Below the pieces are notes generated by a model, which saw nothing but the letters and a program-made list of their open reading frames with translations, had not been told where the DNA came from and made no database searches. Positions 1 to 64,000 of a stretch of DNA of 64,000 bases are shown in pieces (positions within the stretch are counted from its first letter, which is position 1; every line of letters begins with the position of its first letter). This stretch comes from Parasphingorhabdus marina DSM 22363 (GTDB lineage Bacteria; Pseudomonadota; Alphaproteobacteria; Sphingomonadales; Sphingomonadaceae): NCBI RefSeq assembly GCF_900128895.1, contig NZ_FSQW01000002.1:1-64000 (forward strand), read 5' to 3'. Made by a program: the position numbers and the translations under genes.

Positions 1-336
1 GGCGGTTCCAACGGTGGCGGTAACGGCAACGGGAACAATGGCAACGCCAATGGTGCCGCAAATGGCGGTGCGAACGGCAATGGCGGTTCCAATGGGAACA
101 ATGGTAATGCCGCCGGGGCCAGCAATGGCGGCGGCAACGGGGCCGGCAACAACGGGAACGGCAATGGGAATGGCGGTTCCAATGGTGGCGGTAACGGCAA
201 TGGAAATAACGGCAATGCCAAGGGCGCCACGAATAGCGGTGGAAAGAATTGGGATTTCCCGATATTGCGAGCCGTTATCGAAGGTGTGGGCAACTATATT
301 GAGAGCAAAAAGCAGGGTGGTGGTCAGGGGAACTAA
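1..336 (+). CDS. C-terminal part of a Gly/Asn-rich low-complexity protein
   Basis: Open from the window edge in frame 1 and ending at TAA 334-336; the N-terminus is outside. The first ~80 visible residues are almost only Gly, Asn, Ser and Ala, with the block GGSN recurring at nucleotides 1, 82 and 172. A short ordinary tail follows (NWDFPILRAVIEGVGNYI) and then a basic, Gly-rich end. Such tails occur on surface, secreted or FecR-type proteins, but nothing diagnostic is visible, so no function is assigned. It is followed by a strong terminator and then the CHASE2-EAL gene. A surface role linked to c-di-GMP is only a guess from that neighbour. Confidence 0.7.
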   Translation, partial: GGSNGGGNGNGNNGNANGAANGGANGNGGSNGNNGNAAGASNGGGNGAGNNGNGNGNGGSNGGGNGNGNNGNAKGATNSGGKNWDFPILRAVIEGVGNYIESKKQGGGQGN

Positions 337-401
337 TTCCCGGGATCCGGATCGCGCTCCGATGGCGTGTTTGCCGCTTCGTGGTTAACAAAATCTACAA
401 C

Positions 402-447
402 ACTCCGCGATATGCCGGTTGAGTGGCATTATCGCGGAGTTTTTTTT
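402..447 (+). terminator. Rho-independent terminator after the Gly/Asn-rich gene
   Basis: An 11-bp perfect stem (ACTCCGCGATA at 402-412 pairing with 430-440) is followed by seven or more T. The right arm contains the GGAG (436-439) that is also the best Shine-Dalgarno sequence for the next gene, so the hairpin would both end upstream transcription and mask that site in read-through RNA. Confidence 0.85.
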
Positions 448-2776
448 GAAATCTGTCCTGTCCATATTTTCGCCGAAAAATATTCAGCGCCCGATTGCGG
501 CCTGGATACTGGCACTGATGACGGCGACGGCGCTCGCTGTTTCCGGCATCGGCGGAAATGTCGAGCGGCAGTTGCGCGATATGCGGGCAGGCCTGATGGA
601 CCGACCGGCAACCGGTGATCTGGTCATCGTAGAGATTGACGCAAAGTCGATACAGGCGATGGAACGGTGGCCGTGGCCGCGGACAAACTATGCCCAAGTG
701 GTGGATCGACTGTCCGCCGCCGGAATTTCCCAGATTGCCTTTGATGTTGACTTTTCCTCATCCTCGGTCCCGGCGCAGGATGCCATTTTCGCGGAGGCGC
801 TGGCCCGATCTGATACGGCAATATTGTTGCCAACGTTCAAACAGGCCGCTTCCTCCACCTCGAGTGAATATCGCGAGAGCCTGCCCATTGAATCCCTGCG
901 CGCACATGCTTTTCTCGCGTCCGTCAATGTGCATCCCGGCAGAAACGGGCAATTGAACGATTATAGCTACGGAACCATAACGGGCGGCGAAGTGCGTCCA
1001 TCTCTGGCAAGCATGATTGCGGAATCGTCCGGCGCGATTGGCGAGAAATTCATGATCGATCAATCGATCAATCCCGCCACTATTCCCGCCCGCAGCTTTG
1101 TCGATATGCTCGATCACACGACGGATCTGAGTGAACTGCGCGGCAAAAAGGTTCTGATCGGGGCCACGGCAATCGAACTGGGCGACCGCTATCCGATCAG
1201 TCGCTTTGGCGTGGTCCCCGGTGTGGTGATTCAGGCGCTGGCAGCGGAAACGCTGATGCAGCAGCGCAACATTCCCTATTACGGATTTATACCCGCGCTA
1301 TTGGTGGCAGCACTGGTGATTCTTGCCGTAACCGGGAATCATTTTTCAACATCCCAGCGCAACATTGCCACCCTGGCAACAGGTTTCGCGCTTTTTGGGG
1401 CATTGCTGGCATCCGAATTTCTCGGATGGATCACATGGTCGAATTTCCCAGCATTCCTTTTCCTCGGGATATTCCTCCTCAGCAGCCAGCTGTTCAGCCT
1501 GAACATCGATCTCGATCAGAGCCGGTTTGTCGACCGGGTCAGCTTCCTGCCCAATGAAGCCGCGATGCGCAAAGAGATGCCGGAAGGCGAACGGAATCTG
1601 GTGGCGGTGGCCAGATTGCTGGACCTTCGGGAACTGCTGGCTGTGACAACCGATCATTCGCGCCAGTCATTATTTTCCAGTTTGGCCGATCGATTGCGCT
1701 TTCTCGCCAGAGATGAGCAAATCTACCATGTCGATAGCGATATTATCGCCTGGATCGTGAAGCAGGATTATGTGGAGGACGTTGCTGGGCATTTTGACAC
1801 CGCCACCGCTCTGTTCCAGGCGCCTGTAAAAGCAGGAGATGCGAATATCCGGCTTAGCGCGACATTTGGCGTGAGTGAAGGATCCATCGATCAGGCAAAG
1901 GTGGCAGCGGATCATGCGAAAGAGACCGGGCGTCGCTGGGCCTGGCATGATGCCGAAGTAGATACCGCGATCTCCCGGAAGCAAAATCTGCTCGCGGAAC
2001 TCGATACGGCGCTTGAAAAGGGCCAAATCTGGACGGTTTATCAACCCAAATGGGACATTCCGCTGGACCGGTTGGACGGTGCCGAAGCGCTGGTGCGCTG
2101 GACCCATCCGGAACGTGGCAATATCAGCCCGGATATATTCATTCCCATATTGGAAAAAGCCGACCGGATCGCGGACCTCACCCTGTATGTACTCGACCGG
2201 GCGCTTCGGGATTTCTCGCGTTTCGACGCAGAGCGACCCGGCCTGGTCTGCTCGGTCAACATTTCCGCCCAGCTGCTGCACGATCCGGATTTTATCAACG
2301 ACGCCATTGCCAGGGTCGGTCTGGCCAGTCTCGACAACAGTCAGGTCGTGTTCGAAGTGACGGAAACAGCGGCGCTGGAAGATATGGAGGCTTCTATTGC
2401 CGCGCTTGAAAAGATTCGCGCCGCCGGTATCCGGATTTCGATCGACGATTACGGCACCGGCCAGTCCACGATGAGCTATCTGCAAAAACTGCCCGTGGAT
2501 GAAATCAAGATTGACCAGAGTTTCGTGCGGACATTGACTACAGACCGGGCGAACGCGCTGATGGTCAGGTCAACAGTAGAACTGGCGCATGGTCTCGGAC
2601 TCAAGGTGGTGGCAGAAGGTATCGAAGATCGGGAATGCATGAACCAGTTGCGGGAATATGGCTGTGACGTGGGGCAGGGCTGGTTTGTTTCAAAGCCCGT
2701 CACCGCAGACAGCTTCAATTCCCGCTGGATCCAGGCCGAAGCCGGATTGACGGGAAAACGCGCCGCTTCCGGTTAA
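446..2776 (+). CDS. CHASE2 sensor-EAL domain cyclic-di-GMP phosphodiesterase
   Basis: About 776 aa. One N-terminal membrane segment (near residues 18-34) is followed by an extracytoplasmic CHASE2 domain to about residue 275 and then three membrane segments to about 355. A region with no GGDEF signature, possibly a degenerate cyclase domain, comes next, and a C-terminal EAL domain begins near residue 530. EAL hallmarks are present: AEALVRW (E547), the ETE of VFEVTE, DDYGTG, EIKIDQSF, AEGIED and GQGWFVSKP. The enzyme is therefore probably an active phosphodiesterase that hydrolyses c-di-GMP at the inner membrane in response to a periplasmic signal. I chose the TTG at 446 because GGAG lies 6 nt upstream; an upstream TTG (419) lies inside the terminator and is unlikely. 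No ATG occurs before 518. Confidence 0.88.
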   Translation: MKSVLSIFSPKNIQRPIAAWILALMTATALAVSGIGGNVERQLRDMRAGLMDRPATGDLVIVEIDAKSIQAMERWPWPRTNYAQVVDRLSAAGISQIAFDVDFSSSSVPAQDAIFAEALARSDTAILLPTFKQAASSTSSEYRESLPIESLRAHAFLASVNVHPGRNGQLNDYSYGTITGGEVRPSLASMIAESSGAIGEKFMIDQSINPATIPARSFVDMLDHTTDLSELRGKKVLIGATAIELGDRYPISRFGVVPGVVIQALAAETLMQQRNIPYYGFIPALLVAALVILAVTGNHFSTSQRNIATLATGFALFGALLASEFLGWITWSNFPAFLFLGIFLLSSQLFSLNIDLDQSRFVDRVSFLPNEAAMRKEMPEGERNLVAVARLLDLRELLAVTTDHSRQSLFSSLADRLRFLARDEQIYHVDSDIIAWIVKQDYVEDVAGHFDTATALFQAPVKAGDANIRLSATFGVSEGSIDQAKVAADHAKETGRRWAWHDAEVDTAISRKQNLLAELDTALEKGQIWTVYQPKWDIPLDRLDGAEALVRWTHPERGNISPDIFIPILEKADRIADLTLYVLDRALRDFSRFDAERPGLVCSVNISAQLLHDPDFINDAIARVGLASLDNSQVVFEVTETAALEDMEASIAALEKIRAAGIRISIDDYGTGQSTMSYLQKLPVDEIKIDQSFVRTLTTDRANALMVRSTVELAHGLGLKVVAEGIEDRECMNQLREYGCDVGQGWFVSKPVTADSFNSRWIQAEAGLTGKRAASG

Positions 2777-2801
2777 GCAGCGCATGTCTGACTAACCGGT
2801 T

Positions 2802-3380
2802 TCAGCTTAGGCTGGCCCCCAATGCTCTGGCCTGATCCAGCCACTTCTCTCGGCGTTCGGGAGTCGCAGTCTTGACCGATCCCATCTGTACAATTTTCCG
2901 GCTCTTGATCCCGCAAAATCCGTATACCTGATTTCGGATGATGTTGCGGGAGGGTTTGCGAAACATCAGCGTGTCATACCAGGGCGGTGTATCCGAAGTT
3001 ATGATGGCATCCCCGGTTTTTCCCTTGAGCAGCTTGTCCCAGCCAAGACCGCTGTCATGATATTTGAATGCGAATCCGGGTAGCAATGCGCGGTCCAGCA
3101 CGGCCTTGCCACGCGCCGGCATTGCCGCCCACCAATAGGGGAAGACAAATAACAAATGATCGGCTCCGGAGATATTGTCCTGCCAGGCGAGGAGGTCAGG
3201 TTCCAGCTCATTCTGGCCGGCACGATAACCTTCAAATGCCGTCGAAAACTGCATGTTTGACAGGTCCTGTCGACTGATCCCGACCCCTGCGGTTCGTGCA
3301 CCATCCTCATAGGCATCAGCCAGTGCCTTGCAAAAGGATTCCTTTCGCGGATGGGCAACCCAGATAAACAAATTTGTCAT
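2802..3380 (-). CDS. NAD(P)H-dependent flavodoxin-fold oxidoreductase (Flavodoxin_2 family)
   Basis: 192 aa. It opens with a flavodoxin-like strand (NLFIWVAHPRKESFCKALADAY) and has the family segment DHLLFVFPYWWAAMPARGKAVLDR, where the PxWW-type loop sits by the flavin. Later comes the dinucleotide-side stretch DAIITSDTPPWY. Related proteins (KefF, MdaB, WrbA-like) are soluble FMN or FAD enzymes that reduce quinones or other small electrophiles. The start is ATG 3380 with AAGGAG upstream. It is convergent with the CHASE2-EAL gene. The substrate cannot be told from sequence. Confidence 0.8.
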   Translation of the reverse strand: MTNLFIWVAHPRKESFCKALADAYEDGARTAGVGISRQDLSNMQFSTAFEGYRAGQNELEPDLLAWQDNISGADHLLFVFPYWWAAMPARGKAVLDRALLPGFAFKYHDSGLGWDKLLKGKTGDAIITSDTPPWYDTLMFRKPSRNIIRNQVYGFCGIKSRKIVQMGSVKTATPERREKWLDQARALGASLS

Positions 3381-3465
3381 GCTCCAGGCTCCTTCATTTT
3401 CCGCGCAATTTTTTTTTGGACGACCGAATCATGATGCAAAGACACAAACCTTTGCATCAGCCTGA

Positions 3466-4671
3466 TCATTTGTCGAGCAGGTCAACAGGCACTTGGCCCA
3501 GAGTGATATGCTTCGGACCGCGACCTGTGGGCACACGCGCGATTTCCGTTTGGCTGTCACGGGAGACGAAAGACACATCATCGCTGCGGGTATTGGCAAG
3601 CAGGCAGAGCGATCCGTCTGCAGAAAAGACCGACCAGCTGGGCGCATTGCCAACGTCGATGACGGCTTGCAGGGACAGGCTGCCGGCGTCGACAAAAGCG
3701 GCATAGTCGGAGGCCCGGCCGGCAATGCACAAACTGTTCTCGTCCGGAGACAGTGCCAGACCGTGATGCGGGGCTTCAAAGTCCCAATCCTCTTCGGAAA
3801 CGCCTTCCTTCACTGGCAAGTCCAGACGATCGACCGGTGTGTCGCTTTGCAGATCGTGGGCGACAAGAGAATGGGTGTTGGAAAGTTGCGCAAAAAGCCG
3901 GCGTCTTGACCCGGATATCTGAAAAGGGCGGATCCCGGCATCAAAGCGGTATTCCCGGAGGATGGAGAGAGAATTCGCATCCACCTCCGTGATGCGGTAC
4001 GCATCGCCATCGGGATTGCGATCGCGGACATCGACCTCCATATCGCCAAGACTGGCGGCATAGGCCTTGCTGCCATCACTGCTGACATGCACGTCATGGG
4101 GCCAGTCGCCGGTTTGAAAATGCCCGAGTTTGTCCCCTGTTCTGGTGTCGAGAACCTCCACAATATTCCCCCCGCGGATGACTGCAGACACAAATAGTCG
4201 CGTTCCGTCCGGTGTGATATCCATATGGTCCGAGCGAAGTCCTGCAATCGGGGTTCGCCAGATTATATCATGACTTTTCAGATCAATAGCGACGACATCT
4301 GCGAGAAAACCCCGGGAGACGAAAAGCACCCGCCCATCCCGGGACAGATCCGTATCCTGGGCATAATTTTTCCCACCCCTTTCTTCGACGAGGGACTGTG
4401 CAAAATACTGGACCGGATCGCGAAAGAATCCGACTGTCTTGCCATCCGGCGTCACGTCGATCTCGTCGACGACCTGTCTGGTCGAGACATCCAGGATGCT
4501 GACCGTAGCGCCGACCGCATTGGCGACAAAGGCCACTTCACGGCTTTCTGCAGCAAGCGCGGTCGCGGATTCCATCGACCCGGTGCCAAAGGTTCTTTCC
4601 TGCCACATCCGGATGCCGGAAAAGGACAGGAGGCTCACAATTGCGATCAGCAGGAATGTCTTGATCTTCAT
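3466..4671 (-). CDS. YVTN/YncE-like beta-propeller protein, exported
   Basis: About 401 aa from ATG 4671, which has GAGG nine bases upstream; a longer reading frame extends to 4782 but lacks a better start. An N-terminal hydrophobic stretch (MKIKTFLLIAIVSLLSFSG) looks like a signal peptide or anchor. The rest is made of about 40-residue blade repeats of the YVTN type, such as VAFVANAVGATVSILDVSTRQVV and MDITPDGTRLFVSAVIRGG. Such propellers are periplasmic scaffolds, and some belong to metal or PQQ-enzyme systems. It is divergent from the TetR gene and opens cluster A, so it may be co-regulated with that cluster. Confidence 0.78.
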   Translation of the reverse strand: MKIKTFLLIAIVSLLSFSGIRMWQERTFGTGSMESATALAAESREVAFVANAVGATVSILDVSTRQVVDEIDVTPDGKTVGFFRDPVQYFAQSLVEERGGKNYAQDTDLSRDGRVLFVSRGFLADVVAIDLKSHDIIWRTPIAGLRSDHMDITPDGTRLFVSAVIRGGNIVEVLDTRTGDKLGHFQTGDWPHDVHVSSDGSKAYAASLGDMEVDVRDRNPDGDAYRITEVDANSLSILREYRFDAGIRPFQISGSRRRLFAQLSNTHSLVAHDLQSDTPVDRLDLPVKEGVSEEDWDFEAPHHGLALSPDENSLCIAGRASDYAAFVDAGSLSLQAVIDVGNAPSWSVFSADGSLCLLANTRSDDVSFVSRDSQTEIARVPTGRGPKHITLGQVPVDLLDK

Positions 4672-4817
4672 CGTCTTTTTCCTCAGCGCGCCACCAGGCC
4701 TGATTGGACCCGATATAGCCGGAACCCGGCGGCAATCAAATTTCCTCCCAGGCAAATTTCCTCCCGGGCGAACTGTTCGCATTATTCCCTTCCAAGTCCC
4801 GGAACCGAAAGGCTATA

Positions 4818-4834
4818 GTCTGCAAGGACCAGAC
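4818..4834. promoter_or_regulatory. Inverted repeat before the cluster A TetR gene
   Basis: GTCTG and CAGAC, separated by 7 nt, lie 14 nt before the TetR start. The half-site resembles the TAGAC/GTCTA palindrome at 8053. It could be an autoregulatory operator. Support is weak because the arms are only 5 bp. Confidence 0.35.
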
Positions 4835-4848
4835 AAGAAGCCTGTTAT

Positions 4849-5508
4849 ATGACCGAGACCAAAGCCAAAACCAGATCGGGTGCGAAGCCGAAACCGAAGC
4901 CGAAACGCCGTTTTTCGCCGGAAGTCCGGAGATCAATGATCCTCGATGCGGCGGCCGAGATGGTTGAACGCGAGGGGATATGGCAGATCACCATGGAACG
5001 CGTGGCGAAACATGCGGATATCAGCAAATCCCTGATCTACAAATATTTCGATAATATCCACGAACTCCTGCGGGAGCTGCTGAAGCGCGAGCTGGCACAT
5101 CTGCGACATACCCAGTTTGCCGCGGCGGAGGAGGCGGATACATTCGAAGAACTGGTGCGCGGGATCACCAAGACTTTTCTGCGTAACATTTCCGAGAAGG
5201 GACTTTTGATCGAGCAGCTGCAGGCCGATCCGGCGATTTCCCAAACGGACGACCCGACGGCCTTTGACCGCGATGTGGCGGTTGAATACCTGGCAGGGAT
5301 CGTCAACCGGAACTTTGACATCCCGATGGAAACCGCGCGGGCGGTGACGGATATTTCCTTCGGGGTTCCGACCGCCGCCGGCTCCTACCTTTTGCGGAAC
5401 GATGTGGACAAGGCAGAACTCGAAGATATCACGGTGTCCATGATCATCGGATCAATCAACGGGATCCGGGATGACTATATGATCCGCAAGCGCAAGCTGA
5501 AGCGCTGA
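4849..5508 (+). CDS. TetR/AcrR-family transcriptional regulator (cluster A)
   Basis: 219 aa. A basic N-terminal tail (KPKPKPKRRFSPEVRR) precedes a TetR helix-turn-helix at about residues 25-70: MILDAAAEMVEREG, then ITMERVAKHADISKSLIYKYFDN. The C-terminal ligand domain resembles that of the cluster B TetR (40218-40850) closely, with shared blocks such as FEELVRGITKTFLRNISEKGLLIEQLQ, DISFGVPTAAG.YLL and a terminal RKLKR. The two are clear paralogues. It is divergent from the propeller gene and convergent with the TonB receptor gene. It likely represses cluster A until a substrate-derived ligand binds; the ligand is unknown. Confidence 0.9.
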   Translation: MTETKAKTRSGAKPKPKPKRRFSPEVRRSMILDAAAEMVEREGIWQITMERVAKHADISKSLIYKYFDNIHELLRELLKRELAHLRHTQFAAAEEADTFEELVRGITKTFLRNISEKGLLIEQLQADPAISQTDDPTAFDRDVAVEYLAGIVNRNFDIPMETARAVTDISFGVPTAAGSYLLRNDVDKAELEDITVSMIIGSINGIRDDYMIRKRKLKR

Positions 5509-5531
5509 CATCCAGCGCGTCCAGTGGAAAG

Positions 5532-5560
5532 AAAAAGGCCCCGACCCTCTGGAGGGGGCC
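5532..5560 (-). terminator. Terminator of the cluster A TonB receptor gene
   Basis: Read on the minus strand, GGCCCC and GGGGCC arms (5555-5560 and 5537-5542) enclose a loop and are followed by TTTTTC. It sits between the convergent TetR and receptor genes, 33 nt beyond the receptor stop. Confidence 0.65.
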
Positions 5561-5593
5561 GGGACCGCGGGGAGAAATCACTAAACTTGGAAA

Positions 5594-8023
5594 TCAGAAG
5601 CGGAACGTTGCTTCCACGCCATATGTGCGCGGCTCCAGAATGACCACTTCCCGGAAGCGGCCGACCAGACGGCCGGCTGGCAACACACGGGTGATATCGT
5701 CATTGTTGAACAGGTTCTTCACATAGCCGCGAAGTTCCCAGCTGCCCGAATCCGGCGCCAGCAGCAGTTTGATATCCGTCTGGCTATAGCCATCAAAAAT
5801 ATCGATCGGCTTGCTGAAGATCGAGCTTGCAAATTCGCTTTGCAGATAATGGTCGATCCGCGGTGTGATTGTCCAGTTTCCTGCCGGGATCTCATATTGG
5901 GCGCCAATGGCGATCTTGATGTCGGGCGAGAAGGGCAGGGCGTTTCCGTCCACGTCCTTCAATACGCCGGCTGCCGTGACCTCTGCCACGACCGTATTGG
6001 GGGCCGTGCCGAACGGATCCGTTTCGTCAATTGTCGCAAAGTCTTTCACCTGCGTGTTCAGGTAGGAGAAGCTGCCGTCAATCTGGAAGCGGCTACTGGG
6101 CCGGGCAGCGAACTCGGCTTCGACACCCCAGACCGTGGCATCGGTATTGATCGTCAATGCTGCGGTTGCGGTTGTCTGGCCGATTTGCAGATCCTTGTAG
6201 TCATAATAGAAAGTGGAAAGACTGCCGGTGAACGCACCATCAACCGACGAGCCTTTCAATCCGACTTCGATCGCATTGAGGAATTCCGGATCAAAGCCCT
6301 GCGTTTCCACTCCGACTTCACCCGGATTGATGCCGCCGGCCTTGTAGCCGCGGGAGGCGCTAATGTAGCCGAGCAGATCCGGAGTGATCTTGTGATCAAG
6401 GACAATTCGTCCGGTAAATACGCCCTTGGAGAATTCTCCAAATGTGAAATCGGGCGGGCTGAGATCGGGTTGCGGATTGAAGAAGATCTGCCGGGTCATG
6501 ATGGTCTTGTCATCATGCGAATAGCGCAGTCCACCAGTGAGCCGGGTGTCTTCTGACAGATCGAAATAGACTTCACCGAAGATACCGAAACTCTTCGTCC
6601 GGACCGGATTGGACTCGGTGACAACGGAATCAAATGTATCGGGCAGCCCAAGTTGCTGTTGCCGGGCGGCGATCGTCACATGGGTGAAGTTGGCCGAGCC
6701 TGAGCTGCGACGGTTATAATAATTTCCGCCGAGGATAAAATTGAGCGGCCCTTCGAAATCGGATGCCAGCCGGAGTTCCTGGTAATATTCCCGGGCTTCA
6801 CTCAGGTCGCGTCGTCCGGCGAGGATCATGTCTGTCGTGATCGGATTGCCGTTGGCGAAGAAATCAAAGGTGATTGGTGCGGTAAGGCCCTGAGAAGGGA
6901 CCACCCGGTCAAAGTCCTTGAACAGCTCGCGTTCGATTTCCTGATAGCCGGAAAGCGAAGTCAGTGTCAGGCCACCGAAATCATGGGTGATCTCCAGTGA
7001 AGCGCTCCATTCCTCGACAAAATAGGTGGGATCAACATCTTCGTTGATCAGTCGTGTATCGGCCGGATTGAAGCTGTTGGCATTGAAATCGACGGCGGCC
7101 GGTCCAAATCCGGTCGCGATGATTCCAGTCACCGCGCCCAGTGTGTTGTAAAGCGTGTTGCGCGAATCCGGTGTTTCGAAACCCACACTGAGCGGCGAAC
7201 AGCCGAGTGTCACGTCTTTGGCGCAAAGAACCTTGGTGCGGGCGAGGCGGCGGTCATCCTCCCGAAAATAGGAAATGACGAGATCAGCCCGGGTGTCACC
7301 AAATTCCAGTTTTGTGCTGCTGCGCAGTCCGAACATCTCCCGGTCATCGACGTCATTGCCGGTGAACAGGTTGGTCGCATAACCATCGCGATCGAGGAAG
7401 AATCCCGCCACACGGGTCGAAAGTCCGTCGGTGATGGGCAGATTGATGGCACCGCGCAACTTGACCGAATTGTAGTTGCCATAACCGGCTGTGACATAGC
7501 CTTCAAAATCGTCGGTGGCTTTCTGGGTTATAACATTTAGCACACCGGCCGTTGTGTTGCGGCCGTACAAAGTGCCCTGCGGGCCGCGCAGGACTTCAAT
7601 CCGCTCGATGTCGTAATATTCCGCTTCGGTCGCCGCCGATCCCAGATACACTCCGTTCACATGATAGCCGAGGCCGGATTCCGAAGTGGCCGAAATGGCC
7701 AAATTCCCGACACCACGCAAAGAAGCGCCGAAAATGTCAACGGTTAGGTTCGGAACCGAAAAACTGAGATCGACGGCGTCGTCAATGACCTTGTCGTCAA
7801 TGGTGCCACTGTCAAAAGCCGAAATCGCGAGCGGAACATTCTGAATATCCTGAGATTTCTTCTGGGCCGTGACGATGATGATATTCTCGTCGGCGGCTTC
7901 TTCCGAGATATCCTGCGCCCAGGCAGTATGGCTCAGGCCTGCCAGGACCAGTGCGCCCACTGATACGGCTGTCCGAATCCTTGATAACGCATGATTCGGC
8001 GTAAATGATTGAACGTTCTGCAT
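5594..8023 (-). CDS. TonB-dependent outer-membrane receptor (cluster A)
   Basis: 809 aa. The signal peptide ends at AWA|QD. A plug domain starts with IIIVTAQKKSQDIQNVPLAISAF and contains LRGPQGTLYGRNTTAGVLNVIT. A C-terminal 22-strand-type barrel closes with RTYGVEATFRF, including the terminal aromatic residue. This QxVPxAISA plug type is common in sphingomonads for small hydrophobic or aromatic-like compounds rather than polysaccharides, but substrate prediction is unreliable. The start has GGGAGGA upstream. It is divergent from the VOC gene across a 229-bp region with two palindromes. It is equivalent to the cluster B receptor at 33518. Confidence 0.93.
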   Translation of the reverse strand: MQNVQSFTPNHALSRIRTAVSVGALVLAGLSHTAWAQDISEEAADENIIIVTAQKKSQDIQNVPLAISAFDSGTIDDKVIDDAVDLSFSVPNLTVDIFGASLRGVGNLAISATSESGLGYHVNGVYLGSAATEAEYYDIERIEVLRGPQGTLYGRNTTAGVLNVITQKATDDFEGYVTAGYGNYNSVKLRGAINLPITDGLSTRVAGFFLDRDGYATNLFTGNDVDDREMFGLRSSTKLEFGDTRADLVISYFREDDRRLARTKVLCAKDVTLGCSPLSVGFETPDSRNTLYNTLGAVTGIIATGFGPAAVDFNANSFNPADTRLINEDVDPTYFVEEWSASLEITHDFGGLTLTSLSGYQEIERELFKDFDRVVPSQGLTAPITFDFFANGNPITTDMILAGRRDLSEAREYYQELRLASDFEGPLNFILGGNYYNRRSSGSANFTHVTIAARQQQLGLPDTFDSVVTESNPVRTKSFGIFGEVYFDLSEDTRLTGGLRYSHDDKTIMTRQIFFNPQPDLSPPDFTFGEFSKGVFTGRIVLDHKITPDLLGYISASRGYKAGGINPGEVGVETQGFDPEFLNAIEVGLKGSSVDGAFTGSLSTFYYDYKDLQIGQTTATAALTINTDATVWGVEAEFAARPSSRFQIDGSFSYLNTQVKDFATIDETDPFGTAPNTVVAEVTAAGVLKDVDGNALPFSPDIKIAIGAQYEIPAGNWTITPRIDHYLQSEFASSIFSKPIDIFDGYSQTDIKLLLAPDSGSWELRGYVKNLFNNDDITRVLPAGRLVGRFREVVILEPRTYGVEATFRF

Positions 8024-8052
8024 AAAATCCTCCCTGCAACTCCATTATTAAG

Positions 8053-8067
8053 TAGACAAACAGTCTA
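8053..8067. promoter_or_regulatory. Palindrome 1 between cluster A receptor and VOC genes
   Basis: TAGAC-AAACA-GTCTA has perfect 5-bp arms and lies 30 bp upstream of the receptor start on the minus strand. It is placed for an operator of the adjacent TetR regulator. Confidence 0.5.
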
Positions 8068-8103
8068 TTAAGAGGTTCTATATATCGAACAAAGCGATTT
8101 TCA

Positions 8104-8121
8104 TAGTCATTTAATTGACTA
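8104..8121. promoter_or_regulatory. Palindrome 2 between cluster A receptor and VOC genes
   Basis: TAGTCA-TTTAAT-TGACTA has perfect 6-bp arms. It stands in the same divergent promoter region and shares the AGTC core with the site at 8053 and with the cluster B sites. It is a likely second operator. Confidence 0.5.
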
Positions 8122-8252
8122 AACGTACATTAAGTGCTTAGAGAGGGTATTAGGATTCGCATCCACTGCAGCGTTGAAGTACGTGCCTGACTTCACAACT
8201 TGCGTTTCCCGGTTCAGGCATCGAATGATGAAGATGAAAAGGGAGATGGCAT

Positions 8253-9302
8253 ATGCTGAGGGTCGCAACCATTTTGGGTATGACCGCGCTGTTAAGCGCC
8301 TGTGGCGGCACCCCGCCAAACGCCAAGATACCAACCGACAGCGTGATCAAGGGCGTGAACTATATTGGTGCAACGGTCAGCGATCTGGATCGGACAGCCG
8401 GCCTGTATGACGCATCGGTTGAGCTGCAAACGGTCGACGACGCCGGGATTTCCGAAAGCGCCCAGTTTGATACTCTCGCCGGCCGAACCGGCGTAGCGGC
8501 GCAAACCCGGCTGATGCGCAGCGTCAATGCCCAGGTGCGTTTCATGTCCTTCGCCAATCCCTCGGCCGAAGCACAGGCCACCTCTCCCATGGATGTTCAG
8601 GGCCCAGGCATAGCGCATGTCTGCTATCAGGTGGATGAGAAGACGCAGGCCTATCAAAAATTTCTGGCCGGAGGCGCGAAGCATATCGGTGACCGGGAAA
8701 TGGTTCAGATTAACCCCCAAAACCCCGTCTACTATGCCTATGCCCGTGATTTTGACGGCCTCATATCCGAAATCGAGCATGTGGATATCAGTGCGCTGGA
8801 ACTACCAGAGCCACCAAAACACCAGTACCGGATCCGGCATGTGTCTCTGGCAACCTCCGACATTGACCGGATTGTCGATTTCTATGCGAAGTTTCTGAAC
8901 CAGCCCGAACCCCGCAGGGTCGGAACCTTGTTTGCGGTGAAGAGCGAAAATATCGACAAGGTCTCCGGGCTGGCGGGGAGCGAGGTTGAGATGGCCTGGT
9001 TTCAAGTTCGCAATCTTGAACTGGAGATTTTCCAGTATCACAGTCATCCCACCAAAGACCGCGACGAGCCGCGCCCGATAGATGCGCCGGGCTATAACAT
9101 GATCGTTTTTGATGTCAGCGATATGGAAGCGGCAAGAAAGCGGCTGGTCGATGCCGGCGGGACGGTGGTCACCGAATCCGGTCCGCTGGACGGTGGGCAG
9201 ATCATGTATGGCCGTGATCCGGACGGCAACCTGATCGGTTTGCAGACTGTTGCGACAGACTCAGTTTATTCTTCCCGAAATTTCAAAGACAACGGAACCT
9301 AG
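8253..9302 (+). CDS. Two-domain VOC (glyoxalase/dioxygenase fold) lipoprotein, cluster A
   Basis: 349 aa. A lipoprotein signal (LLSAC, Cys17) precedes two vicinal-oxygen-chelate modules. Module one covers about residues 30-170 (YIGATVSDLDRTAGLYDASVEL; IAHVCYQVDEKTQAYQKFL; YAYARDFDGLISEIEHV). Module two covers about 185-335 (RIRHVSLATSDIDRIVDFYAKFL; YNMIVFDVSDMEAARKRLVDAGG; MYGRDPDGNLIGLQTV). The His and Glu positions of these repeats are those used for a divalent metal in the superfamily. Lipid anchoring outside the cytoplasm is unusual for VOC enzymes. A similar gene, also a lipoprotein, is in cluster B (39082). The SDR start is 9 bases downstream. The reaction is unknown. Confidence 0.85.
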   Translation: MLRVATILGMTALLSACGGTPPNAKIPTDSVIKGVNYIGATVSDLDRTAGLYDASVELQTVDDAGISESAQFDTLAGRTGVAAQTRLMRSVNAQVRFMSFANPSAEAQATSPMDVQGPGIAHVCYQVDEKTQAYQKFLAGGAKHIGDREMVQINPQNPVYYAYARDFDGLISEIEHVDISALELPEPPKHQYRIRHVSLATSDIDRIVDFYAKFLNQPEPRRVGTLFAVKSENIDKVSGLAGSEVEMAWFQVRNLELEIFQYHSHPTKDRDEPRPIDAPGYNMIVFDVSDMEAARKRLVDAGGTVVTESGPLDGGQIMYGRDPDGNLIGLQTVATDSVYSSRNFKDNGT

Positions 9303-9310
9303 GAGCCTGC

Positions 9311-10069
9311 ATGTTTGATTTAACTGGTGATGTTGCCGTTGTGACTGGCGGCAATGGTGGTCTCGGGCTGGCTTTTTGTCGCGGTCTTGTGAAGCAGGGA
9401 TCCAGAGTTGCGATCTGGGGACGGAACGCCGACAAGAATGCGGTCGCGGTCGAGGAATTGCGGGCGATGGGTGGCGACGTGACGGCCTTTGCCTGCGACG
9501 TCACCGACGAGGAGCAGATCGCGACGGCCTTTTCCGGCACGCTGGAGCGATTTGGGAAGGTCGACAGCTGCTTTGCCAATGCCGGGGGTGGCGGATTTCG
9601 CGGCATGTCCCACATGACCGAGCGGCAGACGTGGCTCGATACGATCGATTTAAACCTGATGAGCGTTGTGCAGACATGGTCGCCGATCACGCAACATTTG
9701 CTGGAGCGGGGAGCACCCGGGCGGCTTGTTGTGACGTCATCGGTCGCGGGCATTGTCGGCATGGCCGGCGCGGCGGGCTACTCGACCACCAAGGCCGCCG
9801 TGCTGGGGCTGGTCAGGGCACTGGCCGTGGAACTGGGACAAGCCGGGATCCGGGTCAACGCCATTTTGCCCGGCTATATAGAAACGGAAATGTCGCTTGA
9901 TACGCCGCAGGCGTTCAAGGACGGGGCAAGGCGTCGGGCGGCAATTGGCCGGAATGGCAGGCTGGAAGACATGGAAGGTATCGCCGCTTTCCTCGCCTCG
10001 CGGGAAAGCGATTTCATGACCGGCCAGGCCGTTATTCTGGACGGTGGCCATTCGATTTTCCCGCTATAA
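9311..10069 (+). CDS. Short-chain dehydrogenase/reductase (cluster A)
   Basis: 252 aa classical SDR. The cofactor loop is TGGNGGLG (residues about 13-20), followed by the NAG motif (CFANAGG), Ser in VVTSSVAG, and YSTTK as the catalytic Tyr-Lys pair; VNAILPGYIETEM is the usual PG segment. It is cytoplasmic and oxidises or reduces an alcohol/ketone with NAD(P). AGGAG overlaps the stop of the VOC gene, which indicates co-translation. The closest relative in the window is the cluster B SDR (40884-41642), which shares the opening MFDL.G and GGHSI near the end. The exact substrate cannot be inferred. Confidence 0.88.
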   Translation: MFDLTGDVAVVTGGNGGLGLAFCRGLVKQGSRVAIWGRNADKNAVAVEELRAMGGDVTAFACDVTDEEQIATAFSGTLERFGKVDSCFANAGGGGFRGMSHMTERQTWLDTIDLNLMSVVQTWSPITQHLLERGAPGRLVVTSSVAGIVGMAGAAGYSTTKAAVLGLVRALAVELGQAGIRVNAILPGYIETEMSLDTPQAFKDGARRRAAIGRNGRLEDMEGIAAFLASRESDFMTGQAVILDGGHSIFPL

Positions 10070-10113
10070 GTCATATCACGCAAGGCCATTTCGGCCGGGA
10101 CAGGAAAGACAAA

Positions 10114-12579
10114 ATGAACATCTCCAAGATCATGCACTGGATTTTCGTCATCCTGTTGTGGGTGATTGGTTTGTTGTTGACGATACCGGGTGGCTTTCTC
10201 GTCTATCTCGGGGGAAGTCCCTATTATCTGCTCGCCGGCATCGCCACCCTGGCCGTTGCCTTTCTGGTGACGCGTCGAAATGCGAAAGCCCCAAAAGTCT
10301 ATGCCGGCATATTGCTGGCCACGCTGATCTGGTCCCTGTTTGAGGCCGAGCTGCATTTTCTGGGTCTGCTTCCGCGGCTGGCGGCCTGGCTTGGTCTGGG
10401 GCTGTGGTTTCTGACGCCGCTGTACCGCAACTCCTTCCGACGCGAGCCGGACAGTGAAGAACCGGCATTGCCTTCCCGCTGGTGGGTGGGGGCGCCGTCT
10501 CTGGCAGCTGTCGTCGCCCTTATCGTCGCATCCATGCAGGGCTATGTGCAAAATGGCACCGGAACGGAGAGTGCCCTGGCGGCGGGTGAAGCCGCCACCG
10601 ACTGGCGGCACTATGGCAATGACGAAGGAGGCACCCGTTTTGCACAGCTGACGGATATCAATGTGGACACGGTTGGCGGATTGCAAGAGGTCTGGCGGTA
10701 CCGGACCGGTATAGAGGAAGATTTCAAGGCGACACCGCTCAACGTCAACGGCATGCTTTACATTTGCGCGGCTCTCAATGTTGTCATCGCGATCGACGAC
10801 ACCAGCGGAGAAGAAGTCTGGCGCCATGATCCGGGTCTCGAGCCACCGGCGGCCCATCAATATGCCCGGACCTGCCGCGGAGTTGCTTATCATGAAGCAC
10901 AAGAAGGCTATTCCGGGCAGTGCCCCAAAAGGGTGGTCACCGCCACCGTCGACGCCAGCATCATTGCCGTTGACGCAATGACCGGTGAGTTGTGCACCGA
11001 TTTCGGAGAAAATGGTGCGGTCGATCTGCGCAGCGGGCTCGGGGCGCACGAACGGGACGAATATTATCTCACCTCGCCCCCGCTGGTCGCCGGAGACAAT
11101 CTGGTCGTTGGCGGGCTTGTCCTCGACTCCCAGGATCTTGGCCTGCCGTCGGGCGTGGTGCGGGCCTTTGACGCCACCAGCGGTGACTTCGTCTGGGCCT
11201 GGGACATGGGCAATCCGGGGGACAATGGCGAGCCTGCGGAGGGCAAAACCTATACCCCGGGCACGCCGAATGTCTGGTCGATCATGAGTTATGATCCGGA
11301 ACTGGACCTCATTTATGCACCGACCGGCAATGCGGCCCCGGACTATTTCGGAGGCGCACGCCGGGAATTTGATGATGAATGGTCTTCCGCTGTGGTTGCC
11401 ATCAATGGCAAAACCGGGGCGCCGCGCTGGAAATACCAGACCGTGCACCATGATGTCTGGGACTATGACCTGCCGGCCCAGCCCGTGCTGGTGGATGTGA
11501 CCCGCAATGGTGAAAGCGTTCCGTCAGTGGCCGTGCCAACCAAAATGGGTTCGATATTTCTGCTCGATCGCCGCGACGGATCTCCGGTACATCCGATTGA
11601 AGAGAAACCTGCGCCGCAGAATCCGGAGCCGGGGGAATATGTGTCACCGACGCAGCCATCCTCGCCGCTGCCCCATTTCCATCCTTACCGGCATGAAAAG
11701 GACATGTGGGGGTTGACGCCGATCGATCAGATGATCTGCCGGATCGAATATCGCACAATGCGGTATGAAGGCATGTTCACGCCGCCAACCATGCCGGGAG
11801 GCTTGAAGACGGGTACCATGCTGTACCCCGGCAATTTCGGAGGATTCAACTGGGGCAGTGTATCGGTAGATGCCGACAACGGCCTGTTGGTTGCAGCACC
11901 GATGATGCTGGCGCACAGGCTCATGCTTTTCACGCCCGAACAGGTTGCCGAAGCCGGTCCGCTTGGTGGCTTGCTGCTCGGCAAAAATCATCCCGCAGTC
12001 CGCATGGATCCTGAAGGTCCGATGCCAAAAATGGGAGAGCCGGATGCAGACAATCCCTATGACCATCGCCGGATTAAATATTATGGCGTGCCGGCGCCGT
12101 TCATGTCGCGACTGGGAACACAGGTGCCCTGTTTCGAGCCGCCCTGGTCGCGGATTGCGGTCATTGATCTGAACACCAAGGAACTGCTGTGGAGCCGTCC
12201 AGCCGGGGACATGAGTGACTCCGGACCGTTCAATCTCCGTTCCGGCATTCCTTATGACGTCGGCACGGCGATTCGCGCCGGAACGCTGACAACACGTGGC
12301 GGACTGACCTTCCTCAGTTCGACCATGGACAGCAAGGTCCGCGCTTTTGATGTACGTACCGGTGAAGAAAAATGGGCCGCAAGTTTGCCGGGCAATGGTC
12401 AGTCAACACCCATGTCCTACCGTTCCGGAAAGGATGGCAGGCAATATCTGATCGTTACCGTACCCAACCCCACCTGGCGCTATCCCAGAGATCCGGCCAC
12501 CGGAGAATATATTGATTCGCAGGATGTGCGGGATGGCAAGGGCGGTTATGTCATCGCCTATGCGCTGGGAAACAACTGA
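10114..12579 (+). CDS. Membrane-bound PQQ-dependent dehydrogenase (glucose/quinate/shikimate type)
   Basis: 821 aa. Four to five N-terminal membrane helices lie within residues 1-145. An eight-bladed PQQ propeller opens with the family signature DWRHYGNDEGGTRFAQLTDIN. Blade motifs include VWRHDPGLE, VWAWDMGNPGD, WKYQTVHHDVWDYDLPAQPVLVD and GVIAYALGN-like ends. The family oxidises sugars or polyols in the periplasm and passes electrons directly to ubiquinone. It is the last gene of cluster A, 44 bp after the SDR. Sphingomonads often have several such paralogues of unknown substrate, so glucose specificity should not be assumed. Confidence 0.9.
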   Translation: MNISKIMHWIFVILLWVIGLLLTIPGGFLVYLGGSPYYLLAGIATLAVAFLVTRRNAKAPKVYAGILLATLIWSLFEAELHFLGLLPRLAAWLGLGLWFLTPLYRNSFRREPDSEEPALPSRWWVGAPSLAAVVALIVASMQGYVQNGTGTESALAAGEAATDWRHYGNDEGGTRFAQLTDINVDTVGGLQEVWRYRTGIEEDFKATPLNVNGMLYICAALNVVIAIDDTSGEEVWRHDPGLEPPAAHQYARTCRGVAYHEAQEGYSGQCPKRVVTATVDASIIAVDAMTGELCTDFGENGAVDLRSGLGAHERDEYYLTSPPLVAGDNLVVGGLVLDSQDLGLPSGVVRAFDATSGDFVWAWDMGNPGDNGEPAEGKTYTPGTPNVWSIMSYDPELDLIYAPTGNAAPDYFGGARREFDDEWSSAVVAINGKTGAPRWKYQTVHHDVWDYDLPAQPVLVDVTRNGESVPSVAVPTKMGSIFLLDRRDGSPVHPIEEKPAPQNPEPGEYVSPTQPSSPLPHFHPYRHEKDMWGLTPIDQMICRIEYRTMRYEGMFTPPTMPGGLKTGTMLYPGNFGGFNWGSVSVDADNGLLVAAPMMLAHRLMLFTPEQVAEAGPLGGLLLGKNHPAVRMDPEGPMPKMGEPDADNPYDHRRIKYYGVPAPFMSRLGTQVPCFEPPWSRIAVIDLNTKELLWSRPAGDMSDSGPFNLRSGIPYDVGTAIRAGTLTTRGGLTFLSSTMDSKVRAFDVRTGEEKWAASLPGNGQSTPMSYRSGKDGRQYLIVTVPNPTWRYPRDPATGEYIDSQDVRDGKGGYVIAYALGNN

Positions 12580-12893
12580 GCAACCGGAGGTCGATAGCCA
12601 CGCCTCTCTTTGGCGGCACTGAACTCACTGGATGGTTCGCCGCGGGCCGGGCTGCTGAACAGGGTCACCAACCACCAGCTTCGAGGAACCGGAGAAGATT
12701 GCCAGCTGGCACGGCATATCGGCAAAGCTGTAAATTGGAGCGCCCAAGCCTGTTTGACGGGAAAGCCGGCGATTCCATATGGTGCATATAATTGGTATGA
12801 CAATAAATTGGCATTGGCATATATAAAAGGTTGACATATTGAAATTCACCCTGCATTTTTCCCGCGAGAAAATAAAGATCAGGGAGAACAGGG
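12580..12893. other. Intergenic region holding the promoter of the first alginate-locus receptor
   Basis: No credible gene was found. The part next to the receptor is AT-rich and contains the operator-like motif and -35 element described separately. The first 190 bases show nothing recognisable. Confidence 0.6.
12791..12836 (+). promoter_or_regulatory. Alginate-regulon operator and -35 element, copy 1
   Basis: ATTGGTATGACAAT (12791-12804) has ATTG/CAAT ends and is followed 40 bp on by GGTTGACA (TTGACA 12831-12836). The same arrangement recurs at 17072 and, slightly changed, at 20482. The identical 14-mer at two loci suggests a binding site for the GntR regulator encoded at 16143. Confidence 0.6.
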
Positions 12894-15800
12894 ATGCTTC
12901 ACGTTATGAGAGGCGCGCAATCGCGGCGCCGTTCGTCAATCACAAAATTTTTGATGGCAGGATGTGCAACCGCTGCGCTGGCCGTTCCGGCGCACGCACA
13001 GGAACAGGATCAGGCAGCCGGCGCAGAGGAAGGCGATGTCATCGTCGTCACCGGGATCCGGGGCACGATCCAGAATTCGATCGAGGAAAAGCGAATCGCC
13101 ACCGAAGTTTTCGATGCGCTTTCGGCTGAGGAAATTGGCGACCTGCCAGCGCTTTCGATCGGTGAGGCACTGGAAACACTGACCGGTGCGGGATCGCATC
13201 GCGAGCAGGGTGGGGCGACGGAAATCTCCATCCGCGGTCTGGGACCGTTTCTGGGATCAACGGTGATCAACGGCCGGATCGCATCCAATGGCAGTGGTGA
13301 TCGCTCGGTTAATTTCAGCCAGTTCCCGTCGGAACTGTTCAACAAGATCGGAATCTACAAAACCCAGGCGGCCAGCTATATCGAAGGCGGTGTGGCAGGT
13401 CAGATCGCTCTCGAAACGATCAGGCCGCTGGATTATGGAAAACGCCGGTTCCAGGGCGATTTCAAGCTGAATGCCAATCCCGATAATCTGGATATTGATT
13501 CGGATCAGCGGTTCCAGAAATACGGATATCGCGCCACGGTCAGTTATGTTGACCAGTTTGAACTGGGAAATGGTGGAGAACTGGGTATTTCGCTGGGTTA
13601 TTCGCGCAATGAAACGACCAATCCCGAACAGGAAGCGAACGTTTCCAACACGATACGCGCCTGTGTGCTTGATCCGACAACCACCAGCGATGGCGTATTC
13701 GATGACGGAAACTGCGACACGAGCAGCGATACCATCGCAGGCTTGCGTGACGGTTCGATCACCAATGACTTCGTGATTGCGCGGAACAGCTATGCCTTTC
13801 GCTCGAACATTACCGACGATACGCGAGATTCCTTCTTTGGCGCGATTCAGTTCAAGCCCAGCCCCGATGTCGATATCAATGCCGATTTTCAATATTCCAA
13901 ACGCCTGTTCCGCGAACAGCGCAGCGACTTGAACTTCGCGGAAGGACGCCGGATTGATGGTCCGGGTGATCCCAACCGTATCGATCTCGATCTGATTTTT
14001 ACCGAGACCGGAGCGCTGCGACAGTTCACCAATGAACAGCGGATTGAAGCGGTCAGCGAATATCTGGAGCGGGATGAGGAATATTATGGCGGCGGATTGT
14101 CAATTGACGTCCAGGCCAGCGAACGGCTGAAACTCAGTTTTGATGCCTCTTATTCCCAGACACAGCGGATTGAGGAAGCCGTACAGATAAGATTCCGGAC
14201 CGAGGATGACGAGGACATATTCGGCAACACCGGCGCCTGGACGCCCAGCCTGGAAAGCGACGGCAGTACGCAGGATGACCGCGTTGAGACGGCAGTATTA
14301 ATCCGTCGTAACGGTTCGCAAGGCCTGAATTTTGTCGTTCAGGATTTTGATGTGAATAACTACGACCTGTTTGCTAACGATCCCAGATTGCGAGCCGATC
14401 TGGAACAGGATCGTTACAACAGTATCTGGGCGGTTCGTGGCGATGCCGAATATGAGATGGATGGTTTCTTTTCATCATTGCAGGCTGGCCTCCGGTTCCA
14501 GGAACTGGAATATCGGGACGTGCCGGGAGCGGCTAACGGGACGAGCCGGCTGCAGATCAATTATGATGATACAAGCACAACTGGCGCACTGGCTGTTGCC
14601 AATCAGGAGTGCAGGACGTCTTTTCCGGAAAGCGGTTTTCTTGGGTCGGTGTCAGGTGGGAACCCGTTGGTCACCAATGTCGATGCTGCAGGCAATGTTA
14701 TAAGTACTACCAACACCTTTGCCACTTTTGACGCGCGCTGTATTGCTCAGGTGCTGGAGCGCGAGGATCCATCCGGGCTCCAGTTTGATTCTGATGGCAA
14801 TGTCATCTTCCCGACGGGTGACTTTGACTCCATTCAAAACACGGATTTGAAAGAGAAAACCTGGGCCGGGTATGTTCAGGCCAATTTTGACAGCGAGTGG
14901 GGCAGTACGCCTGTTCGCGGCAATATTGGTGTGCGAGTGATCCATACAGATGTCGAGTCAATGGGGTTCCGTGGTACGCTTTCTGCATCGTTTAATGCGC
15001 AGGGCGAACTGGTCATTACTGAAGACACGGATTCTCTTGTCCCGGTAGTCGGCGGTATCTCTTACACCGAGTTCCTGCCAAGCTTGAATGTCGTTGCAGA
15101 ATTCCAGCCAGATCTGCTCGGTCGGTTTGCTGTTTATCGGGCATTGTCCCGGCCTGATCCTTCGGATTTGAGCTTTGGCCGGACATTCACCGCACTGGCT
15201 GATGAGACCGTCACCAATATTGCAGATGCAATCGGGACGGCTAATGCCACTGGCAATCCCTTTATCGAACCATTGCTTTCCTGGAACGTCGATGCGGGTA
15301 TCGAGTGGTACCCGAACGAAGATACGATCCTCGCCCTCAACGCTTATTACAAGAGCTTCAATGGCGGTTTTGAGACCGTCGGTCGAACCGAAATTTTTAC
15401 AGTTGATGGGCAGGATCTTCCTACTGTGGTCAGGACTACCCAGACTAGTGACGAGACCAGCACCATTTATGGCGTCGAAATTACGGCGGCTCATCGTTTC
15501 AGTTACTTGCCAAAACCGCTTGATGGTTTGGGGTTCAAGCTTAGCTATAACTACGCCGATTCGAATTTTGAATTCGACGACGATACGCTTGGAACGATCA
15601 CAGATTTTGTCGTAAATCCTGACGGTTCCACAACGCCGTTCACTCTCAACGGACTTATCCCGCCTTCAAACCTCTTCGGATTTTCGAAGCATGTTCTGGC
15701 GGCTCAGCTCTACTACGAGATCGGCGGATTCAGCGCGCAAGGCGTCTACAAATACCGGAGCAACTATTTCCAGCAATTCGTATCGACCCCGGGCCGCGTG

Positions 15801-15992
15801 CGCTATGTTGACGATGTGGGGGTATTCGAAGCGCGGATCTCTTATCAGCTTAACAAGAATGTGCGGTTCACACTGGAGGGTATCAATCTGTTCAATGAGC
15901 CACGCACCAATTTCCGCGGGGCTCCGGATGATTTCGGTGCCATCCAGGTGTACGGACCGCGCTATTTTGCCGGTGTCCGGTTCAAGTTCTAG
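12894..15992 (+). CDS. TonB-dependent receptor, probable alginate oligosaccharide uptake, 1
   Basis: 1032 aa. The signal peptide ends at AHA|QEQ. The plug starts VIVVTGIRGTIQNSIEEKR, the form typical of the long polysaccharide-type TonB receptors of Caulobacter and sphingomonads (TIGR01782-like). The barrel ends YGPRYFAGVRFKF with a terminal Phe. The start ATG has AGGGAGAACAGGG upstream. It lies directly upstream of the GntR regulator and shares a promoter motif with the second receptor and the lyase operon, so uptake of alginate oligomers is the likely role. This is by context; barrel sequence alone does not give the ligand. Confidence 0.88.
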   Translation: MLHVMRGAQSRRRSSITKFLMAGCATAALAVPAHAQEQDQAAGAEEGDVIVVTGIRGTIQNSIEEKRIATEVFDALSAEEIGDLPALSIGEALETLTGAGSHREQGGATEISIRGLGPFLGSTVINGRIASNGSGDRSVNFSQFPSELFNKIGIYKTQAASYIEGGVAGQIALETIRPLDYGKRRFQGDFKLNANPDNLDIDSDQRFQKYGYRATVSYVDQFELGNGGELGISLGYSRNETTNPEQEANVSNTIRACVLDPTTTSDGVFDDGNCDTSSDTIAGLRDGSITNDFVIARNSYAFRSNITDDTRDSFFGAIQFKPSPDVDINADFQYSKRLFREQRSDLNFAEGRRIDGPGDPNRIDLDLIFTETGALRQFTNEQRIEAVSEYLERDEEYYGGGLSIDVQASERLKLSFDASYSQTQRIEEAVQIRFRTEDDEDIFGNTGAWTPSLESDGSTQDDRVETAVLIRRNGSQGLNFVVQDFDVNNYDLFANDPRLRADLEQDRYNSIWAVRGDAEYEMDGFFSSLQAGLRFQELEYRDVPGAANGTSRLQINYDDTSTTGALAVANQECRTSFPESGFLGSVSGGNPLVTNVDAAGNVISTTNTFATFDARCIAQVLEREDPSGLQFDSDGNVIFPTGDFDSIQNTDLKEKTWAGYVQANFDSEWGSTPVRGNIGVRVIHTDVESMGFRGTLSASFNAQGELVITEDTDSLVPVVGGISYTEFLPSLNVVAEFQPDLLGRFAVYRALSRPDPSDLSFGRTFTALADETVTNIADAIGTANATGNPFIEPLLSWNVDAGIEWYPNEDTILALNAYYKSFNGGFETVGRTEIFTVDGQDLPTVVRTTQTSDETSTIYGVEITAAHRFSYLPKPLDGLGFKLSYNYADSNFEFDDDTLGTITDFVVNPDGSTTPFTLNGLIPPSNLFGFSKHVLAAQLYYEIGGFSAQGVYKYRSNYFQQFVSTPGRVRYVDDVGVFEARISYQLNKNVRFTLEGINLFNEPRTNFRGAPDDFGAIQVYGPRYFAGVRFKF

Positions 15993-16004
15993 TTCCAACA
16001 GGGG

Positions 16005-16039
16005 GCTGGTGCAGTGGTCCCCTGGACCGCTGCACCAGC
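16005..16039. terminator. Strong hairpin between receptor 1 and the GntR gene
   Basis: A 16-bp stem with one T-G mismatch (GCTGGTGCAG.. at 16005 pairing to 16039) encloses a 3-nt loop. No T-tract follows, so it may attenuate or protect the 3' end rather than act as a full intrinsic terminator. Confidence 0.5.
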
Positions 16040-16142
16040 ATGTTTACAATTATTAGACCAAAGCGGTCGACAAATTACAGGGTTTTGCGTTAGTTACAGA
16101 AATCAACGGGTCGCAACTGCATGAAAGGGAGTTCGCTGGAAT

Positions 16143-16883
16143 ATGGCTGAGCAGAGGCTTTTTCACCGTATTGCCGAACAGATTGGTCAGTTGATCGATG
16201 AAGGCGTTTTTCCGCCCGGCACGCGTTTGCCTGGCGAACGAGAGCTGGCCGAAAGATTTGAAGTCAGTCGTGTAACCATTCGCGAAGCTGAAATCGCCTT
16301 GCAGGCCATCGGCCGTATCGAGATCAAGACTGGCTCCGGCGTCTATGTCAGCGAAGAGCAGCCCCATCATCCGGGACAGCTGCCCGAAGTCAGCGCATTT
16401 GAAGTCACCGAGGCGCGCTCGCTGATCGAGGCCGAGGCTGCGGCTCTGGCTGCCAAGATCATCTCCGATGAGAATCTCGAAAAACTCGATGAGCTGATCG
16501 AGACCATGGGTAAGAGCGACGAGGAAACATCGCTGGCCGCAGACCGCGAGTTTCATGCGACCATTGCCCGCTCTTCCGGCAACGGGGCGATGGTATATGC
16601 GATCGAGTCCCTCTGGCGGATGCGGGAAGAGCTCCCCGAAGTGAAACACAGCTATGATGCGGTGTGCGAGGAAGATGCCGCTGCACGGGCGAAAGAACAT
16701 CAGGCCATTCTTGATGCACTGAAGGCCCGTAACCCGTCGGCCGCGCGCCGGGCAATGCGCGAGCATTTTCTCCGCCTGATCGGTTCGATGCTGGATGTCA
16801 CCGAACAGGAAGCCATGCGCGAAGTTCAGCAACGCGCGATCGAAAGTCGCGAGCGCTTTCTCGACGTCGCCCGGATGGGCTAA
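16143..16883 (+). CDS. GntR-family (FadR subfamily, FCD domain) regulator of the alginate locus
   Basis: 246 aa. The N-terminal winged helix is complete: LFHRIAEQIGQLIDEGVFPPGTRLPGERELAERFEVSRVTIREAEIALQAIG, about residues 5-60. The C-terminal all-helical FCD domain covers about 85-230, with metal or ligand residues in FHATIARSSGN and the late AMREHFLRLI. FadR-type regulators are known to repress uronate and alginate genes and to release DNA on binding KDG-like intermediates. Its position between the two receptors and the repeated motif upstream of three units support this role. KDG as effector is an inference. Confidence 0.88.
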   Translation: MAEQRLFHRIAEQIGQLIDEGVFPPGTRLPGERELAERFEVSRVTIREAEIALQAIGRIEIKTGSGVYVSEEQPHHPGQLPEVSAFEVTEARSLIEAEAAALAAKIISDENLEKLDELIETMGKSDEETSLAADREFHATIARSSGNGAMVYAIESLWRMREELPEVKHSYDAVCEEDAAARAKEHQAILDALKARNPSAARRAMREHFLRLIGSMLDVTEQEAMREVQQRAIESRERFLDVARMG

Positions 16884-17071
16884 CCCACTCTTTCTGACGC
16901 GCCTTTTTGGAAGAATGTGGCGGTGGGATTCCGACAGCGGGAATGCTTGCGTCTGGCGCTGTCCGGAATCACCGGCCTTCACCGAACTCGAATTGGACTT
17001 TGGTTGTTACCCAAAAAGGCCAGAACAGGTTTCGGCTGAAACCAGAGGAGGCATGTCGATTGGAATATCTT

Positions 17072-17118
17072 ATTGGTATGACAATAAAATCATTAAAGGT
17101 ATGCTTTAAAGGTTGACT
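17072..17118 (+). promoter_or_regulatory. Alginate-regulon operator and -35 element, copy 2
   Basis: ATTGGTATGACAAT (17072-17085) is identical to copy 1 and is followed 41 bp on by GGTTGACT (TTGACT 17113-17118). The intervening AAGGTATGCTTTAAAGG resembles the TTGGCATATATAAAAGG of copy 1. Confidence 0.6.
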
Positions 17119-17178
17119 CTTTGGTTTGTTCTGTCCAGTAAATTGCACAATTATAAAAAATCTACTGGGGAGGAATCG

Positions 17179-20100
17179 ATGAATCACGCCGGCATTTCCG
17201 CGCGCAAAAACTTTTCACAACTGAAGCTGTCTGCAGCCCTCATGGCGGGCACGGCGATGACCATGGTCGCTGCGCCTGTTCATGCGCAGGACGAGCAGGC
17301 GTCTGAAACGGCAGACGCGGAAGACAGCGTGATTGTCGTCACCGGCATTCGCAGTTCGCTCGCCAGTGCGCTGGAAGAGAAGCGATCCGCAGACAGTCTT
17401 GTGGAAATTATTCAGGCCGAGGATATCGGAAAACTGCCGGACCAAAATCTCGCTGAGGTTCTGGAAAACGTCACTGGTGTTCAGATCACCCGTCGAGGTG
17501 GTGTAGGTGTAGGTGTGCAAATTCGTGGCACCAGCGCAAACCGTACCGAGATCAATGGTGTCGGCACCATTGGATCGGGCACGGGAAATGACTTTACCGG
17601 CAATCCAGCTTCGGGCCGCGGTGGTATTAGCTTTGAGGATGTCAATGCAGCGATTATTGCTGCCGTTGAAGTTACCAAGTCGCCAACAGCGGACACTATC
17701 GAGGGTTCGGTAGGCGGTACCATCAATCTGCGCACAATTCGCCCACTTGACTTGACCGAACGTCTGACAACGATCCGGGCGCAAGGGGAGTATAGTGAGC
17801 TTTCCGACAGCATCAAACCCAGGATTGCAGGGAGCTTTGGGGATCGTTGGGATACTGGTGCGGGCGAAATAGGCATTGTGATTGCTGGTAGTTATACTCA
17901 GCAAGAAGCAACATCATTCCGTCCCCGCGTTGACCGCGATACCCTTATTGAGGTCGGCGAAAGCGTGCAGGCCGGAACTGGTGCTCCGGGCCCGGATTTT
18001 GACTATCTCGGAATTCAGTTTCTCAATCAGGAGCTCGAGAATTTTGAGTATGACACAATCAATATTGCTGGTTCGATTGAATGGGCTCCCAGTGACAATC
18101 TGAAACTCTTCTTCGATGGCTTCTACAACGACCAGGAGCGTCGTCAGGATAGTTCGCGTATCCAGGCTTCGGGTGTCAGTAGCTTGCGTGACCACAATGT
18201 TCCGGCAACTTTTGAGACGGTAAATTTTGGTTCGTTGGGCGGTGTGAACCTGGGCACAATCCAGGCGGCATTGACCGGCTTCATCGAGCCGGATATCGCC
18301 GATGATGATGATGATCCCAATCTGCGCTTCTCGAGCGATACGGGTGCCCGTCTTACTGAAAGCACTTTGTTCAGGATTGGTGGGGAATACGAAACCGGCC
18401 GACTTTCAGCTCGGGTAGAGGCGTCACGAACAAGTGCCAAAACCTCACAGCCGCAGCTTGATACTACGCTGAATTTCATCAACCCCAATCCGCTTGCGCT
18501 GGATCCGTTTCTGGCTGGAAACGGCAGTAACGATAATGCCGTCCCGTTCGTCTATGATTTGACTGGCGGTGCGCTAGCATTCGGCATCAACTTCGATTCA
18601 CCCTTTGCGCCTACCGTTGCAGATCTGACTGATCTTAGCGGCGCGAATGTGGTGCTGGATGCGGTAACTGCCAGCAACAACAGGACGGAGAATGATGAAA
18701 TAGCCGGGCGTATCGATCTTAGCTTGGATCTCGAAGATATTGGCGACTTTATCACCTCATTTGATTGGGGCTATCGCTACAACAGACTGGAATCTGACTT
18801 CACGCGACTTCGGTCAACCTTTAGCACCGGCAACCTGGATAACAGCCCGTTCGGTACCACATTCTCTGATCTTCTTGCTGTGGGACCAAATAACTTCGGA
18901 GACGCGGATGGCCGGACTTTGGCTATTCGGAATTTCATTACGATCAATCCCAACCTGGCATTTAATGACCGGCAGGGTACATTTAATGCGTTGCAGGCTG
19001 CGCTTGATGCGACCCCGGGTGGAATGGCTGCAATTGCCAACGGTGGCCGATTATTATCTGATCTAGACCCGAACGATGCCGGCAATGTTGCGGCTTCGTT
19101 CAGCATCAACGAAACAACGCATGCCGTTTACGGGCAGGCGAATTTTGACTTCGGCCAGGTTCGCGGAAATGTGGGCCTTCGTTATGTCAGCTCGAGGGTC
19201 AATTCGATTGGTAACCAGATTGCCAATGGCGTGGTTTCTCAGGTGACGACATCTGGCAATTACGACCAGATTCTGCCGCGTGTAAATCTCGTCGCAGACC
19301 TGACCGACAATCTGGCTTTGCGTGCCAGCTGGACCGAAGATATTAACCGTCCAAATTTCAACGCGCTGTCCACGTCGATCAGTTTTCCAACCGGTCCGAA
19401 CAATGCTGTGGTGATCGGTAACCCCGATCTGCAACCAGAAACCGTCACCTCATTTGATGCTTCGCTGTCATGGTATTTTGCGCCATCGTCCGTAATCAGT
19501 GTCGGCTTCTTCCACAAAACACGCACAAATCTGTTCCAGACTCTGACGGAAGCAGCTGTCGAAGATGCCAACGGTTTCCGCGACATAACCGATCCTTGCG
19601 AAGGCGGAGGAATCTTTAATCCGGTACCTGATCGCAATGTCTTGTCCGATGTCCCCGGGAACGGACTATGTGTTCCAATTAACACAACCGTCAACGACCC
19701 TGGTGAAACCACTCAAACCGGTATTGAGATTGCATTCCAATATGATCTTTCTCAATTCGAGGATGCGCTGGGATTTGCATCCGGCTTCGGTGTGATTGCC
19801 AACTATACCTATCAGAAATTTGGCGGCGGTTTGATTCAGGACACATCTGATGCCGATAGCCGTGGTACGGAAATCCTGGAATCCAGCAGTGGTCTTGCCG
19901 GGCCCTTCACGGCAACACGCGGTCTGCTGGACTTTTCGCCGCATGCCTACAATGTGACGTTGTACTACGAGAAATATGGAATTTCGGCTCGTGCGCGTTA
20001 CACATGGCGCGATGCATTCCGGACATTGGATACGGCTGCTGGTGCTTCGTTGGGCAGTACAATAGGATTTCCGATAGTTACGGAGGCCCGCGGGCAGCTG

Positions 20101-20268
20101 AACGCCAGCATCACGTACGATGTGACCGACTATTTGAACATCGGTGTGGAAGGCGTGAATCTGCTCAAGTCCGACATTACGCAATCATGCATCAATTCCG
20201 GTGCGTTGTTTTGTAACCAGGGTCTTCCGGATCGTCGGCTGACATTTGGTGCCACAATGAGCTTTTAG
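17179..20268 (+). CDS. TonB-dependent receptor, probable alginate oligosaccharide uptake, 2
   Basis: 1029 aa from ATG 17179, which is preceded by GGGGAGG; an upstream TTG in frame (17113) lies in the promoter. The signal peptide ends at VHA|QDE. The plug begins VIVVTGIRSSLASALEEKRSADSLVEIIQAEDIGKLPDQNLAEVLE, the canonical form of polysaccharide TonB receptors. The barrel ends LPDRRLTFGATMSF. It carries the same promoter motif as receptor 1 and as the lyase operon 300 bp downstream. It is not a close copy of receptor 1, which suggests different oligomer preferences. Confidence 0.9.
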   Translation: MNHAGISARKNFSQLKLSAALMAGTAMTMVAAPVHAQDEQASETADAEDSVIVVTGIRSSLASALEEKRSADSLVEIIQAEDIGKLPDQNLAEVLENVTGVQITRRGGVGVGVQIRGTSANRTEINGVGTIGSGTGNDFTGNPASGRGGISFEDVNAAIIAAVEVTKSPTADTIEGSVGGTINLRTIRPLDLTERLTTIRAQGEYSELSDSIKPRIAGSFGDRWDTGAGEIGIVIAGSYTQQEATSFRPRVDRDTLIEVGESVQAGTGAPGPDFDYLGIQFLNQELENFEYDTINIAGSIEWAPSDNLKLFFDGFYNDQERRQDSSRIQASGVSSLRDHNVPATFETVNFGSLGGVNLGTIQAALTGFIEPDIADDDDDPNLRFSSDTGARLTESTLFRIGGEYETGRLSARVEASRTSAKTSQPQLDTTLNFINPNPLALDPFLAGNGSNDNAVPFVYDLTGGALAFGINFDSPFAPTVADLTDLSGANVVLDAVTASNNRTENDEIAGRIDLSLDLEDIGDFITSFDWGYRYNRLESDFTRLRSTFSTGNLDNSPFGTTFSDLLAVGPNNFGDADGRTLAIRNFITINPNLAFNDRQGTFNALQAALDATPGGMAAIANGGRLLSDLDPNDAGNVAASFSINETTHAVYGQANFDFGQVRGNVGLRYVSSRVNSIGNQIANGVVSQVTTSGNYDQILPRVNLVADLTDNLALRASWTEDINRPNFNALSTSISFPTGPNNAVVIGNPDLQPETVTSFDASLSWYFAPSSVISVGFFHKTRTNLFQTLTEAAVEDANGFRDITDPCEGGGIFNPVPDRNVLSDVPGNGLCVPINTTVNDPGETTQTGIEIAFQYDLSQFEDALGFASGFGVIANYTYQKFGGGLIQDTSDADSRGTEILESSSGLAGPFTATRGLLDFSPHAYNVTLYYEKYGISARARYTWRDAFRTLDTAAGASLGSTIGFPIVTEARGQLNASITYDVTDYLNIGVEGVNLLKSDITQSCINSGALFCNQGLPDRRLTFGATMSF

Positions 20269-20363
20269 TTCGGGTCGCACTACCGAAAACCCGGTCCGTC
20301 CGCTTGTCATATTGCCTCAGGCACGAAGGGGCAGCGCAGGCAAAAAAATGGGCCGGGTGTGCT

Positions 20364-20401
20364 CGGAATGACAAATCAACAGTTTGGGATTTGTCATTCC
20401 G
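20364..20401. repeat. Perfect 14-bp hairpin with GTCATTCC ends
   Basis: CGGAATGACAAATC at 20364-20377 pairs without mismatch with 20388-20401 around a 10-nt loop. The GGAATGAC/GTCATTCC arms resemble the small dispersed palindromes common in sphingomonad intergenic DNA. It could also end transcription of receptor 2. The rest of 20269-20570 holds only the promoter described next. Confidence 0.55.
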
Positions 20402-20481
20402 ATTCCTGGGATGGCGCGGCACGGGTTATCCCGGCCGCGCCGATCTGGTCCCGGAAAACCTGCGTCTTAGGGTCACCCATA

Positions 20482-20518
20482 ATTGGTATACTATTTTGGT
20501 AATATAAACTGGTTGACA
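20482..20518 (+). promoter_or_regulatory. Alginate-regulon operator and -35 element, copy 3 (lyase operon)
   Basis: ATTGGTATACTATT (20482-20495) shares ATTGGTAT with copies 1 and 2 and contains the palindrome GTATAC. TTGGTAATATAAAC and GGTTGACA (TTGACA 20513-20518) follow. The motif sits 31 bp from the -35 element instead of 40-41, about one helical turn closer. Confidence 0.5.
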
Positions 20519-20570
20519 ATTTGAATATGGCTTGATACCCGGTACTTATAGAACAAAAGGATGTTTGGGG

Positions 20571-22820
20571 ATGGTGTTCAGGCGCGGCCTGTTTTGGATA
20601 GCATGCATTCTGGCGGCAACGCCAGTTTCCGCCGAAGTCTATTTTGTCAAAGACCAGAAGACCTATTTCGCCGCCGAGAAGAAACTGGTCGCGGGAGACA
20701 CCATCGTTCTGGCCAATGGTGTCTGGAAAGATTTCGAAATCAAATTTTCCGGCAAGGGAACAAAGGCGAAGCCGATCACGCTCCGTCCGCAAAATGCCGG
20801 CAAGGTGATCCTGTCCGGTCAGTCCAATCTCCGCATCGGTGGCCGGTACATGATCGTTGCCGGACTGGTCTTCAAGAACGGCTACAGTCCAACCGGCGAA
20901 GTCATTTCGTTTCGCCGGTCCAAACAGGATCTGGCGTATCACAGCCGGGTCACAAATGTGGTCATCGATCACTTCAGCAAGCCCGATCGGTACGAGAGTG
21001 ACTACTGGGTCGGCATGTATGGCAAGCATAACCGCTTCGATCACAATCATCTGGTCGGGAAAACCAACAAAGGCGTGACCTTTGCCGTGCGGCTCGATTC
21101 ATCGGAGAGCCAGGAAAATTATCACCGCATTGATCATAATTATTTCGGGCCCCGTCCGGTTCTGGGATCCAATGGCGGGGAAACCCTGCGCATCGGCACC
21201 AGCAAATATTCGATGTTCAATTCGCACACCACGGTCGAGAATAATTATTTCGACCGCTGCGACGGTGAGGTGGAAATTATCTCCTCCAAGGCCGGGCAAA
21301 ACGTGTTTCGCGGCAATGTATTCTTTGAATCGAGCGGAACGCTGACGCTGCGCCATGGTGATGGCAATCTTGTTGAAAACAATGTCTTTTTCGGCAATGG
21401 CAAGGACCATACCGGCGGTATTCGCGTGATCAATCGCGACCAGACCGTGCGCAACAATTACATGGAGGGTTTGCGCGGAACCGGTTTTGCCAGCGCGCTG
21501 ACTGTTATGAACGGCGTGCCCAATTCTCCGGTCAACCGCTATGTCGAGGTGAGCAACGCCACCATAGAGAATAACAGTGTCGTGGACAGCAGCCGCATTA
21601 CATTTAGTGCCGGTGCCGATACCGAGCGATCTGCTGCGCCGGTCGACAGCCGGTTCCGGGATAATCTTTTGACTGGCACGGATTCGGGTACATTCATCAA
21701 GATTCAGGACGACATCAGCGGCATTGCATTTGCCGACAATTTGTTGAGCAAAGGCCGGACGGAAAAGCCGGTCCAGGGAATCTCGGAAACCGATGTGGCT
21801 CTCGTTCGTGCCGAAAACGGCTTGCTCTATCCGGAGGGCCTGACTTTGGGAGCCTCTCGTGATCTGAAGCCTGTCACGCGTGAAGAGGTTGGCGTCAAAT
21901 GGTATGCCAAGCCACCGGTCGGTGGGCGCTTCGGAACGGGCAAGGCCATAGCCGTCGCGCCCGGTGAGGACAGCCTGACCGAAGCCTTTGCAACCGCTGC
22001 TGACGGCGATCAGCTTGTCCTCGCAGCGGGCGACTATCTGGTGAACAAGGTCCTGCCTCTGGACAAAACGGTCTCAATTGAAGGGCCAAAAGACGGGGTT
22101 GCGACGATCAGTTTCGCGCGTCCGTCTCTGGTAGAAATCCGGCAAGGTGGCAGCCTGCGCCTTTCCAGTCTCACGATCGATGGCGGGATGGCTCCGGATT
22201 CAGTTGGCAATGCCGTGATCCGCACGACGATTTTCCCGATCCAGTCCAATTTCCTGATCGATCTGGATGGCGTCAATGTGACGAACCTCGACGTTAACCG
22301 GTCTTTCCATGTGATCAGTCTCGGAAAGAGCTCCTTTGCCGATCGCGTCAGCATCAAGAACAGCAATTTTCTCAATATCTCCGGTTCGATTCTGCAGGCA
22401 GCGGCAGAGACGGAAGATTATGGCCAGTATAACGCGGAATATATTGAAATCTCCGGATCCAGTTTCCAGGATATTGGTGGCGAGATCTTTAACGTCTATC
22501 GCGGGGGCAGGGATGAAAGCACCTTTGGCCCGCATTTCTCGCTGACCGGCTCCAATTTCTTGAATGTGGGTTTGAGCAAGAACAACATCACCGGTGCGTC
22601 CATGGTCCTGCATGGTGTCCAGCATGCCGATATCAGCGGCAATAATTTCCTCGACGCGGCACCGATCAAAATCGTCCATACGGTGGGGCGCCCGCAGACG
22701 CGGATCTCGGGCAATAAATCCGCAAACATGCCGGAGCCCATTCTCGAGGAACTGAATTTTGAAGGCGCCCATCGCGCCATTCTCTCCGGCAATCAATTTG
22801 AAGGCGCAGTAAAGCCATGA
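20571..22820 (+). CDS. Polysaccharide lyase family 6 alginate lyase
   Basis: 749 aa from ATG 20571, with a signal peptide ending VSA|EVY. A right-handed beta-helix of the chondroitinase-B type fills the N-terminal half, with repeated N/V ladders. Key PL6 residues are visible: the Lys-Arg pair in ISSKAG (K240) and LTLRHG (R261), 21 residues apart as in characterised two-domain PL6 alginate lyases, and NGGETLRIG before them. A second beta-helix from about residue 450 matches the AlyGC-like two-domain architecture. The enzyme cleaves alginate by beta-elimination in the periplasm or outside. Its stop overlaps the PL17 start (ATGA). It is the first gene of a seven-gene operon. Confidence 0.92.
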   Translation: MVFRRGLFWIACILAATPVSAEVYFVKDQKTYFAAEKKLVAGDTIVLANGVWKDFEIKFSGKGTKAKPITLRPQNAGKVILSGQSNLRIGGRYMIVAGLVFKNGYSPTGEVISFRRSKQDLAYHSRVTNVVIDHFSKPDRYESDYWVGMYGKHNRFDHNHLVGKTNKGVTFAVRLDSSESQENYHRIDHNYFGPRPVLGSNGGETLRIGTSKYSMFNSHTTVENNYFDRCDGEVEIISSKAGQNVFRGNVFFESSGTLTLRHGDGNLVENNVFFGNGKDHTGGIRVINRDQTVRNNYMEGLRGTGFASALTVMNGVPNSPVNRYVEVSNATIENNSVVDSSRITFSAGADTERSAAPVDSRFRDNLLTGTDSGTFIKIQDDISGIAFADNLLSKGRTEKPVQGISETDVALVRAENGLLYPEGLTLGASRDLKPVTREEVGVKWYAKPPVGGRFGTGKAIAVAPGEDSLTEAFATAADGDQLVLAAGDYLVNKVLPLDKTVSIEGPKDGVATISFARPSLVEIRQGGSLRLSSLTIDGGMAPDSVGNAVIRTTIFPIQSNFLIDLDGVNVTNLDVNRSFHVISLGKSSFADRVSIKNSNFLNISGSILQAAAETEDYGQYNAEYIEISGSSFQDIGGEIFNVYRGGRDESTFGPHFSLTGSNFLNVGLSKNNITGASMVLHGVQHADISGNNFLDAAPIKIVHTVGRPQTRISGNKSANMPEPILEELNFEGAHRAILSGNQFEGAVKP

Positions 22821-24997
22821 CGGGTGCGCTCCTGTCCGCGGCTTTATGGGGAGCTGTGTCTTCCGCCGCCGTGGCCGGGCCGGCCCAGTACTCCCAGGCC
22901 GGTTCCGCCACGACGGCGCAGATTTCCGCACCATTATTTGCCAGCGAACTCAACCGTGCACGCGCGTTCGTTGACCGGATGATGAAGGCGGGGGTTGTGG
23001 TGCCTTTTCCGAAAGACCCGGGTGGTGGCTACACACACGAACAGCACAAGCAGAATTTCAAGGTCATTTACCAGGGCGGACAGCTCTACAAGCTGACGGG
23101 CGAACAGAAATATGCGGACTATGTTCGTGATGTGCTGCTTGCCTATGCAAAACTCTATCCGAAACTGGGCGATCACCCGGCGCGCAAGAACAGCCAGAGT
23201 TCGGGCCGGTTGTTCTGGCAGGTGCTGAACGACGCCATGTGGCTGGTGGACAGCATTCAGGGCTATGAGGCGATCCGGTCCAGTCTTTCCGCGGCAGATC
23301 GCAAAAACATTGATGACAATCTGTTCCGCAAGGCCGCAGAGTTTCTTTCGACCGGTTCGGCGGTCACGTTCAGCAAAATCCATAATCACGCGACATGGGC
23401 GACAGCGGGTGTCGGGATGACCGGCTATGTTCTCGGGGATCCGGAACTGGTCAATATCGCTTTGCTCGGGCTTGACAAAAGCGGTCAGACCGGATTCCTC
23501 CGCCAGAGCGAGTTGCTCTTTTCTCCCGACGGCTATTATACGGAAGGCCCCTATTATCAGCGGTTTGCGCTCAAGCCATTTGTTGTTTTTGCCGGGGCGA
23601 TCGAGAAGAACGACCCGTCGCGCAAAATTTTCGATCATCGCGACGGGATCTTGCTGAAAGCGCTCCGGACGACGATCCAGCTGACCTATGCCGGACGTTT
23701 TTTCCCGTTTAACGATGCGATCCGCGACAAGAGCCTGAAGACGGACGAGCTCTATCACGGGGTAGCGGTGGCCTACAGCAAGACCCGCGACCCCGGCTTG
23801 CTTTCCATTGCCGAATGGCAGGGGCGGACCGTTCTAACCGATGACGGCATGCGCGTTGCGCGTGATCTCGCCGCCGGGAAGGCGAAGGCCTACCCGTTTC
23901 GCTCCCTGCTTCTGTCCGATGGTCCGGAAGGCAAGCAGGGCGCGGTAGCGATTATGCGCAAGGGCGATGGCTGGACCGGGCAGGCGCTGGTGGCCAAAAA
24001 CAGTTCGCAAGGCATGGGGCATGGCCATTTCGACAAGCTGAGCTGGCAATATTATGACAACGGCCACGAGATTGTCAGTGATTACGGCGCGGCACGTTTT
24101 CTGAACATCGAGGCCAAGCAGGGCGGGCGCTATCTGCCCGAAAACGAAAGCTGGGCGAAGCAGAGCATCGCGCACAACAGCCTTGTGGTGGACGAGAAAA
24201 GCCATTTCAACGGGGATCGAAAGGCGGCGGACAAATTGGCACCGCAGCAGCTGTATTTCTCTGACGAAATGGGCAGCCAGATCAGCACTGCGAAAATGAC
24301 CGGCGCCTATCCCGGTGTCGAATTTACTCGTACCCTGGCCTTGCTCGATATCGAAGGACTGGATCGGCCCGTTGCTGCCGATGTCATGCGCGTCGATGGC
24401 GGGAATGATCATCAATATGACCTGCCGCTCCACTATAACGGCCATATCATGCGGGTGGGCTTTGAGCTGGAGTCAAACGTCGCTGACCGGCCGGTACTTG
24501 GCGAGGGCAATGGCTATCAGCATATCTGGGTCGATGCGACTGGCCAGCCGTCCAGTGCCGACAAGGCTTTTGTCACCTGGATAACCGATGACCGCTTTTA
24601 CACGACCCGATGGGTGCCGCAGGCCGGAAGCCAAACCATCCTGGCCGAAAGCGGCGCCAATGATCCGGATTTCAACCTGCGCCGCGAACAAATACTGGTT
24701 CAGCGAGTGGCCAGCGGGGGTGATACGGTATTTGCCGGCATCCTTGAAGGCCATGGGCGCTATGACGGGGCGGCGGAGCGCACCACCGCCAGCGACAGTC
24801 AGATCAGAACGATCCGGCATGTCCGGCACGGAGACGCAGACCTGCTCCTGATCCAAACGCTCGCCGGTGCGAAATCCGTGCTCGCCATTTCCTATGATCA
24901 GGATCGCTCGAGAACGCATTCCGTCATAATTGGCGGAGAGAAAATCAGCTGGAAAGGATTTGCTGCTCACGTCCGGCTCGGGGGAGGTGTGCAATGA
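22817..24997 (+). CDS. Polysaccharide lyase family 17 oligoalginate lyase
   Basis: 726 aa. The signal peptide ends near AVAG. The N-terminal (alpha/alpha) toroid (alginate lyase domain, about residues 45-340) carries HNHATW (N190, H191) and YYTEGPYY (Y247), which match the Asn-His-Tyr catalytic set of Alg17C-type enzymes with the same 56-residue spacing. The C-terminal heparinase II/III-like beta-sheet domain contains GHGHFDKLSWQYYDNGHEIVSDYGAARF. It exolytically releases unsaturated monouronate from oligoalginate. It is translationally coupled to PL6 (ATGA overlap) and to kdgF (ATGA overlap). Confidence 0.93.
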   Translation: MTGALLSAALWGAVSSAAVAGPAQYSQAGSATTAQISAPLFASELNRARAFVDRMMKAGVVVPFPKDPGGGYTHEQHKQNFKVIYQGGQLYKLTGEQKYADYVRDVLLAYAKLYPKLGDHPARKNSQSSGRLFWQVLNDAMWLVDSIQGYEAIRSSLSAADRKNIDDNLFRKAAEFLSTGSAVTFSKIHNHATWATAGVGMTGYVLGDPELVNIALLGLDKSGQTGFLRQSELLFSPDGYYTEGPYYQRFALKPFVVFAGAIEKNDPSRKIFDHRDGILLKALRTTIQLTYAGRFFPFNDAIRDKSLKTDELYHGVAVAYSKTRDPGLLSIAEWQGRTVLTDDGMRVARDLAAGKAKAYPFRSLLLSDGPEGKQGAVAIMRKGDGWTGQALVAKNSSQGMGHGHFDKLSWQYYDNGHEIVSDYGAARFLNIEAKQGGRYLPENESWAKQSIAHNSLVVDEKSHFNGDRKAADKLAPQQLYFSDEMGSQISTAKMTGAYPGVEFTRTLALLDIEGLDRPVAADVMRVDGGNDHQYDLPLHYNGHIMRVGFELESNVADRPVLGEGNGYQHIWVDATGQPSSADKAFVTWITDDRFYTTRWVPQAGSQTILAESGANDPDFNLRREQILVQRVASGGDTVFAGILEGHGRYDGAAERTTASDSQIRTIRHVRHGDADLLLIQTLAGAKSVLAISYDQDRSRTHSVIIGGEKISWKGFAAHVRLGGGVQ

Positions 24998-25377
24998 CGG
25001 ATACCGCAATGCAGGATCAGCACAGCGAGGCATTTGTTCTCGCACACGATGCGCCGGTTGAAGCCCTCGAACCCGGCATCAAGCGGCAGATTTTGAGCTA
25101 CAGCCCGGATCTGATGCTGTGCCGTCTCTGGTTCGAAGCGGGCGTGTCCGGCACCGTCCATCAGCATCCGCACAGCCAGATCACCTACATCGAATCCGGC
25201 CGGTTTCGGTCGATGATGGGCGGCAGGGAAAAGGAATTGGCGGCCGGTGACAGTGTCATGATCACACCGGATACGGACCACGGAATCACATGCATGGAAG
25301 CAGGCTCTCTGCTCGACATATTCAATCCCGTGCGTGAAGATTTTCTCGAAGGGGGAGGATATAATGCCGAAGGGTAA
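24994..25377 (+). CDS. kdgF: Cupin-domain KdgF-like unsaturated uronate converting protein
   Basis: 127 aa, a single small cupin. Metal ligands are in HQHPHSQITYIESGRF and the second cupin motif in DSVMITPDTDHGITC. KdgF proteins speed the ring-opening of 4,5-unsaturated uronates to the linear ketone (DEH), the step between PL17 and the reductase. The position between PL17 and the transporter agrees with this. Its start overlaps the PL17 stop, and its last 14 bases overlap the MFS gene. Confidence 0.85.
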   Translation: MTDTAMQDQHSEAFVLAHDAPVEALEPGIKRQILSYSPDLMLCRLWFEAGVSGTVHQHPHSQITYIESGRFRSMMGGREKELAAGDSVMITPDTDHGITCMEAGSLLDIFNPVREDFLEGGGYNAEG

Positions 25378-26653
25378 ATTGCGATTCTGGATCGTGGGTC
25401 TTGTCGCGCTGGCGACGATCATCAACTATATTGACCGCGGCGCACTTGCCGTTCTGTGGCCGGAAATCTCCGAAGAACTGGGCATGACCAAGGTCGAATA
25501 TGCGATCATCATCAATGTTTTCACCTTCGCCTATGCTTTCGGACAGACACTGTTCGGCAAGATTTTTGACTGGATCGGTGTGCGGCTGGGCTTTGTGCTC
25601 GCCATCGCGGCCTGGTCAGTAGCGACCATTCTCCATGCCTTCGCGACCAACCTCATGAGCTTTGCGGTTTTCCGGGGGCTGCTCGGGGTATCGGAAGCGG
25701 GCAACTGGCCTGGCGCGACCAAGGCCAATGCCGAGTGGTTCCCGATCAATGAACGCGCTCTGGCGCAGGGGATCTTCAATTCAGGTGCGGCCATTGGCGG
25801 CATCGTTTCTGCGCCAATTGTGGGATTGCTCTTCGTGTTTCTTGGTTCGTGGCAGGCGACGTTTATCGCCATTGGTGTGCTTGGGCTGTTATGGCTGATA
25901 CCATGGCTGATTGTCTACAAGAGCGGTCCTGATGCACATCCCTGGATTTCGGAGGAAGAGCGCCAGTTCATCCTCACGGGCCAGCGAAATGAAGAAGCCG
26001 GCGAAGTTGCCGAATATGCGCCAGGCACTGGCGAGATTTTGACGCGCAAGGAAAGCTGGGGGGTCATCATGGCATCCTTTTTCCTCGATCCGATCTGGTG
26101 GTTGTTCGTCGGCTGGCTCCCGCTCTATCTCAACGAAACATATGGCTTTGGCGTCGAGGAAATCGCCACCTATGCGGCGGTTCCCTATATCGGTGCAATG
26201 TTCGGCGCCTGGTTTGGCGGTCTGCTTGCTCAGAACCGCATCAAGGCCGGATGGACGGTCAACAAGACACGCAAATCGGTCATCGCGCTGGGCGGGCTGA
26301 TCATGCTGGTTTCGTTGCTCGCGACGACGGTGGCTGCCACGCCGCTGGTGGCGGTCATGCTGATGGCGGTGATTCTGTTCGGCTTCCAGACGGCGGTTGG
26401 CAATATCCAGACATTGCCGAGTGACTTTTACAGCGGAAAGTCGGTGGGAACGCTGGCCGGTTATGCCGGAACAGCCGCCAAGCTGGCTGTCGTGCTGCTC
26501 AATTTCCTGATCCCGATCATTACGGCTGACGGCAATTATGCACCGGCCTTCGCGGTCGGGGCTGCACTGGCAATCCTCACCGTGGTGTCGGTCTTCGTGC
26601 TCTGCCCGAGCATCAAGCCGCTTCAGCCGAAAACCGAAACCGCAACTGCATAG
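25364..26653 (+). CDS. MFS transporter, anion:cation symporter (hexuronate/DEH uptake)
   Basis: 429 aa from ATG 25364, with GGGGGAGG upstream inside the end of kdgF. Twelve membrane helices are evident. Family features of ExuT/GudP-type symporters are visible: INYIDRGALAVLWPEISEELGM at helix 1, FGKIFDWIGVRLGF in the 2-3 loop, and GLLGVSEAGNWPGATKANAEWFP at helix 4-5. In the alginate operon it most likely imports unsaturated monouronate or DEH through the inner membrane. A start at 25334 is in frame but has no ribosome site. Confidence 0.87.
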   Translation: MPKGKLRFWIVGLVALATIINYIDRGALAVLWPEISEELGMTKVEYAIIINVFTFAYAFGQTLFGKIFDWIGVRLGFVLAIAAWSVATILHAFATNLMSFAVFRGLLGVSEAGNWPGATKANAEWFPINERALAQGIFNSGAAIGGIVSAPIVGLLFVFLGSWQATFIAIGVLGLLWLIPWLIVYKSGPDAHPWISEEERQFILTGQRNEEAGEVAEYAPGTGEILTRKESWGVIMASFFLDPIWWLFVGWLPLYLNETYGFGVEEIATYAAVPYIGAMFGAWFGGLLAQNRIKAGWTVNKTRKSVIALGGLIMLVSLLATTVAATPLVAVMLMAVILFGFQTAVGNIQTLPSDFYSGKSVGTLAGYAGTAAKLAVVLLNFLIPIITADGNYAPAFAVGAALAILTVVSVFVLCPSIKPLQPKTETATA

Positions 26654-26685
26654 AATTTTCATCTCATTTATTGACAGGGGAAGAC

Positions 26686-27441
26686 ATGACTAGATTGAAA
26701 GACAAGGTAGCAATTGTAACCGGCGGCAGCCGGGATATTGGTCGGGCTGTGTCGGTGAAACTGGCCGCCGAAGGTGCCAGGGTTGTGGTGAATTACTGCA
26801 ATAACGAGGCGGCTGCAAATGACACGCTGGCCGAGATTGAAGCTGCCGGTGGGACGGCGATCTCTTGCAAGGGCGACATGACGAAGCCGGAAGATGTTGA
26901 CGGTCTGGTTGCGGCAGCACAGGCGGCGTTCGGCGATACCATCGATATTCTGGTCAATGTCACCGGCGGCCTGGTCGAGCGCAAAGGGCTGGACGAGATG
27001 GACATGGAGTTTTTCGAGCATGTCATGCGCCTCAATGTGACATCCACCTTCCTGGCGACCAAGGCCGTCGCGCCGCATATGAAGGAAGGTGGTTCGATCG
27101 TGAACTTTGCTTCGCTCGCCGGCCGTGATGGTGGCGGGCCCGGGGCAGCAGCCTATGCCACCTCGAAAGGCGCTGTCATGACATTTACGCGAGCCATGGC
27201 CAAGGATCTGGGACCGAAGGGGATCCGCTGCAATTCCCTGTGTCCGGGCATGATTGCCACATCGTTCCACGACACGTTCACCGCAGATGCCGTGCGCGAG
27301 AATGTCGCCAATTCCACCCCGCTGCGCCGCCAGGGCATGGCAACAGAGACGGCAGACGCGACGGTCTATTTGGCATCTGATGAAGCATCGTTCATTACCG
27401 GGACGAATATCGACATCAACGGGGGATTGTTTTTCTCCTGA
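26686..27441 (+). CDS. SDR-family oxidoreductase, probable DEH reductase
   Basis: 251 aa from ATG 26686 with GGGGAAG upstream. Classical SDR motifs: TGGSRDIG (cofactor loop), NVTGG in place of NNAG, NFASLAG with the Ser, YATSK catalytic Tyr-Lys, and NSLCPGMIATSF. In sphingomonad alginate pathways SDR enzymes (A1-R type) reduce 4-deoxy-L-erythro-5-hexoseulose uronate to 2-keto-3-deoxygluconate with NAD(P)H. Its position between the uptake gene and the KDPG aldolase makes that the likely reaction. NADPH or NADH preference cannot be judged safely from the loop. Confidence 0.85.
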   Translation: MTRLKDKVAIVTGGSRDIGRAVSVKLAAEGARVVVNYCNNEAAANDTLAEIEAAGGTAISCKGDMTKPEDVDGLVAAAQAAFGDTIDILVNVTGGLVERKGLDEMDMEFFEHVMRLNVTSTFLATKAVAPHMKEGGSIVNFASLAGRDGGGPGAAAYATSKGAVMTFTRAMAKDLGPKGIRCNSLCPGMIATSFHDTFTADAVRENVANSTPLRRQGMATETADATVYLASDEASFITGTNIDINGGLFFS

Positions 27442-27463
27442 CAAGAGGGAGGCAAGAAACGCC

Positions 27464-28120
27464 ATGGACATCATTCAGGATCTTGAAAGCCGTCTCGCTG
27501 CTGCACCGGTTGTACCGCTCATCGGAGCCAGCGACACCGGGGTAGCTGTTGAAACCGCACGTGCACTCGATGCAGGCGGTCTGAGCGTGATCGAGGTGGT
27601 GCTTCGCACTGACGAAGCGGTCGACTGCATGGAAGCGATCGTGAAGGAGACGTCGGGCTGTATTGTCGGTGCCGGCACGGTGCTGACGGTGGCGCAGGCG
27701 GAAGAAGTAATCGCGCGCGGGGCTGAGTTTGTGGTGTGTCCGGGCCTGGTGGATGAGGTGGCCGAATATTGCCTGAGCCGGTCGGTGCCGCTTTATGCCG
27801 GGACGATGACCGCGGGCGAGGTCCAGCGCGCCTATGCGCTCGGCCTGCGCACGGTGAAGTTCTTTCCGGCCTCGCTGGCCGGCGGCGTGCCGATGCTGAA
27901 AGCCTTGTCCTCGGTATTCCGGGACATGCGGTTCATGCCGACCGGCGGCGTTTCGGCGGCAAATCTGGCAGAGTTTCTGGCGCTGCCCTCGGTGATTGCC
28001 TGCGGCGGCAGCTGGCTGACCCCTGCGTCCGAGATTGCGGCAGGCAATTTTGAAGCAATAACACAACTGGCGCGCGAAGCGGTTGCCATTGGCCAGCAGA
28101 CGCGCCCTTCGGAGACTTAG
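27464..28120 (+). CDS. eda: 2-dehydro-3-deoxy-6-phosphogluconate (KDPG) aldolase
   Basis: 218 aa class I aldolase. The start ATG 27464 has AGGGAGG upstream; an open frame extends back to 27254 inside the SDR but is a shadow. Motifs: [62 protein letters not shown] and the Schiff-base Lys in [10 protein letters not shown], then [12 protein letters not shown]. It cleaves KDPG to pyruvate and glyceraldehyde 3-phosphate, the last step of alginate breakdown. Gene order aldolase-kinase with a 2-nt gap. Confidence 0.93.
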
Positions 28121-28122
28121 AC

Positions 28123-29154
28123 ATGGCGGAATATCTATCCTTTGGCGAAATCATGCTGCGGCTGAAAACGCCCGGCAACGAGCGCTTTTTCCAGTCGCCC
28201 GCATTCGAGGCGACCTTTGGTGGTGGCGAAGCCAATGTTGCCGTGGCGCTGAGCAACTATGGCTTGAACTCAGGCTTTGTATCAGCTCTTCCGGCCAATG
28301 ATGTCGGCGAATGTGCGATCGGAGAGCTGCGGCGCTTTGGTGTCGATACATCGCACGTGCGCCGGTCCGGTGACCGGGTCGGAATCTATTTTCTCGAAAC
28401 CGGCGCCAACCAGCGCCCGTCGAAGGTGATCTATGACCGGGCGCATAGCGCGATCAGCGAGTGCCGGCCCGGTGACTTTGACTGGGCGGAAATTTTTGAT
28501 GGCGCCAAATGGCTCCACATAACCGGTATAACCCCGGCGCTGACCCAGGCCTCGGCCGATCTCAGCATTGAGTGCGTCCAGGCGGCCAAAGCGGCCGGGG
28601 TGACGGTGTCCTGTGACTTCAACTATCGCGGCAAGCTGTGGAAATATGGCAAGACGGCACCAGAGGTAATGACCGAGCTGGTCAAGCATGTTGATGTCGG
28701 CATTGCCAATGAGGAAGACTGCCAGAAGTCGCTGGGCATCAGCGTCGATGTCGATGTCGAGGCGGGCGAGCTGGACACGCGGAAATATGAAGCGCTGTCG
28801 GAAAAGGTTCTCGAACTTTATCCGGACATGACAACCATTGCGATTACTCTCCGTGAAAGCATGAGCGCGGACCGCAATGGCTGGTCGGCCTGTTTGCGCG
28901 AGCGGGGCGGCGACTTCAGGCTGTCACGGCGCTATGAGATTACCGACATTGTCGACCGCGTCGGCGGCGGTGACAGCTTTGCCTCGGCGCTGATCTACGG
29001 CCTCAACGCTTATCAAGACCGCCAGCAATCGCTCGAGTTTGCGGTTGCAGGCAGCTGTCTCAAGCACTCCATCCTCGGCGACTTCAACAGAGTGTCCGTC
29101 GCCGAAGTCGAAAAACTCATGGCCGGAGATGGCTCGGGACGCGTGCAAAGGTAA
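28123..29154 (+). CDS. kdgK: 2-keto-3-deoxygluconate kinase (PfkB family)
   Basis: 343 aa. The PfkB fold opens with [19 protein letters not shown] and the Gly-Gly motif [16 protein letters not shown]. The catalytic signature near the C-terminus is [20 protein letters not shown], with the general-base Asp in GGGDSF. It phosphorylates KDG to KDPG. It is the last gene of the operon and gives the aldolase its substrate. No clear terminator follows. Confidence 0.92.
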
Positions 29155-29312
29155 CAGCATCATGTTACTGACCAGATTCAATGTGACGTTCGGCAGGCCG
29201 GCCGTTTGCCGCGCTCGCAGTACCCAACATGTTGCCAATGACAACCCGTCCCGCGAACAGATATTGTTCGAGAAATGCATAGACCGAGAACTTGGAGGGA
29301 TTACCCCGAACA

Positions 29313-32132
29313 GTGGCCAAGAAACAGATAGTGAAAAAGACGAAACCCATCACCGGCCTTACTGACCGGCTGAAATCCCTCTACGCGCATACCGGCGAGA
29401 GTCCGATGTCCAATCCGGTTTTTCAACTGGGCTTCGAACTCTCTCGCGAGCTGGAAGGCAATGCTCTCGATCTGGCCGGTTTTGATGCCACACTCCGCAA
29501 TCTCGAACGCGATGCATTTCGGAAGCGCGCGAAGCATTTGAGCGGGTTGATCGGGCCAATTGATCCGGCGTCGAACAAGAAGAAAATCCGTAGTTTAGCG
29601 AGGCAGAGTGCGGAGAGCAGCTTCCGGACGTTTTCTGCACGCTGGTCCCGGCCGCTGCTCGGTTGCGTGTTTACCGCCCATCCGACATTTCTGCTTAACC
29701 CCAATGGATATGCCGAACTTGCATCGCTGGCTGCCAGCCCGAAGAAAAAAGTGTCTGCGACGGCGCTGAAACCCAATTCGGCTCCCACGATCGACGACGA
29801 ACACCAGGCCGCCGTCAGTGCGATCAATTCGGCGGCTGATGCGCAGGCAGAGATGTCAGGTTTGCTGGTCGATGTGGCGCGCAAGTCGTACCCCAAGGAC
29901 TGGCGCAAGCTGCGGCCGGCTCCGTTCGCCTTCGGGACATGGGTGGGCTATGACATGGATGGCCGGACGGATATTGCCTGGTCCACTTCCGTGCGGTTCC
30001 GGCTTTCGGAAAAGCTGAATCAGATAGAGCGCTATAAAGCTGCTCTGGAACCGCTCGCAAAGGTTGACGAGAATATCCAGACAGTTTGTCAAAAGCTGGA
30101 ACAGGCTGAGGCTCATTGTCAGCAGATGCTGGACAATTTTTCCGCGGACCTTTCTTCAACCGAAGCGCTTTCAGAAGCTGCAAATGCATTGACCGCTTCG
30201 GACGCAGCAAAATTGCTGTCGATCAAACCCCTCGTCAGCAAACTCGAAAAAGTCATTTCGAAGGCGGATGACAAGACGGCATCTGCTCTGATTCCCGTCG
30301 TTTCCGCGATGAAGAACCAGGGACTGGGAACCGGAACCGTTCACTTCCGGATCAACTCTTCCCAGTTGCACAATGCCATTCGCAGGCATCTGGGCAGCAA
30401 GGAGTCGCTGGCCGTCGAAAGCCGCAGCGCAATGGCCAGTTTGCGACGGCTGATCGCCGGAACAAAGCCCGTTGACGTTAACTTTGCCAACCTCGCCATC
30501 GAGAATACCACCGCTGTCCGGCAGTTCCTCGCTATCGCCCAGATCATCAAGCATATTGATGGTGACAATCCCGTGCGCATGCTGATCGCCGAATGCGAGC
30601 AACCGTCGACAGTGCTCTGCGCGCTCTATTTCGCAAAATTATTCGGGATAGAGGACCGCATCGACATTTCCCCTCTGTTCGAAACAGAGTCGGCGCTGGA
30701 GCATGGTGGTCGTTTCCTCGACGCACTGTTCGCCGAACCGGCCTATCAGGACTATGTCCGGGTTCGGGGAGTGATCGCTATCCAGACGGGCTTTTCCGAT
30801 GCGGGGCGGTTTCTGGGTCAGATACCGGCGGCACTCGCGATCGAACGGTTGCAGGGACGGATGGCCCAGTCGATGGCCAAGCATGGCCTGTCAGATGTCG
30901 AAGGTCTGATCTTCAACACTCATGGCGAGTCGATGGGACGCGGCTCGCATCCCGGAGGAATCGGGGAACGGTTGCTGCACCCGATGAGCCAGTGGGCGAG
31001 GGCACAATTTGCCCGCCGCAATCTTGATCTGGTTCAGGAAGCCAGTTTTCAGGGCGGTGACGGATATGTCTATTTTGGCAATGAACAAACTGCTCTGGCG
31101 CTGCTGACCCGGATCATGGAAGCCCAGTTGGCCAATGAATCCGACGGGAAGAACGAGGATCCCTTCTATGCCGAAACGGATGTTTCGCTGGATTTCTATC
31201 GTGATGTCCGGCGGACCCAGGCACGTTATTTCCAGGACAAAAGCTATAATCGGGCGTTGATGGCGTTCGGTCTTTCGCTGCTCAACGAAACCGGTTCCCG
31301 CAAATCCCGACGCCAGTCGGACATCGCTACGGAGCGGGATCTCAGTCTCCGGCGGATTCGTGCGATCCCGCACAATTCCGTCCTTCAGCAGCTGGGTTAC
31401 CCGGTCAACGTGATCGCGGGAATCGGGGAGGCGGTGAACGAAGACCGCGAACGCTTTGCCGACCTGTTCACCCGCTCGGACCGGGCGACATGCCTGATGC
31501 GTCTGGTGGCCTTTTCCAACCAGCGGGCCAGCATCAAGACGCTCGGCGCCTATGGCGAGATTTTTAACGGCGCATTCTGGGCGACCCGACCCTATCGCGG
31601 CGCGGAACCCGAAGTGGAAGCGGCCTGTCTGGATCTGGCTGAGCGTCTGGCGGTCGACAATCGCGCACAGTCCTTCCGTCAACTGGCAACACAGCTCCGC
31701 ATAGACGGACTGATGTTGCGGCGTTTGCTCGACCTTCTGCCTGCCAAATCACTTCCGGACGCCGATGAGGAACGCCGTCGCACGCTCGGCGTTCTGCACG
31801 CGCTGCGGCTGGCACTCATGCAGCATATTTTCCTGAAGGCGGTTCAGATTCCGCCATTTTCCCGCCGTAATGATATCAGCCGCGATGACATATTGGACAT
31901 GGTCTTCGCCTTGCGTATTCCCGATGCGGTCAGCTTGCTGCGGGATGCCTATCCGGTGGAAGCTCCGGAAATCGATGATTTTGACATGGATGAACCCGCA
32001 CAGGCCTCGCGCAGCAGCGCGCCGGAATATGCGCGGATCCGGTCGGACTATATAGACGTGATTGAAGATGCCTATGGTCTGATGCTGCGCATTTCCACGG
32101 CGATTGCCAATCATTTCGGAGCACATGGATAG
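29313..32132 (+). CDS. Divergent phosphoenolpyruvate carboxylase family protein
   Basis: About 939 aa from GTG 29313 (GGAGGG 13 nt upstream); ATG 29406 is an alternative. Collinear with PEPC: TAHPT near the N-terminus, GTWVGYDMDGRTDIAW for the GxWxGGDRDGNP block, ISPLFETESALEHGG for the PLFET block, and THGESMGRGSHPGG for the glycine-rich loop. Several hallmarks are replaced: TAHPTF instead of TAHPTE, FSDAGRF instead of YSDSxKD, no first HGRGG, QGGDGY instead of TEQGE, and no terminal NTG. It may therefore not make oxaloacetate from PEP. It follows the KDG kinase by 158 bp, so a link to the pyruvate end of alginate use is possible. Confidence 0.75.
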   Translation: MAKKQIVKKTKPITGLTDRLKSLYAHTGESPMSNPVFQLGFELSRELEGNALDLAGFDATLRNLERDAFRKRAKHLSGLIGPIDPASNKKKIRSLARQSAESSFRTFSARWSRPLLGCVFTAHPTFLLNPNGYAELASLAASPKKKVSATALKPNSAPTIDDEHQAAVSAINSAADAQAEMSGLLVDVARKSYPKDWRKLRPAPFAFGTWVGYDMDGRTDIAWSTSVRFRLSEKLNQIERYKAALEPLAKVDENIQTVCQKLEQAEAHCQQMLDNFSADLSSTEALSEAANALTASDAAKLLSIKPLVSKLEKVISKADDKTASALIPVVSAMKNQGLGTGTVHFRINSSQLHNAIRRHLGSKESLAVESRSAMASLRRLIAGTKPVDVNFANLAIENTTAVRQFLAIAQIIKHIDGDNPVRMLIAECEQPSTVLCALYFAKLFGIEDRIDISPLFETESALEHGGRFLDALFAEPAYQDYVRVRGVIAIQTGFSDAGRFLGQIPAALAIERLQGRMAQSMAKHGLSDVEGLIFNTHGESMGRGSHPGGIGERLLHPMSQWARAQFARRNLDLVQEASFQGGDGYVYFGNEQTALALLTRIMEAQLANESDGKNEDPFYAETDVSLDFYRDVRRTQARYFQDKSYNRALMAFGLSLLNETGSRKSRRQSDIATERDLSLRRIRAIPHNSVLQQLGYPVNVIAGIGEAVNEDRERFADLFTRSDRATCLMRLVAFSNQRASIKTLGAYGEIFNGAFWATRPYRGAEPEVEAACLDLAERLAVDNRAQSFRQLATQLRIDGLMLRRLLDLLPAKSLPDADEERRRTLGVLHALRLALMQHIFLKAVQIPPFSRRNDISRDDILDMVFALRIPDAVSLLRDAYPVEAPEIDDFDMDEPAQASRSSAPEYARIRSDYIDVIEDAYGLMLRISTAIANHFGAHG

Positions 32133-32163
32133 GCGGACCGGAATGTCAGCCGCCGCAAATAGA

Positions 32164-32192
32164 AACGCCTCCCTGCAGGGTGCAGAGAGGCG
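32164..32192. terminator. Hairpin between convergent PEPC-like and ompA-like genes
   Basis: ACGCCTC and GAGGCGT (7-bp arms) enclose a 15-nt loop. Read on the minus strand it is followed by TTTCTATTT. It is a weak candidate for a shared terminator. Confidence 0.4.
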
Positions 32193-32255
32193 TAGTCAGA
32201 TCATCGATAATTTCCGATGGAAATCGCGGAGCGAGCGAGGCCCGCTCCGGATATC

Positions 32256-33125
32256 CTAGAGGCCGTCAACGCTCTTGCTGACGAGGACATTGACCGCAAC
32301 GCGACGGTTTTGCGCCTTGCCTTCCGCGGTCGTATTGTCCGCCATAGGATCGGCTTCAGCCATGCCCGTCGGAGTCAGCATCCGATAAGGTTTCCAGCCG
32401 CAGGCCTGTTGCAGATAGTTGACGACGCGTCCGGCGCGGCGTTCACTCAGGACCTGGTTATATTCCTGGCTTCCGACTGAATCGGTATAACCGACAACCA
32501 GCAACAGGGCATTATCCATTGCTTCGGCCTGAGCCGCAGTGTTGCACAGCTCACCTTCGGCCTGGGACGACAATTTCCATTTGCCGGTATCGAAATACAC
32601 GTTTGTCGTGCCCTTGATATTATATTTGTCGATGTCGCCCATCCGGCCGCGCAGCGCTTCGGTGGCTGCCGTCTGTTCGGCAAAGCCCTGAGCCGTTCCG
32701 TTGCGGATCATGCTGGCCGTTTTCAGGTCCTTGTTTTTCAGAGCGATGTGACTGGCGACCAATCCTCCGCCCCATTCCACGGTCTTGACCGTAACCGGCA
32801 GACCATTAAGCAGCGCGTCTTCGCCAAGTCGCGCGCGTCCAAGGCCCAGCAGACCCTTCCGCGCACGGATTTCGGTTCCCTGGCTGAGCATGACAACGGT
32901 GCCGATGCCATTCTCTCCGGTAACCTGCATCCGGGCGTCGCCGCGAGCAGAAATGAAACCTTTGATCTCCGGTCCTTCGGTCAGGCCGGTCAGGTCTGCC
33001 GGTGGTGTCCCGTAAACGGTCAGGAGGGGCTTTTCTTCCTCCTGCGCCGACAAACTGGCCGGTGCTGCGATTGCAACCGAAGCAAGCAAAGCAAGTGCTG
33101 TGCGTTTTTTGTAAATGAATCCCAT
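32256..33125 (-). CDS. OmpA-family peptidoglycan-binding outer-membrane protein
   Basis: 289 aa. The signal peptide ends LSA|QEE. A beta-rich region of unclear family covers about residues 30-130. The C-terminal OmpA-like domain (about 170-285) shows NVYFDTGKWKLSSQAEGEL, VVGYTDSVGSQEYNQVLSERRAGRVVNYL and the late AQNRRVAVNV; Asp and Arg of TDxxGxxxxNxxLSxxRA are the peptidoglycan-binding residues. It likely tethers the envelope to the wall. It is convergent with the PEPC-like gene and divergent from the cluster B receptor. Confidence 0.87.
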   Translation of the reverse strand: MGFIYKKRTALALLASVAIAAPASLSAQEEEKPLLTVYGTPPADLTGLTEGPEIKGFISARGDARMQVTGENGIGTVVMLSQGTEIRARKGLLGLGRARLGEDALLNGLPVTVKTVEWGGGLVASHIALKNKDLKTASMIRNGTAQGFAEQTAATEALRGRMGDIDKYNIKGTTNVYFDTGKWKLSSQAEGELCNTAAQAEAMDNALLLVVGYTDSVGSQEYNQVLSERRAGRVVNYLQQACGWKPYRMLTPTGMAEADPMADNTTAEGKAQNRRVAVNVLVSKSVDGL

Positions 33126-33473
33126 TATTTTATCCCTTCATTCAATACGTGCGACCCCTGCGTTTTTGCAGTTCGACCGACAGGCCCGGTATTGGCGTGG
33201 CCCACGGTCAGAGACCCTATCAATTCGCAATACAAGATGTGCAGCATGAACCCCCTCAGTGTTCAGACCATCCTTTCTGACACATTAACACACATGACAC
33301 CACCATGGGTTTTGAGGGTAATCCGAGTGTATATTGCGGCGAACAGTGGCCGGGCGTCCCGGACCAGGACAGATTTTTCAGGCGGTATTTTTGTCGTCCC
33401 GGCGATCCCGTTCATGATCCCCCACATCAGAAGCGTTGCAAAAATGTCATATTGCAGTCGCTCCAAAATCTCG
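33126..33473. other. Gene-free region between ompA-like gene and cluster B receptor
   Basis: No convincing coding sequence; open frames here lack ribosome sites and protein-like composition. It must contain the promoter of the ompA-like gene. Near its right end is the cluster B inverted repeat, listed next. Confidence 0.5.
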
Positions 33474-33496
33474 CTATTGGAAATATAGTCAATAAG
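33474..33496 (+). promoter_or_regulatory. Cluster B operator-like inverted repeat, copy 1 (receptor gene)
   Basis: CTATTG and CAATAAG flank GAAATATAGT. It lies 21 bp before the receptor start, immediately ahead of the ribosome site. Copies at 37148 and 41709 align over 22 bp. It is a probable binding site for the cluster B TetR protein. Confidence 0.6.
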
Positions 33497-33517
33497 AAAA
33501 AAATACTGGGGAGTAGG

Positions 33518-36022
33518 ATGAACACAGCAAAATTGCTAGCGACCACTGCTATCGGCAGCCTGGTCATGACGGCCCCTGCAATAGCGCAGGAAACTCAGGA
33601 AAATGGTGCTGATGACAATGTCATCATCGTCACCGCATCGAAGCGCGAAGCGACTTTGCAGGAAACGCCGATTGCCGTTTCGGTCACCAGCGCAGAGCAG
33701 ATTGAAGATTCGCAGGTCCGCGATCTGCTTGACCTGCAGACGCTGGTTCCGTCATTGCGGGTGAATCAGTTGCAGTCTTCGGCCAATACCAATTTCATCA
33801 TCCGCGGGTTCGGCAATGGCGCAAATAATGCGGGTATCGAACCTTCTGTCGGCGTTTTTATCGATGGCGTTTACCGGTCACGTTCCGCCGCGCAGATTGG
33901 TGATTTGCCCAATGTGCAGCGTGTCGAGGTACTCCGTGGACCGCAATCTACTCTTTTCGGAAAAAATGCCTCTGCCGGTATCATCAGTATCGTGACGCAG
34001 GCGCCGCAATTCGAATTTGGCGGTTCGGCTGAACTTTCCTACGGGAATTTCGATGCCATTGTTGCCAAGGCCGATATCACCGGACCACTTTCCGATAATG
34101 TTGCATTCAGCCTCTCCGGAAATATCAACAAGCGCGACGGTTATGTCGAGGATCTTAACCTGGGAATCGACAATAACGAGCGCAATCGTTGGGGTGTGCG
34201 CGGACAATTGCTGTTTGAGCCCAGCTCTGACCTCAGCTTCCGGTTCATTGCGGACTATGACAAGATTGACGAGAATTGCTGTTCGGTTGTGAATATTGTC
34301 GATGGGCCGACCGGGAACGCCATTCGTGCCCTGGGCGGTGTGATCATTTCCAACGACCGCTTCGGTGATACAAATGCGCTGAATTTCGCATCGGTGAACG
34401 AGATTGAAAACTATGGCGTTTCACTTCAGGCCGACTGGGCACTGGATGCCATTGATGTCACGGCGATCACGTCATACCGCGCCGTAAGTTCCTTCGGTGA
34501 TCAGGATATTGACTTCACCTCGGCAGACATTGTGCAGCGCAGTGAAGGGCGGGGCGAGATTGATACCTATACGCTGGAATTGCGGGCTGCTTCTGACTTT
34601 GACGGGTTTTTCAATTTCCTGATCGGCGGCTATTTCTTCAAGGAAGATATCGAGACCAATGGTGCTCTCGAATATGGAGCTGATTTTCAGGCCTATGCGG
34701 ATCTGTTGACCAACGGCAATTACAGCTCGCTGGAACCGACATTGCGCGCACTGGTTCCGGGTATTCCGGCCGGCGCCTTTGGTGGTCAGGGGCAGGGCCG
34801 GATGACCAACTTCCTTTATGATAACGAAGCCATCTCGATCTTCGGACAGCTGGATTTTGAAATTCTTGAAGGCCTGACATTTTCGGTTGGCGGGAATTAC
34901 ACCAACGACAAAAAATCGGTGGTGCAAAATAATGTGAGCACAGATGTGTTCTCGGGGATCGACTTGATTCAGGCGGGATTCAATGCCGCCGTCGCAGGGG
35001 GCGCGACCCCGGATGTGGCAGCGGTCCTGGCCTCTGATCCGGCGACCAACCCGTTCCTGGGGTTGCGCGGACTGCAGTTCATTCCGCCTTACCTGAACTT
35101 CCCCAATGCCGTGGAAGACGGGCGTACCGAGGATAATGACCTGTCCTACACTTTCCGGCTGTCCTATGACTTCCCGGACAATATCAGTGTCTACGCGACC
35201 TATGCCACGGGCTTCAAGGCATCGTCCTTCAACCTGTCTACCGACAGTCGCCCGTTCCCGGCGGACTTTATTCCCGGATCGCCGTTCCAGTCGCCTGCAC
35301 CGGCCGCTTCGCCCATTCGTGATGCGGGCCTCGCCGTGACCAATCTGACTTCGGGCACGCGATTTGCCGGACCCGAGGAAGCGGAGGTCTATGAGATCGG
35401 CATCAAGGGCCAGTGGCCAGGAATCGCGTTCAACCTGGCGATATTTGATCAGACGCTGGAGGGCTTCCAGAGCAATATCTTCACCGGCACCGGCTTTGTT
35501 CTCGGCAATGCGGATGAACAGTCGGTGAGGGGATTCGAGTTCGACTCCTCGATTTCACCCATTCCGGATCTGACCTTTACTTTCGCGGTCACCTATCTGG
35601 ATGCCCAGTATGACAGCTTTGACGATGGTTCAGCTTTCAACCCCGCCACTCTGGGTGTCGTGCCGGCAAATCTGACGGGTCTGCGCCCGGCCGGTATTCC
35701 GGAGTGGAATGTCACCGCTGGCGCTACCTATACCCACAATTTCGACAGCGGCAGTTTCCTGACCTTGCATGCGGATTATCTGATGGAAAGCAATACGCAG
35801 ATTGCCGAAGGCCTGCCGCAGTTCCGGCGCGCGGTCGAACAGTTAAACGGTTCGATCACCTTCGGGCTGGAAAACGGTCTGCAATTTTCGATCTGGGGCC
35901 GGAACCTTACCAATGACGTCTATAACACAACGGTTTTCCCGAGTGTGGCGCAAGGCGGTTCACTGTCCGGTTATCGCAACTTCCCGCGCACATATGGCGG
36001 GGCGGTCAAGTTCAAGTTCTGA
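33518..36022 (+). CDS. TonB-dependent outer-membrane receptor (cluster B)
   Basis: 834 aa from ATG 33518 with GGGGAG upstream. The signal peptide ends AIA|QET. The plug begins VIIVTASKREATLQETPIAVSV and includes VEVLRGPQSTLFGKNASAGIISIVT; the barrel ends FPRTYGGAVKFKF. Same sub-type as the cluster A receptor, which suggests a small, possibly hydrophobic ligand. An inverted repeat shared with two other cluster B units precedes it, so it should be induced with them. Confidence 0.92.
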   Translation: MNTAKLLATTAIGSLVMTAPAIAQETQENGADDNVIIVTASKREATLQETPIAVSVTSAEQIEDSQVRDLLDLQTLVPSLRVNQLQSSANTNFIIRGFGNGANNAGIEPSVGVFIDGVYRSRSAAQIGDLPNVQRVEVLRGPQSTLFGKNASAGIISIVTQAPQFEFGGSAELSYGNFDAIVAKADITGPLSDNVAFSLSGNINKRDGYVEDLNLGIDNNERNRWGVRGQLLFEPSSDLSFRFIADYDKIDENCCSVVNIVDGPTGNAIRALGGVIISNDRFGDTNALNFASVNEIENYGVSLQADWALDAIDVTAITSYRAVSSFGDQDIDFTSADIVQRSEGRGEIDTYTLELRAASDFDGFFNFLIGGYFFKEDIETNGALEYGADFQAYADLLTNGNYSSLEPTLRALVPGIPAGAFGGQGQGRMTNFLYDNEAISIFGQLDFEILEGLTFSVGGNYTNDKKSVVQNNVSTDVFSGIDLIQAGFNAAVAGGATPDVAAVLASDPATNPFLGLRGLQFIPPYLNFPNAVEDGRTEDNDLSYTFRLSYDFPDNISVYATYATGFKASSFNLSTDSRPFPADFIPGSPFQSPAPAASPIRDAGLAVTNLTSGTRFAGPEEAEVYEIGIKGQWPGIAFNLAIFDQTLEGFQSNIFTGTGFVLGNADEQSVRGFEFDSSISPIPDLTFTFAVTYLDAQYDSFDDGSAFNPATLGVVPANLTGLRPAGIPEWNVTAGATYTHNFDSGSFLTLHADYLMESNTQIAEGLPQFRRAVEQLNGSITFGLENGLQFSIWGRNLTNDVYNTTVFPSVAQGGSLSGYRNFPRTYGGAVKFKF

Positions 36023-36050
36023 TCCACTTCTCCCGATCTGGATCACCATG

Positions 36051-36081
36051 GGGCGAGTGAAGCGATTCACTCGCCCTTTTT
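36051..36081 (+). terminator. Terminator of the cluster B receptor gene
   Basis: A perfect 11-bp stem (GGGCGAGTGAA, 36051-36061, with 36066-36076) is followed by TTTTT. The right arm overlaps the stop codon and last codons of the convergent hydrolase gene. Confidence 0.85.
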
Positions 36082-37098
36082 GTTCAGAAATTCCGCAATC
36101 ACCCGATTGGCGAGTTCCGGCTTTTCCATGGATGTCCAGTGATTGATACCGGGCAGATTGACGAATTCGACATTTTCGGGTCCGTTAGCCAGCACATCAA
36201 CCAGCTCCGGTATGACGACCGTGTCTTTTTCGCTCCAGATGATCAGCGCGGGAATCGTGATTTCGGCGTCGGGGCCGGGCCACATGTCGGTTTTGGCAAT
36301 GCTGTCGAAGGCCGGGATATTGGCGCGATACCAGTTCATCATGGCGTACATTCTGTCGGCGCCCGACATGGCGTTGTGAAACAGTTTTGCTTCCTCTGCC
36401 TCCAGATGGCCGCGCCGGACGAGACCATCATAGGAGCGCTTGGCGATGGAGAGCCCGGCACCGAAGGCTTTCATCTGCCACAGTTTCGCGTCCTTGATCC
36501 GGACCATATAGTCTGACCGTTGCTGTTGCTCGGGGCTGTCCTTGAGAAATTTCAGGAACATGTTGAGCGGCGGTGCGTTCATGCCGATCACTTTTTCGAG
36601 GCGGTCCGGATAGGCCTGGGCATAGGACAATGCCAGAACAGAGCCCCAGTCATGACCGATCAGGATGAACTTTTCCTCTCCGGCGAGATGCCGGGCCAGG
36701 TCATCAAGTTGTGCAGCGAGGGCAGGGAGCTTGTATGGCTCCAGATCATGCGGCTTTGCTGAATGACCGGCGCCAAGTCCGTCGACAGCGACAACCCGAA
36801 AATGCGGTTTGAGCATCTCCATCTGGTCATACCAGCTATACCAGAAGGACGGCCAGCCATGGTGGAGGATGACCAGCGGACCCTCTCCGGCCTCGACATA
36901 GTGGAGCCGGGTATCGCCACTGCCGAAATACCCCTGCTTGTAACCGATGGCACCGCTGCGATTGGCATTGGCATATGCCACCGCCGGATCGATTTGCTCG
37001 GCGGCGCTCGCGTTGATGGTACCGGAGTCTTCGGATGCCGGAGCGCAGGCGATCAGGCTGAGACTGGCAAGTGTCGACAGGATGGGGAGTCGGCGCAT
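36067..37098 (-). CDS. Alpha/beta-hydrolase lipoprotein, epoxide hydrolase/haloalkane dehalogenase-like
   Basis: 343 aa. A lipoprotein signal has LIAC (Cys18). The hydrolase core shows LHYVEAGEGPLVILHHGWPSFWYSW (oxyanion-hole HGxP), the nucleophile elbow IGHDWGSVLALSYA with Asp rather than Ser, and a C-terminal GINHWTSMEKPE with the catalytic His. An Asp nucleophile points to epoxide hydrolase or dehalogenase-type chemistry, not ester hydrolysis. The predicted lipid anchor would place it outside the cytoplasm, unlike most of the family. It is divergent from the PQQ dehydrogenase across an operator-like repeat. Confidence 0.83.
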   Translation of the reverse strand: MRRLPILSTLASLSLIACAPASEDSGTINASAAEQIDPAVAYANANRSGAIGYKQGYFGSGDTRLHYVEAGEGPLVILHHGWPSFWYSWYDQMEMLKPHFRVVAVDGLGAGHSAKPHDLEPYKLPALAAQLDDLARHLAGEEKFILIGHDWGSVLALSYAQAYPDRLEKVIGMNAPPLNMFLKFLKDSPEQQQRSDYMVRIKDAKLWQMKAFGAGLSIAKRSYDGLVRRGHLEAEEAKLFHNAMSGADRMYAMMNWYRANIPAFDSIAKTDMWPGPDAEITIPALIIWSEKDTVVIPELVDVLANGPENVEFVNLPGINHWTSMEKPELANRVIAEFLNKKGE

Positions 37099-37147
37099 GA
37101 AAACCTCACATTTCGCTTCGGAACAATTTGCATTCCCGGCTTACATC

Positions 37148-37171
37148 CTTATTGTAAATATAGTCAACAAG
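37148..37171 (+). promoter_or_regulatory. Cluster B operator-like inverted repeat, copy 2 (hydrolase/dehydrogenase)
   Basis: CTTATTG and CAACAAG flank TAAATATAGT. It sits between the divergent hydrolase and PQQ dehydrogenase genes, 13 bp before the latter. It shares 20 of 22 aligned bases with copy 1. Confidence 0.6.
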
Positions 37172-37184
37172 AGGAAGCAGCAAG

Positions 37185-39071
37185 GTGACCCTTAAGGTTC
37201 GGCGGTTTTTTGCGATGACATCGCTTTGGCTGGTTGCTGGCACTATCTCAGGCTGCACACCCGAAAGCCAGCCTGATGCGGCGGCGGATCCAATTCGGTC
37301 CGGGACAGAGACCCTGGCCAGCGATCCCGGCGAAGCGCTTTATCAGCAACATTGTGCCGCCTGTCATGACAGTGATGCCGCGGTGGAAGCGCCCAGGCGT
37401 GCGGCGCTGAGCCTGCAGTCGAGGGATGCCATAATCACCGCACTGACCACGGGCGTGATGAAAGAGCAGGGTGCCGCTCTGACGGATTTGGAGAAACGGC
37501 TTGTGGCAGAATATACCGGTGGACCCACTGGCGAGGATGCATTGGCCAACGCCCATGCCAATAAGTGCGAGGGAAAGCTGGAACTGACATCCGCCCCTCT
37601 GTGGAACCGCTGGGGCAATAATCTGCGCAACTCCCGGTTCCAGACAGCAGAGCGGGCCGGAATAGGTCATGGCGATGCCCCGAAACTGAAGCTCAAATGG
37701 GCATTCGGCATCCCGGGCGGCGCGCGCGCAAGGTCGCAACCGGCGGTTACCAGGGAAGCGCTGTTCATGGGCAGCCAGCCCGGAATCATTTATGCGCTCG
37801 ACAGCCGGACGGGCTGTGTCTGGTGGACTTACGAAGCGGAAGCCGAAGTCCGGAATGCTCCGACCATAAGGCTGGATGCCCGCGGAAGGCCCGAGCTGCT
37901 CTACTTCGGCGACTTTAACGCCACTGTCTATGCGGTGAAGGCCGGGACTGGCGAACTGGTCTGGAAAAAATCCGTGCGTGATCATCCGGCGGGCACGATA
38001 ACCGGTTCCATCACCCATTATCAGGGACGATTATATGTTCCGATGTCCTCGACCGAAGTCGTCAGTGCGTTCAATCCGGAATATGAATGCTGTACATTCC
38101 GCGGCGGTTTGCTGGCGCTCGATGCCAGTGACGGGGAGCAGCTCTGGCGGTTCCATACCACAGATGAGCCCCGCGAAACCGGACAGAACAGCGTGGGCAA
38201 GGATCGTTTCGGTCCCTCCGGTGCCCCGATCTGGTCGACGCCCACCATCGATCGCAAGCGGAAGCTGATTTACGTGGGAACCGGAGAAAATTATTCCTCT
38301 CCGGCCAATGACAAGAGCGATTCCATCATCGCGCTCGACCTGGAGACAGGCACCGTCGAATGGATTACGCAGACAATTGAAGGGGATGCCTGGAACGGGG
38401 CTTGCGGAAGATTTGGATCGCAAGTCAATTGTCCGGAAGAAAATGGTCCGGATTTCGATTTCGGTGCGCCGCCGATACTGACAACGCTGGCAGACGGCAA
38501 AGACATCATCCTGGCCGGCCAGAAATCCGGGATGATCTATGCCATGGATCCGGATGATGGCGGCAAAATTCTGTGGCAGGTGCGCGCGGGCATGGGCGGC
38601 TTTAATGGCGGAGTTCACTGGGGCATGGCGAGCGATGGCAAGACCCTGTTTGTCGGCATTGCAGATACCCCGGGCAACGAATTTGCGGAAGGGCCGCCAC
38701 GCCAGGGACTGCACGCCTATGACGCCAAAACGGGCGAGGCCCTGTGGAGCAGGCTGGAGCCCAATGTCTGCAAGGAACGGGAGCACAAATGCATGACCGC
38801 CTTGTCGGCACCACCGACCATCGCGGCCGGAGTCATATATGCGGGTGCGCTGAATGGTCTGCTCCGTGCTTACTCTGCCGCTGACGGGACGCCCCTCTGG
38901 AGCACGGACACCCGCCGGGAGTTTGCGACCGTCAATGGCGTCGCAGGACGTGGCGGCTCAATAGATTCTGCCGGCCCGGTGGTCGCCGGAGGCATGCTCT
39001 ACGTGAACAGTGGCTATGACAAGTTTCGTCAGATTCCCGGGAATGTCCTGCTGGCGTTCGGGATCGACTGA
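37185..39071 (+). CDS. Cytochrome c-PQQ quinohemoprotein dehydrogenase lipoprotein (PVA dehydrogenase-like)
   Basis: 628 aa from GTG 37185, with GAGGAAG upstream. Lipobox ISGC (Cys24). An N-terminal cytochrome c module has CAACH (C57, C60, H61). It is followed by a PQQ propeller with repeated blades: GIIYALDSRTGCVWWTYEAEAEVRNAP, VYAVKAGTGELVWKKSV, LLALDASDGEQLWRFHTT and GLLRAYSAADGTPLWSTDT. The heme-first order and size match polyvinyl-alcohol dehydrogenase-type enzymes of sphingomonads, which oxidise secondary alcohols in the periplasm. The oxidised-PVA hydrolase partner is absent, so the substrate is open. The next gene starts 11 bp on. Confidence 0.85.
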   Translation: MTLKVRRFFAMTSLWLVAGTISGCTPESQPDAAADPIRSGTETLASDPGEALYQQHCAACHDSDAAVEAPRRAALSLQSRDAIITALTTGVMKEQGAALTDLEKRLVAEYTGGPTGEDALANAHANKCEGKLELTSAPLWNRWGNNLRNSRFQTAERAGIGHGDAPKLKLKWAFGIPGGARARSQPAVTREALFMGSQPGIIYALDSRTGCVWWTYEAEAEVRNAPTIRLDARGRPELLYFGDFNATVYAVKAGTGELVWKKSVRDHPAGTITGSITHYQGRLYVPMSSTEVVSAFNPEYECCTFRGGLLALDASDGEQLWRFHTTDEPRETGQNSVGKDRFGPSGAPIWSTPTIDRKRKLIYVGTGENYSSPANDKSDSIIALDLETGTVEWITQTIEGDAWNGACGRFGSQVNCPEENGPDFDFGAPPILTTLADGKDIILAGQKSGMIYAMDPDDGGKILWQVRAGMGGFNGGVHWGMASDGKTLFVGIADTPGNEFAEGPPRQGLHAYDAKTGEALWSRLEPNVCKEREHKCMTALSAPPTIAAGVIYAGALNGLLRAYSAADGTPLWSTDTRREFATVNGVAGRGGSIDSAGPVVAGGMLYVNSGYDKFRQIPGNVLLAFGID

Positions 39072-39081
39072 GGAGAAGAAA

Positions 39082-40164
39082 ATGCTGAGATCGCTTGTTG
39101 CCGGGGCTCTGGCTTCGATATTTCTTTTGTCCTGCATGTCACAGGCGCCCGCCGTACAGCCGGCTTCACAGGCGGCACAAAACTCATCCGATGGATTTTT
39201 CCGGCCGGCCTCGCTTGGCGATACGCGGCTGAAAGGAGTTCGCTTTCTCGGCAAAACCGTGTCCAGTATTGACCGCTCCCTCGACTTTTACCGAAAGTCT
39301 GTGCCGATGGAACTGGTGAGCCGTTACCGCATCCCGGCGGACGAATTGTATTTGCCGGCAATGCTGTCCGGTTCCCCGGGCGAAATCGAGGTCGCACTGG
39401 TTCGGACGCCAACGGTTTTTCTGCAGCTGGTCGACTTTGATCCGGATGCGGCAACGCCCCCCAATGCGAAGCCGGTCAATGAGGCGGGATACACCCATAT
39501 CTGCTTCCAGTCGCCCAGCTCTGATTCCGCTTTCGACAAGTTCCGGAACGCTGGTTTGCAGCTGGTGTCGCGCGGAAGCGGTCTGATCGATCTGGGCGGT
39601 TATGGCGTGCGCTATTCCTATGGCCGCGATCCGGATGGCACAATGATCGAGAATGAAGTTGTCGACCGGCCGCGGCGCGGCGATGCCGCCTGGATCACCC
39701 ATATCGGTGCCGCCACATTTGATGCCGACAGGATGACCGAATTCTACACGAAATTCATCGGCTATGGAGCTCGCCGGCGCGGGGAGTATTCCGGCAACCC
39801 GCGTATCGATGCGATTGCCGATATCGACAATCTGTCATTGAAGAGCTCGTGGTTTGTGGTCCGAAATCTGGAACTGGAATTCTGGGAATTTGTCAGTCCG
39901 GAGACCAGCCAGCGCCCGACACCGATGGTGGATCGGATTGGATACAGCATGAATGCCTTTGAGGTGACCGACGTTGATGCGGAAAAGGATCGGCTGGAAA
40001 AACTGGGTATCGAGATGATCGGGCCGGCAAAAACCAGCAAGGGCTGGAAGATCTTCTATGCTCGCGATCCGGACGGAAACATCATTTCGATCCAGCAGAA
40101 TCTGTCCGCTCCGGAAGATCAGTCAATCGATGATCTGTTGTGGATCGATCCAACAGTGTTTTAA
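39082..40164 (+). CDS. Two-domain VOC-fold lipoprotein, cluster B
   Basis: 360 aa from ATG 39082 with GAGGAGAAG upstream. Lipobox LLSC (Cys18). Two VOC modules: about residues 50-200 (GVRFLGKTVSSIDRSLDFYRKSV; YTHICFQSPSSDSAFDKF; YSYGRDPDGTMIENEVV) and about 210-345 (WITHIGAATFDADRMTEFYTKFI; YSMNAFEVTDVDAEKDRLEKLG; FYARDPDGNIISIQQNL). Organised like the cluster A VOC lipoprotein (8253-9302) and paired in the same way with a PQQ enzyme. A metal-dependent reaction on the dehydrogenase product is plausible, but nothing identifies it. Confidence 0.85.
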   Translation: MLRSLVAGALASIFLLSCMSQAPAVQPASQAAQNSSDGFFRPASLGDTRLKGVRFLGKTVSSIDRSLDFYRKSVPMELVSRYRIPADELYLPAMLSGSPGEIEVALVRTPTVFLQLVDFDPDAATPPNAKPVNEAGYTHICFQSPSSDSAFDKFRNAGLQLVSRGSGLIDLGGYGVRYSYGRDPDGTMIENEVVDRPRRGDAAWITHIGAATFDADRMTEFYTKFIGYGARRRGEYSGNPRIDAIADIDNLSLKSSWFVVRNLELEFWEFVSPETSQRPTPMVDRIGYSMNAFEVTDVDAEKDRLEKLGIEMIGPAKTSKGWKIFYARDPDGNIISIQQNLSAPEDQSIDDLLWIDPTVF

Positions 40165-40217
40165 GTTTCCATGCGTTGTTGTAGAACCACCGGACCAACG
40201 ACAAGGCGGAGTATCTG

Positions 40218-40850
40218 ATGAACGATCCGACCCCGGTCAAGCGCCGTCGGCTCAGTCCGGAAAAGCGAAAGGAGCTGATCCTCGACCACACCGCCGAAAT
40301 GATCGCGCGGGAAGGGGTGGCGGCCCTTTCGATGGACCGAATAGCCAAGGAAGCGGGAATCAGCAAATCGCTGGTCTACACCTATTACGACAATCTCACG
40401 GAATTGCTCCGGACGCTGCTGCGCCGGGAAATGAAACGTCTCCGCCAGCTGCAACAGCAGGAAGCGGAAGCTGCCGAAACCTTTGAACAGCTGGTGCGCG
40501 GCGTGACGCATCAATATCTGAAATATATCGAGGAGCGCGGTCTGATCATTGAGCGTTTGCAGACGGAACCGAGTGTCGCCGGAGGCAGTGATCCCACGCA
40601 GTTCAGCCGGGAGGCGGCGGTTGAATATCTGGCCGAGCTGGTCGAAACCAATTTTGATGTGCCCTATGAAATTGCACATGCCGCGACAGACATCTCCTTC
40701 GGGCTCCCGGCGACGGCCGGCGCCTATTATCTGCACCACAGCATGTCCCGCGAAGATATCGAGAATATTACCGTCACGATGATCCTGGGCACGTTTGCTG
40801 CACTGAAGAATGAGCATGGAATCAGGTTCAGGAAACTGAAGCGCCGCTGA
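40218..40850 (+). CDS. TetR/AcrR-family transcriptional regulator (cluster B)
   Basis: 210 aa. N-terminal helix-turn-helix: RRLSPEKRKELILDHTAEMIAREGVAALSMDRIAKEAGISKSLVYTYYDN. The ligand domain is closely similar to the cluster A TetR, including TFEQLVRGVTHQYLKYIEERGLIIERLQ, EAAVEYLAELVE.NFDVP, DISFGLPATAG and the terminal FRKLKRR. It is a paralogue and probably the repressor that binds the 22-bp repeats at 33474, 37148 and 41709. It follows the VOC gene by 53 bp on the same strand. Confidence 0.9.
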   Translation: MNDPTPVKRRRLSPEKRKELILDHTAEMIAREGVAALSMDRIAKEAGISKSLVYTYYDNLTELLRTLLRREMKRLRQLQQQEAEAAETFEQLVRGVTHQYLKYIEERGLIIERLQTEPSVAGGSDPTQFSREAAVEYLAELVETNFDVPYEIAHAATDISFGLPATAGAYYLHHSMSREDIENITVTMILGTFAALKNEHGIRFRKLKRR

Positions 40851-40883
40851 TTTCGCGGCGGTATGCCGGACCGCGGCAATTTC

Positions 40884-41642
40884 CTACATCGGGTGGATGC
40901 TGTGACCACCATCGAGCACGAGGCACTGGCCGGTCATGAAACGGCTTTCCGGGGAGGCGAGGAATACGGCCACGCCCTCCATGTCCTCGAGCGTACCATG
41001 CTGCCCTGACGCCGACCGCCGCTTGCATGCATCCTTGAATGTCTGAGGTGTCCGGGCCGACATTTCGGTTTCGATATAACCGGGCAATATCGCATTGGCC
41101 TGGATGCCTGCCTGTCCCAGTTCGAGGGCAAGGGACCGGATCAGACCGACAACCGCGGCTTTGGTGGTTGCATATCCGGCGCTCAACGGTGTGCCAACCA
41201 GCGCCGCGGCAGAAGACATGACAATCAGCTTGCCACCCTTTTGCTGCTCGAGCATGTGCCCGATCGCAGGCTGGAAGGTGTTGACGACGCTGTTGAGATT
41301 GAGATCAAGAACTGACTTCCAGGCGTGCTGATCAAGCTGGTGCAACATGCCCATGGGACCTGATCCTCCGGCATTGGCAAAACAGCTGTCAACATGACCA
41401 AAATTCTTGGTCGTTGCGGCAAAGGCCGATTGGCAGGCCTCGGCGTTCGTTACGTCACAGACAAATGCTTCAGCGTCCGCGCCCATTTCCCGCAATTCAG
41501 TGCAGGCAGATGCGTTTTTGGCGTCATCCCGTCCCCAGATCGCAATACTGGCGCCGGCTTTTGCAAGACCCTTGGCCATTGCAAGACCAAGTCCTCCGTT
41601 TCCGCCGGTCACGAGGGCAACATGGCCGGAAAGATCAAACAT
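40884..41642 (-). CDS. Short-chain dehydrogenase/reductase (cluster B)
   Basis: 252 aa from ATG 41642; the open frame extends to 41813 but the extra residues precede the family's conserved MFDLSGHVALVTGGNGGLG. SDR motifs: TGGNGGLG, CFANAGG, VMSSAAALVG with the Ser, YATTK as Tyr-Lys, and NAILPGYIETEM. Very similar to the cluster A SDR through its whole length. It is convergent with the TetR gene and has its own copy of the cluster B repeat 67 bp upstream. Probably a cytoplasmic step on the imported product. Confidence 0.88.
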   Translation of the reverse strand: MFDLSGHVALVTGGNGGLGLAMAKGLAKAGASIAIWGRDDAKNASACTELREMGADAEAFVCDVTNAEACQSAFAATTKNFGHVDSCFANAGGSGPMGMLHQLDQHAWKSVLDLNLNSVVNTFQPAIGHMLEQQKGGKLIVMSSAAALVGTPLSAGYATTKAAVVGLIRSLALELGQAGIQANAILPGYIETEMSARTPQTFKDACKRRSASGQHGTLEDMEGVAVFLASPESRFMTGQCLVLDGGHSIHPM

Positions 41643-41708
41643 GTTTGTTCCGATAATCTGTTTCAAAGGGCGCTTCGGGGAGCGCGTGATAACCTCATGG
41701 ATTATTCT

Positions 41709-41730
41709 TATTGTACAAAAAGTCAATAGT
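41709..41730 (-). promoter_or_regulatory. Cluster B operator-like inverted repeat, copy 3 (SDR gene)
   Basis: TATTGTACAAAAAGTCAATA aligns with copies 1 and 2, keeping TATTG and AGTCAA at the same spacing. It lies upstream of the minus-strand SDR gene. Confidence 0.58.
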
Positions 41731-41866
41731 GATCTGGAGCCGTTTGCGACCGTGTTCGAGCGGAAGAGGACGCAGGCACGCGAAGTGGTCGGAAAATAGA
41801 GAAAAGCGGCCAAACGGTAGCAAAACCGAATTCGACAATTTCAGGAAGTTCGTTTCCGCAGTCCAG

Positions 41867-42241
41867 TCAGGATCGTCTGATTTTGTACAAGCGGAGAAGG
41901 TGGGCAGAGACAATCAGGACAGCTCCGGCCACAGTGGGTATAGTCTCTCCTATGCCGAACCGCTCGGCGAACAGTGCGGCGGTTATCAACAAACCACCGA
42001 GTCCGGCTGGAACGAGAAATTCAGGGACGCGAGAGGATGGCGAAGACAACACAACGCTGGTCGATGCCAGGATAGCCAGCACAGCCATCGACCAATGGAC
42101 CCATTCCGCTTCCGCCACTGCTGCAAAAACAGGAGAAGAAATCGCCAGAACGGGCAGGGCAACGCAGTGCACCATACAGGCTGTGCTAAGCGCAATTGCT
42201 GCGCCATCTTTGTAGAAGGCTGACTGCATAGAGAAATCCAT
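41867..42241 (-). CDS. MerC-family small membrane protein
   Basis: 124 aa from ATG 42241, or 120 aa from ATG 42229. Four membrane helices. The MerC-like Cys pair region is ALSTACMVHCVALPVLA; later helices are AMAVLAILASTSVVL and AGLGGLLITAALFA. There are no mer regulatory or reductase genes nearby, and MerC-domain proteins are often found in zinc-responsive sets, which fits the Zur-like box that touches its start. It may move or sense a soft or transition metal. No ribosome site precedes either start, so the mRNA may be leaderless. The downstream gene (SDR) is a separate unit. Confidence 0.75.
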   Translation of the reverse strand: MDFSMQSAFYKDGAAIALSTACMVHCVALPVLAISSPVFAAVAEAEWVHWSMAVLAILASTSVVLSSPSSRVPEFLVPAGLGGLLITAALFAERFGIGETIPTVAGAVLIVSAHLLRLYKIRRS

Positions 42242-42243
42242 GA

Positions 42244-42257
42244 GATGATATAACATC
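42244..42257 (-). promoter_or_regulatory. Zur-like box before the MerC gene
   Basis: GATGATATAACATC has a near-perfect dyad (GATGnTATAnCATC) and shares ATGATATAACA with the boxes at 45180 and 45391. It resembles published Zur sites of the ATGTTATAACAT type. It covers the likely -10 (TTATAT on the minus strand). Confidence 0.6.
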
Positions 42258-42340
42258 GAGTTATTCAATCAATCCGATGGTGTCAACCGGCTTTCATCAT
42301 CGTAAAGCCGAATTTTCTGCAGATCAGACAAATATCCGGA

Positions 42341-42856
42341 CTAGCTGGGGCTGGCTGCTTTGAGCCGATAAAAAATACCGCTTTCATCCTGGCCGGTCAG
42401 TTCGAGAATACCGCTGACCACATGTACCTTCGTTTCATTGGTGGGAAAGGGAATGTCGGCTTCAATCTCGATAAACTGGTTGGGTGCGGCATGGAAATGG
42501 AACGGGCATCCCGGCGGGTAGGCGAGAAGAACGAAATTGGTCTGCTTGGGTGAGTTTTGCAGCGGCATCATCCAGCCGGCCACCTTGATCCGCTTTCCGG
42601 CCAGCGCTTTCACTCGGGGGGTGAAAACCGGCTTGGATACGATATAGCCATTTTTGTCCTTGCGAGTCTTCTCGCCGGTTGCCTCCAGGGTTTTCCATGA
42701 CACACCGCCTTTCGGGGTCTTGGCGGGTTTCCAGATATCCTTGATTGCTGCCTTGCCACCATCCTGCATCGCGGCATGAAGCGTCGTGCCTGTGAGCGGC
42801 GTCATGCACAGACAGGCCGCCAGACCGATCTTGATCATGTTTCCCGGTTTTTCCAT
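42341..42856 (-). CDS. DUF3299 exported protein
   Basis: 171 aa. A signal peptide (MIKIGLAACLCMTPLTGTTLHA) is followed by the DUF3299 core: VSWKTLEA, FTPRVKALAGKRIKVAGWMMPLQNSPKQ, then FVLLAYPPGCPFHFHAAPNQFIEI. The usual CPFC motif reads CPFHFH here, so the second Cys is replaced by His. The protein is periplasmic. DUF3299 genes accompany zinc-regulated ABC transporters in other proteobacteria (the Vibrio Zrg set, from memory). It is the last gene of the minus-strand unit, 19 bp after the permease. Confidence 0.78.
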   Translation of the reverse strand: MEKPGNMIKIGLAACLCMTPLTGTTLHAAMQDGGKAAIKDIWKPAKTPKGGVSWKTLEATGEKTRKDKNGYIVSKPVFTPRVKALAGKRIKVAGWMMPLQNSPKQTNFVLLAYPPGCPFHFHAAPNQFIEIEADIPFPTNETKVHVVSGILELTGQDESGIFYRLKAASPS

Positions 42857-42875
42857 GTTCAGGTCCTTTCAAAAA

Positions 42876-44192
42876 CTAACCGGCACGCGACAATATCGCG
42901 GCCGGGTCAACGCGCATCACCCGCAATGCCGGAATGATGGCAGCCACCATGCCGATGATCAGTACGGCAAGGATGATTAATCCTTCCTGAGAGACGGGTT
43001 GCCAAGCCGACAGTCCCAGATCGCGCATGGTTGCAAAGCTGTTTCTTGCCACAGTCAGCAGGCTATGGGCGAGAAGCCAGCCGAGTGCGGCGCCAGCGGC
43101 GGCAGTGACCAGTCCTTCGAGCAGAATTGTGCTGAACAGCTGCCTGCGGGTAGCGCCCATGACCCGCAACAGGGCCAGATCACCCTCACGGCTGCGGGCC
43201 ATCGAGAACAGGGCAACGAAAATCGCGAGCCCGCCAATTGCGGCGAGCAACCAGGCAAAAATGCGCGCGCCTTCCAGACTGACGCCCAGCAGGCTCAGAA
43301 GTCTTGCCGTTTCCACCGCAGGCACCGCGGCCTGCATCTCGGTCTGCCGGTTGATCATGGCCGGAATGCGAATGGCACCGGATGCATTGCGATATGAGAC
43401 CAGAAGGGCAGTCAATTCGGGCTGCAGTTCGGACTGTACACTCTGGAGCCGTGCGGTTTGCTGCGCATCTTCCTTGGCATGATCGTGACCATCATCGGCA
43501 TGGCCATGCTCTCCGTGATGATCATGATCGGCATGATCGGCGTCTGAGCCATGGTCATGATCGTGGTCATGAGCAATCCCGTGAACATCCCATACGCTTT
43601 CGACCGACGTCAGGATCAGACGATCGATCACTGTACCCGTGGGGGCCAGGACTCCTACAGTTTCAAACGGCGCATGGTCGTGGCCCGTATCGGCGCCATC
43701 ATCTGCAGAGAGGCCATGGCTGCCGATAAATTGCTGGCCAAGATCCGCACCTGTTTCGGCAGCAACGCTGGCACCCATGATCGCCTGCATTGGTGCTTCG
43801 AACATCGCACCCTGCGCGATTTCCGCCTGATGCAAGTCGAGAAACGTCTCATCCGTGCCGACGATCCTATATCCTTCAAAATTGTCTCCCAGCGCCAGCG
43901 GGATCACCCGCCCCGTCGCCGGATCGCCGCGCAACAGCTCGAGGCTGCTCAGCGGGATATTGCCGGTCGGCTGATCAATATGGAACACGCTGGACAGGAT
44001 CAGCTGCAGTGGCGAGCCCTTGGCACCGACCACCAGGTCGACACCCTCGGCATCCTTTTCGAAACGTTTTTCGAATTGCGATCCGAATTGCAGCAGCAAA
44101 ACGAGCATGGCCACGGATATCGCGAGCAGCAGGACGTTGAGGATCGTGGTCAGCGGCCGGTCCCGCAAATAGGCGATGGCCAGCGTCAGCAT
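42876..44192 (-). CDS. FtsX/MacB-type ABC transporter permease with histidine-rich metal loop
   Basis: 438 aa. Four membrane helices: one at about residues 12-36 and three in the C-terminal FtsX domain (about 300-430, IFAWLLAAIGGLAIFVALFSMARSREGDLALLRVMGA). The large periplasmic part between them contains a loop with 13 His in residues 204-238 (DNA 43479-43583), rich in HDHDHDH and DHHGEHGH, plus HDH at 171-173. Such loops bind zinc or similar ions. Most FtsX permeases lack this. The gene overlaps the ATPase gene by 7 nt. With the Zur-like box it suggests zinc uptake or handling. Confidence 0.85.
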   Translation of the reverse strand: MLTLAIAYLRDRPLTTILNVLLLAISVAMLVLLLQFGSQFEKRFEKDAEGVDLVVGAKGSPLQLILSSVFHIDQPTGNIPLSSLELLRGDPATGRVIPLALGDNFEGYRIVGTDETFLDLHQAEIAQGAMFEAPMQAIMGASVAAETGADLGQQFIGSHGLSADDGADTGHDHAPFETVGVLAPTGTVIDRLILTSVESVWDVHGIAHDHDHDHGSDADHADHDHHGEHGHADDGHDHAKEDAQQTARLQSVQSELQPELTALLVSYRNASGAIRIPAMINRQTEMQAAVPAVETARLLSLLGVSLEGARIFAWLLAAIGGLAIFVALFSMARSREGDLALLRVMGATRRQLFSTILLEGLVTAAAGAALGWLLAHSLLTVARNSFATMRDLGLSAWQPVSQEGLIILAVLIIGMVAAIIPALRVMRVDPAAILSRAG

Positions 44193-44842
44193 GACTTTAA
44201 CTCACCCTGATCGAGCGCGTAGTTTTGCGGAAAAAAGTCGCCCAGCCTGTCATCATGTGTCGCGATCAACAAGCCGGCGCCCACGGTTTTCGCCATTTCG
44301 ATTAGCAGTTCCGCCACTCGCCGGGTATTCTCACGATCAAGTGCGGAGGTCGGCTCATCGGCGATCAGAAGTTTCGGTGAAACCACGACCGCACGCGCAA
44401 TTGCCGCGCGCTGCGCTTCACCCTGGCTGAGCTGGAACGGTCGCGCACCGGCGCGGTGCGATATGTCCAGACGATCGAGGCTTTCATCGATCAATCCGGA
44501 GTCCACCCGGCCGGTCTGGAGTTTTTGCGCCAGCTCCAGATTGGCGCGAAGCGACAGGGCGGACACCAGACGCAGCGTCTGGAAGACAATGCCGAGCGAT
44601 GTCCGGCGAACCTCGTCGCTTTTCGCGGTTGAGTCGGGCGAAGCGATAACCTGATTGTCAATCGCGACACTTCCTTGGTCCGGTCGCTGCAGCCCGCAGA
44701 TAATATTGAGGAGTGTCGACTTGCCGGATCCGGAGGGGCCCAGCAACAGTGCCTGTTCACCGTCCGACAGGGAAAAGGACACGCCCTTGAGAACTGCGGT
44801 CGTGCCGTAAGACTTTCCTATAGCGTCAACCTGTAGCTGCAT
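44186..44842 (-). CDS. ABC transporter ATP-binding protein (LolD/MacB-like)
   Basis: 218 aa. Walker A GPSGSGKST (about residues 36-44), Q-loop in VFQTLRLVSALSLRANLEL, signature LSQGEAQRAAIARA, Walker B LLIADEPTSALDRE, and the switch His in LIATHDDRL. It powers the FtsX-type permease encoded next, with a 7-nt gene overlap. LolD/MacB-like ATPases usually drive mechanical extraction or efflux rather than classical import, so the transport direction is not given by sequence. Confidence 0.9.
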   Translation of the reverse strand: MQLQVDAIGKSYGTTAVLKGVSFSLSDGEQALLLGPSGSGKSTLLNIICGLQRPDQGSVAIDNQVIASPDSTAKSDEVRRTSLGIVFQTLRLVSALSLRANLELAQKLQTGRVDSGLIDESLDRLDISHRAGARPFQLSQGEAQRAAIARAVVVSPKLLIADEPTSALDRENTRRVAELLIEMAKTVGAGLLIATHDDRLGDFFPQNYALDQGELKSC

Positions 44843-44906
44843 GGGGGGTGCGAAATCCGGTTACTCTCAGACAAGCGATAAATCGGGAAGCTGTGTTCCC
44901 GGCAGA

Positions 44907-45161
44907 TTAGAGATCAAGCGGATTGTCTTCCGCCGGCTCCTGTCCCGTATCTTCCATTTCGGAACCATCAGCATTGTCCGAATAATCGTCCTGACTGTCA
45001 TAGAGATCGTCATTCTGATTGACAGACAGATCACCGGAACCGGCCTGCATGGCCAGGAATGGATTGAAGCGATGTGCGCCACCAAACATGCCATCCATGG
45101 CACAGGCCATGGCCGGCTGGGACATGGACAACATTGCAAGAAAACCTAGAAATACGCGCAT
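44907..45161 (-). CDS. Small secreted protein heading the Zur-like ABC unit
   Basis: 84 aa from ATG 45161, which has AAGGAG seven bases upstream; the longer frame to 45254 runs through the putative operator. The signal peptide ends near PAMA, before CAMDGMFGGAHRFNPFLAM. The mature part is very acidic (DDLYDSQDDYSDNADG, then EDTGQEP). No family recognised. It is the first gene after the Zur-like box and 64 bp before the ATPase gene, so it may be a periplasmic partner of the transporter. Confidence 0.6.
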   Translation of the reverse strand: MRVFLGFLAMLSMSQPAMACAMDGMFGGAHRFNPFLAMQAGSGDLSVNQNDDLYDSQDDYSDNADGSEMEDTGQEPAEDNPLDL

Positions 45162-45179
45162 AATCTGCTCCTTGGTCGA

Positions 45180-45194
45180 AATGATATAACAAAT
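45180..45194 (-). promoter_or_regulatory. Zur-like box before the small secreted protein-ABC-DUF3299 unit
   Basis: AATGATATAACAAAT shares 11 bases with the other two boxes. On the minus strand its TTATAT would form the -10 element, 18 bp before the ribosome site region of the gene at 45161. Confidence 0.58.
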
Positions 45195-45390
45195 CATCAA
45201 GGGAGTCCAGCGGGGAGGGGCAGGAAACAGACGGTCGTCTCGCCAGATCATCAACTGGTTGCGGGTGCCCCGTTTTTCGTCGTTCCGCCTTCCAGGAAAA
45301 CCGGCATTCGCCCGTGGATTCTGTTGGCGCCTGGTCCCCCGCCATGCCCACTCAGGTCTTGACTTTTATAACCTTTTCGACTCATCAAAT

Positions 45391-45405
45391 AATGATATAA
45401 CATAT
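45391..45405 (+). promoter_or_regulatory. Zur-like box before the DUF1826 gene
   Basis: AATGATATAACATAT contains the full ATGATATAACAT dyad and lies 27 bp upstream of ATG 45433. It is divergent from the box at 45180. Confidence 0.6.
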
Positions 45406-45432
45406 CCTGAATATCTGGAGCACCTCATCGAA

Positions 45433-46032
45433 ATGTCCCTCGTCAAGTCAGATCCCTTTGTCTTGTCCTCCAGCAAGTCATGCCTGCAGGACATCGGTTC
45501 CGCTGACTGCAGCCTTGCGGTCTGGGAGCGGCCCGAACCACTGGATGCAGGCAGTTTGCTGGAAGGTGATCCGGAAAATCTGCGCATATCGGTGCCTGCC
45601 GATTGTCCGGCACCGGCCCTGCTTCAGGCGCTCGATACATGCCGTTTTCCGCAGGGAAGCGCCCGGCAGGAACTGGTGAAAGATGTCGTGATGCTTTGCG
45701 ATGTGTTTCGTGAGCTGACATCGTGTCCGGTCATAGAAATCCGGCTGGAGTTGGTGACCGGCAACTCTTGCTGGAAATTCCATTGCGACTATGTCGAGAT
45801 GCGCCTGATTACGACTTATGCGGGACGGGGCACTCAGTGGCTCGACCGGCGGAATGCGGACCGGCTGACCCGGGGACTCGATCCCGAGACCATCCACGAG
45901 TTGCGCCCTGGAGATGTCGGCCTGTTCAAGGGGCGTCTCGGCAATGGAGATCCGGCGATCCACCGCTCACCGCCGATTGAAGGAACCGGAGAACAAAGGC
46001 TGTTGCTGGTTCTGAACCCGGTAAACGATTGA
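45433..46032 (+). CDS. DUF1826 family protein
   Basis: 199 aa from ATG 45433; an open frame goes back to 45259 but crosses the Zur-like box. The family core is at the C-terminal half: VIEIRLELVTGNSCWKFHCDYVEMRLITTYAGRGTQWLDRRNADR, and later GDVGLFKGRLG and HRSPPIEGTGEQRLLLVLNP. The His-x-Asp and late His pattern looks like a cupin-type metal site. DUF1826 genes are commonly found beside zinc-starvation genes (COG0523 GTPases) in proteobacteria, in agreement with the box. The biochemical role is unknown. Confidence 0.82.
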   Translation: MSLVKSDPFVLSSSKSCLQDIGSADCSLAVWERPEPLDAGSLLEGDPENLRISVPADCPAPALLQALDTCRFPQGSARQELVKDVVMLCDVFRELTSCPVIEIRLELVTGNSCWKFHCDYVEMRLITTYAGRGTQWLDRRNADRLTRGLDPETIHELRPGDVGLFKGRLGNGDPAIHRSPPIEGTGEQRLLLVLNPVND

Positions 46033-46195
46033 ACGGAGACGGCGTGGCAGTCGGCGGTCCGTTACGATCTACACTCCAGGGAAAACCCGGATGGTGCCGC
46101 TGGATGCAAAGCGGGATTAGGCAAGTTTCCTGTCGTCCCTTGCATTTCGTCATGTCGGCAAGCTAGTCTTGCCCTGTCCATCAGGAGATTGACGG

Positions 46196-47098
46196 GTGCT
46201 GGAGCAATTTGTCAGTGTTGTCGGCGGAGAGGCCAGTCTCTGGATTCTTGCCAGTGGTTATTTCGGACTGGTGTTGGCGGAACGTCTGTACTTCGTCTTT
46301 GCGCGGCCCGGAAAATATAACGACGCGGACGCGCTGTGCAGTATTGGCCTGAACCTGATGAACAGTGTTATCGGATTGATCATCGGTCTCGCTTTTCCGC
46401 TTGCCCTGTCGGTCTGGGCCTATGAAAATTTCCGGATATTCACCACCCATTCCTTGTGGCTCAGTCTCGCGATTGCCTTTCTGGCCCATGAGCTTGCCTA
46501 TTACTGGGAGCATCGGCTGGGCCACCGCGTTGGCCTGTTCTGGGCCTTTCACTCGATCCATCATTCGTCCAACGAGTTCAATCATTCAACGGCCGCGCGC
46601 GGGTTTTTCCTGGATGGAAAATTGCAGGTAGTGGGCGCGATAACGGCATCCATGCTGGGCGTTTCGCCGGTCGTCTATCTGGCAATCGTGGTGGTGAAGA
46701 GTATCTTCGGGATCTGGAACCATGCCAGTTATGTCGGGGATCTGGGCTGGATGGAGCGGATCTTTGCCACGCCGCGAAATCACATGGTGCACCATGCCAA
46801 TCAAAGCCAGTATATCGACAAGAATTTCTCCCAGGTCCTGATCCTTTGGGATCGCTGGTTCGGGACTTTTGAGGCCTATGACGAACCGCCTGTGGTCGGA
46901 CTGGTGAAACCGGTGGATGACAATAATCCGCTGACCGCCCAGTTTGCCGGTTTCCGTCAGCTTTTCGAGCGCATGGCGGTTGCGGATCGCTGGACAGACA
47001 AGCTGGCCTATTTGTGGAAGCCACCGGAATGGTCACATGACGGTGTATGCCGCAGCGACTGCCCGAAATATCGCCTGGCCGTGCCGGTTTCCAAATAA
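46196..47098 (+). CDS. Sterol desaturase/fatty acid hydroxylase superfamily membrane protein
   Basis: 300 aa from GTG 46196, with CAGGAG upstream. Four to five membrane helices. The di-iron histidine clusters are complete: HELAYYWEHRLGH, HSIHHSSNEFNHS and, later, HMVHHANQSQYID. The family hydroxylates or desaturates lipids at the membrane with O2. Similarity to alkylglycerol monooxygenase-like members is suggested by the cluster spacing. No operon partner; the substrate is unknown. Confidence 0.87.
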   Translation: MLEQFVSVVGGEASLWILASGYFGLVLAERLYFVFARPGKYNDADALCSIGLNLMNSVIGLIIGLAFPLALSVWAYENFRIFTTHSLWLSLAIAFLAHELAYYWEHRLGHRVGLFWAFHSIHHSSNEFNHSTAARGFFLDGKLQVVGAITASMLGVSPVVYLAIVVVKSIFGIWNHASYVGDLGWMERIFATPRNHMVHHANQSQYIDKNFSQVLILWDRWFGTFEAYDEPPVVGLVKPVDDNNPLTAQFAGFRQLFERMAVADRWTDKLAYLWKPPEWSHDGVCRSDCPKYRLAVPVSK

Positions 47099-47523
47099 GA
47101 CCGGCTCTGCACTCCACTTCCGGCGGAAATGGACCAAAAGCGAGCATAATCCGGCCATGTCGCGCCAGACCAGGTTTGTGATTGGGCAGCGGGTTTTGGT
47201 CTAAACACCTCCCCCCGGTTACCCATCAATCAATCAGAATGCACTGATTCAGGAATATGAGGTTGCTGAACGAAATTCCGCTTTCGGGATTAAACAGCCA
47301 CGACTCTAAAGTTCTCTTGTATTGACTCGAGCAGGAGAACCTCGGCTTCTGGCGGTAGAATTCAATTTGAATTTCGGTGAGACTCCAACGCGATTGAATG
47401 CCGAGGACGTTTGATGAATCAAAAAAAGCAGGCCGGACTGTCTCGAACGCCAGCCAACCTCTCTTGTTAAGGAACATTGGTTGCAGTGACCCGCACAAGT
47501 GCGAGTTTATTTCTGACTGGCCA
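47099..47523. other. AT-richer stretch without a recognisable gene
   Basis: Visibly lower GC than the flanking genes. A minus-strand frame at 47226-47558 runs across the hemA remnant and has no ribosome site, so I do not accept it. The stretch replaces what should be the upstream part of hemA and may be foreign or rearranged DNA. No IS ends seen. Confidence 0.45.
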
Positions 47524-47703
47524 ATGGACAACCACGGAATCCATGTGCAGCCGATCAACTATCCCACGGTCCCGCGTGGCACAGAGCGGCTACGGTTGAC
47601 CCTTTCACCCGTGCATGGCGATGACGACATCGACCGGCTGATCAGGACACTCAGCGAAATCTGGTCACAATGTGACCTGGTGCGCCGGGATATTGTGGTC
47701 TAG
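47524..47703 (+). pseudogene. C-terminal remnant of 5-aminolevulinate synthase (hemA)
   Basis: The 59 codons from 47524 read HGIHVQPINYPTVPRGTERLRL, LSPVHGDDDIDRLIRTL and SEIWSQCDLV. This is the conserved C-terminal segment of 5-aminolevulinate synthase, including the VQPINYPTVPRGTERLR block. The remaining ~340 residues, with the PLP lysine, are absent, and the upstream sequence is unrelated. A strong terminator still follows at 47721. A functional hemA is presumably elsewhere in the genome. Confidence 0.8.
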
Positions 47704-47720
47704 CAGAAACTAAGATGCAC

Positions 47721-47759
47721 AAAAGACCAGGGCCGGGAATATCCCGGCCCTGGTCTTTT
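47721..47759. terminator. Strong bidirectional terminator
   Basis: AAAAGACCAGGGCCGGGA pairs perfectly (18 bp) with the complementary arm around ATA; both ends give T-runs. It separates the hemA remnant from the convergent cytochrome c gene. Confidence 0.9.
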
Positions 47760-47776
47760 GGATATCTGTGATCAGA

Positions 47777-48304
47777 TCATTGCGGATCTTTCAGATAGGC
47801 GATCACGTCTGCCCGAGCCTGCGCATCTGGCAGGCCAGCAAAGATCATCTTGGTCTTTGGAATGGTCCGCTGCGGATCTTCCAGATAAACGTACATTTGT
47901 TGTTCGGTCCAGGTGATGCCGCTGTTCGCGTTCGCCGGGGAATAGTTGAATCCTTGAACCAGTCCGGCTTCGCTGCCGACTATGCCAGCCAGGGAAGGCC
48001 CGATGCGATTAACACCTGGATCCGTAACATGACAGGTCCGGCACTGGGCAAATACCCGTTTTCCGGCTGCCGCATCTCCGGTCAGGCTGGCATAGGCGAC
48101 GCCGTCTTCCGTGGCCATCGGATCATCCGTTGCGGCGGCTTCTTCAGGAGCGGCTTCCTCGGCGGCAGCTTCTTCAGCAGGCGCTTCCTCGGGAGCTGCG
48201 GCCTCTTCCGCCGGTGCTTCGGCGGACTCGGAACCACCACCTGAACACGCTGCGACCAATGCTGACATGGCGACGGCACCAACCAATGATTTCATCCTGA
48301 CCAT
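47777..48304 (-). CDS. Lipid-anchored class I cytochrome c
   Basis: 175 aa. A lipobox (VAAC, near residue 20) is followed by a ~45-residue linker of Glu, Ala and Pro, then one cytochrome c domain: GKRVFAQCRTCHVTDPGVNRIGPSLAGIVG with CRTCH heme attachment, and MIFAG with the distal Met in IPKTKM. This is the CycM or cytochrome c552-type arrangement, in which a flexible arm lets an anchored cytochrome shuttle electrons between bc1 and oxidase. Start ATG 48304 has GGAGAG upstream; 48295 is possible. Confidence 0.9.
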   Translation of the reverse strand: MVRMKSLVGAVAMSALVAACSGGGSESAEAPAEEAAAPEEAPAEEAAAEEAAPEEAAATDDPMATEDGVAYASLTGDAAAGKRVFAQCRTCHVTDPGVNRIGPSLAGIVGSEAGLVQGFNYSPANANSGITWTEQQMYVYLEDPQRTIPKTKMIFAGLPDAQARADVIAYLKDPQ

Positions 48305-48602
48305 AGTCTCTCCATTCCTCCTATATTGACAAGATATTCAATATGTTACCTGCATAGCGCAGAATGGCCATTTTTGAAAGTGTCCATTGGCGTAGCGGCC
48401 CAACGTCCTGATATCTAGGTCACTTTTTCCATCATTGTTCTTCATCACCCGGTTTCGCAGAAAATGGACGAATCCCCAGATGATCAGAACGACCGGGAGG
48501 GTGATCGAATTTGGTTCTTATTTTGCAGGAACACAATCTGCTACCTGATCGGATCTCGGCGGCAGAAATTGCTGCTCTACCATCCAAAAATCATTGAAAT
48601 AT
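48305..48602. other. Intergenic region between cytochrome c gene and tRNA-Lys
   Basis: No gene is supported. A short frame from 48464 ends in VSPAGFEPATY, the well-known false translation of a tRNA antisense strand. Otherwise nothing recognisable. Confidence 0.6.
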
Positions 48603-48678
48603 TGGTGAGCCCTGCTGGGTTCGAACCAGCGACCTACTGATTAAAAGTCAGTTGCTCTACCGACTGAGCTAAGGGCCC
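48603..48678 (-). tRNA. tRNA-Lys (anticodon TTT)
   Basis: 76 nt including an encoded CCA. The acceptor stem GGGCCCT/AGGGCTC pairs over 7 bp with one G-T. The D-arm begins AGCTCAGTCGGTAGAGC, the anticodon loop is CTTTTAA with anticodon TTT, and the T-arm contains GGTTCGAA. Confidence 0.96.
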
Positions 48679-48765
48679 ACAAACCGTCATGTGCTGCGGA
48701 AGCGTTTCCCTAGTGGGGCTTGGGCCTGTGGTCAAGCGGCTTTGCGGGATTTTTCTGTGATCCTG

Positions 48766-49260
48766 TCAGGAGCTGCGAAAGCGATTCAGGCGGTGCCGCA
48801 AATGGGTCAGGCGAAGGCCGGTTACCGGGTCTCGCCAGTCGGGGGCGATTGCGGCGGCAGGGCCGAGCACGAATGATCGCTCGCGCATTAGTGGATGGGG
48901 GATGGTAAGGGCAGGGCGGTCGCTCGACCAGAGGCCACCGCCCCACAAGATAATGTCGAGATCGAGCACCCGCCGGGACCAGTCCTGTCCCCGACGCGGG
49001 CCAAATTCGGCTTCGGTGGACTTCAGCAAGCCCAGCAATTCTGCAGGGTCAAGATCGGTGCGCGCGATAATGGCGGCGTTGGCATAGCGCCGGCTTGAAG
49101 GACCGACAGGCCGGGATCCAATAATCGGCGATACCGCCTCCACGACCAGGTCGCTGCGCTTCAATCGTGCGATCGCCTCCGCAATGATGGATCGGGGCGA
49201 TCCGATTGCCGCGTGGCGCTGGTTTGAGCCCAGCGCAATGAGATAGTGGCTGGACGTCAT
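48766..49260 (-). CDS. folK: 2-amino-4-hydroxy-6-hydroxymethyldihydropteridine pyrophosphokinase
   Basis: 164 aa. HPPK motifs: YLIALGSNQ at the start, RRYANAAIIARTDLDPAELLGLLKSTEAEFGR-type middle, and the signature RVLDLDIILWGG, followed by LTIPHPLMRERSFVLGPAAAI. It transfers pyrophosphate from ATP to hydroxymethyl-dihydropterin in folate synthesis. The two Asp of DLDI bind the Mg ions. No other folate genes are adjacent. The ribosome site (CAGG) is weak. Confidence 0.93.
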   Translation of the reverse strand: MTSSHYLIALGSNQRHAAIGSPRSIIAEAIARLKRSDLVVEAVSPIIGSRPVGPSSRRYANAAIIARTDLDPAELLGLLKSTEAEFGPRRGQDWSRRVLDLDIILWGGGLWSSDRPALTIPHPLMRERSFVLGPAAAIAPDWRDPVTGLRLTHLRHRLNRFRSS

Positions 49261-49369
49261 GGCCTGAACGGGCGGATGTTTGATTTTGACACTGTTCCAA
49301 CTAACTGTTTGAAGCCGGGAAAATCACTGGTATCACCAAGTTTCTTGCAGGGGAACCAGGAGAAACGCA

Positions 49370-49936
49370 ATGGATGGCCTGAAAGCAAAGGCATCGCTGA
49401 TCATGCTGGGCGCGCTGGCGCTGGCATCATGCGGTGCGAGCGAAGAAGAGGTGGAAGTCGGTGCAGACAGCATTGCCCGTGCGCAACTGGCCGGAGCTGA
49501 CGGCAGCTCCTATGGCGAAGTGATTGTCGCCGAGGGCGACGGCGGACTGATCCTGCGGATTGACGCGACCGGGCTGACCCCGGGTGCCAAGGGCGTACAT
49601 ATTCATGCCGTCGGCCAGTGCGAAGGCCCGGATTTCACATCGGCTGGCGGGCACTGGAACCCCGAAGGGTCCGAACATGGCTTTGACAATCCCCGGGGCG
49701 CGCACAAGGGAGACATCGTGAATCTGGACGTCGGACCGGACGGAACCGGCATGCTGGAAAGCACGGTGGACGGCGCGACCCTGAAGGAAGGTCCCAACGC
49801 CCTGCTCGACGAAGATGGCGCGGCCTTTGTTGTCCACGAGGGGCCGGATGATTTTGTGACTGACCCGTCTGGCAATAGCGGCGCGCGGATTGCCTGCGGG
49901 GTTTTTGCGTTGCAGAAATACAGGGCGGCCGAATAA
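49370..49936 (+). CDS. sodC: Cu/Zn superoxide dismutase family lipoprotein
   Basis: 188 aa. Lipobox LASC (Cys near 22). The SOD core shows the Cu ligands in VHIHAVGQC, HWNPEG with GGHW, Zn-loop residues in HGFDNPRGAHKGDIVNLDV, and the late FVVHEGPDDFVTDPSGNSGARIACGVF with the last His, the active-site Arg and the disulfide Cys. It removes superoxide in the periplasm. It is monocistronic; the next gene starts 58 bp on. Confidence 0.9.
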   Translation: MDGLKAKASLIMLGALALASCGASEEEVEVGADSIARAQLAGADGSSYGEVIVAEGDGGLILRIDATGLTPGAKGVHIHAVGQCEGPDFTSAGGHWNPEGSEHGFDNPRGAHKGDIVNLDVGPDGTGMLESTVDGATLKEGPNALLDEDGAAFVVHEGPDDFVTDPSGNSGARIACGVFALQKYRAAE

Positions 49937-49994
49937 CAGGAATGCAGTGACCGGCAGCACGACGACAGGGGCAGGTTTTGAGTAGTTGGCGTTT

Positions 49995-50459
49995 ATGACA
50001 GTTTCGGTTCTTTTCGTGTGCCTCGGCAATATCTGCCGTTCGCCGCTGGCAGAGGTGGCTTTGCGCGAGGTCTGCGCCCGCAGCGGCGTCGCGATGATTG
50101 TGGATTCGGCGGGAACAGCCGACTGGCATGCCGGCCGGCCACCGGATGACCGCACCGTGGCCGTGGCTGCGCGAAACGGGGTGGAAGCGAGCCATCTGCG
50201 CGCCCGTCAGGTGCGTGTTTCCGATTTTCGGGACTTTGACCATATTATCGCGCTGGACAACCAGAACCTTTCGGATTTGCAGGCGCTTCGGCCAAAGGAC
50301 GCCAGCGCGGAGCTGTCATTATTGCTCGACCATGTGAAGGGCAGGTCAGGGCAGGATGTCGATGATCCCTACTATGGAGATGACAGTGCCTTTGACCGGA
50401 CCTGGCAGGAGGTTATGGCCGCGGCAGAAAATCTCGTCGCCCGCTTGCGCCAGGCCTAG
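49995..50459 (+). CDS. Low-molecular-weight protein-tyrosine phosphatase
   Basis: 154 aa from ATG 49995. The P-loop is VCLGNICRSP with nucleophile C9 and R15 (CX5R). The general-acid Asp is in DDPYYGDDSAFD. The family dephosphorylates tyrosine on proteins, or acts on small phospho-compounds. No tyrosine kinase or exopolysaccharide genes are adjacent, so it is more likely a housekeeping member. Its stop is 9 bp from the convergent GST gene. Confidence 0.92.
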   Translation: MTVSVLFVCLGNICRSPLAEVALREVCARSGVAMIVDSAGTADWHAGRPPDDRTVAVAARNGVEASHLRARQVRVSDFRDFDHIIALDNQNLSDLQALRPKDASAELSLLLDHVKGRSGQDVDDPYYGDDSAFDRTWQEVMAAAENLVARLRQA

Positions 50460-50468
50460 GACAGCGAA

Positions 50469-51101
50469 TCAGGTCTGGAAATTGCCGATCCTGTTCAGCG
50501 TGCTGTGTGGCCGGGTGTCGAGCCGTTCCAGATAGTTTTGCAAATGGTTGAAATCGTCGATCAGTCCCTGGCTTTGTCCCCATTTCACTGCAAAGCTGGC
50601 GATGATATCCGTGATTGTGAAGCGGTTCCCGACCAGATATTCGCGGTCCGCCAGGACGCTGTCCATCACCCGGGCCCCGCGCCGGAACAGCGCGCCGTTT
50701 TGTCGGAGATGCGCGCTGATCCGTTTTTCCTCCGGCAACACGCGACTGTTCATGTCGGTATTCCAGACCCAGCATTCCATTTCGGAAAGGGTGAAGCTGA
50801 CCCACTGGTCATGTTCAGCCCGTGCCCAGCTGCCCGATGCGCCAACCAGTTGGTGTTCCGGCACCAGATCGGCGATGGCGGTGCAGATGGCAGCGGATTC
50901 AAACAGTGGCTTGCCGTTGATTTCGGCGGCGGGGACTTTCTTCAGCGGGTGAAAGGGTTTGAGCCGCTCGCTGCCGACCAGTGAAGGCCCTTCATCAACG
51001 GACGTGAACGGCAATCCGGCTTCCAGCAATGTCCAGCGGCAGCGTGCCGAGCGGGATGGACCATATTCATAGAGGGTAATGCTGGGTGCGGGATCAGCCA
51101 T
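50469..51101 (-). CDS. Glutathione S-transferase family protein 1
   Basis: 210 aa. N-terminal thioredoxin-fold half: ITLYEYGPSRSARCRWTLLEAGLPF, then FHPLKKVPAAEINGKPLFESAAICTAIADL with the cis-Pro and the E-S glutathione-binding pair. C-terminal helical half: LADREYLVGNRFTITDIIASFAVKWG, with the N-capping motif. Likely soluble conjugating or isomerising enzyme. The substrate is unknown. A palindrome lies in its promoter region at 51144. Confidence 0.88.
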   Translation of the reverse strand: MADPAPSITLYEYGPSRSARCRWTLLEAGLPFTSVDEGPSLVGSERLKPFHPLKKVPAAEINGKPLFESAAICTAIADLVPEHQLVGASGSWARAEHDQWVSFTLSEMECWVWNTDMNSRVLPEEKRISAHLRQNGALFRRGARVMDSVLADREYLVGNRFTITDIIASFAVKWGQSQGLIDDFNHLQNYLERLDTRPHSTLNRIGNFQT

Positions 51102-51143
51102 GGGCAGTTTCCATATTGGTTAACAAAAGATTATCCGCGATTC

Positions 51144-51160
51144 GATAGATAATATCTATC
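51144..51160. promoter_or_regulatory. 17-bp palindrome between GST and Bax inhibitor-1 genes
   Basis: GATAGATA-A-TATCTATC is a perfect dyad with 8-bp arms around one base. It sits in a divergent promoter region 43 bp upstream of the GST start. No regulator gene is adjacent. Confidence 0.45.
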
Positions 51161-51279
51161 AGGCGGGAAGGATGTTTTCTTGCGAATGCATGCGGTTTCT
51201 CTTGAAAAATATGCGGAATCAACCGATATTATAGCTAATCGGGCCTTTTGGTGGCCCATCATTGAGGAGTAAGACAGTC

Positions 51280-52020
51280 ATGGCTAACTGGCCAGATCCC
51301 AGAACAACAATCCAGGGTGCGCAGATCGGCACGACCACGACCCAGTCGGACGTCGCCTATGACGCCGGCCTGCGTTCCTACATGCTCAAGGTCTACAATT
51401 ATATGGCGAGTGGCGTATTGCTGACCGGCATTGTGGCCATGCTGTTTGCAAGCTCGGGCATGGCAGCAGAGATCATGTTTGGCGGCGGACCGCTGAAATG
51501 GCTGATCATCCTGTCCCCGCTGGCCATCGTATTTGCGATGAGCTTCGGCCAGAACAAGTTTTCCACCACGGCATTGCAGGCCATGTTCTGGGGCTTCGCG
51601 ACCCTGATGGGCCTGTCCATGTCGACGATCTTCCTGGTCTATACCGGAACATCGATAGCGCAGACATTCTTCGCCACTTCGGCGGCGTTTCTGGGTCTGA
51701 GCCTCTATGGCTACACGACCAAGAAAGACCTGTCCGGCTGGGGCAGTTTCCTGATCATGGGTGTCATCGGCCTGCTGGTGGCCATGGTCATCAACATCTT
51801 CCTGCAGTCGAGCATGATGCACCTCGTGATCAGCGCGATCGGTGTGCTCGTCTTTGCCGGTCTGACGGCCTATGACACGCAGCGGATCAAGAGCATGTAT
51901 GCATATGTCGCCGGAACGGACATGGTCGGAAAGACCGTCGTTCTGAGCGCCCTGAGCCTCTATCTGGACTTCATCAACATGTTCCAGTTCCTGCTCAGCT
52001 TCATGGGCAGCCAGGAATAG
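51280..52020 (+). CDS. Bax inhibitor-1/YccA family membrane protein
   Basis: 246 aa from ATG 51280 with GAGGAGTAAG upstream. Seven membrane helices. Family features: YDAGLRSYMLKVYNYMASGVLLTGIVAML, MLLSTTFVLT-like middle (GLSMSTIFLVYTGTSIAQTFF), and the C-terminal AYDTQRIKSMY and SLYLDFINMFQFLL with the conserved Asp residues that gate calcium leak in homologues. It probably affects membrane stress response or ion leak. Monocistronic, with a terminator at 52062. Confidence 0.92.
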   Translation: MANWPDPRTTIQGAQIGTTTTQSDVAYDAGLRSYMLKVYNYMASGVLLTGIVAMLFASSGMAAEIMFGGGPLKWLIILSPLAIVFAMSFGQNKFSTTALQAMFWGFATLMGLSMSTIFLVYTGTSIAQTFFATSAAFLGLSLYGYTTKKDLSGWGSFLIMGVIGLLVAMVINIFLQSSMMHLVISAIGVLVFAGLTAYDTQRIKSMYAYVAGTDMVGKTVVLSALSLYLDFINMFQFLLSFMGSQE

Positions 52021-52061
52021 GCGGAAATCTGCCGCTACTGGCGGTAGTACCGACAAAACAG

Positions 52062-52095
52062 AAAGCCCGGCGGGAAACCGCCGGGCTTTTCTTTT
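52062..52095 (+). terminator. Terminator of the Bax inhibitor-1 family gene
   Basis: AAAGCCCGGCGG and CCGCCGGGCTTT form a 12-bp stem around GAAA, followed by TCTTTT. Confidence 0.92.
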
Positions 52096-52184
52096 GGGCA
52101 TTTGACCGATTCAGCCTTGTATTGGCTGGACAAGCGGAATCCTGACTCATAGGACAGAAAAATCGTGTTCTGGGAGAAGAGTTG

Positions 52185-52847
52185 ATGCCCCGTTTTCGTC
52201 ATTTGCGCCTGATTATAGCCACCGGTTCGCTAGCCGTGCTTGCTGCCTGCCAACAGGCGGCCCCGCCACCGCCGCCAGCGACCGCTCCGGTGGTACAGCC
52301 ACAATATACACCGCGTGCCCCGACCCCGCCATTTGGCGCTTCCGCGACCACCATCGTGCCGACCGTTCGTGCGGATGGCCTGCGTCAGACGATCAATCGC
52401 GATATCGGGCCGTTGCAGACTTTGTGGCATGTGCGTGCTGCGCTGAATGTCGCGGCGTTGAGTTGCACGGCACCGCAATATGAGCGACTGGTCGATGACT
52501 ATAATGCGTTCATCACCAACAACAAAAGCTTCCTGCGCAACGCCAATAACGCCATCATCCGCAAGTTCCGCCGGGACATTGGCAGCGGCTACAAGCAGGC
52601 GCATGACCAGCATATGACCAGGCTCTACAACTACTGGTCCTTCTCGCCCCTGCGTCGCCCCTTTTGTGATCAGGCCGTCGAGGTCAGTCAGCGGGCGATT
52701 GTCACCAAGAGTGACGATCTGACCGCATTCGGCGCCGAAGCGCTTGTCCAGCTCGAAAAACCGTTCAACGACTTCTATTCCGCTTTTGAGGAATATGAGC
52801 GCGATCTGGAAGCCTGGCGCGTCCAATATGGCGGCACCAGCCGCTAA
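52185..52847 (+). CDS. Uncharacterised proline-rich lipoprotein
   Basis: 220 aa from ATG 52185 with GGAGAAGAG upstream. Lipobox LAAC (Cys near 22), then a run of Gln, Ala and Pro. The rest is mostly helical and polar: QTLWHVRAALNVAALSCTAPQYERLVDDYNAFITNN, and later SQRAIVTKSDDLTAFGAEALVQLEKPF. I do not know a named family. Four Cys besides the lipidated one could form disulfides. Probably anchored in the periplasm or outer membrane. Monocistronic. Confidence 0.8.
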   Translation: MPRFRHLRLIIATGSLAVLAACQQAAPPPPPATAPVVQPQYTPRAPTPPFGASATTIVPTVRADGLRQTINRDIGPLQTLWHVRAALNVAALSCTAPQYERLVDDYNAFITNNKSFLRNANNAIIRKFRRDIGSGYKQAHDQHMTRLYNYWSFSPLRRPFCDQAVEVSQRAIVTKSDDLTAFGAEALVQLEKPFNDFYSAFEEYERDLEAWRVQYGGTSR

Positions 52848-52904
52848 GCTTTGCCGGTTCGGTCCGCGGTGACCGCGACCACCACGACCAAGCCAAAAAA
52901 AAAG

Positions 52905-52931
52905 GGCCAGATGGAACATGTCCATCTGGCC
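52905..52931. terminator. Bidirectional terminator
   Basis: GGCCAGATGGA pairs perfectly with TCCATCTGGCC around ACATG. Nine A precede it and TTTTCTTT follows, so it can end both the lipoprotein gene and the minus-strand gene at 52988. Confidence 0.88.
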
Positions 52932-52987
52932 AGTTTTCTTTCAGCTTACGAGGATGAGAGAGAGGGCTGAAAGATCGGGGGATAGGG

Positions 52988-53446
52988 TTAGAATGGCAGG
53001 CGCAGACCCACGGACGATTTGTCACGTGCGGCGGGCCCGGTATCCGATTGCAACTCGCCGCGTACCGAACTGCTGATAAACTGTCCGGGAACAAGGGCGT
53101 CGACACCGCTGTCCTGTTCGGTCGACCGGTAGGCAAATTCCTCCGGAACGATCAGGCTGGCCAGACCGGGGCTATTGTCGGTCAGGTCAGGTGCGGTGAT
53201 ATTGGCAATGCGATATCCGGCCTGATACTGGCTTTCCATCGTTGCCATGAAACGGGGGCTTTGCTGGCTGTTCAGGGCAGCCAGATCAAAGCCGGAGACG
53301 GGGAGGTCTGCCGCCTGGTACGTAGGGGGCGTAACAGCAGCGGCTTCGATCATGCTGCTCGTGTCGATGGCCGAGTCGTCCGCGAGGGCTGGCGAACTGG
53401 TCAGTGCCATAAGGGTGGCAGCGGTCCATGCGATGGCTTTGGTCAT
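52988..53446 (-). CDS. Exported protein of unknown function
   Basis: 152 aa from ATG 53446 with AAGGAAGG upstream. The signal peptide ends ALA|DDS. The mature protein has no recognisable domain; it contains MATMESQYQAGYRIANITAPDLTDN and ends SSVGLRLPF, a Phe-terminated strand that would suit a small outer-membrane or autotransported protein, but it is too short for a barrel. Flanked by a terminator. Confidence 0.7.
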   Translation of the reverse strand: MTKAIAWTAATLMALTSSPALADDSAIDTSSMIEAAAVTPPTYQAADLPVSGFDLAALNSQQSPRFMATMESQYQAGYRIANITAPDLTDNSPGLASLIVPEEFAYRSTEQDSGVDALVPGQFISSSVRGELQSDTGPAARDKSSVGLRLPF

Positions 53447-53589
53447 GATGTCGTCCTTCCTTGGTTTCAGCGAGTGGGGGCTCGCTGGTCTCACAAGGCA
53501 TTTCGACGCAATGGCGAGATTGGTTACAGGGACCGAAAAAATTTATCGAAAAAACATCTCAATAAGGAAAAACTGATCGGTCAGGCGGA

Positions 53590-54210
53590 TCAGTTTTCGA
53601 GGTTTTCCGGCATCAGGGCAATGTCGATCGCCTTGGATGCCTTGTAGTTTTTGCGTTCCCTCAACCGTTCGGCATAGCCCGTGAAATTGTCGGTTTCCGG
53701 GAAGGTTTTGAACTGTAATCCCCAGTCCACCTGGGACCCGACATAGACATCGGCCATGGTGAAGCGGTCCCCGCAGACATAATCGCGGTCGGTCAGGGCG
53801 CCTTCCAGCACCTCCATGACCCGGTCGTAGCTGCCATAGCCCGCCATGCGCTGTTGCTCCGCGTCTGGTTCGAGCCCGAAATTCTTGTCGGTGATCGCCT
53901 GTTCCACCGGACCGGCCGTAAAAAACAGCCAGCGATAATAGTCGGCACGCTCTTCTGCCGTCGGCGCCAGACCGGCCGCCGGATAAGCCTCGGCCAGATA
54001 GGCACAGATCGCCGCGCATTCGGTGATCACCTTGCCGTTGTGCACAATGGCGGGGACTTTGCCCATCGGATTGATCGCGAGATATTCCTCGGCCTTCATC
54101 TCGGTGTCATAGGCGAGGATCTTCTGGTCATATTCCGCCCCGGCTTCGTGCAGGGCCCAACGGGCAATCTGGCCGCGGGACATGGGATTGGTGTAGAAGG
54201 TGACTGTCAT
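53590..54210 (-). CDS. Glutathione S-transferase family protein 2
   Basis: 206 aa from ATG 54210; the longer frame to 54249 lacks a ribosome site. Thioredoxin half: VTFYTNPMSRGQIARWALHEAGAEY with the Ser/Arg GSH site, and INPMGKVPAIVHNGKVITECAAICAYLAEAY with cis-Pro and E-C pair. Helical half: LTDRDYVCGDRFTMADVYVGSQVDWGLQF. Distinct from the GST at 50469. Substrate unknown. Confidence 0.9.
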   Translation of the reverse strand: MTVTFYTNPMSRGQIARWALHEAGAEYDQKILAYDTEMKAEEYLAINPMGKVPAIVHNGKVITECAAICAYLAEAYPAAGLAPTAEERADYYRWLFFTAGPVEQAITDKNFGLEPDAEQQRMAGYGSYDRVMEVLEGALTDRDYVCGDRFTMADVYVGSQVDWGLQFKTFPETDNFTGYAERLRERKNYKASKAIDIALMPENLEN

Positions 54211-54306
54211 GACGGGGGTTCCTCTCTCCGGATTGGGGAATGAGAACATATACAGAACAGAAAATTTGTCAATTTCCGATGCCGAATTTTTCCGGCGGGG
54301 CAGCGC

Positions 54307-55059
54307 TCAGAATCGGCAGCGGGCTCCGGCGCCGACCATGTGAATATCGGCAAAGGCTGCCGTCACCGTTCCGCCCGCATTGTCGGTGTCGCTCGAGATG
54401 GCGACGGATGTGATCCGGGCCTTGTCGGTCCGGAACTGTTTTTGAATATCGCGGGCGAGGTCATGGCGTTCCGTGATCCACTGCCCCGCCTGTGCAGAAC
54501 CAGACTGGGCGACGATGATCCGGGCCTGTCCGGTGAAGACATTTTTGCGCGCCGTTCCGACGGGGAGGCGATTGTCCCAGACATAGTTGATCGCGCCATC
54601 CGGAATTTCGGCACCGCCGCGGGAGCGGGCAATGGCGAGTTTGGCGCGTGTGCCCAGCGACAATTTGCTGTTCGGCAGATCGAGGCCGACATAGACGCGG
54701 GCCGCCTGATCGTCGCCGGACTTTTTGGTGATATCGGCGTTTTTGACCACATTGCTGACTCGCCAGCGCCAGCATAGGACAGGCGTCTTTTTCAGGTCGA
54801 CCATGACAGGTCTTGTGAACAGCGCCATGCTGTTGCGAGCATGGGCCTCGACTGCTGGAACTCCGTCTATTGTCTTGCGGGCAAAGCGTGTTGCCGGGAC
54901 TTTCCGGTCGATCTGAACGGCGCGCCAGCCCTGTGTACCCACATCAAAGCGGCTGATCTGCTGGAGCGGTTCTGCGAGCGCGTCCGGGGCTGAACCCATG
55001 CTGAGCGACAGGGCGATGACGACGCGGACAGTCAGAGGAGGAGAGGGCCATTTCATCAC
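54307..55059 (-). CDS. DUF3047 exported protein
   Basis: 250 aa. The signal peptide ends ALA|EPL. The DUF3047 core contains WRAVQIDRKVPATRFA, PVLCWRWRVSNVVKNADITKKSGDDQAARVYVGLD and INYVWDNRLPVGTARKNVFTGQARIIVAQSG. The family is periplasmic and of unknown function. Its start overlaps the end of the upstream DUF547 gene closely (1-nt gap), so the two form an operon. Confidence 0.85.
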   Translation of the reverse strand: MMKWPSPPLTVRVVIALSLSMGSAPDALAEPLQQISRFDVGTQGWRAVQIDRKVPATRFARKTIDGVPAVEAHARNSMALFTRPVMVDLKKTPVLCWRWRVSNVVKNADITKKSGDDQAARVYVGLDLPNSKLSLGTRAKLAIARSRGGAEIPDGAINYVWDNRLPVGTARKNVFTGQARIIVAQSGSAQAGQWITERHDLARDIQKQFRTDKARITSVAISSDTDNAGGTVTAAFADIHMVGAGARCRF

Positions 55060-55060
55060 G

Positions 55061-55855
55061 CTATCGGGTCCGGTTCAGCCGCCAGTCGTAGCTCAGATAG
55101 GAGATTCGGGTCTTTCCCGACCGGAGTGCGGCCTGCTGCGCTTTTGTCATTCCGAGTGCATTGGCATAGATGGCGAGAAACTGGTGCAGGTTGTTTGCCC
55201 CGCGCCAGCCTTTCTCAAAGTCTCCACGATACCATTTGAAAATGCTGGACACTTCCAGTCGGCCATTTTTGAGGCGATTGCGGCTGCGGTCGCGGAGAAA
55301 GGATTTGGTGACGGCATTAAGCTGTGCGGAAAGATTGGAGCCGCGATAGGCGGTGCGGGCAAGGGCGGGGCAACCAATGCTTGCACAATTGACCGCGAAA
55401 TGGATGCGCGGCTCGTTATATTTGCCGCTGCCGCGGATCATGCCATGCTCGATATCGTCCAGCGAAACGGTCTTTCCGAGCAGCGGGATGAAGGACTTCT
55501 TCCAGGGGGAGCGCAGCAGCGAGCCGAGATCCCTGATCGACTTCAGATCCGGATATTTTGTCAGGATCAGTTCCACGGTCCAGGCATTATAGGCGTTGAT
55601 CAGAAAGGCGAGCTGATCATCATTGGACCACCGGTTGAACTGGCTTTGCTTCACGGCGGACAAACCATTGAGATAGGCCTTGAGTTTGGCCCGATCGGTC
55701 TGGAACTTCCTGTAGTTGACCTGAGTCGAGGCACCGCCGCCGATCGAGACGACATTGCGTTTGAGCAAGGCATCCCAGGCGGAATGGTCATGTGCCGCGA
55801 GAGCCGGGAATGACAATGTCAGGACCGCAATGGCCAAAAACAGACGCATGAGCAT
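55061..55855 (-). CDS. DUF547 exported protein
   Basis: 264 aa. Signal peptide ending ALA|AHD. The DUF547 core: NRWSNDDQLAFLINAYNAWTVELIL, WKKSFIPLLGKTVSLDDIEHGMIR and IHFAVNCASIGCPALARTAY, with the Asn, His and paired Cys typical of the family. Function unknown; DUF547 proteins have a papain-like or transglutaminase-like appearance. Operon with DUF3047. Confidence 0.87.
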   Translation of the reverse strand: MLMRLFLAIAVLTLSFPALAAHDHSAWDALLKRNVVSIGGGASTQVNYRKFQTDRAKLKAYLNGLSAVKQSQFNRWSNDDQLAFLINAYNAWTVELILTKYPDLKSIRDLGSLLRSPWKKSFIPLLGKTVSLDDIEHGMIRGSGKYNEPRIHFAVNCASIGCPALARTAYRGSNLSAQLNAVTKSFLRDRSRNRLKNGRLEVSSIFKWYRGDFEKGWRGANNLHQFLAIYANALGMTKAQQAALRSGKTRISYLSYDWRLNRTR

Positions 55856-55921
55856 GAAGAAACCTCCGCCGGATGATATGCTCCGGTTCGAAGGACGGGC
55901 GGAAAAGGTTACAGCAGCCCG

Positions 55922-56617
55922 CTAGCTCTGCTTTCCATATCTGGCTTCGATCTGGCGCAGGAACTCGGCCAGCGACCGTTCGGGAACCGGGTGATAGGTC
56001 TGGCCGGTTCGCTCCATGCCGGATATGCGGTCGAGCCGGAACATGCGAAAATCCTCGCGCAATTCGCACCAGGCGACGAGGGTCCAGACCTTGCCCCAGA
56101 ACCACAGGCCGAGTGGCTGGACAGTGCGTCTGGTCGCGACATCTTCGGCATCGCGATAGTCAAAGGCGAGGATGGCCCGGGAATCCACCGCGGCTTCGCA
56201 TCGATCGATCATCGTGCGGGTTTCATCGGCGAGACCCATTTGGGGAGAAAAGACGGTGGCTCCGGCGACGCGCGCCCGTTCCGGTTCGGGCAGCACGGTT
56301 TCGATCTTGACCAGTGCTTCTTCGGCGGCTGCGATCATCGCGGTTCCGCCCCAAGCCTTGACCATGCGGGCGCCGGTGACAAGCGCGACAATTTCCTCGC
56401 GAGTAAACATCAGGGGTGGCAGGTCAAAGCCGCTCCGCATCACATAGCCGATCCCGGCCTCGCCATCGATCGGTACTCCGGTTGACTGGAGATCGGCAAT
56501 GTCGCGATAGATCGTCCTTTCCGACACTTCCAGCCGTTCGGCCAGGGAGGCTGCAGTGACAAGCCGACCGCCGCGCAGATACTGGACGATCTGGAACAGG
56601 CGGTCGGCTCTGCGCAT
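55922..56617 (-). CDS. WYL-domain (YafY-type) transcriptional regulator
   Basis: 231 aa. N-terminal helix-turn-helix: MRRADRLFQIVQYLRGGRLVTAASLAERLEVSERTIYRDIADLQSTGVPIDGEAG. The WYL domain (about residues 135-225) contains FDYRDAEDVATRRTVQPLGLWFWGKVWTLVAWCELREDFRMFRLDRI. These proteins sense small molecules or nucleic acids and commonly control an adjacent glyoxalase gene. Its ATG overlaps the stop of the VOC gene, and a 9-bp inverted repeat precedes the pair, which suggests autoregulation. Confidence 0.9.
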   Translation of the reverse strand: MRRADRLFQIVQYLRGGRLVTAASLAERLEVSERTIYRDIADLQSTGVPIDGEAGIGYVMRSGFDLPPLMFTREEIVALVTGARMVKAWGGTAMIAAAEEALVKIETVLPEPERARVAGATVFSPQMGLADETRTMIDRCEAAVDSRAILAFDYRDAEDVATRRTVQPLGLWFWGKVWTLVAWCELREDFRMFRLDRISGMERTGQTYHPVPERSLAEFLRQIEARYGKQS

Positions 56618-56994
56618 CAGTCGTTATATCGGAACAGCGCTATCGAATTGCCTTCCGTATCCCTGGCGTAAAAGAATTTGGCCATGGGCAGGGGGATATC
56701 GTCGGAGACAATTTCTCCGCCCGCGCCCGTGATGCGCTCTCTTGCCGCATCCAGTTCGCCGCTTACCGAGAAATGCGGAGTGGAGCCATCGCCTGCTGTT
56801 GCCGGCTTGCCCTCATAGAGGTGGCCACACATGGTTTCGCCCTTGCTCGGGATCATGTGGATGGTCTGCGGTCCGTTGTCATCGGTCACGAGCGTGGTTT
56901 CGAGCACCGTCTCGTAAAAGGTCTTCGCCCGGTTCAGGTCAGTGGCCGGGAGTTCCACCCAGACGAGGCGATCGCGTTCCGTGTCAGTCATCAT
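56617..56994 (-). CDS. Single-domain VOC-family protein
   Basis: 125 aa. VOC fold: LVWVELPATDLNRAKTFYETVL at the start, MIPSKGETMCGHLYEG in the middle and KFFYARDTEGNSIALFRYND at the end, with the metal-type Glu position replaced by Ala or Phe. Similar proteins are called glyoxalase or bleomycin-resistance-like; activity is uncertain. Translationally coupled to the WYL regulator (1-base overlap). Confidence 0.87.
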   Translation of the reverse strand: MMTDTERDRLVWVELPATDLNRAKTFYETVLETTLVTDDNGPQTIHMIPSKGETMCGHLYEGKPATAGDGSTPHFSVSGELDAARERITGAGGEIVSDDIPLPMAKFFYARDTEGNSIALFRYND

Positions 56995-57038
56995 CTTGTT
57001 CCTTTTTCCTGTTGAACAAGCGGATGATTATCATACCC

Positions 57039-57062
57039 CTCCTGACAGCATATTGTCAGGAG
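57039..57062 (-). promoter_or_regulatory. Operator-like inverted repeat before the VOC-WYL pair
   Basis: CTCCTGACA and TGTCAGGAG are perfect 9-bp arms around GCATAT. It lies 45 bp upstream of the VOC start. It is a likely target of the WYL regulator; a terminator role for the upstream VOC gene is less likely as no T-run follows. Confidence 0.6.
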
Positions 57063-57087
57063 TGTTCTCCGGGCAGCCGTTTTTTGA

Positions 57088-57867
57088 TTAGCTTCGCGTT
57101 CCGATGATGGAAAAATGGGCGCCTTGCGGGTCAAAGCCGCCGACCGTGAAATCGCCACCGGGAATTTCCATGGGATCGGTCAGCGTCTGTCCCCCCTTGG
57201 CCCTGATCGTTTCCACCGCCTTGTCGATGTCGGGCACGCGGAAATAGAATGTCCAGGCGGAAATCGGGAAGTCATCCGGCTTTTGCATGATGCCGCCCAA
57301 ACCATAGCCATGGTCGAGCAGGTGATATGTGCCCATCGGCCCCATGTCCATTTCCGAGGCCTTGGTCCAGCCAAACTGACCACCATAAAAGGCGAGGGCG
57401 CCTGCCGGGTCGCTGGTCATGAGTTCGTTCCAGGCACAATGGCCGACCCTGGGCTCGGTCTTGGCAAAGCTGTGGCTTTCCTCGCCGGACGTGTCCTGCA
57501 TGACATAGAAATAGGCACCGGCCGGATCCGTCACCATCGCAAATTGACCGATACCGGGGATATCGGTTGGCGGGATATGGATGGAACCGCCGGCCGCGGA
57601 AATTCCTGCAACGCTTTTGCCAATATCATCAACGCCGACATATCCCATCCAGGCCGGCTGTGCGCCATTGGCTTTCATCTCTTCGGTCAACGGCAACATG
57701 CCGCCAACCTGGATGCCGTCGGCGGAAAACAGATGATAGGGCATGCCCGGCTGGCCTTCGGATTCCTCCCAGGTCCATCCGGTCAGCGCGCTGTAAAAAT
57801 CCTGTGCGGCAGCCACATCACTGGTGGTCAGCTCATACCAGGTGAAATCACCATGTTTGTCAGCCAT
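57088..57867 (-). CDS. Two-domain VOC-family protein
   Basis: 259 aa with two glyoxalase-like modules: about residues 5-120 (FTWYELTTSDVAAAQDFYSALTGW; VTDPAGAYFYVMQDTS) and about 135-255 (VGHCAWNELMTSDPAGALAFYGGQFGW; GGFDPQGAHFSIIGTRS). Soluble, no signal. Resembles the hydroxylase-type 27-kDa antigen CFP30B family of VOC proteins. Two bases separate it from the DUF1428 gene, so they are co-transcribed. Confidence 0.87.
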   Translation of the reverse strand: MADKHGDFTWYELTTSDVAAAQDFYSALTGWTWEESEGQPGMPYHLFSADGIQVGGMLPLTEEMKANGAQPAWMGYVGVDDIGKSVAGISAAGGSIHIPPTDIPGIGQFAMVTDPAGAYFYVMQDTSGEESHSFAKTEPRVGHCAWNELMTSDPAGALAFYGGQFGWTKASEMDMGPMGTYHLLDHGYGLGGIMQKPDDFPISAWTFYFRVPDIDKAVETIRAKGGQTLTDPMEIPGGDFTVGGFDPQGAHFSIIGTRS

Positions 57868-57869
57868 GA

Positions 57870-58229
57870 TCAGTCCTTTCGGCCGAGCGTGTAAATCGGT
57901 GTGAACCCGCCCCAGATGAGGCGCTTGTCAGCGAACGGCATCTCTTCCGGCGGTTCCATCTCTTCGTTTTCCTGCATGTCCTTTTCGGCTTTTTCACAGG
58001 TTTCCTTGTCGGGCCAGACGACCCAGGAAAAGACGATATGTTCGCCTTCTTCCGCTTTTACGGCCTTGCGGAAATCCGTGTGCTCGCCATCGCGCACGTC
58101 GTCTTCGAAAGTCTCGACAATCTCGATCGCACCGTATTTCGCAAACATTTCGCCCGCTTGCTTGGCCATGGCGCGATAGGCCTCTTTCTTGCCCGGCAGG
58201 ACAGGCACGATATATCCCTGAATGTACAT
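57870..58229 (-). CDS. DUF1428 family protein
   Basis: 119 aa. The DUF1428 (YbaA) fold: MYIQGYIVPVLPGKKEAYRAMAKQAGEMFAKYGAIEIVETFEDDV, and the C-terminal MPFADKRLIWGGFTPIYTLG. Dimeric alpha-beta barrel proteins of unknown function. First gene of the minus-strand group DUF1428-VOC, ahead of VOC-WYL. GGAGATGGATT upstream gives a good ribosome site. Confidence 0.9.
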   Translation of the reverse strand: MYIQGYIVPVLPGKKEAYRAMAKQAGEMFAKYGAIEIVETFEDDVRDGEHTDFRKAVKAEEGEHIVFSWVVWPDKETCEKAEKDMQENEEMEPPEEMPFADKRLIWGGFTPIYTLGRKD

Positions 58230-58289
58230 AATCCATCTCCTTCGGCGGCGGACAATAACATTTCAGCGGGACGATTTACAGATCCACAA

Positions 58290-58315
58290 AAAAAAGCGGC
58301 GTGAGACCAGTCACG
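58290..58315. repeat. Left 26-bp direct repeat flanking the hipBA islet
   Basis: AAAAAAGCGGCGTGAGACCAGTCACG is identical in its 26 positions (listed here as AAAAAA plus GCGGCGTGAGACCAGTCACG) to 60455-60480, part of the clpA terminator. It lacks the CCGCTTT that completes the stem at the right copy. Confidence 0.85.
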
Positions 58316-58324
58316 AACGGGCAG

Positions 58325-59659
58325 CTAGCTTAGCTGCCAGCCGCCACCGGCGATGGCATGGAAATCTCTTGTACGAATTGGCAAATCCAGTTCCATTATG
58401 CTGGAGAGCCTGCTGATTTCGTGTCCGACCAAATCATCGAAGTTCTTGTCGTTGTCCTTTATCAGTTCGGAAGCAGCTTGATCCACTGTGCTGAGTAGTT
58501 TCGCAACATCCTCCTTTTGGAAGCGGGATGCACGATTCTCCTCAAGACCAAACTGTGCGAGGAATATTGCAATATCTGTGTTCTTGATTTCATCCGCAGA
58601 TTTGGCTTCTCCAATATTGAAGGCGAGTTCGTGCGTATATTCACTGCTCAACAGGATCGGGAGCAAGTCATAAATCGGAGCCAGGCGAGGTACAGAACCT
58701 TGATCATAAAGGAGCGCATGATTTTTGCCGTGATTGTCGTTGTTGCCAATGGCTAGGTTGAAAAAGGTAGTGAGCAGGAAGTTTCGGATTGCCAATGCTG
58801 GTTGTGCGGATTTTTTGAGAATGGAACGGACGACTGCGGAATTGAACTTAAGTCGATCGTTCCCCCGGCGCTCATATTTTAGATCATGCGGCAAGCCGGC
58901 TGCTTGCATGAAATCTTCCTGGTGAATTCGCGTTACCAGGCCGTTTTTGGAAATGCGGCGATCAAAGCGTTGAATGAGCAGTGTTTTATGAGCCCCAATT
59001 GAAAGTACATCGGGAACAACAACGTCAAGGCCTGCGCTTTTGGCAAGCATCGCCGAGATTTGCTCTCTTTTGGCGTCGTTGTAGTCGGCAATTGAAGGAA
59101 CTTTCAATATGTGTGTGGTTGGTACACCGAGGCCCGGTTTGGGCATCGAAAATGTTCCGTCGCCATGAGCGCAAATCGCAATTTTGTTCTGTACACCTGC
59201 AAGGGGAGACGGATCTCGAACTGCTTCCGGCAATGGCTCCTTGTTGGCCAATCGATCCACAATCTCCACCAGAAGGCCTTGGTCGAGATTCTCGTAATCC
59301 TCCGCAAGATTTCCTGGAACCTTCACTGGATCGGCATTAAGCGGCAGGCAAGATATTGCGCCCGGGCAATCCGCTCCAAGATGTTCAAGTAGCCCCACAA
59401 TATCCTCACGACCCAGCCTGTGCCGGTTCAAGACTTGATCAAGCTGGTCGTTTTCCTGAATGAGATTGCCAAAATAGGCACGGGTGGCGAAATCATTATA
59501 GGCTGTGGATGAGATAGGAAGTGAAAGACTGAGTGGTAGTGTTGTTCCTGAAGCAATATAGTCTTCATCATACAGAAAACTCGTCACACCATGATCATCT
59601 CTCCGCAAATACCCAAGCGGGGTTGGGACTTCTTCCAGTCGCACCTGAAGAGCAAGCAT
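58325..59659 (-). CDS. hipA: HipA-family serine/threonine kinase toxin
   Basis: 444 aa from ATG 59659, which overlaps the antitoxin stop (ATGA); an in-frame extension to 59710 is inside hipB. N-subdomain-1: VRLEEVPTPLGYLRRDDHGVTSFLYDEDYI and LGADCPGAISCLP. Kinase core: QNKIAICAHGDGTFSMP, and the catalytic LAIGNNDNHGKNHALLYD, followed by the metal-side APIYDLLP. HipA toxins phosphorylate a tRNA synthetase (GltX in E. coli) and cause dormancy. AT-richer than neighbours. Lies in an islet flanked by direct repeats. Confidence 0.92.
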   Translation of the reverse strand: MLALQVRLEEVPTPLGYLRRDDHGVTSFLYDEDYIASGTTLPLSLSLPISSTAYNDFATRAYFGNLIQENDQLDQVLNRHRLGREDIVGLLEHLGADCPGAISCLPLNADPVKVPGNLAEDYENLDQGLLVEIVDRLANKEPLPEAVRDPSPLAGVQNKIAICAHGDGTFSMPKPGLGVPTTHILKVPSIADYNDAKREQISAMLAKSAGLDVVVPDVLSIGAHKTLLIQRFDRRISKNGLVTRIHQEDFMQAAGLPHDLKYERRGNDRLKFNSAVVRSILKKSAQPALAIRNFLLTTFFNLAIGNNDNHGKNHALLYDQGSVPRLAPIYDLLPILLSSEYTHELAFNIGEAKSADEIKNTDIAIFLAQFGLEENRASRFQKEDVAKLLSTVDQAASELIKDNDKNFDDLVGHEISRLSSIMELDLPIRTRDFHAIAGGGWQLS

Positions 59660-60285
59660 CAGTTGTTCCGAGGCTTTGCGAAAAGGTCGATACCTGCGGC
59701 AGCACAGCAAGCCAGGACAAGGCCGATTTCCAGACTTTCCTTGCCATTTTCCAACTCTGACACAAATCGCCTGCCAACACCGGCGGTATCGGCAAATTGT
59801 TGCTGGTTGAGCTTCATCGCCTTGCGCGCTGTACGGATGCGCTTTCCAAGCTCACCAACATTGTTAAAATGAAAATTGTCGAGTTTGCGTTGAGCGAATT
59901 CCTGGCCGGATTTGTAGCCATTTTTATAAATGCCATCCACGTCACTTTGTGCGGCGGGCAGAGTAGTTGGCAATGCATGTGCCAATTTTTCGGCAATTTC
60001 TTGATCCCTATATGTCAGGCCTGCCCTTTTTTTTAGATCTTCAATTTCTCCAAGTTTTCCAACGGTTTTATCGAAATGGTCGGATTCGGATAAACCGCGG
60101 GCCAAATTGCTGAGTCTCGTGGAGCCCAATGGAGCAAGGATCTTCTCAATTTCATTCTGAATTGTTTCATTATGAATTCGTAGCTCTGCGATTTCGTTCA
60201 ATGCTTTTTCGGCAGGACTGCGGTGACTTGGAAGTCCACCCATTGCTTTTCGCAAACGGTTTGATGGGGAATCAAAATCTGACAT
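59659..60285 (-). CDS. HipB-like antitoxin with long N-terminal extension
   Basis: 208 aa. The Xre-type helix-turn-helix is C-terminal (about residues 143-195): LGKRIRTARKAMKLNQQQFADTAGVGRRFVSELENGKESLEIGLVLACCAAAGIDLF. About 140 extra residues precede it, helical and partly coiled-coil (EKALNEIAELRIHNETIQNEIEKI), with no known domain; ordinary HipB proteins are about 90 aa. It should neutralise HipA and repress the operon. ATGA overlap with hipA. AAAGG gives the ribosome site; TATAAT promoter just upstream. Confidence 0.88.
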   Translation of the reverse strand: MSDFDSPSNRLRKAMGGLPSHRSPAEKALNEIAELRIHNETIQNEIEKILAPLGSTRLSNLARGLSESDHFDKTVGKLGEIEDLKKRAGLTYRDQEIAEKLAHALPTTLPAAQSDVDGIYKNGYKSGQEFAQRKLDNFHFNNVGELGKRIRTARKAMKLNQQQFADTAGVGRRFVSELENGKESLEIGLVLACCAAAGIDLFAKPRNN

Positions 60286-60304
60286 AATGCACCTTTACGG
60301 GATC

Positions 60305-60332
60305 ATTATAGGTAAATTCCAGAAAAAGTCAA
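60305..60332 (-). promoter_or_regulatory. hipBA promoter
   Basis: On the minus strand TTGACT (60332-60327), 16-bp spacer, TATAAT (60310-60305), 19 bp before the hipB start codon. Close to sigma-70 consensus. Confidence 0.75.
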
Positions 60333-60337
60333 TACTT

Positions 60338-60455
60338 TGATCCTTAACGGGAACAAATTATTAGGGAGTCTCCAAAATCTGTTGTAATGCTCCTGAACAG
60401 TAGCAAAAGTGATGCATAGCTCCAAAATCCATTAAAATGCTCCCGTACACGTGCA
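60338..60455. promoter_or_regulatory. Three 18-bp operator-like sites at exact 50-bp intervals
   Basis: Sites start at 60338 (TGATCCTTAACGGGAACA), 60388 (TGCTCCTGAACAGTAGCA) and 60438 (TGCTCCCGTACACGTGCA). The middle one is an imperfect palindrome (TGCTnCTG/CAGnAGCA). The units at 60368 and 60418 are also alike in flanking bases (CTCCAAAATC.. and AATGCTCC). They lie upstream of the hipB promoter and are placed as HipB operators. The last one runs into the right repeat. Confidence 0.55.
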
Positions 60456-60487
60456 AAAAAGCGGCGTGAGACCAGTCACGCCGCTTT
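60455..60487 (-). terminator. clpA terminator containing the right direct repeat
   Basis: On the minus strand AAAGCGGCGTGA pairs with TCACGCCGCTTT around CTGGTC, followed by TTTT. Positions 60455-60480 are the right copy of the 26-bp repeat found at 58290. Confidence 0.88.
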
Positions 60488-60523
60488 AAATGTTCGAGGG
60501 GTCGCTGACCCTTCAGGGTAAAA

Positions 60524-62842
<2,319 letters not shown>

Positions 62843-63125
62843 GCATTTAACTCCTTGTGGGGACAAAGGGCGTCCCGATGATCGTGGCGGTTGCTCTCCT
62901 GCATCCCGGCCGTGATCCTGTGTTTCGTATCTGTTCTTCTTCTATCTATGCGCAGACCGTTGAACATCAAGGGCTGCCGAGAAAGGAAAAGCAAGGATCG
63001 GGCCAAGTTTATCTTTGACTGGATGAATATTGATCGGCGGTTTCTCTCCTTGGTAACCGGCGGTTCGCTGCTGGAACCTGATTATTAACATACAGGGTTA
63101 ACAAATCCTTACCAGATTGCCAGCA

Positions 63126-63326
63126 TTATCCTTTGCGGAACAGGTCATCGGCACTGGCACGATGTGACATGGCGAATTTTTTCCGGGATTCACAACGGTC
63201 TATCTCGCCCTTCAGGAGTGCAATTCTGGCGTCCAGTTCGTCCACCGAAAAAGGATCCAGATCCTGTTTGACCAGCATCGCCAGCGGATCCGTGCTGCTA
63301 CGGGGCAGGTCGTCATCCATGTCCAT
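63126..63326 (-). CDS. DUF1192 small protein
   Basis: 66 aa. The family core is DPFSVDELDARIALLKGEIDRCESRKKFAMSHRASADDLF, a short coiled-coil segment. DUF1192 proteins are restricted to alphaproteobacteria and have no known function. GGGAG lies 7 bases before ATG 63326. It is divergent from the quinone oxidoreductase gene. The 283 bases between it and clpA contain no supported gene. Confidence 0.85.
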   Translation of the reverse strand: MDMDDDLPRSSTDPLAMLVKQDLDPFSVDELDARIALLKGEIDRCESRKKFAMSHRASADDLFRKG

Positions 63327-63424
63327 CTTTCATCTCCCAGTCGTCTGTCAAATCTCGCAGAGCAGTGTTGACCGGGGGGCGGATGCTGTCAATATGCCGT
63401 CTGCAGAGTTGAGGGAGCGGGGAA

Positions 63425-64000
63425 ATGACGGAATCCGAAGTGTTGCAGAGCGAGATGACGGCCATCGCAATTACCGAACCGGGTGGCCCGGAAGTCCTCC
63501 AGCCGCAGACCATGCCGGTGCCGGAACCGGCCGAGGGGGAATTGTTGATCCGGGTCTCTGCAGCGGGCGTCAATCGCCCCGATGTCGTACAGCGCATGGG
63601 CTTTTATCCGGTCCCGCCAGGTGCCTCGCCCTTGCCGGGACTGGAGGTGTCCGGAACGGTGGTCGCCCTCGGCAGCGGCGTGGAGCCAGAATGGCTTGGC
63701 CGCAATGTCTGCGCTCTGACCAATGGCGGCGGCTATGCCGAGTTTTGTGTGGCACCGGCTACCCAGTGCCTGGGCGTGCCGGACAGTCTGACCATGGCTG
63801 AGGCGGCGGCCATGCCGGAAACCGTTTTTACCGTTTGGGGAAACCTGTTCAATCGCGGCTTTGCGCGCGAGGATGAAACCGTGCTGGTTCATGGCGGCAC
63901 CAGCGGGATCGGCACGATGGCGATCATGCTCGGCAAACTGGTTGGTCTGAAAATGATCGTCACCTGTGGCAGCGACCAGAAATGCACCGCGGCCAAAAGC
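63425..64000 (+). CDS. NAD(P)H:quinone oxidoreductase/zinc-free alcohol dehydrogenase-like protein (5' part)
   Basis: 192 codons from ATG 63425, running off the window end. Medium-chain dehydrogenase fold of the zeta-crystallin (PIG3/QOR) type: ITEPGGPEVLQPQTMPVPEPAEGELLIRVSAAGVNRPDVVQRMGFYPVPPGASPLPGLEVSGTVVALG, and the cofactor motif VLVHGGTSGIGTMAIMLGKL. No zinc-ligand Cys/His pattern. It likely reduces quinones or enones with NADPH. GGGGAA lies just upstream. Confidence 0.9.
   Translation, partial: MTESEVLQSEMTAIAITEPGGPEVLQPQTMPVPEPAEGELLIRVSAAGVNRPDVVQRMGFYPVPPGASPLPGLEVSGTVVALGSGVEPEWLGRNVCALTNGGGYAEFCVAPATQCLGVPDSLTMAEAAAMPETVFTVWGNLFNRGFAREDETVLVHGGTSGIGTMAIMLGKLVGLKMIVTCGSDQKCTAAKS

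Follow-up and report, generated by a model that had tools for sequence, protein, structure and literature searches.

Two TetR-linked cassettes of Parasphingorhabdus marina as sub-types of one catabolic system with a possible role in the oxidation of glycolipid-derived alcohols

Gene content of clusters A and B

The window is a stretch of 64,000 nt from Parasphingorhabdus marina DSM 22363 (NZ_FSQW01000002.1, positions 1 to 64,000). It harbours two gene clusters, A and B, both of which hold TetR, VOC, SDR, receptor and PQQ dehydrogenase in one locus, our definition of the cassette. Cluster A starts with a TetR regulator (4849..5508, + strand, PF00440) followed by a TonB-dependent receptor on the opposite strand (5594..8023, -, PF00593 and PF07715). 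Further downstream are a VOC (glyoxalase-fold) lipoprotein of the VOC-m clade (8253..9302, +) with PF00903 in two domains and the lipobox LSAC, an SDR (9311..10069, +, PF13561) in which no leader peptide was seen, and a membrane PQQ dehydrogenase (PQQm; 10114..12579, +, PF01011 with 690 bits).

Cluster B is ordered differently. It consists of a receptor (33518..36022, +, PF00593 and PF07715), an epoxide-hydrolase-like lipoprotein with a lipobox (EH; 36067..37098, -), a PQQ dehydrogenase with N-terminal cytochrome c (PQQc; 37185..39071, +, PF01011, PF13360 and PF13442), a VOC lipoprotein (39082..40164, +), TetR (40218..40850, +, PF00440) and an SDR (40884..41642, -). Profile scans find all ten genes named in the initial annotation in the stated classes, whereby SDR B, absent from the family scans, is classed by its 61.5% identity to SDR A. 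The scans likewise bear out the difference in PQQ class, membrane type in A and cytochrome c type in B. Given the unequal gene orders, the description of the clusters as mirrored is loose. The proposed extent of cluster B (33518-41642) does enclose its named genes, but EH was missing from the list, and a cytochrome c lipoprotein with a matching operator lies outside (47777..48304, -, PF00034 with 34.6 bits over a cut-off of 21.3; 96 bits with the cytochrome c-550 model, below its cut-off of 240). No EH gene adjoins cluster A.

PQQm A covers positions 10-783 of TIGR03074, the model of membrane PQQ dehydrogenases (glucose/quinate/shikimate), yet stays narrowly below the cut-off (800.8 against 832.65 bits) and differs from that family also by being embedded with VOC, SDR, receptor and TetR genes. 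With TIGR03075 (PQQ alcohol dehydrogenase) it reaches 216 bits, below the cut-off of 480.05. PQQc B combines a PQQ propeller and a cytochrome c domain like PVA dehydrogenase and the quinohemoprotein alcohol dehydrogenases; in PVA dehydrogenase cytochrome c is likewise at the N-terminus. PQQc B stands apart from them in scoring only 120 bits with TIGR03075, far below the same cut-off. CXXCH 57-61 and the vicinal Cys302-303 are unchanged across 31 PQQc sequences. The cytochrome c lipoprotein at 47777-48304 is the likely electron acceptor of PQQc. A search for pqqE had no positive control above the cut-off.

Among solved structures EH B is closest to 5ng7, an epoxide hydrolase (E 7.6e-44). Enzymes of this class with the alpha/beta-hydrolase fold use an Asp nucleophile, a His, two ring-opening cap Tyr and an HGxP motif. 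The EH family retains Asp150 (62/62), Tyr197 (62/62), Tyr257 (61/61), His320 (61/61), HG (62/62) and P83 (61/62), which amounts to the complete residue signature. It differs from those enzymes in that EH is predicted to be exported and anchored in PQQ loci (leader peptides judged by regular expression and eye). Both VOC proteins stay below the cut-off of 120 bits for glyoxalase I (TIGR00068; 21.8 bits for A, 43.7 bits for B). The family nevertheless has the tandem fold of glyoxalase I, with candidate metal ligands by alignment at H163 (78/78), E214 (78/78), H231 (68/78, Q in the other 10) and E290 (77/78). It differs from glyoxalase I of the tandem plant type by 15% identity and by being an exported lipoprotein. 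The closest solved structure of SDR A is gluconate 5-dehydrogenase 1vl8 (E 6.9e-38).

The cassette recurs in two PQQ classes

Two short TetR patterns served to retrieve the loci of relatives (80 of 97 listed), which are therefore biased towards this TetR. The set contains near-copies (L042/L043, L030-L033) and loci cut by contig ends; genes were called as longest open reading frames, with starts often too early. Counts over 87 loci include L018, the B cassette of genome G153, whereas trees as well as the residue, EH lipobox and operator counts were made without L018, L019, L023, L024 and L025, treated there as duplicates (L018 wrongly so).

TetR, VOC, SDR, receptor and PQQ dehydrogenase occur together in 40 of the 87 non-redundant loci among the matches listed, which were fetched via TetR alone, more than chance would give. 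The expectation of the initial annotation that the gene set recurs is confirmed. Carriers are Alpha- and Gammaproteobacteria, many of them water-living. Within the own family, TetR relatives with E <= 1e-25 are found in 11 of 199 genomes including the own genome, only two of which have two copies. The EH family is present in 62/87 loci and an M19 dipeptidase in 7/28 PQQc loci, both among the matches listed. At sequence level the parts, their recurrence and the sub-types are established, as is the operator described below.

The VOC tree places 26/26 PQQm rows in one clade and 25/26 PQQc rows in another, the latter with a support of 94, just under the starred level (SDR, VOC and receptor trees were calculated with FastTree only). 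In contrast, the clade of receptor B is mixed (8 PQQm, 3 PQQc, 2 both, 1 none). The trees indicate that the dehydrogenase travels with its VOC partner while receptors cross between PQQ classes. Moreover, in the fused cassettes L021, L093 and L075 the two modules share a single TetR and a single receptor within the stretch retrieved, and receptor B is 81% identical to the sole receptor of L093. Receptor exchange and fused cassettes argue for related substrates of A and B, in agreement with the initial annotation. Taken together, the architecture, with A and B as sub-types of a single conserved catabolic system, is well supported.

A lipobox is seen in the VOC of 23/25 PQQm, 14/26 PQQc, 5/6 'both' and 2/20 PQQ-free loci (regular expression and eye). 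Loci devoid of PQQ enzymes still have a receptor from this family, and their transporter is of the MFS_2 'sugar transport' family. A role of the receptor as PQQ importer was considered and rejected because the receptor persists in these loci and because scores with the PqqU model (22 and 46 bits) are far from its cut-off of 1200.

A and B belong to different clades

Local alignment of A with B gives identities of 155/252 (61.5%) for SDR, 107/206 (51.9%) for TetR, 95/307 (30.9%) for VOC, 178/679 (26.2%) for the receptor and 88/397 (22.2%) for the PQQ enzymes, with scores 18 to 132 standard deviations over shuffled sequences. Both SDRs are only 29-30% identical to a third SDR in the alginate locus (26671-27441), and receptors A and B are far closer to each other than to those at 12894 and 17113. 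Hence the TetR and SDR pairs are homologous as had been claimed, but the TetRs are not each other's closest kin: TetR A is 78% identical to its relative in L103 and TetR B 77% to that in L108, compared to 52% between the two. TetR A falls into a starred clade of 24 rows (99/93), exclusively PQQm loci with Gammaproteobacteria among them, TetR B into a starred clade of 7 rows, exclusively PQQc loci. The initial annotation had named as refutation that TetR and SDR of A and B are not close relatives of each other, and by this criterion the duplication fails for TetR. The SDRs lean likewise; SDR A has an 88% relative in L104, while the best relative of SDR B reaches only 67% and its position is poorly supported. 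Receptor A is 87% identical to the L104 receptor. With 26% identity and different supported clades for receptors A and B, 'same sub-type' is too strong a term.

Judged from the TetR, SDR, VOC and receptor trees, A and B are not a local duplication and belong to different, older clades. An old tandem duplication in an ancestor of the lineage with dehydrogenases replaced later, as the initial annotation suggested, could draw on the TetR and SDR homology and on several relatives with both cassettes near each other (shared contigs L031/L097, L032/L105 and L033/L107), but is highly improbable as each TetR is much closer to other genera than to its partner, the A clade spans classes, A and B lie on separate replicons in G153, and the VOC clades divide by PQQ class and not within the lineage.

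The clusters were also described as flanking an alginate locus. Genes of this locus were not seen with the cassette in the relatives' data, except for an MFS relative (family 75) in L046, which leaves it without a tie to the cassette.

A palindromic operator marks type-B promoters

Promoters of type B are marked by the palindrome TATTG-N9-TCAATA. In cluster B it is found 24 bp upstream of the receptor (TATTGGAAATATAGTCAATA, 33475..33494), between the divergent EH and PQQc genes (TATTGTAAATATAGTCAACA, 37150..37169) and 67 bp upstream of the SDR start (TATTGTACAAAAAGTCAATA, 41709..41728). A full match lies 20 bp upstream of the cytochrome c gene (TATTGACAAGATATTCAATA, 48324..48343); before orthologues of that gene the operator is recognisable in some only. 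The 1.63 Mb searched contain 13 exact and 60 one-mismatch sites, compared to 0-1 exact and 0-5 one-mismatch sites for 19 permuted half-sites. A score of at least 11 is reached by 29/31 PQQc promoters, a partly circular count, versus 13/523 other genes; the sites that went into the matrix adjoin receptor, EH, PQQc and SDR genes, with sugar genes unused.

Cluster A exhibits a weak operator-like site between receptor and VOC (AATTGACTAAACGTACATTA, 8113..8132, matrix score 11.2) that has three mismatches to TATTGA-N8-TCAATA, at a score level that those 13 of 523 other genes also attain. None of 30 PQQm promoters reaches score 11, a negative result that would nevertheless follow from a position of PQQm at the end of the A operon. 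Near-matches elsewhere in the own genome (C2:1734791, 1736008, 848700, 1215372 and 1659839) do not precede genes that could be tied to the system.

A regulon around the operator is well supported, and TetR is its putative ligand. In other genomes the operator also stands before genes for beta-galactosidases, for symporters and for an NAD-sulfoquinovosidase as well as before a glycerol-kinase operon. It is also borne by 4/5 secreted GST genes, from four near-identical loci, and by the secreted GST of L170. The L170 gene adjoins a P450 and a beta-oxidation-like gene (named by eye).

The operator links the system to sugar and glycolipid genes

Operators are present at the starts of GH42 (4/12), SSS (4/9), SqgA (2/5) and GH36 (1/4) genes versus 13/523 others. 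Overall 11/45 sugar-gene starts are positive (Fisher 2.6e-7, relatedness of loci ignored), corresponding to 9 distinct sites in 7 loci. Three sites are shared by divergent genes: the GH42 site of L026 with an SDR, and two more each counted for two divergent genes. In L166 a symporter-glycerol kinase operon follows the operator, and in L034 it is located 43 bp upstream of the SqgA reading frame.

Among the matches listed, GH42 adjoins TetR in 12/87 loci and SqgA in 5/87, and only 6/56 PQQ-bearing loci have GH42 or SqgA. The SqgA carriers are type-B or PQQ-free loci, three of the five with a SqoD-like dioxygenase and two with a reductase. The top solved relatives of SqgA are 8qc3/8qc2, the SqgA of PMC10755693. 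Since GH42, SqgA, symporter, lipase and sugar transporter are all missing from the 25 PQQm-only loci listed, the glycolipid link comes from type B and the PQQ-free type.

The own genome has one GH42 and, on C2, SqgA, AKR, SqoD-like and symporter genes side by side, of which SqgA, the SqoD-like protein and the reductase are 66%, 62% and 70% identical to those of L034. These sulfoquinovose and GH42 loci are located well away from the window. Their promoters contain no operator with <= 1 mismatch, one such site being inside the symporter, and the same holds, among the sites listed, upstream of the unlinked loci L173-L180. There, one full match (L175:8999) falls within a coding region that precedes SqgA territory by two genes, and further sites fall within the symporter.

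Proposed function and alternatives

From these data we infer the compartments, the order of steps, the cargo and the pairing of TetR with its operator as follows. The TonB receptor would import an alcohol that is lipophilic or glycosylated. In the periplasm, the PQQ dehydrogenase facing this compartment (of membrane type in A and of cytochrome c type in B) might oxidise an alcohol group, and electrons from PQQc B would probably go to the cytochrome c lipoprotein at 47777. The VOC metal lipoprotein of glyoxalase-I fold could act on the oxidised product and the exported EH on a related intermediate, with SDR taking the last step in the cytoplasm; TetR would switch the set through TATTG-N9-TCAATA. 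Because the same operator precedes galactoside, sulfoquinovoside and glycerol genes in other genomes, the likeliest substrates would be the glyceroglycolipids found in photosynthetic membranes, or products of their breakdown. We thus tentatively favour, at somewhat below an even chance, a system under TetR control and fed by a TonB receptor that oxidises glyceroglycolipid-derived alcohols in the periplasm. Against it speak the absence of the sugar genes from PQQm-only loci, the few PQQ-bearing loci with GH42 or SqgA, and the sulfoquinovose and GH42 loci of the own genome, which are distant and have no operator in their promoters. Release of sugar and glycerol by known glycosidases would, moreover, leave oxidase, glyoxalase fold and EH without evident need, and cluster A has a weak operator and no EH gene beside it.

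It is rather unlikely, though the strongest competitor, that the cassette degrades a different constituent of this diet, for instance carotenoids, apocarotenoids or terpenoids with epoxide and hydroxyl groups, and only neighbours, and is co-induced with, the head-group genes when photosynthetic membranes serve as food. The EH signature, two classes of alcohol dehydrogenase and SDR would be consistent with an epoxy-alcohol ring compound as substrate, PQQm loci are without sugar genes, and the GST of L170 has the P450 and beta-oxidation-like neighbours mentioned above. However, secreted lipase, GH42, GH36, GalK/GalT, SqgA and glycerol kinase recur or bear the operator, reading through the gene lists brought no carotenoid-cleavage gene to notice, and the transporter of the PQQ-free loci belongs to a sugar family.

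A more specific chemistry for the glycolipid substrate, an attack on the aglycone, seems unlikely. The PQQ dehydrogenase would oxidise the free glycerol hydroxyl of a (lyso)galactolipid or of sulfoquinovosyl glycerol, and the VOC lipoprotein would enolise the resulting ketone or aldehyde so that the sugar is freed other than by attack on the glycosidic bond. Elimination from a three-keto-glycoside or a DHA-glycoside was considered within this chemistry only. A cytoplasmic edition might use an NAD-type SDR replacing PQQ together with leaderless VOC and EH, the edition depending on processing before or after inner-membrane transport. The whole would be an undescribed route for the oxidative use of thylakoid glyceroglycolipids that has spread horizontally, its two editions representing the same chemistry moved across the membrane with a changed redox partner.

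Less probable still is that the substrates of the set are oxylipins or reactive carbonyls that derive from the polyunsaturated acyl chains in algal lipids, with EH opening epoxides, PQQ enzyme and SDR acting on hydroxy and carbonyl groups, and glyoxalase fold and secreted GST on dicarbonyls. The presence of glyoxalase fold and EH, the operator-bearing GSTs and the M19 dipeptidase of PQQc loci would fit. Yet glutathione would have to be assumed in the periplasm, GST and dipeptidase are confined to few lineages, and a dedicated receptor with sugar catabolism genes suggests feeding, not detoxification alone.

Relation to known systems

Few lipids of photosynthetic cells are as abundant as galactolipids and sulfolipids. 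Sulfoquinovose is put at ~10 billion tons a year in review passages and abstracts. Import and dismantling of such lipids by Gram-negative TonB systems is poorly described in the literature found, and no published pathway with such a cassette was met in titles and abstract openings, as the initial annotation had it. The cassettes look like an undescribed way of feeding on such material. As the conserved set and the readable operator name promoters, regulator, receptor and probable electron acceptor, the system is testable.

The sulfo-ASDO route for sulfoquinovose (SqgA, SqoD, SquF; PMC10755693, PMC12890257, passages available) resembles our system in the five SqgA-bearing loci, three with a SqoD-like dioxygenase. 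However, the window has none of its SqgA, SqoD-like or reductase genes, and the pathway as presented in those passages has no PQQ, VOC, EH or TonB part; the terms 'PQQ' and 'TonB' do not occur in the texts of PMC10755693 and PMC12890257. TonB-linked polysaccharide utilisation loci share with the cassette a TonB receptor, degradative enzymes and a regulator. The cassette differs in bearing oxidoreductases instead of polysaccharide lyases or hydrolases, and TetR instead of hybrid sensors.

Gene content and recurrence

Cluster A (4849-12579) contains, in order, a TetR regulator, a TonB-dependent receptor, a glyoxalase-fold (VOC) lipoprotein, an SDR and a membrane PQQ dehydrogenase (PQQm). Cluster B (33518-41642) starts with a TonB receptor, followed by an epoxide-hydrolase-like (EH) lipoprotein, a PQQ dehydrogenase with N-terminal cytochrome c (PQQc), a VOC lipoprotein, a TetR and an SDR. 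The initial annotation took the TetR and SDR pairs for paralogues, in agreement with identities of 51.9% and 61.5% in pairwise alignment; VOC (30.9%), receptor (26.2%) and PQQ enzyme (22.2%) follow. The genome (3.55 Mb) comprises contig C1 (1.585 Mb), whose first 64 kb are the window, and a second contig, C2 (1.963 Mb). By-eye naming places GntR, two lyase-like proteins (polysaccharide lyases), a cupin, MFS, SDR, aldolase and KDG kinase in the alginate-type locus between A and B (16143-28120), with two large TonB receptors nearby. Adjoining cluster A, 2802-4782 encodes an NAD(P)H oxidoreductase-like protein together with a beta-propeller protein of the YVTN type; the latter scores below the TIGR03866 and hydrazine synthase beta cut-offs.

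Genome contigs were scanned with the TetR alignment, and the best 80 of 97 stretches encoding relatives were combined with family-search stretches, minus four duplicates, yielding 87 loci. Families were counted within ~10 kb: TetR 85 (two gene calls were lost through overlapping ORFs), VOC 73, SDR 70, receptor 64, EH 62, PQQc 31 and PQQm 28. PQQm alone is present in 25 loci, PQQc alone in 28, both in 3 and neither in 31. The gene set claimed for both clusters was upheld and extends further: TetR, VOC, SDR, receptor and a PQQ enzyme occur together in 40 of the 87 loci, 31 of these with EH. Carriers include Sphingorhabdus, Erythrobacter, Porphyrobacter, Henriciella, Hirschia, Kordiimonas, Halioglobus, Paraglaciecola, Exilibacterium and Pseudomaricurvus; among the loci listed, Sphingomonadaceae such as Sphingorhabdus EL138 are the nearest named relatives. 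We rate this as a TonB-fed catabolic locus of undescribed composition. Several type B cassettes (L030-L034, L018, L073) have an exported M19 dipeptidase next to them; in L030 it overlaps the end of the EH gene.

Phylogeny of the cassette genes

In the TetR tree (IQ-TREE, 86 rows) TetR A falls into a starred clade whose 24 rows stem exclusively from PQQm loci, among them Halieaceae, Arenicella and Kordiimonas. TetR B belongs to a separate starred clade of seven PQQc rows. The closest relatives are Parasphingopyxis L103 (78%) for TetR A and L108 (77%) for TetR B, and the old duplication proposed initially is therefore abandoned. In the VOC tree one starred clade holds all 26 PQQm rows plus three from loci with both PQQ classes and one from a locus with none, and a second clade (support 94) holds 25 of 26 PQQc rows. 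As the VOC clades split by PQQ class, and each locus with both classes has one VOC of each type, dehydrogenase and VOC form one unit. The receptors are mixed: the receptor A clade combines 16 PQQm and 5 PQQc rows, that of receptor B 8 PQQm, 3 PQQc, 2 both and 1 none. L021, L093 and L075 carry both modules with a single TetR and a single receptor. This sharing, together with receptor exchange between PQQ classes, suggests that the cargo of A and B is the same or similar. In place of a duplication, we see one regulon with two modules, A and B, that are ancient and exchangeable.

PQQ supply and a PQQ-free edition

No pqqC was found in eight carrier genomes, the own genome (G000) included; as control, the search exceeded its cut-off in 31 of 190 Alphaproteobacteria. 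Likewise, pqqE was over cut-off in 0 of 12 carrier genomes and PqqU at E <= 1e-60 in 0 of 10, with E. coli matched as control. Despite these negatives PQQ enzymes are encoded in the own genome and 7 to 11 other carriers. The passages on PqqU in PMC12124388 describe it as largely missing from Alphaproteobacteria, which are taken as likely PQQ producers.

Within the 31 PQQ-less loci is a group whose VOC and EH are leaderless; it adds a second SDR and genes for a Coq4-family protein, an MFS_2 transporter, a PAF-acetylhydrolase/PETase-like lipase that is secreted, and a GH42 beta-galactosidase. VOC lipoboxes are present in 23/25 PQQm, 14/26 PQQc and 2/20 PQQ-free cases; by eye, PQQc VOCs without a lipobox mostly start with a hydrophobic leader. 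We infer that the PQQ-free edition is the same module in the cytoplasm, an NAD-type enzyme replacing PQQ.

A shared operator

Among exact palindromes in upstream regions, TATTGA-N8-TCAATA was found in 10 loci (background sample: at most 2 for any word). Scanning 1.63 Mb gave 13 exact and 60 one-mismatch sites, and 19 permuted half-sites gave 0-1 and 0-5. A matrix from 43 distinct sites reached a score of 11 upstream of PQQc in 29/31 cases, receptor 37/70, EH 20/62, SDR 19/85, VOC 13/78, TetR 10/84, PQQm 0/30 and other genes 13/523. Since these sites lie near four of the scored cassette families, independent support comes from the permuted half-sites and from sugar genes. The same score is reached before GH42 (4/12), SSS symporter (4/9), SqgA, the NAD-sulfoquinovosidase (2/5), and GH36 (1/4); pooled with GalK, GalT, GalM, SqoD, AKR and SMO this amounts to 11/45 (Fisher p 2.6e-7, relatedness ignored). 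Beyond cassette loci the operator precedes an operon of symporter and glycerol kinase (L166), an unlinked Hirschia EH (L169) and, in the genome that also carries L034, a secreted GST (L170). A glutathione S-transferase with leader peptide directly follows a full operator in L030-L033 (near 11796-12656) and at L170:837-1658.

In the window, operators are located before receptor B (33475), at EH/PQQc (37150), before SDR B (41709) and, at 48324, ahead of the gene for a cytochrome c lipoprotein (47777-48304) that would take electrons from PQQc. The 48324 site is partially conserved, as mismatches vary among five orthologues (65-77% identity): counted at the best site of each, one in L182, two in L185 and L186, at least three in L183 and L184. 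A looser pattern allowing one mismatch gave 65 matches in the own genome (palindromes counted twice; control 9). The best cluster A site has a matrix score of 11.2. In most PQQm loci no good match is present (score of at least 9 before only 3/26 receptors and 3/25 VOCs), and type A may therefore rely on a variant operator. A further one-mismatch site at 59090-59109, inside or near ORFs 58325-60285, shows no tie to the system.

Possible glycolipid substrates

Of the 87 loci, 12 have GH42 inside the fetched stretch and five have SqgA; SqgA is usually present as a single copy, as in 11 of the 16 genomes searched. SqgA of L034 matches the solved chains 8qc3 (E 1e-112) and 8qc2 (E 1e-107), which PMC10755693 presents as NAD-dependent sulfoquinovosidases. 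In L091 the TetR is flanked on one side by GH42, GH36, GalT, GalK and aldose epimerase, and on the other by genes for SqgA, a reductase and an SqoD-like dioxygenase. L026 reads symporter, GalT, GalK, aldose epimerase, EH, TetR, GH42, SDR, VOC, receptor, second SDR, lipase. This co-occurrence of galactose, sulfoquinovose and glycerol genes points to galactolipids and sulfolipid as candidate substrates. Against this reading, such genes occur in 0 of 25 PQQm-only loci and in only 6 of 56 PQQ loci overall. The own genome encodes a sulfoquinovose locus on C2 (SqgA, AKR, SqoD-like, symporter; C2:1191106-1195803 = L173:9109-13803) and also a GH42 there; neither has a clear operator, which likewise counts against glycolipids. 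A link of the system to photosynthetic-membrane lipids is unproven but testable. In L091 the TetR relative stands alone between the galactoside and sulfoquinovose loci, the fetched 20.6 kb being free of cassette VOC, PQQ and receptor genes.
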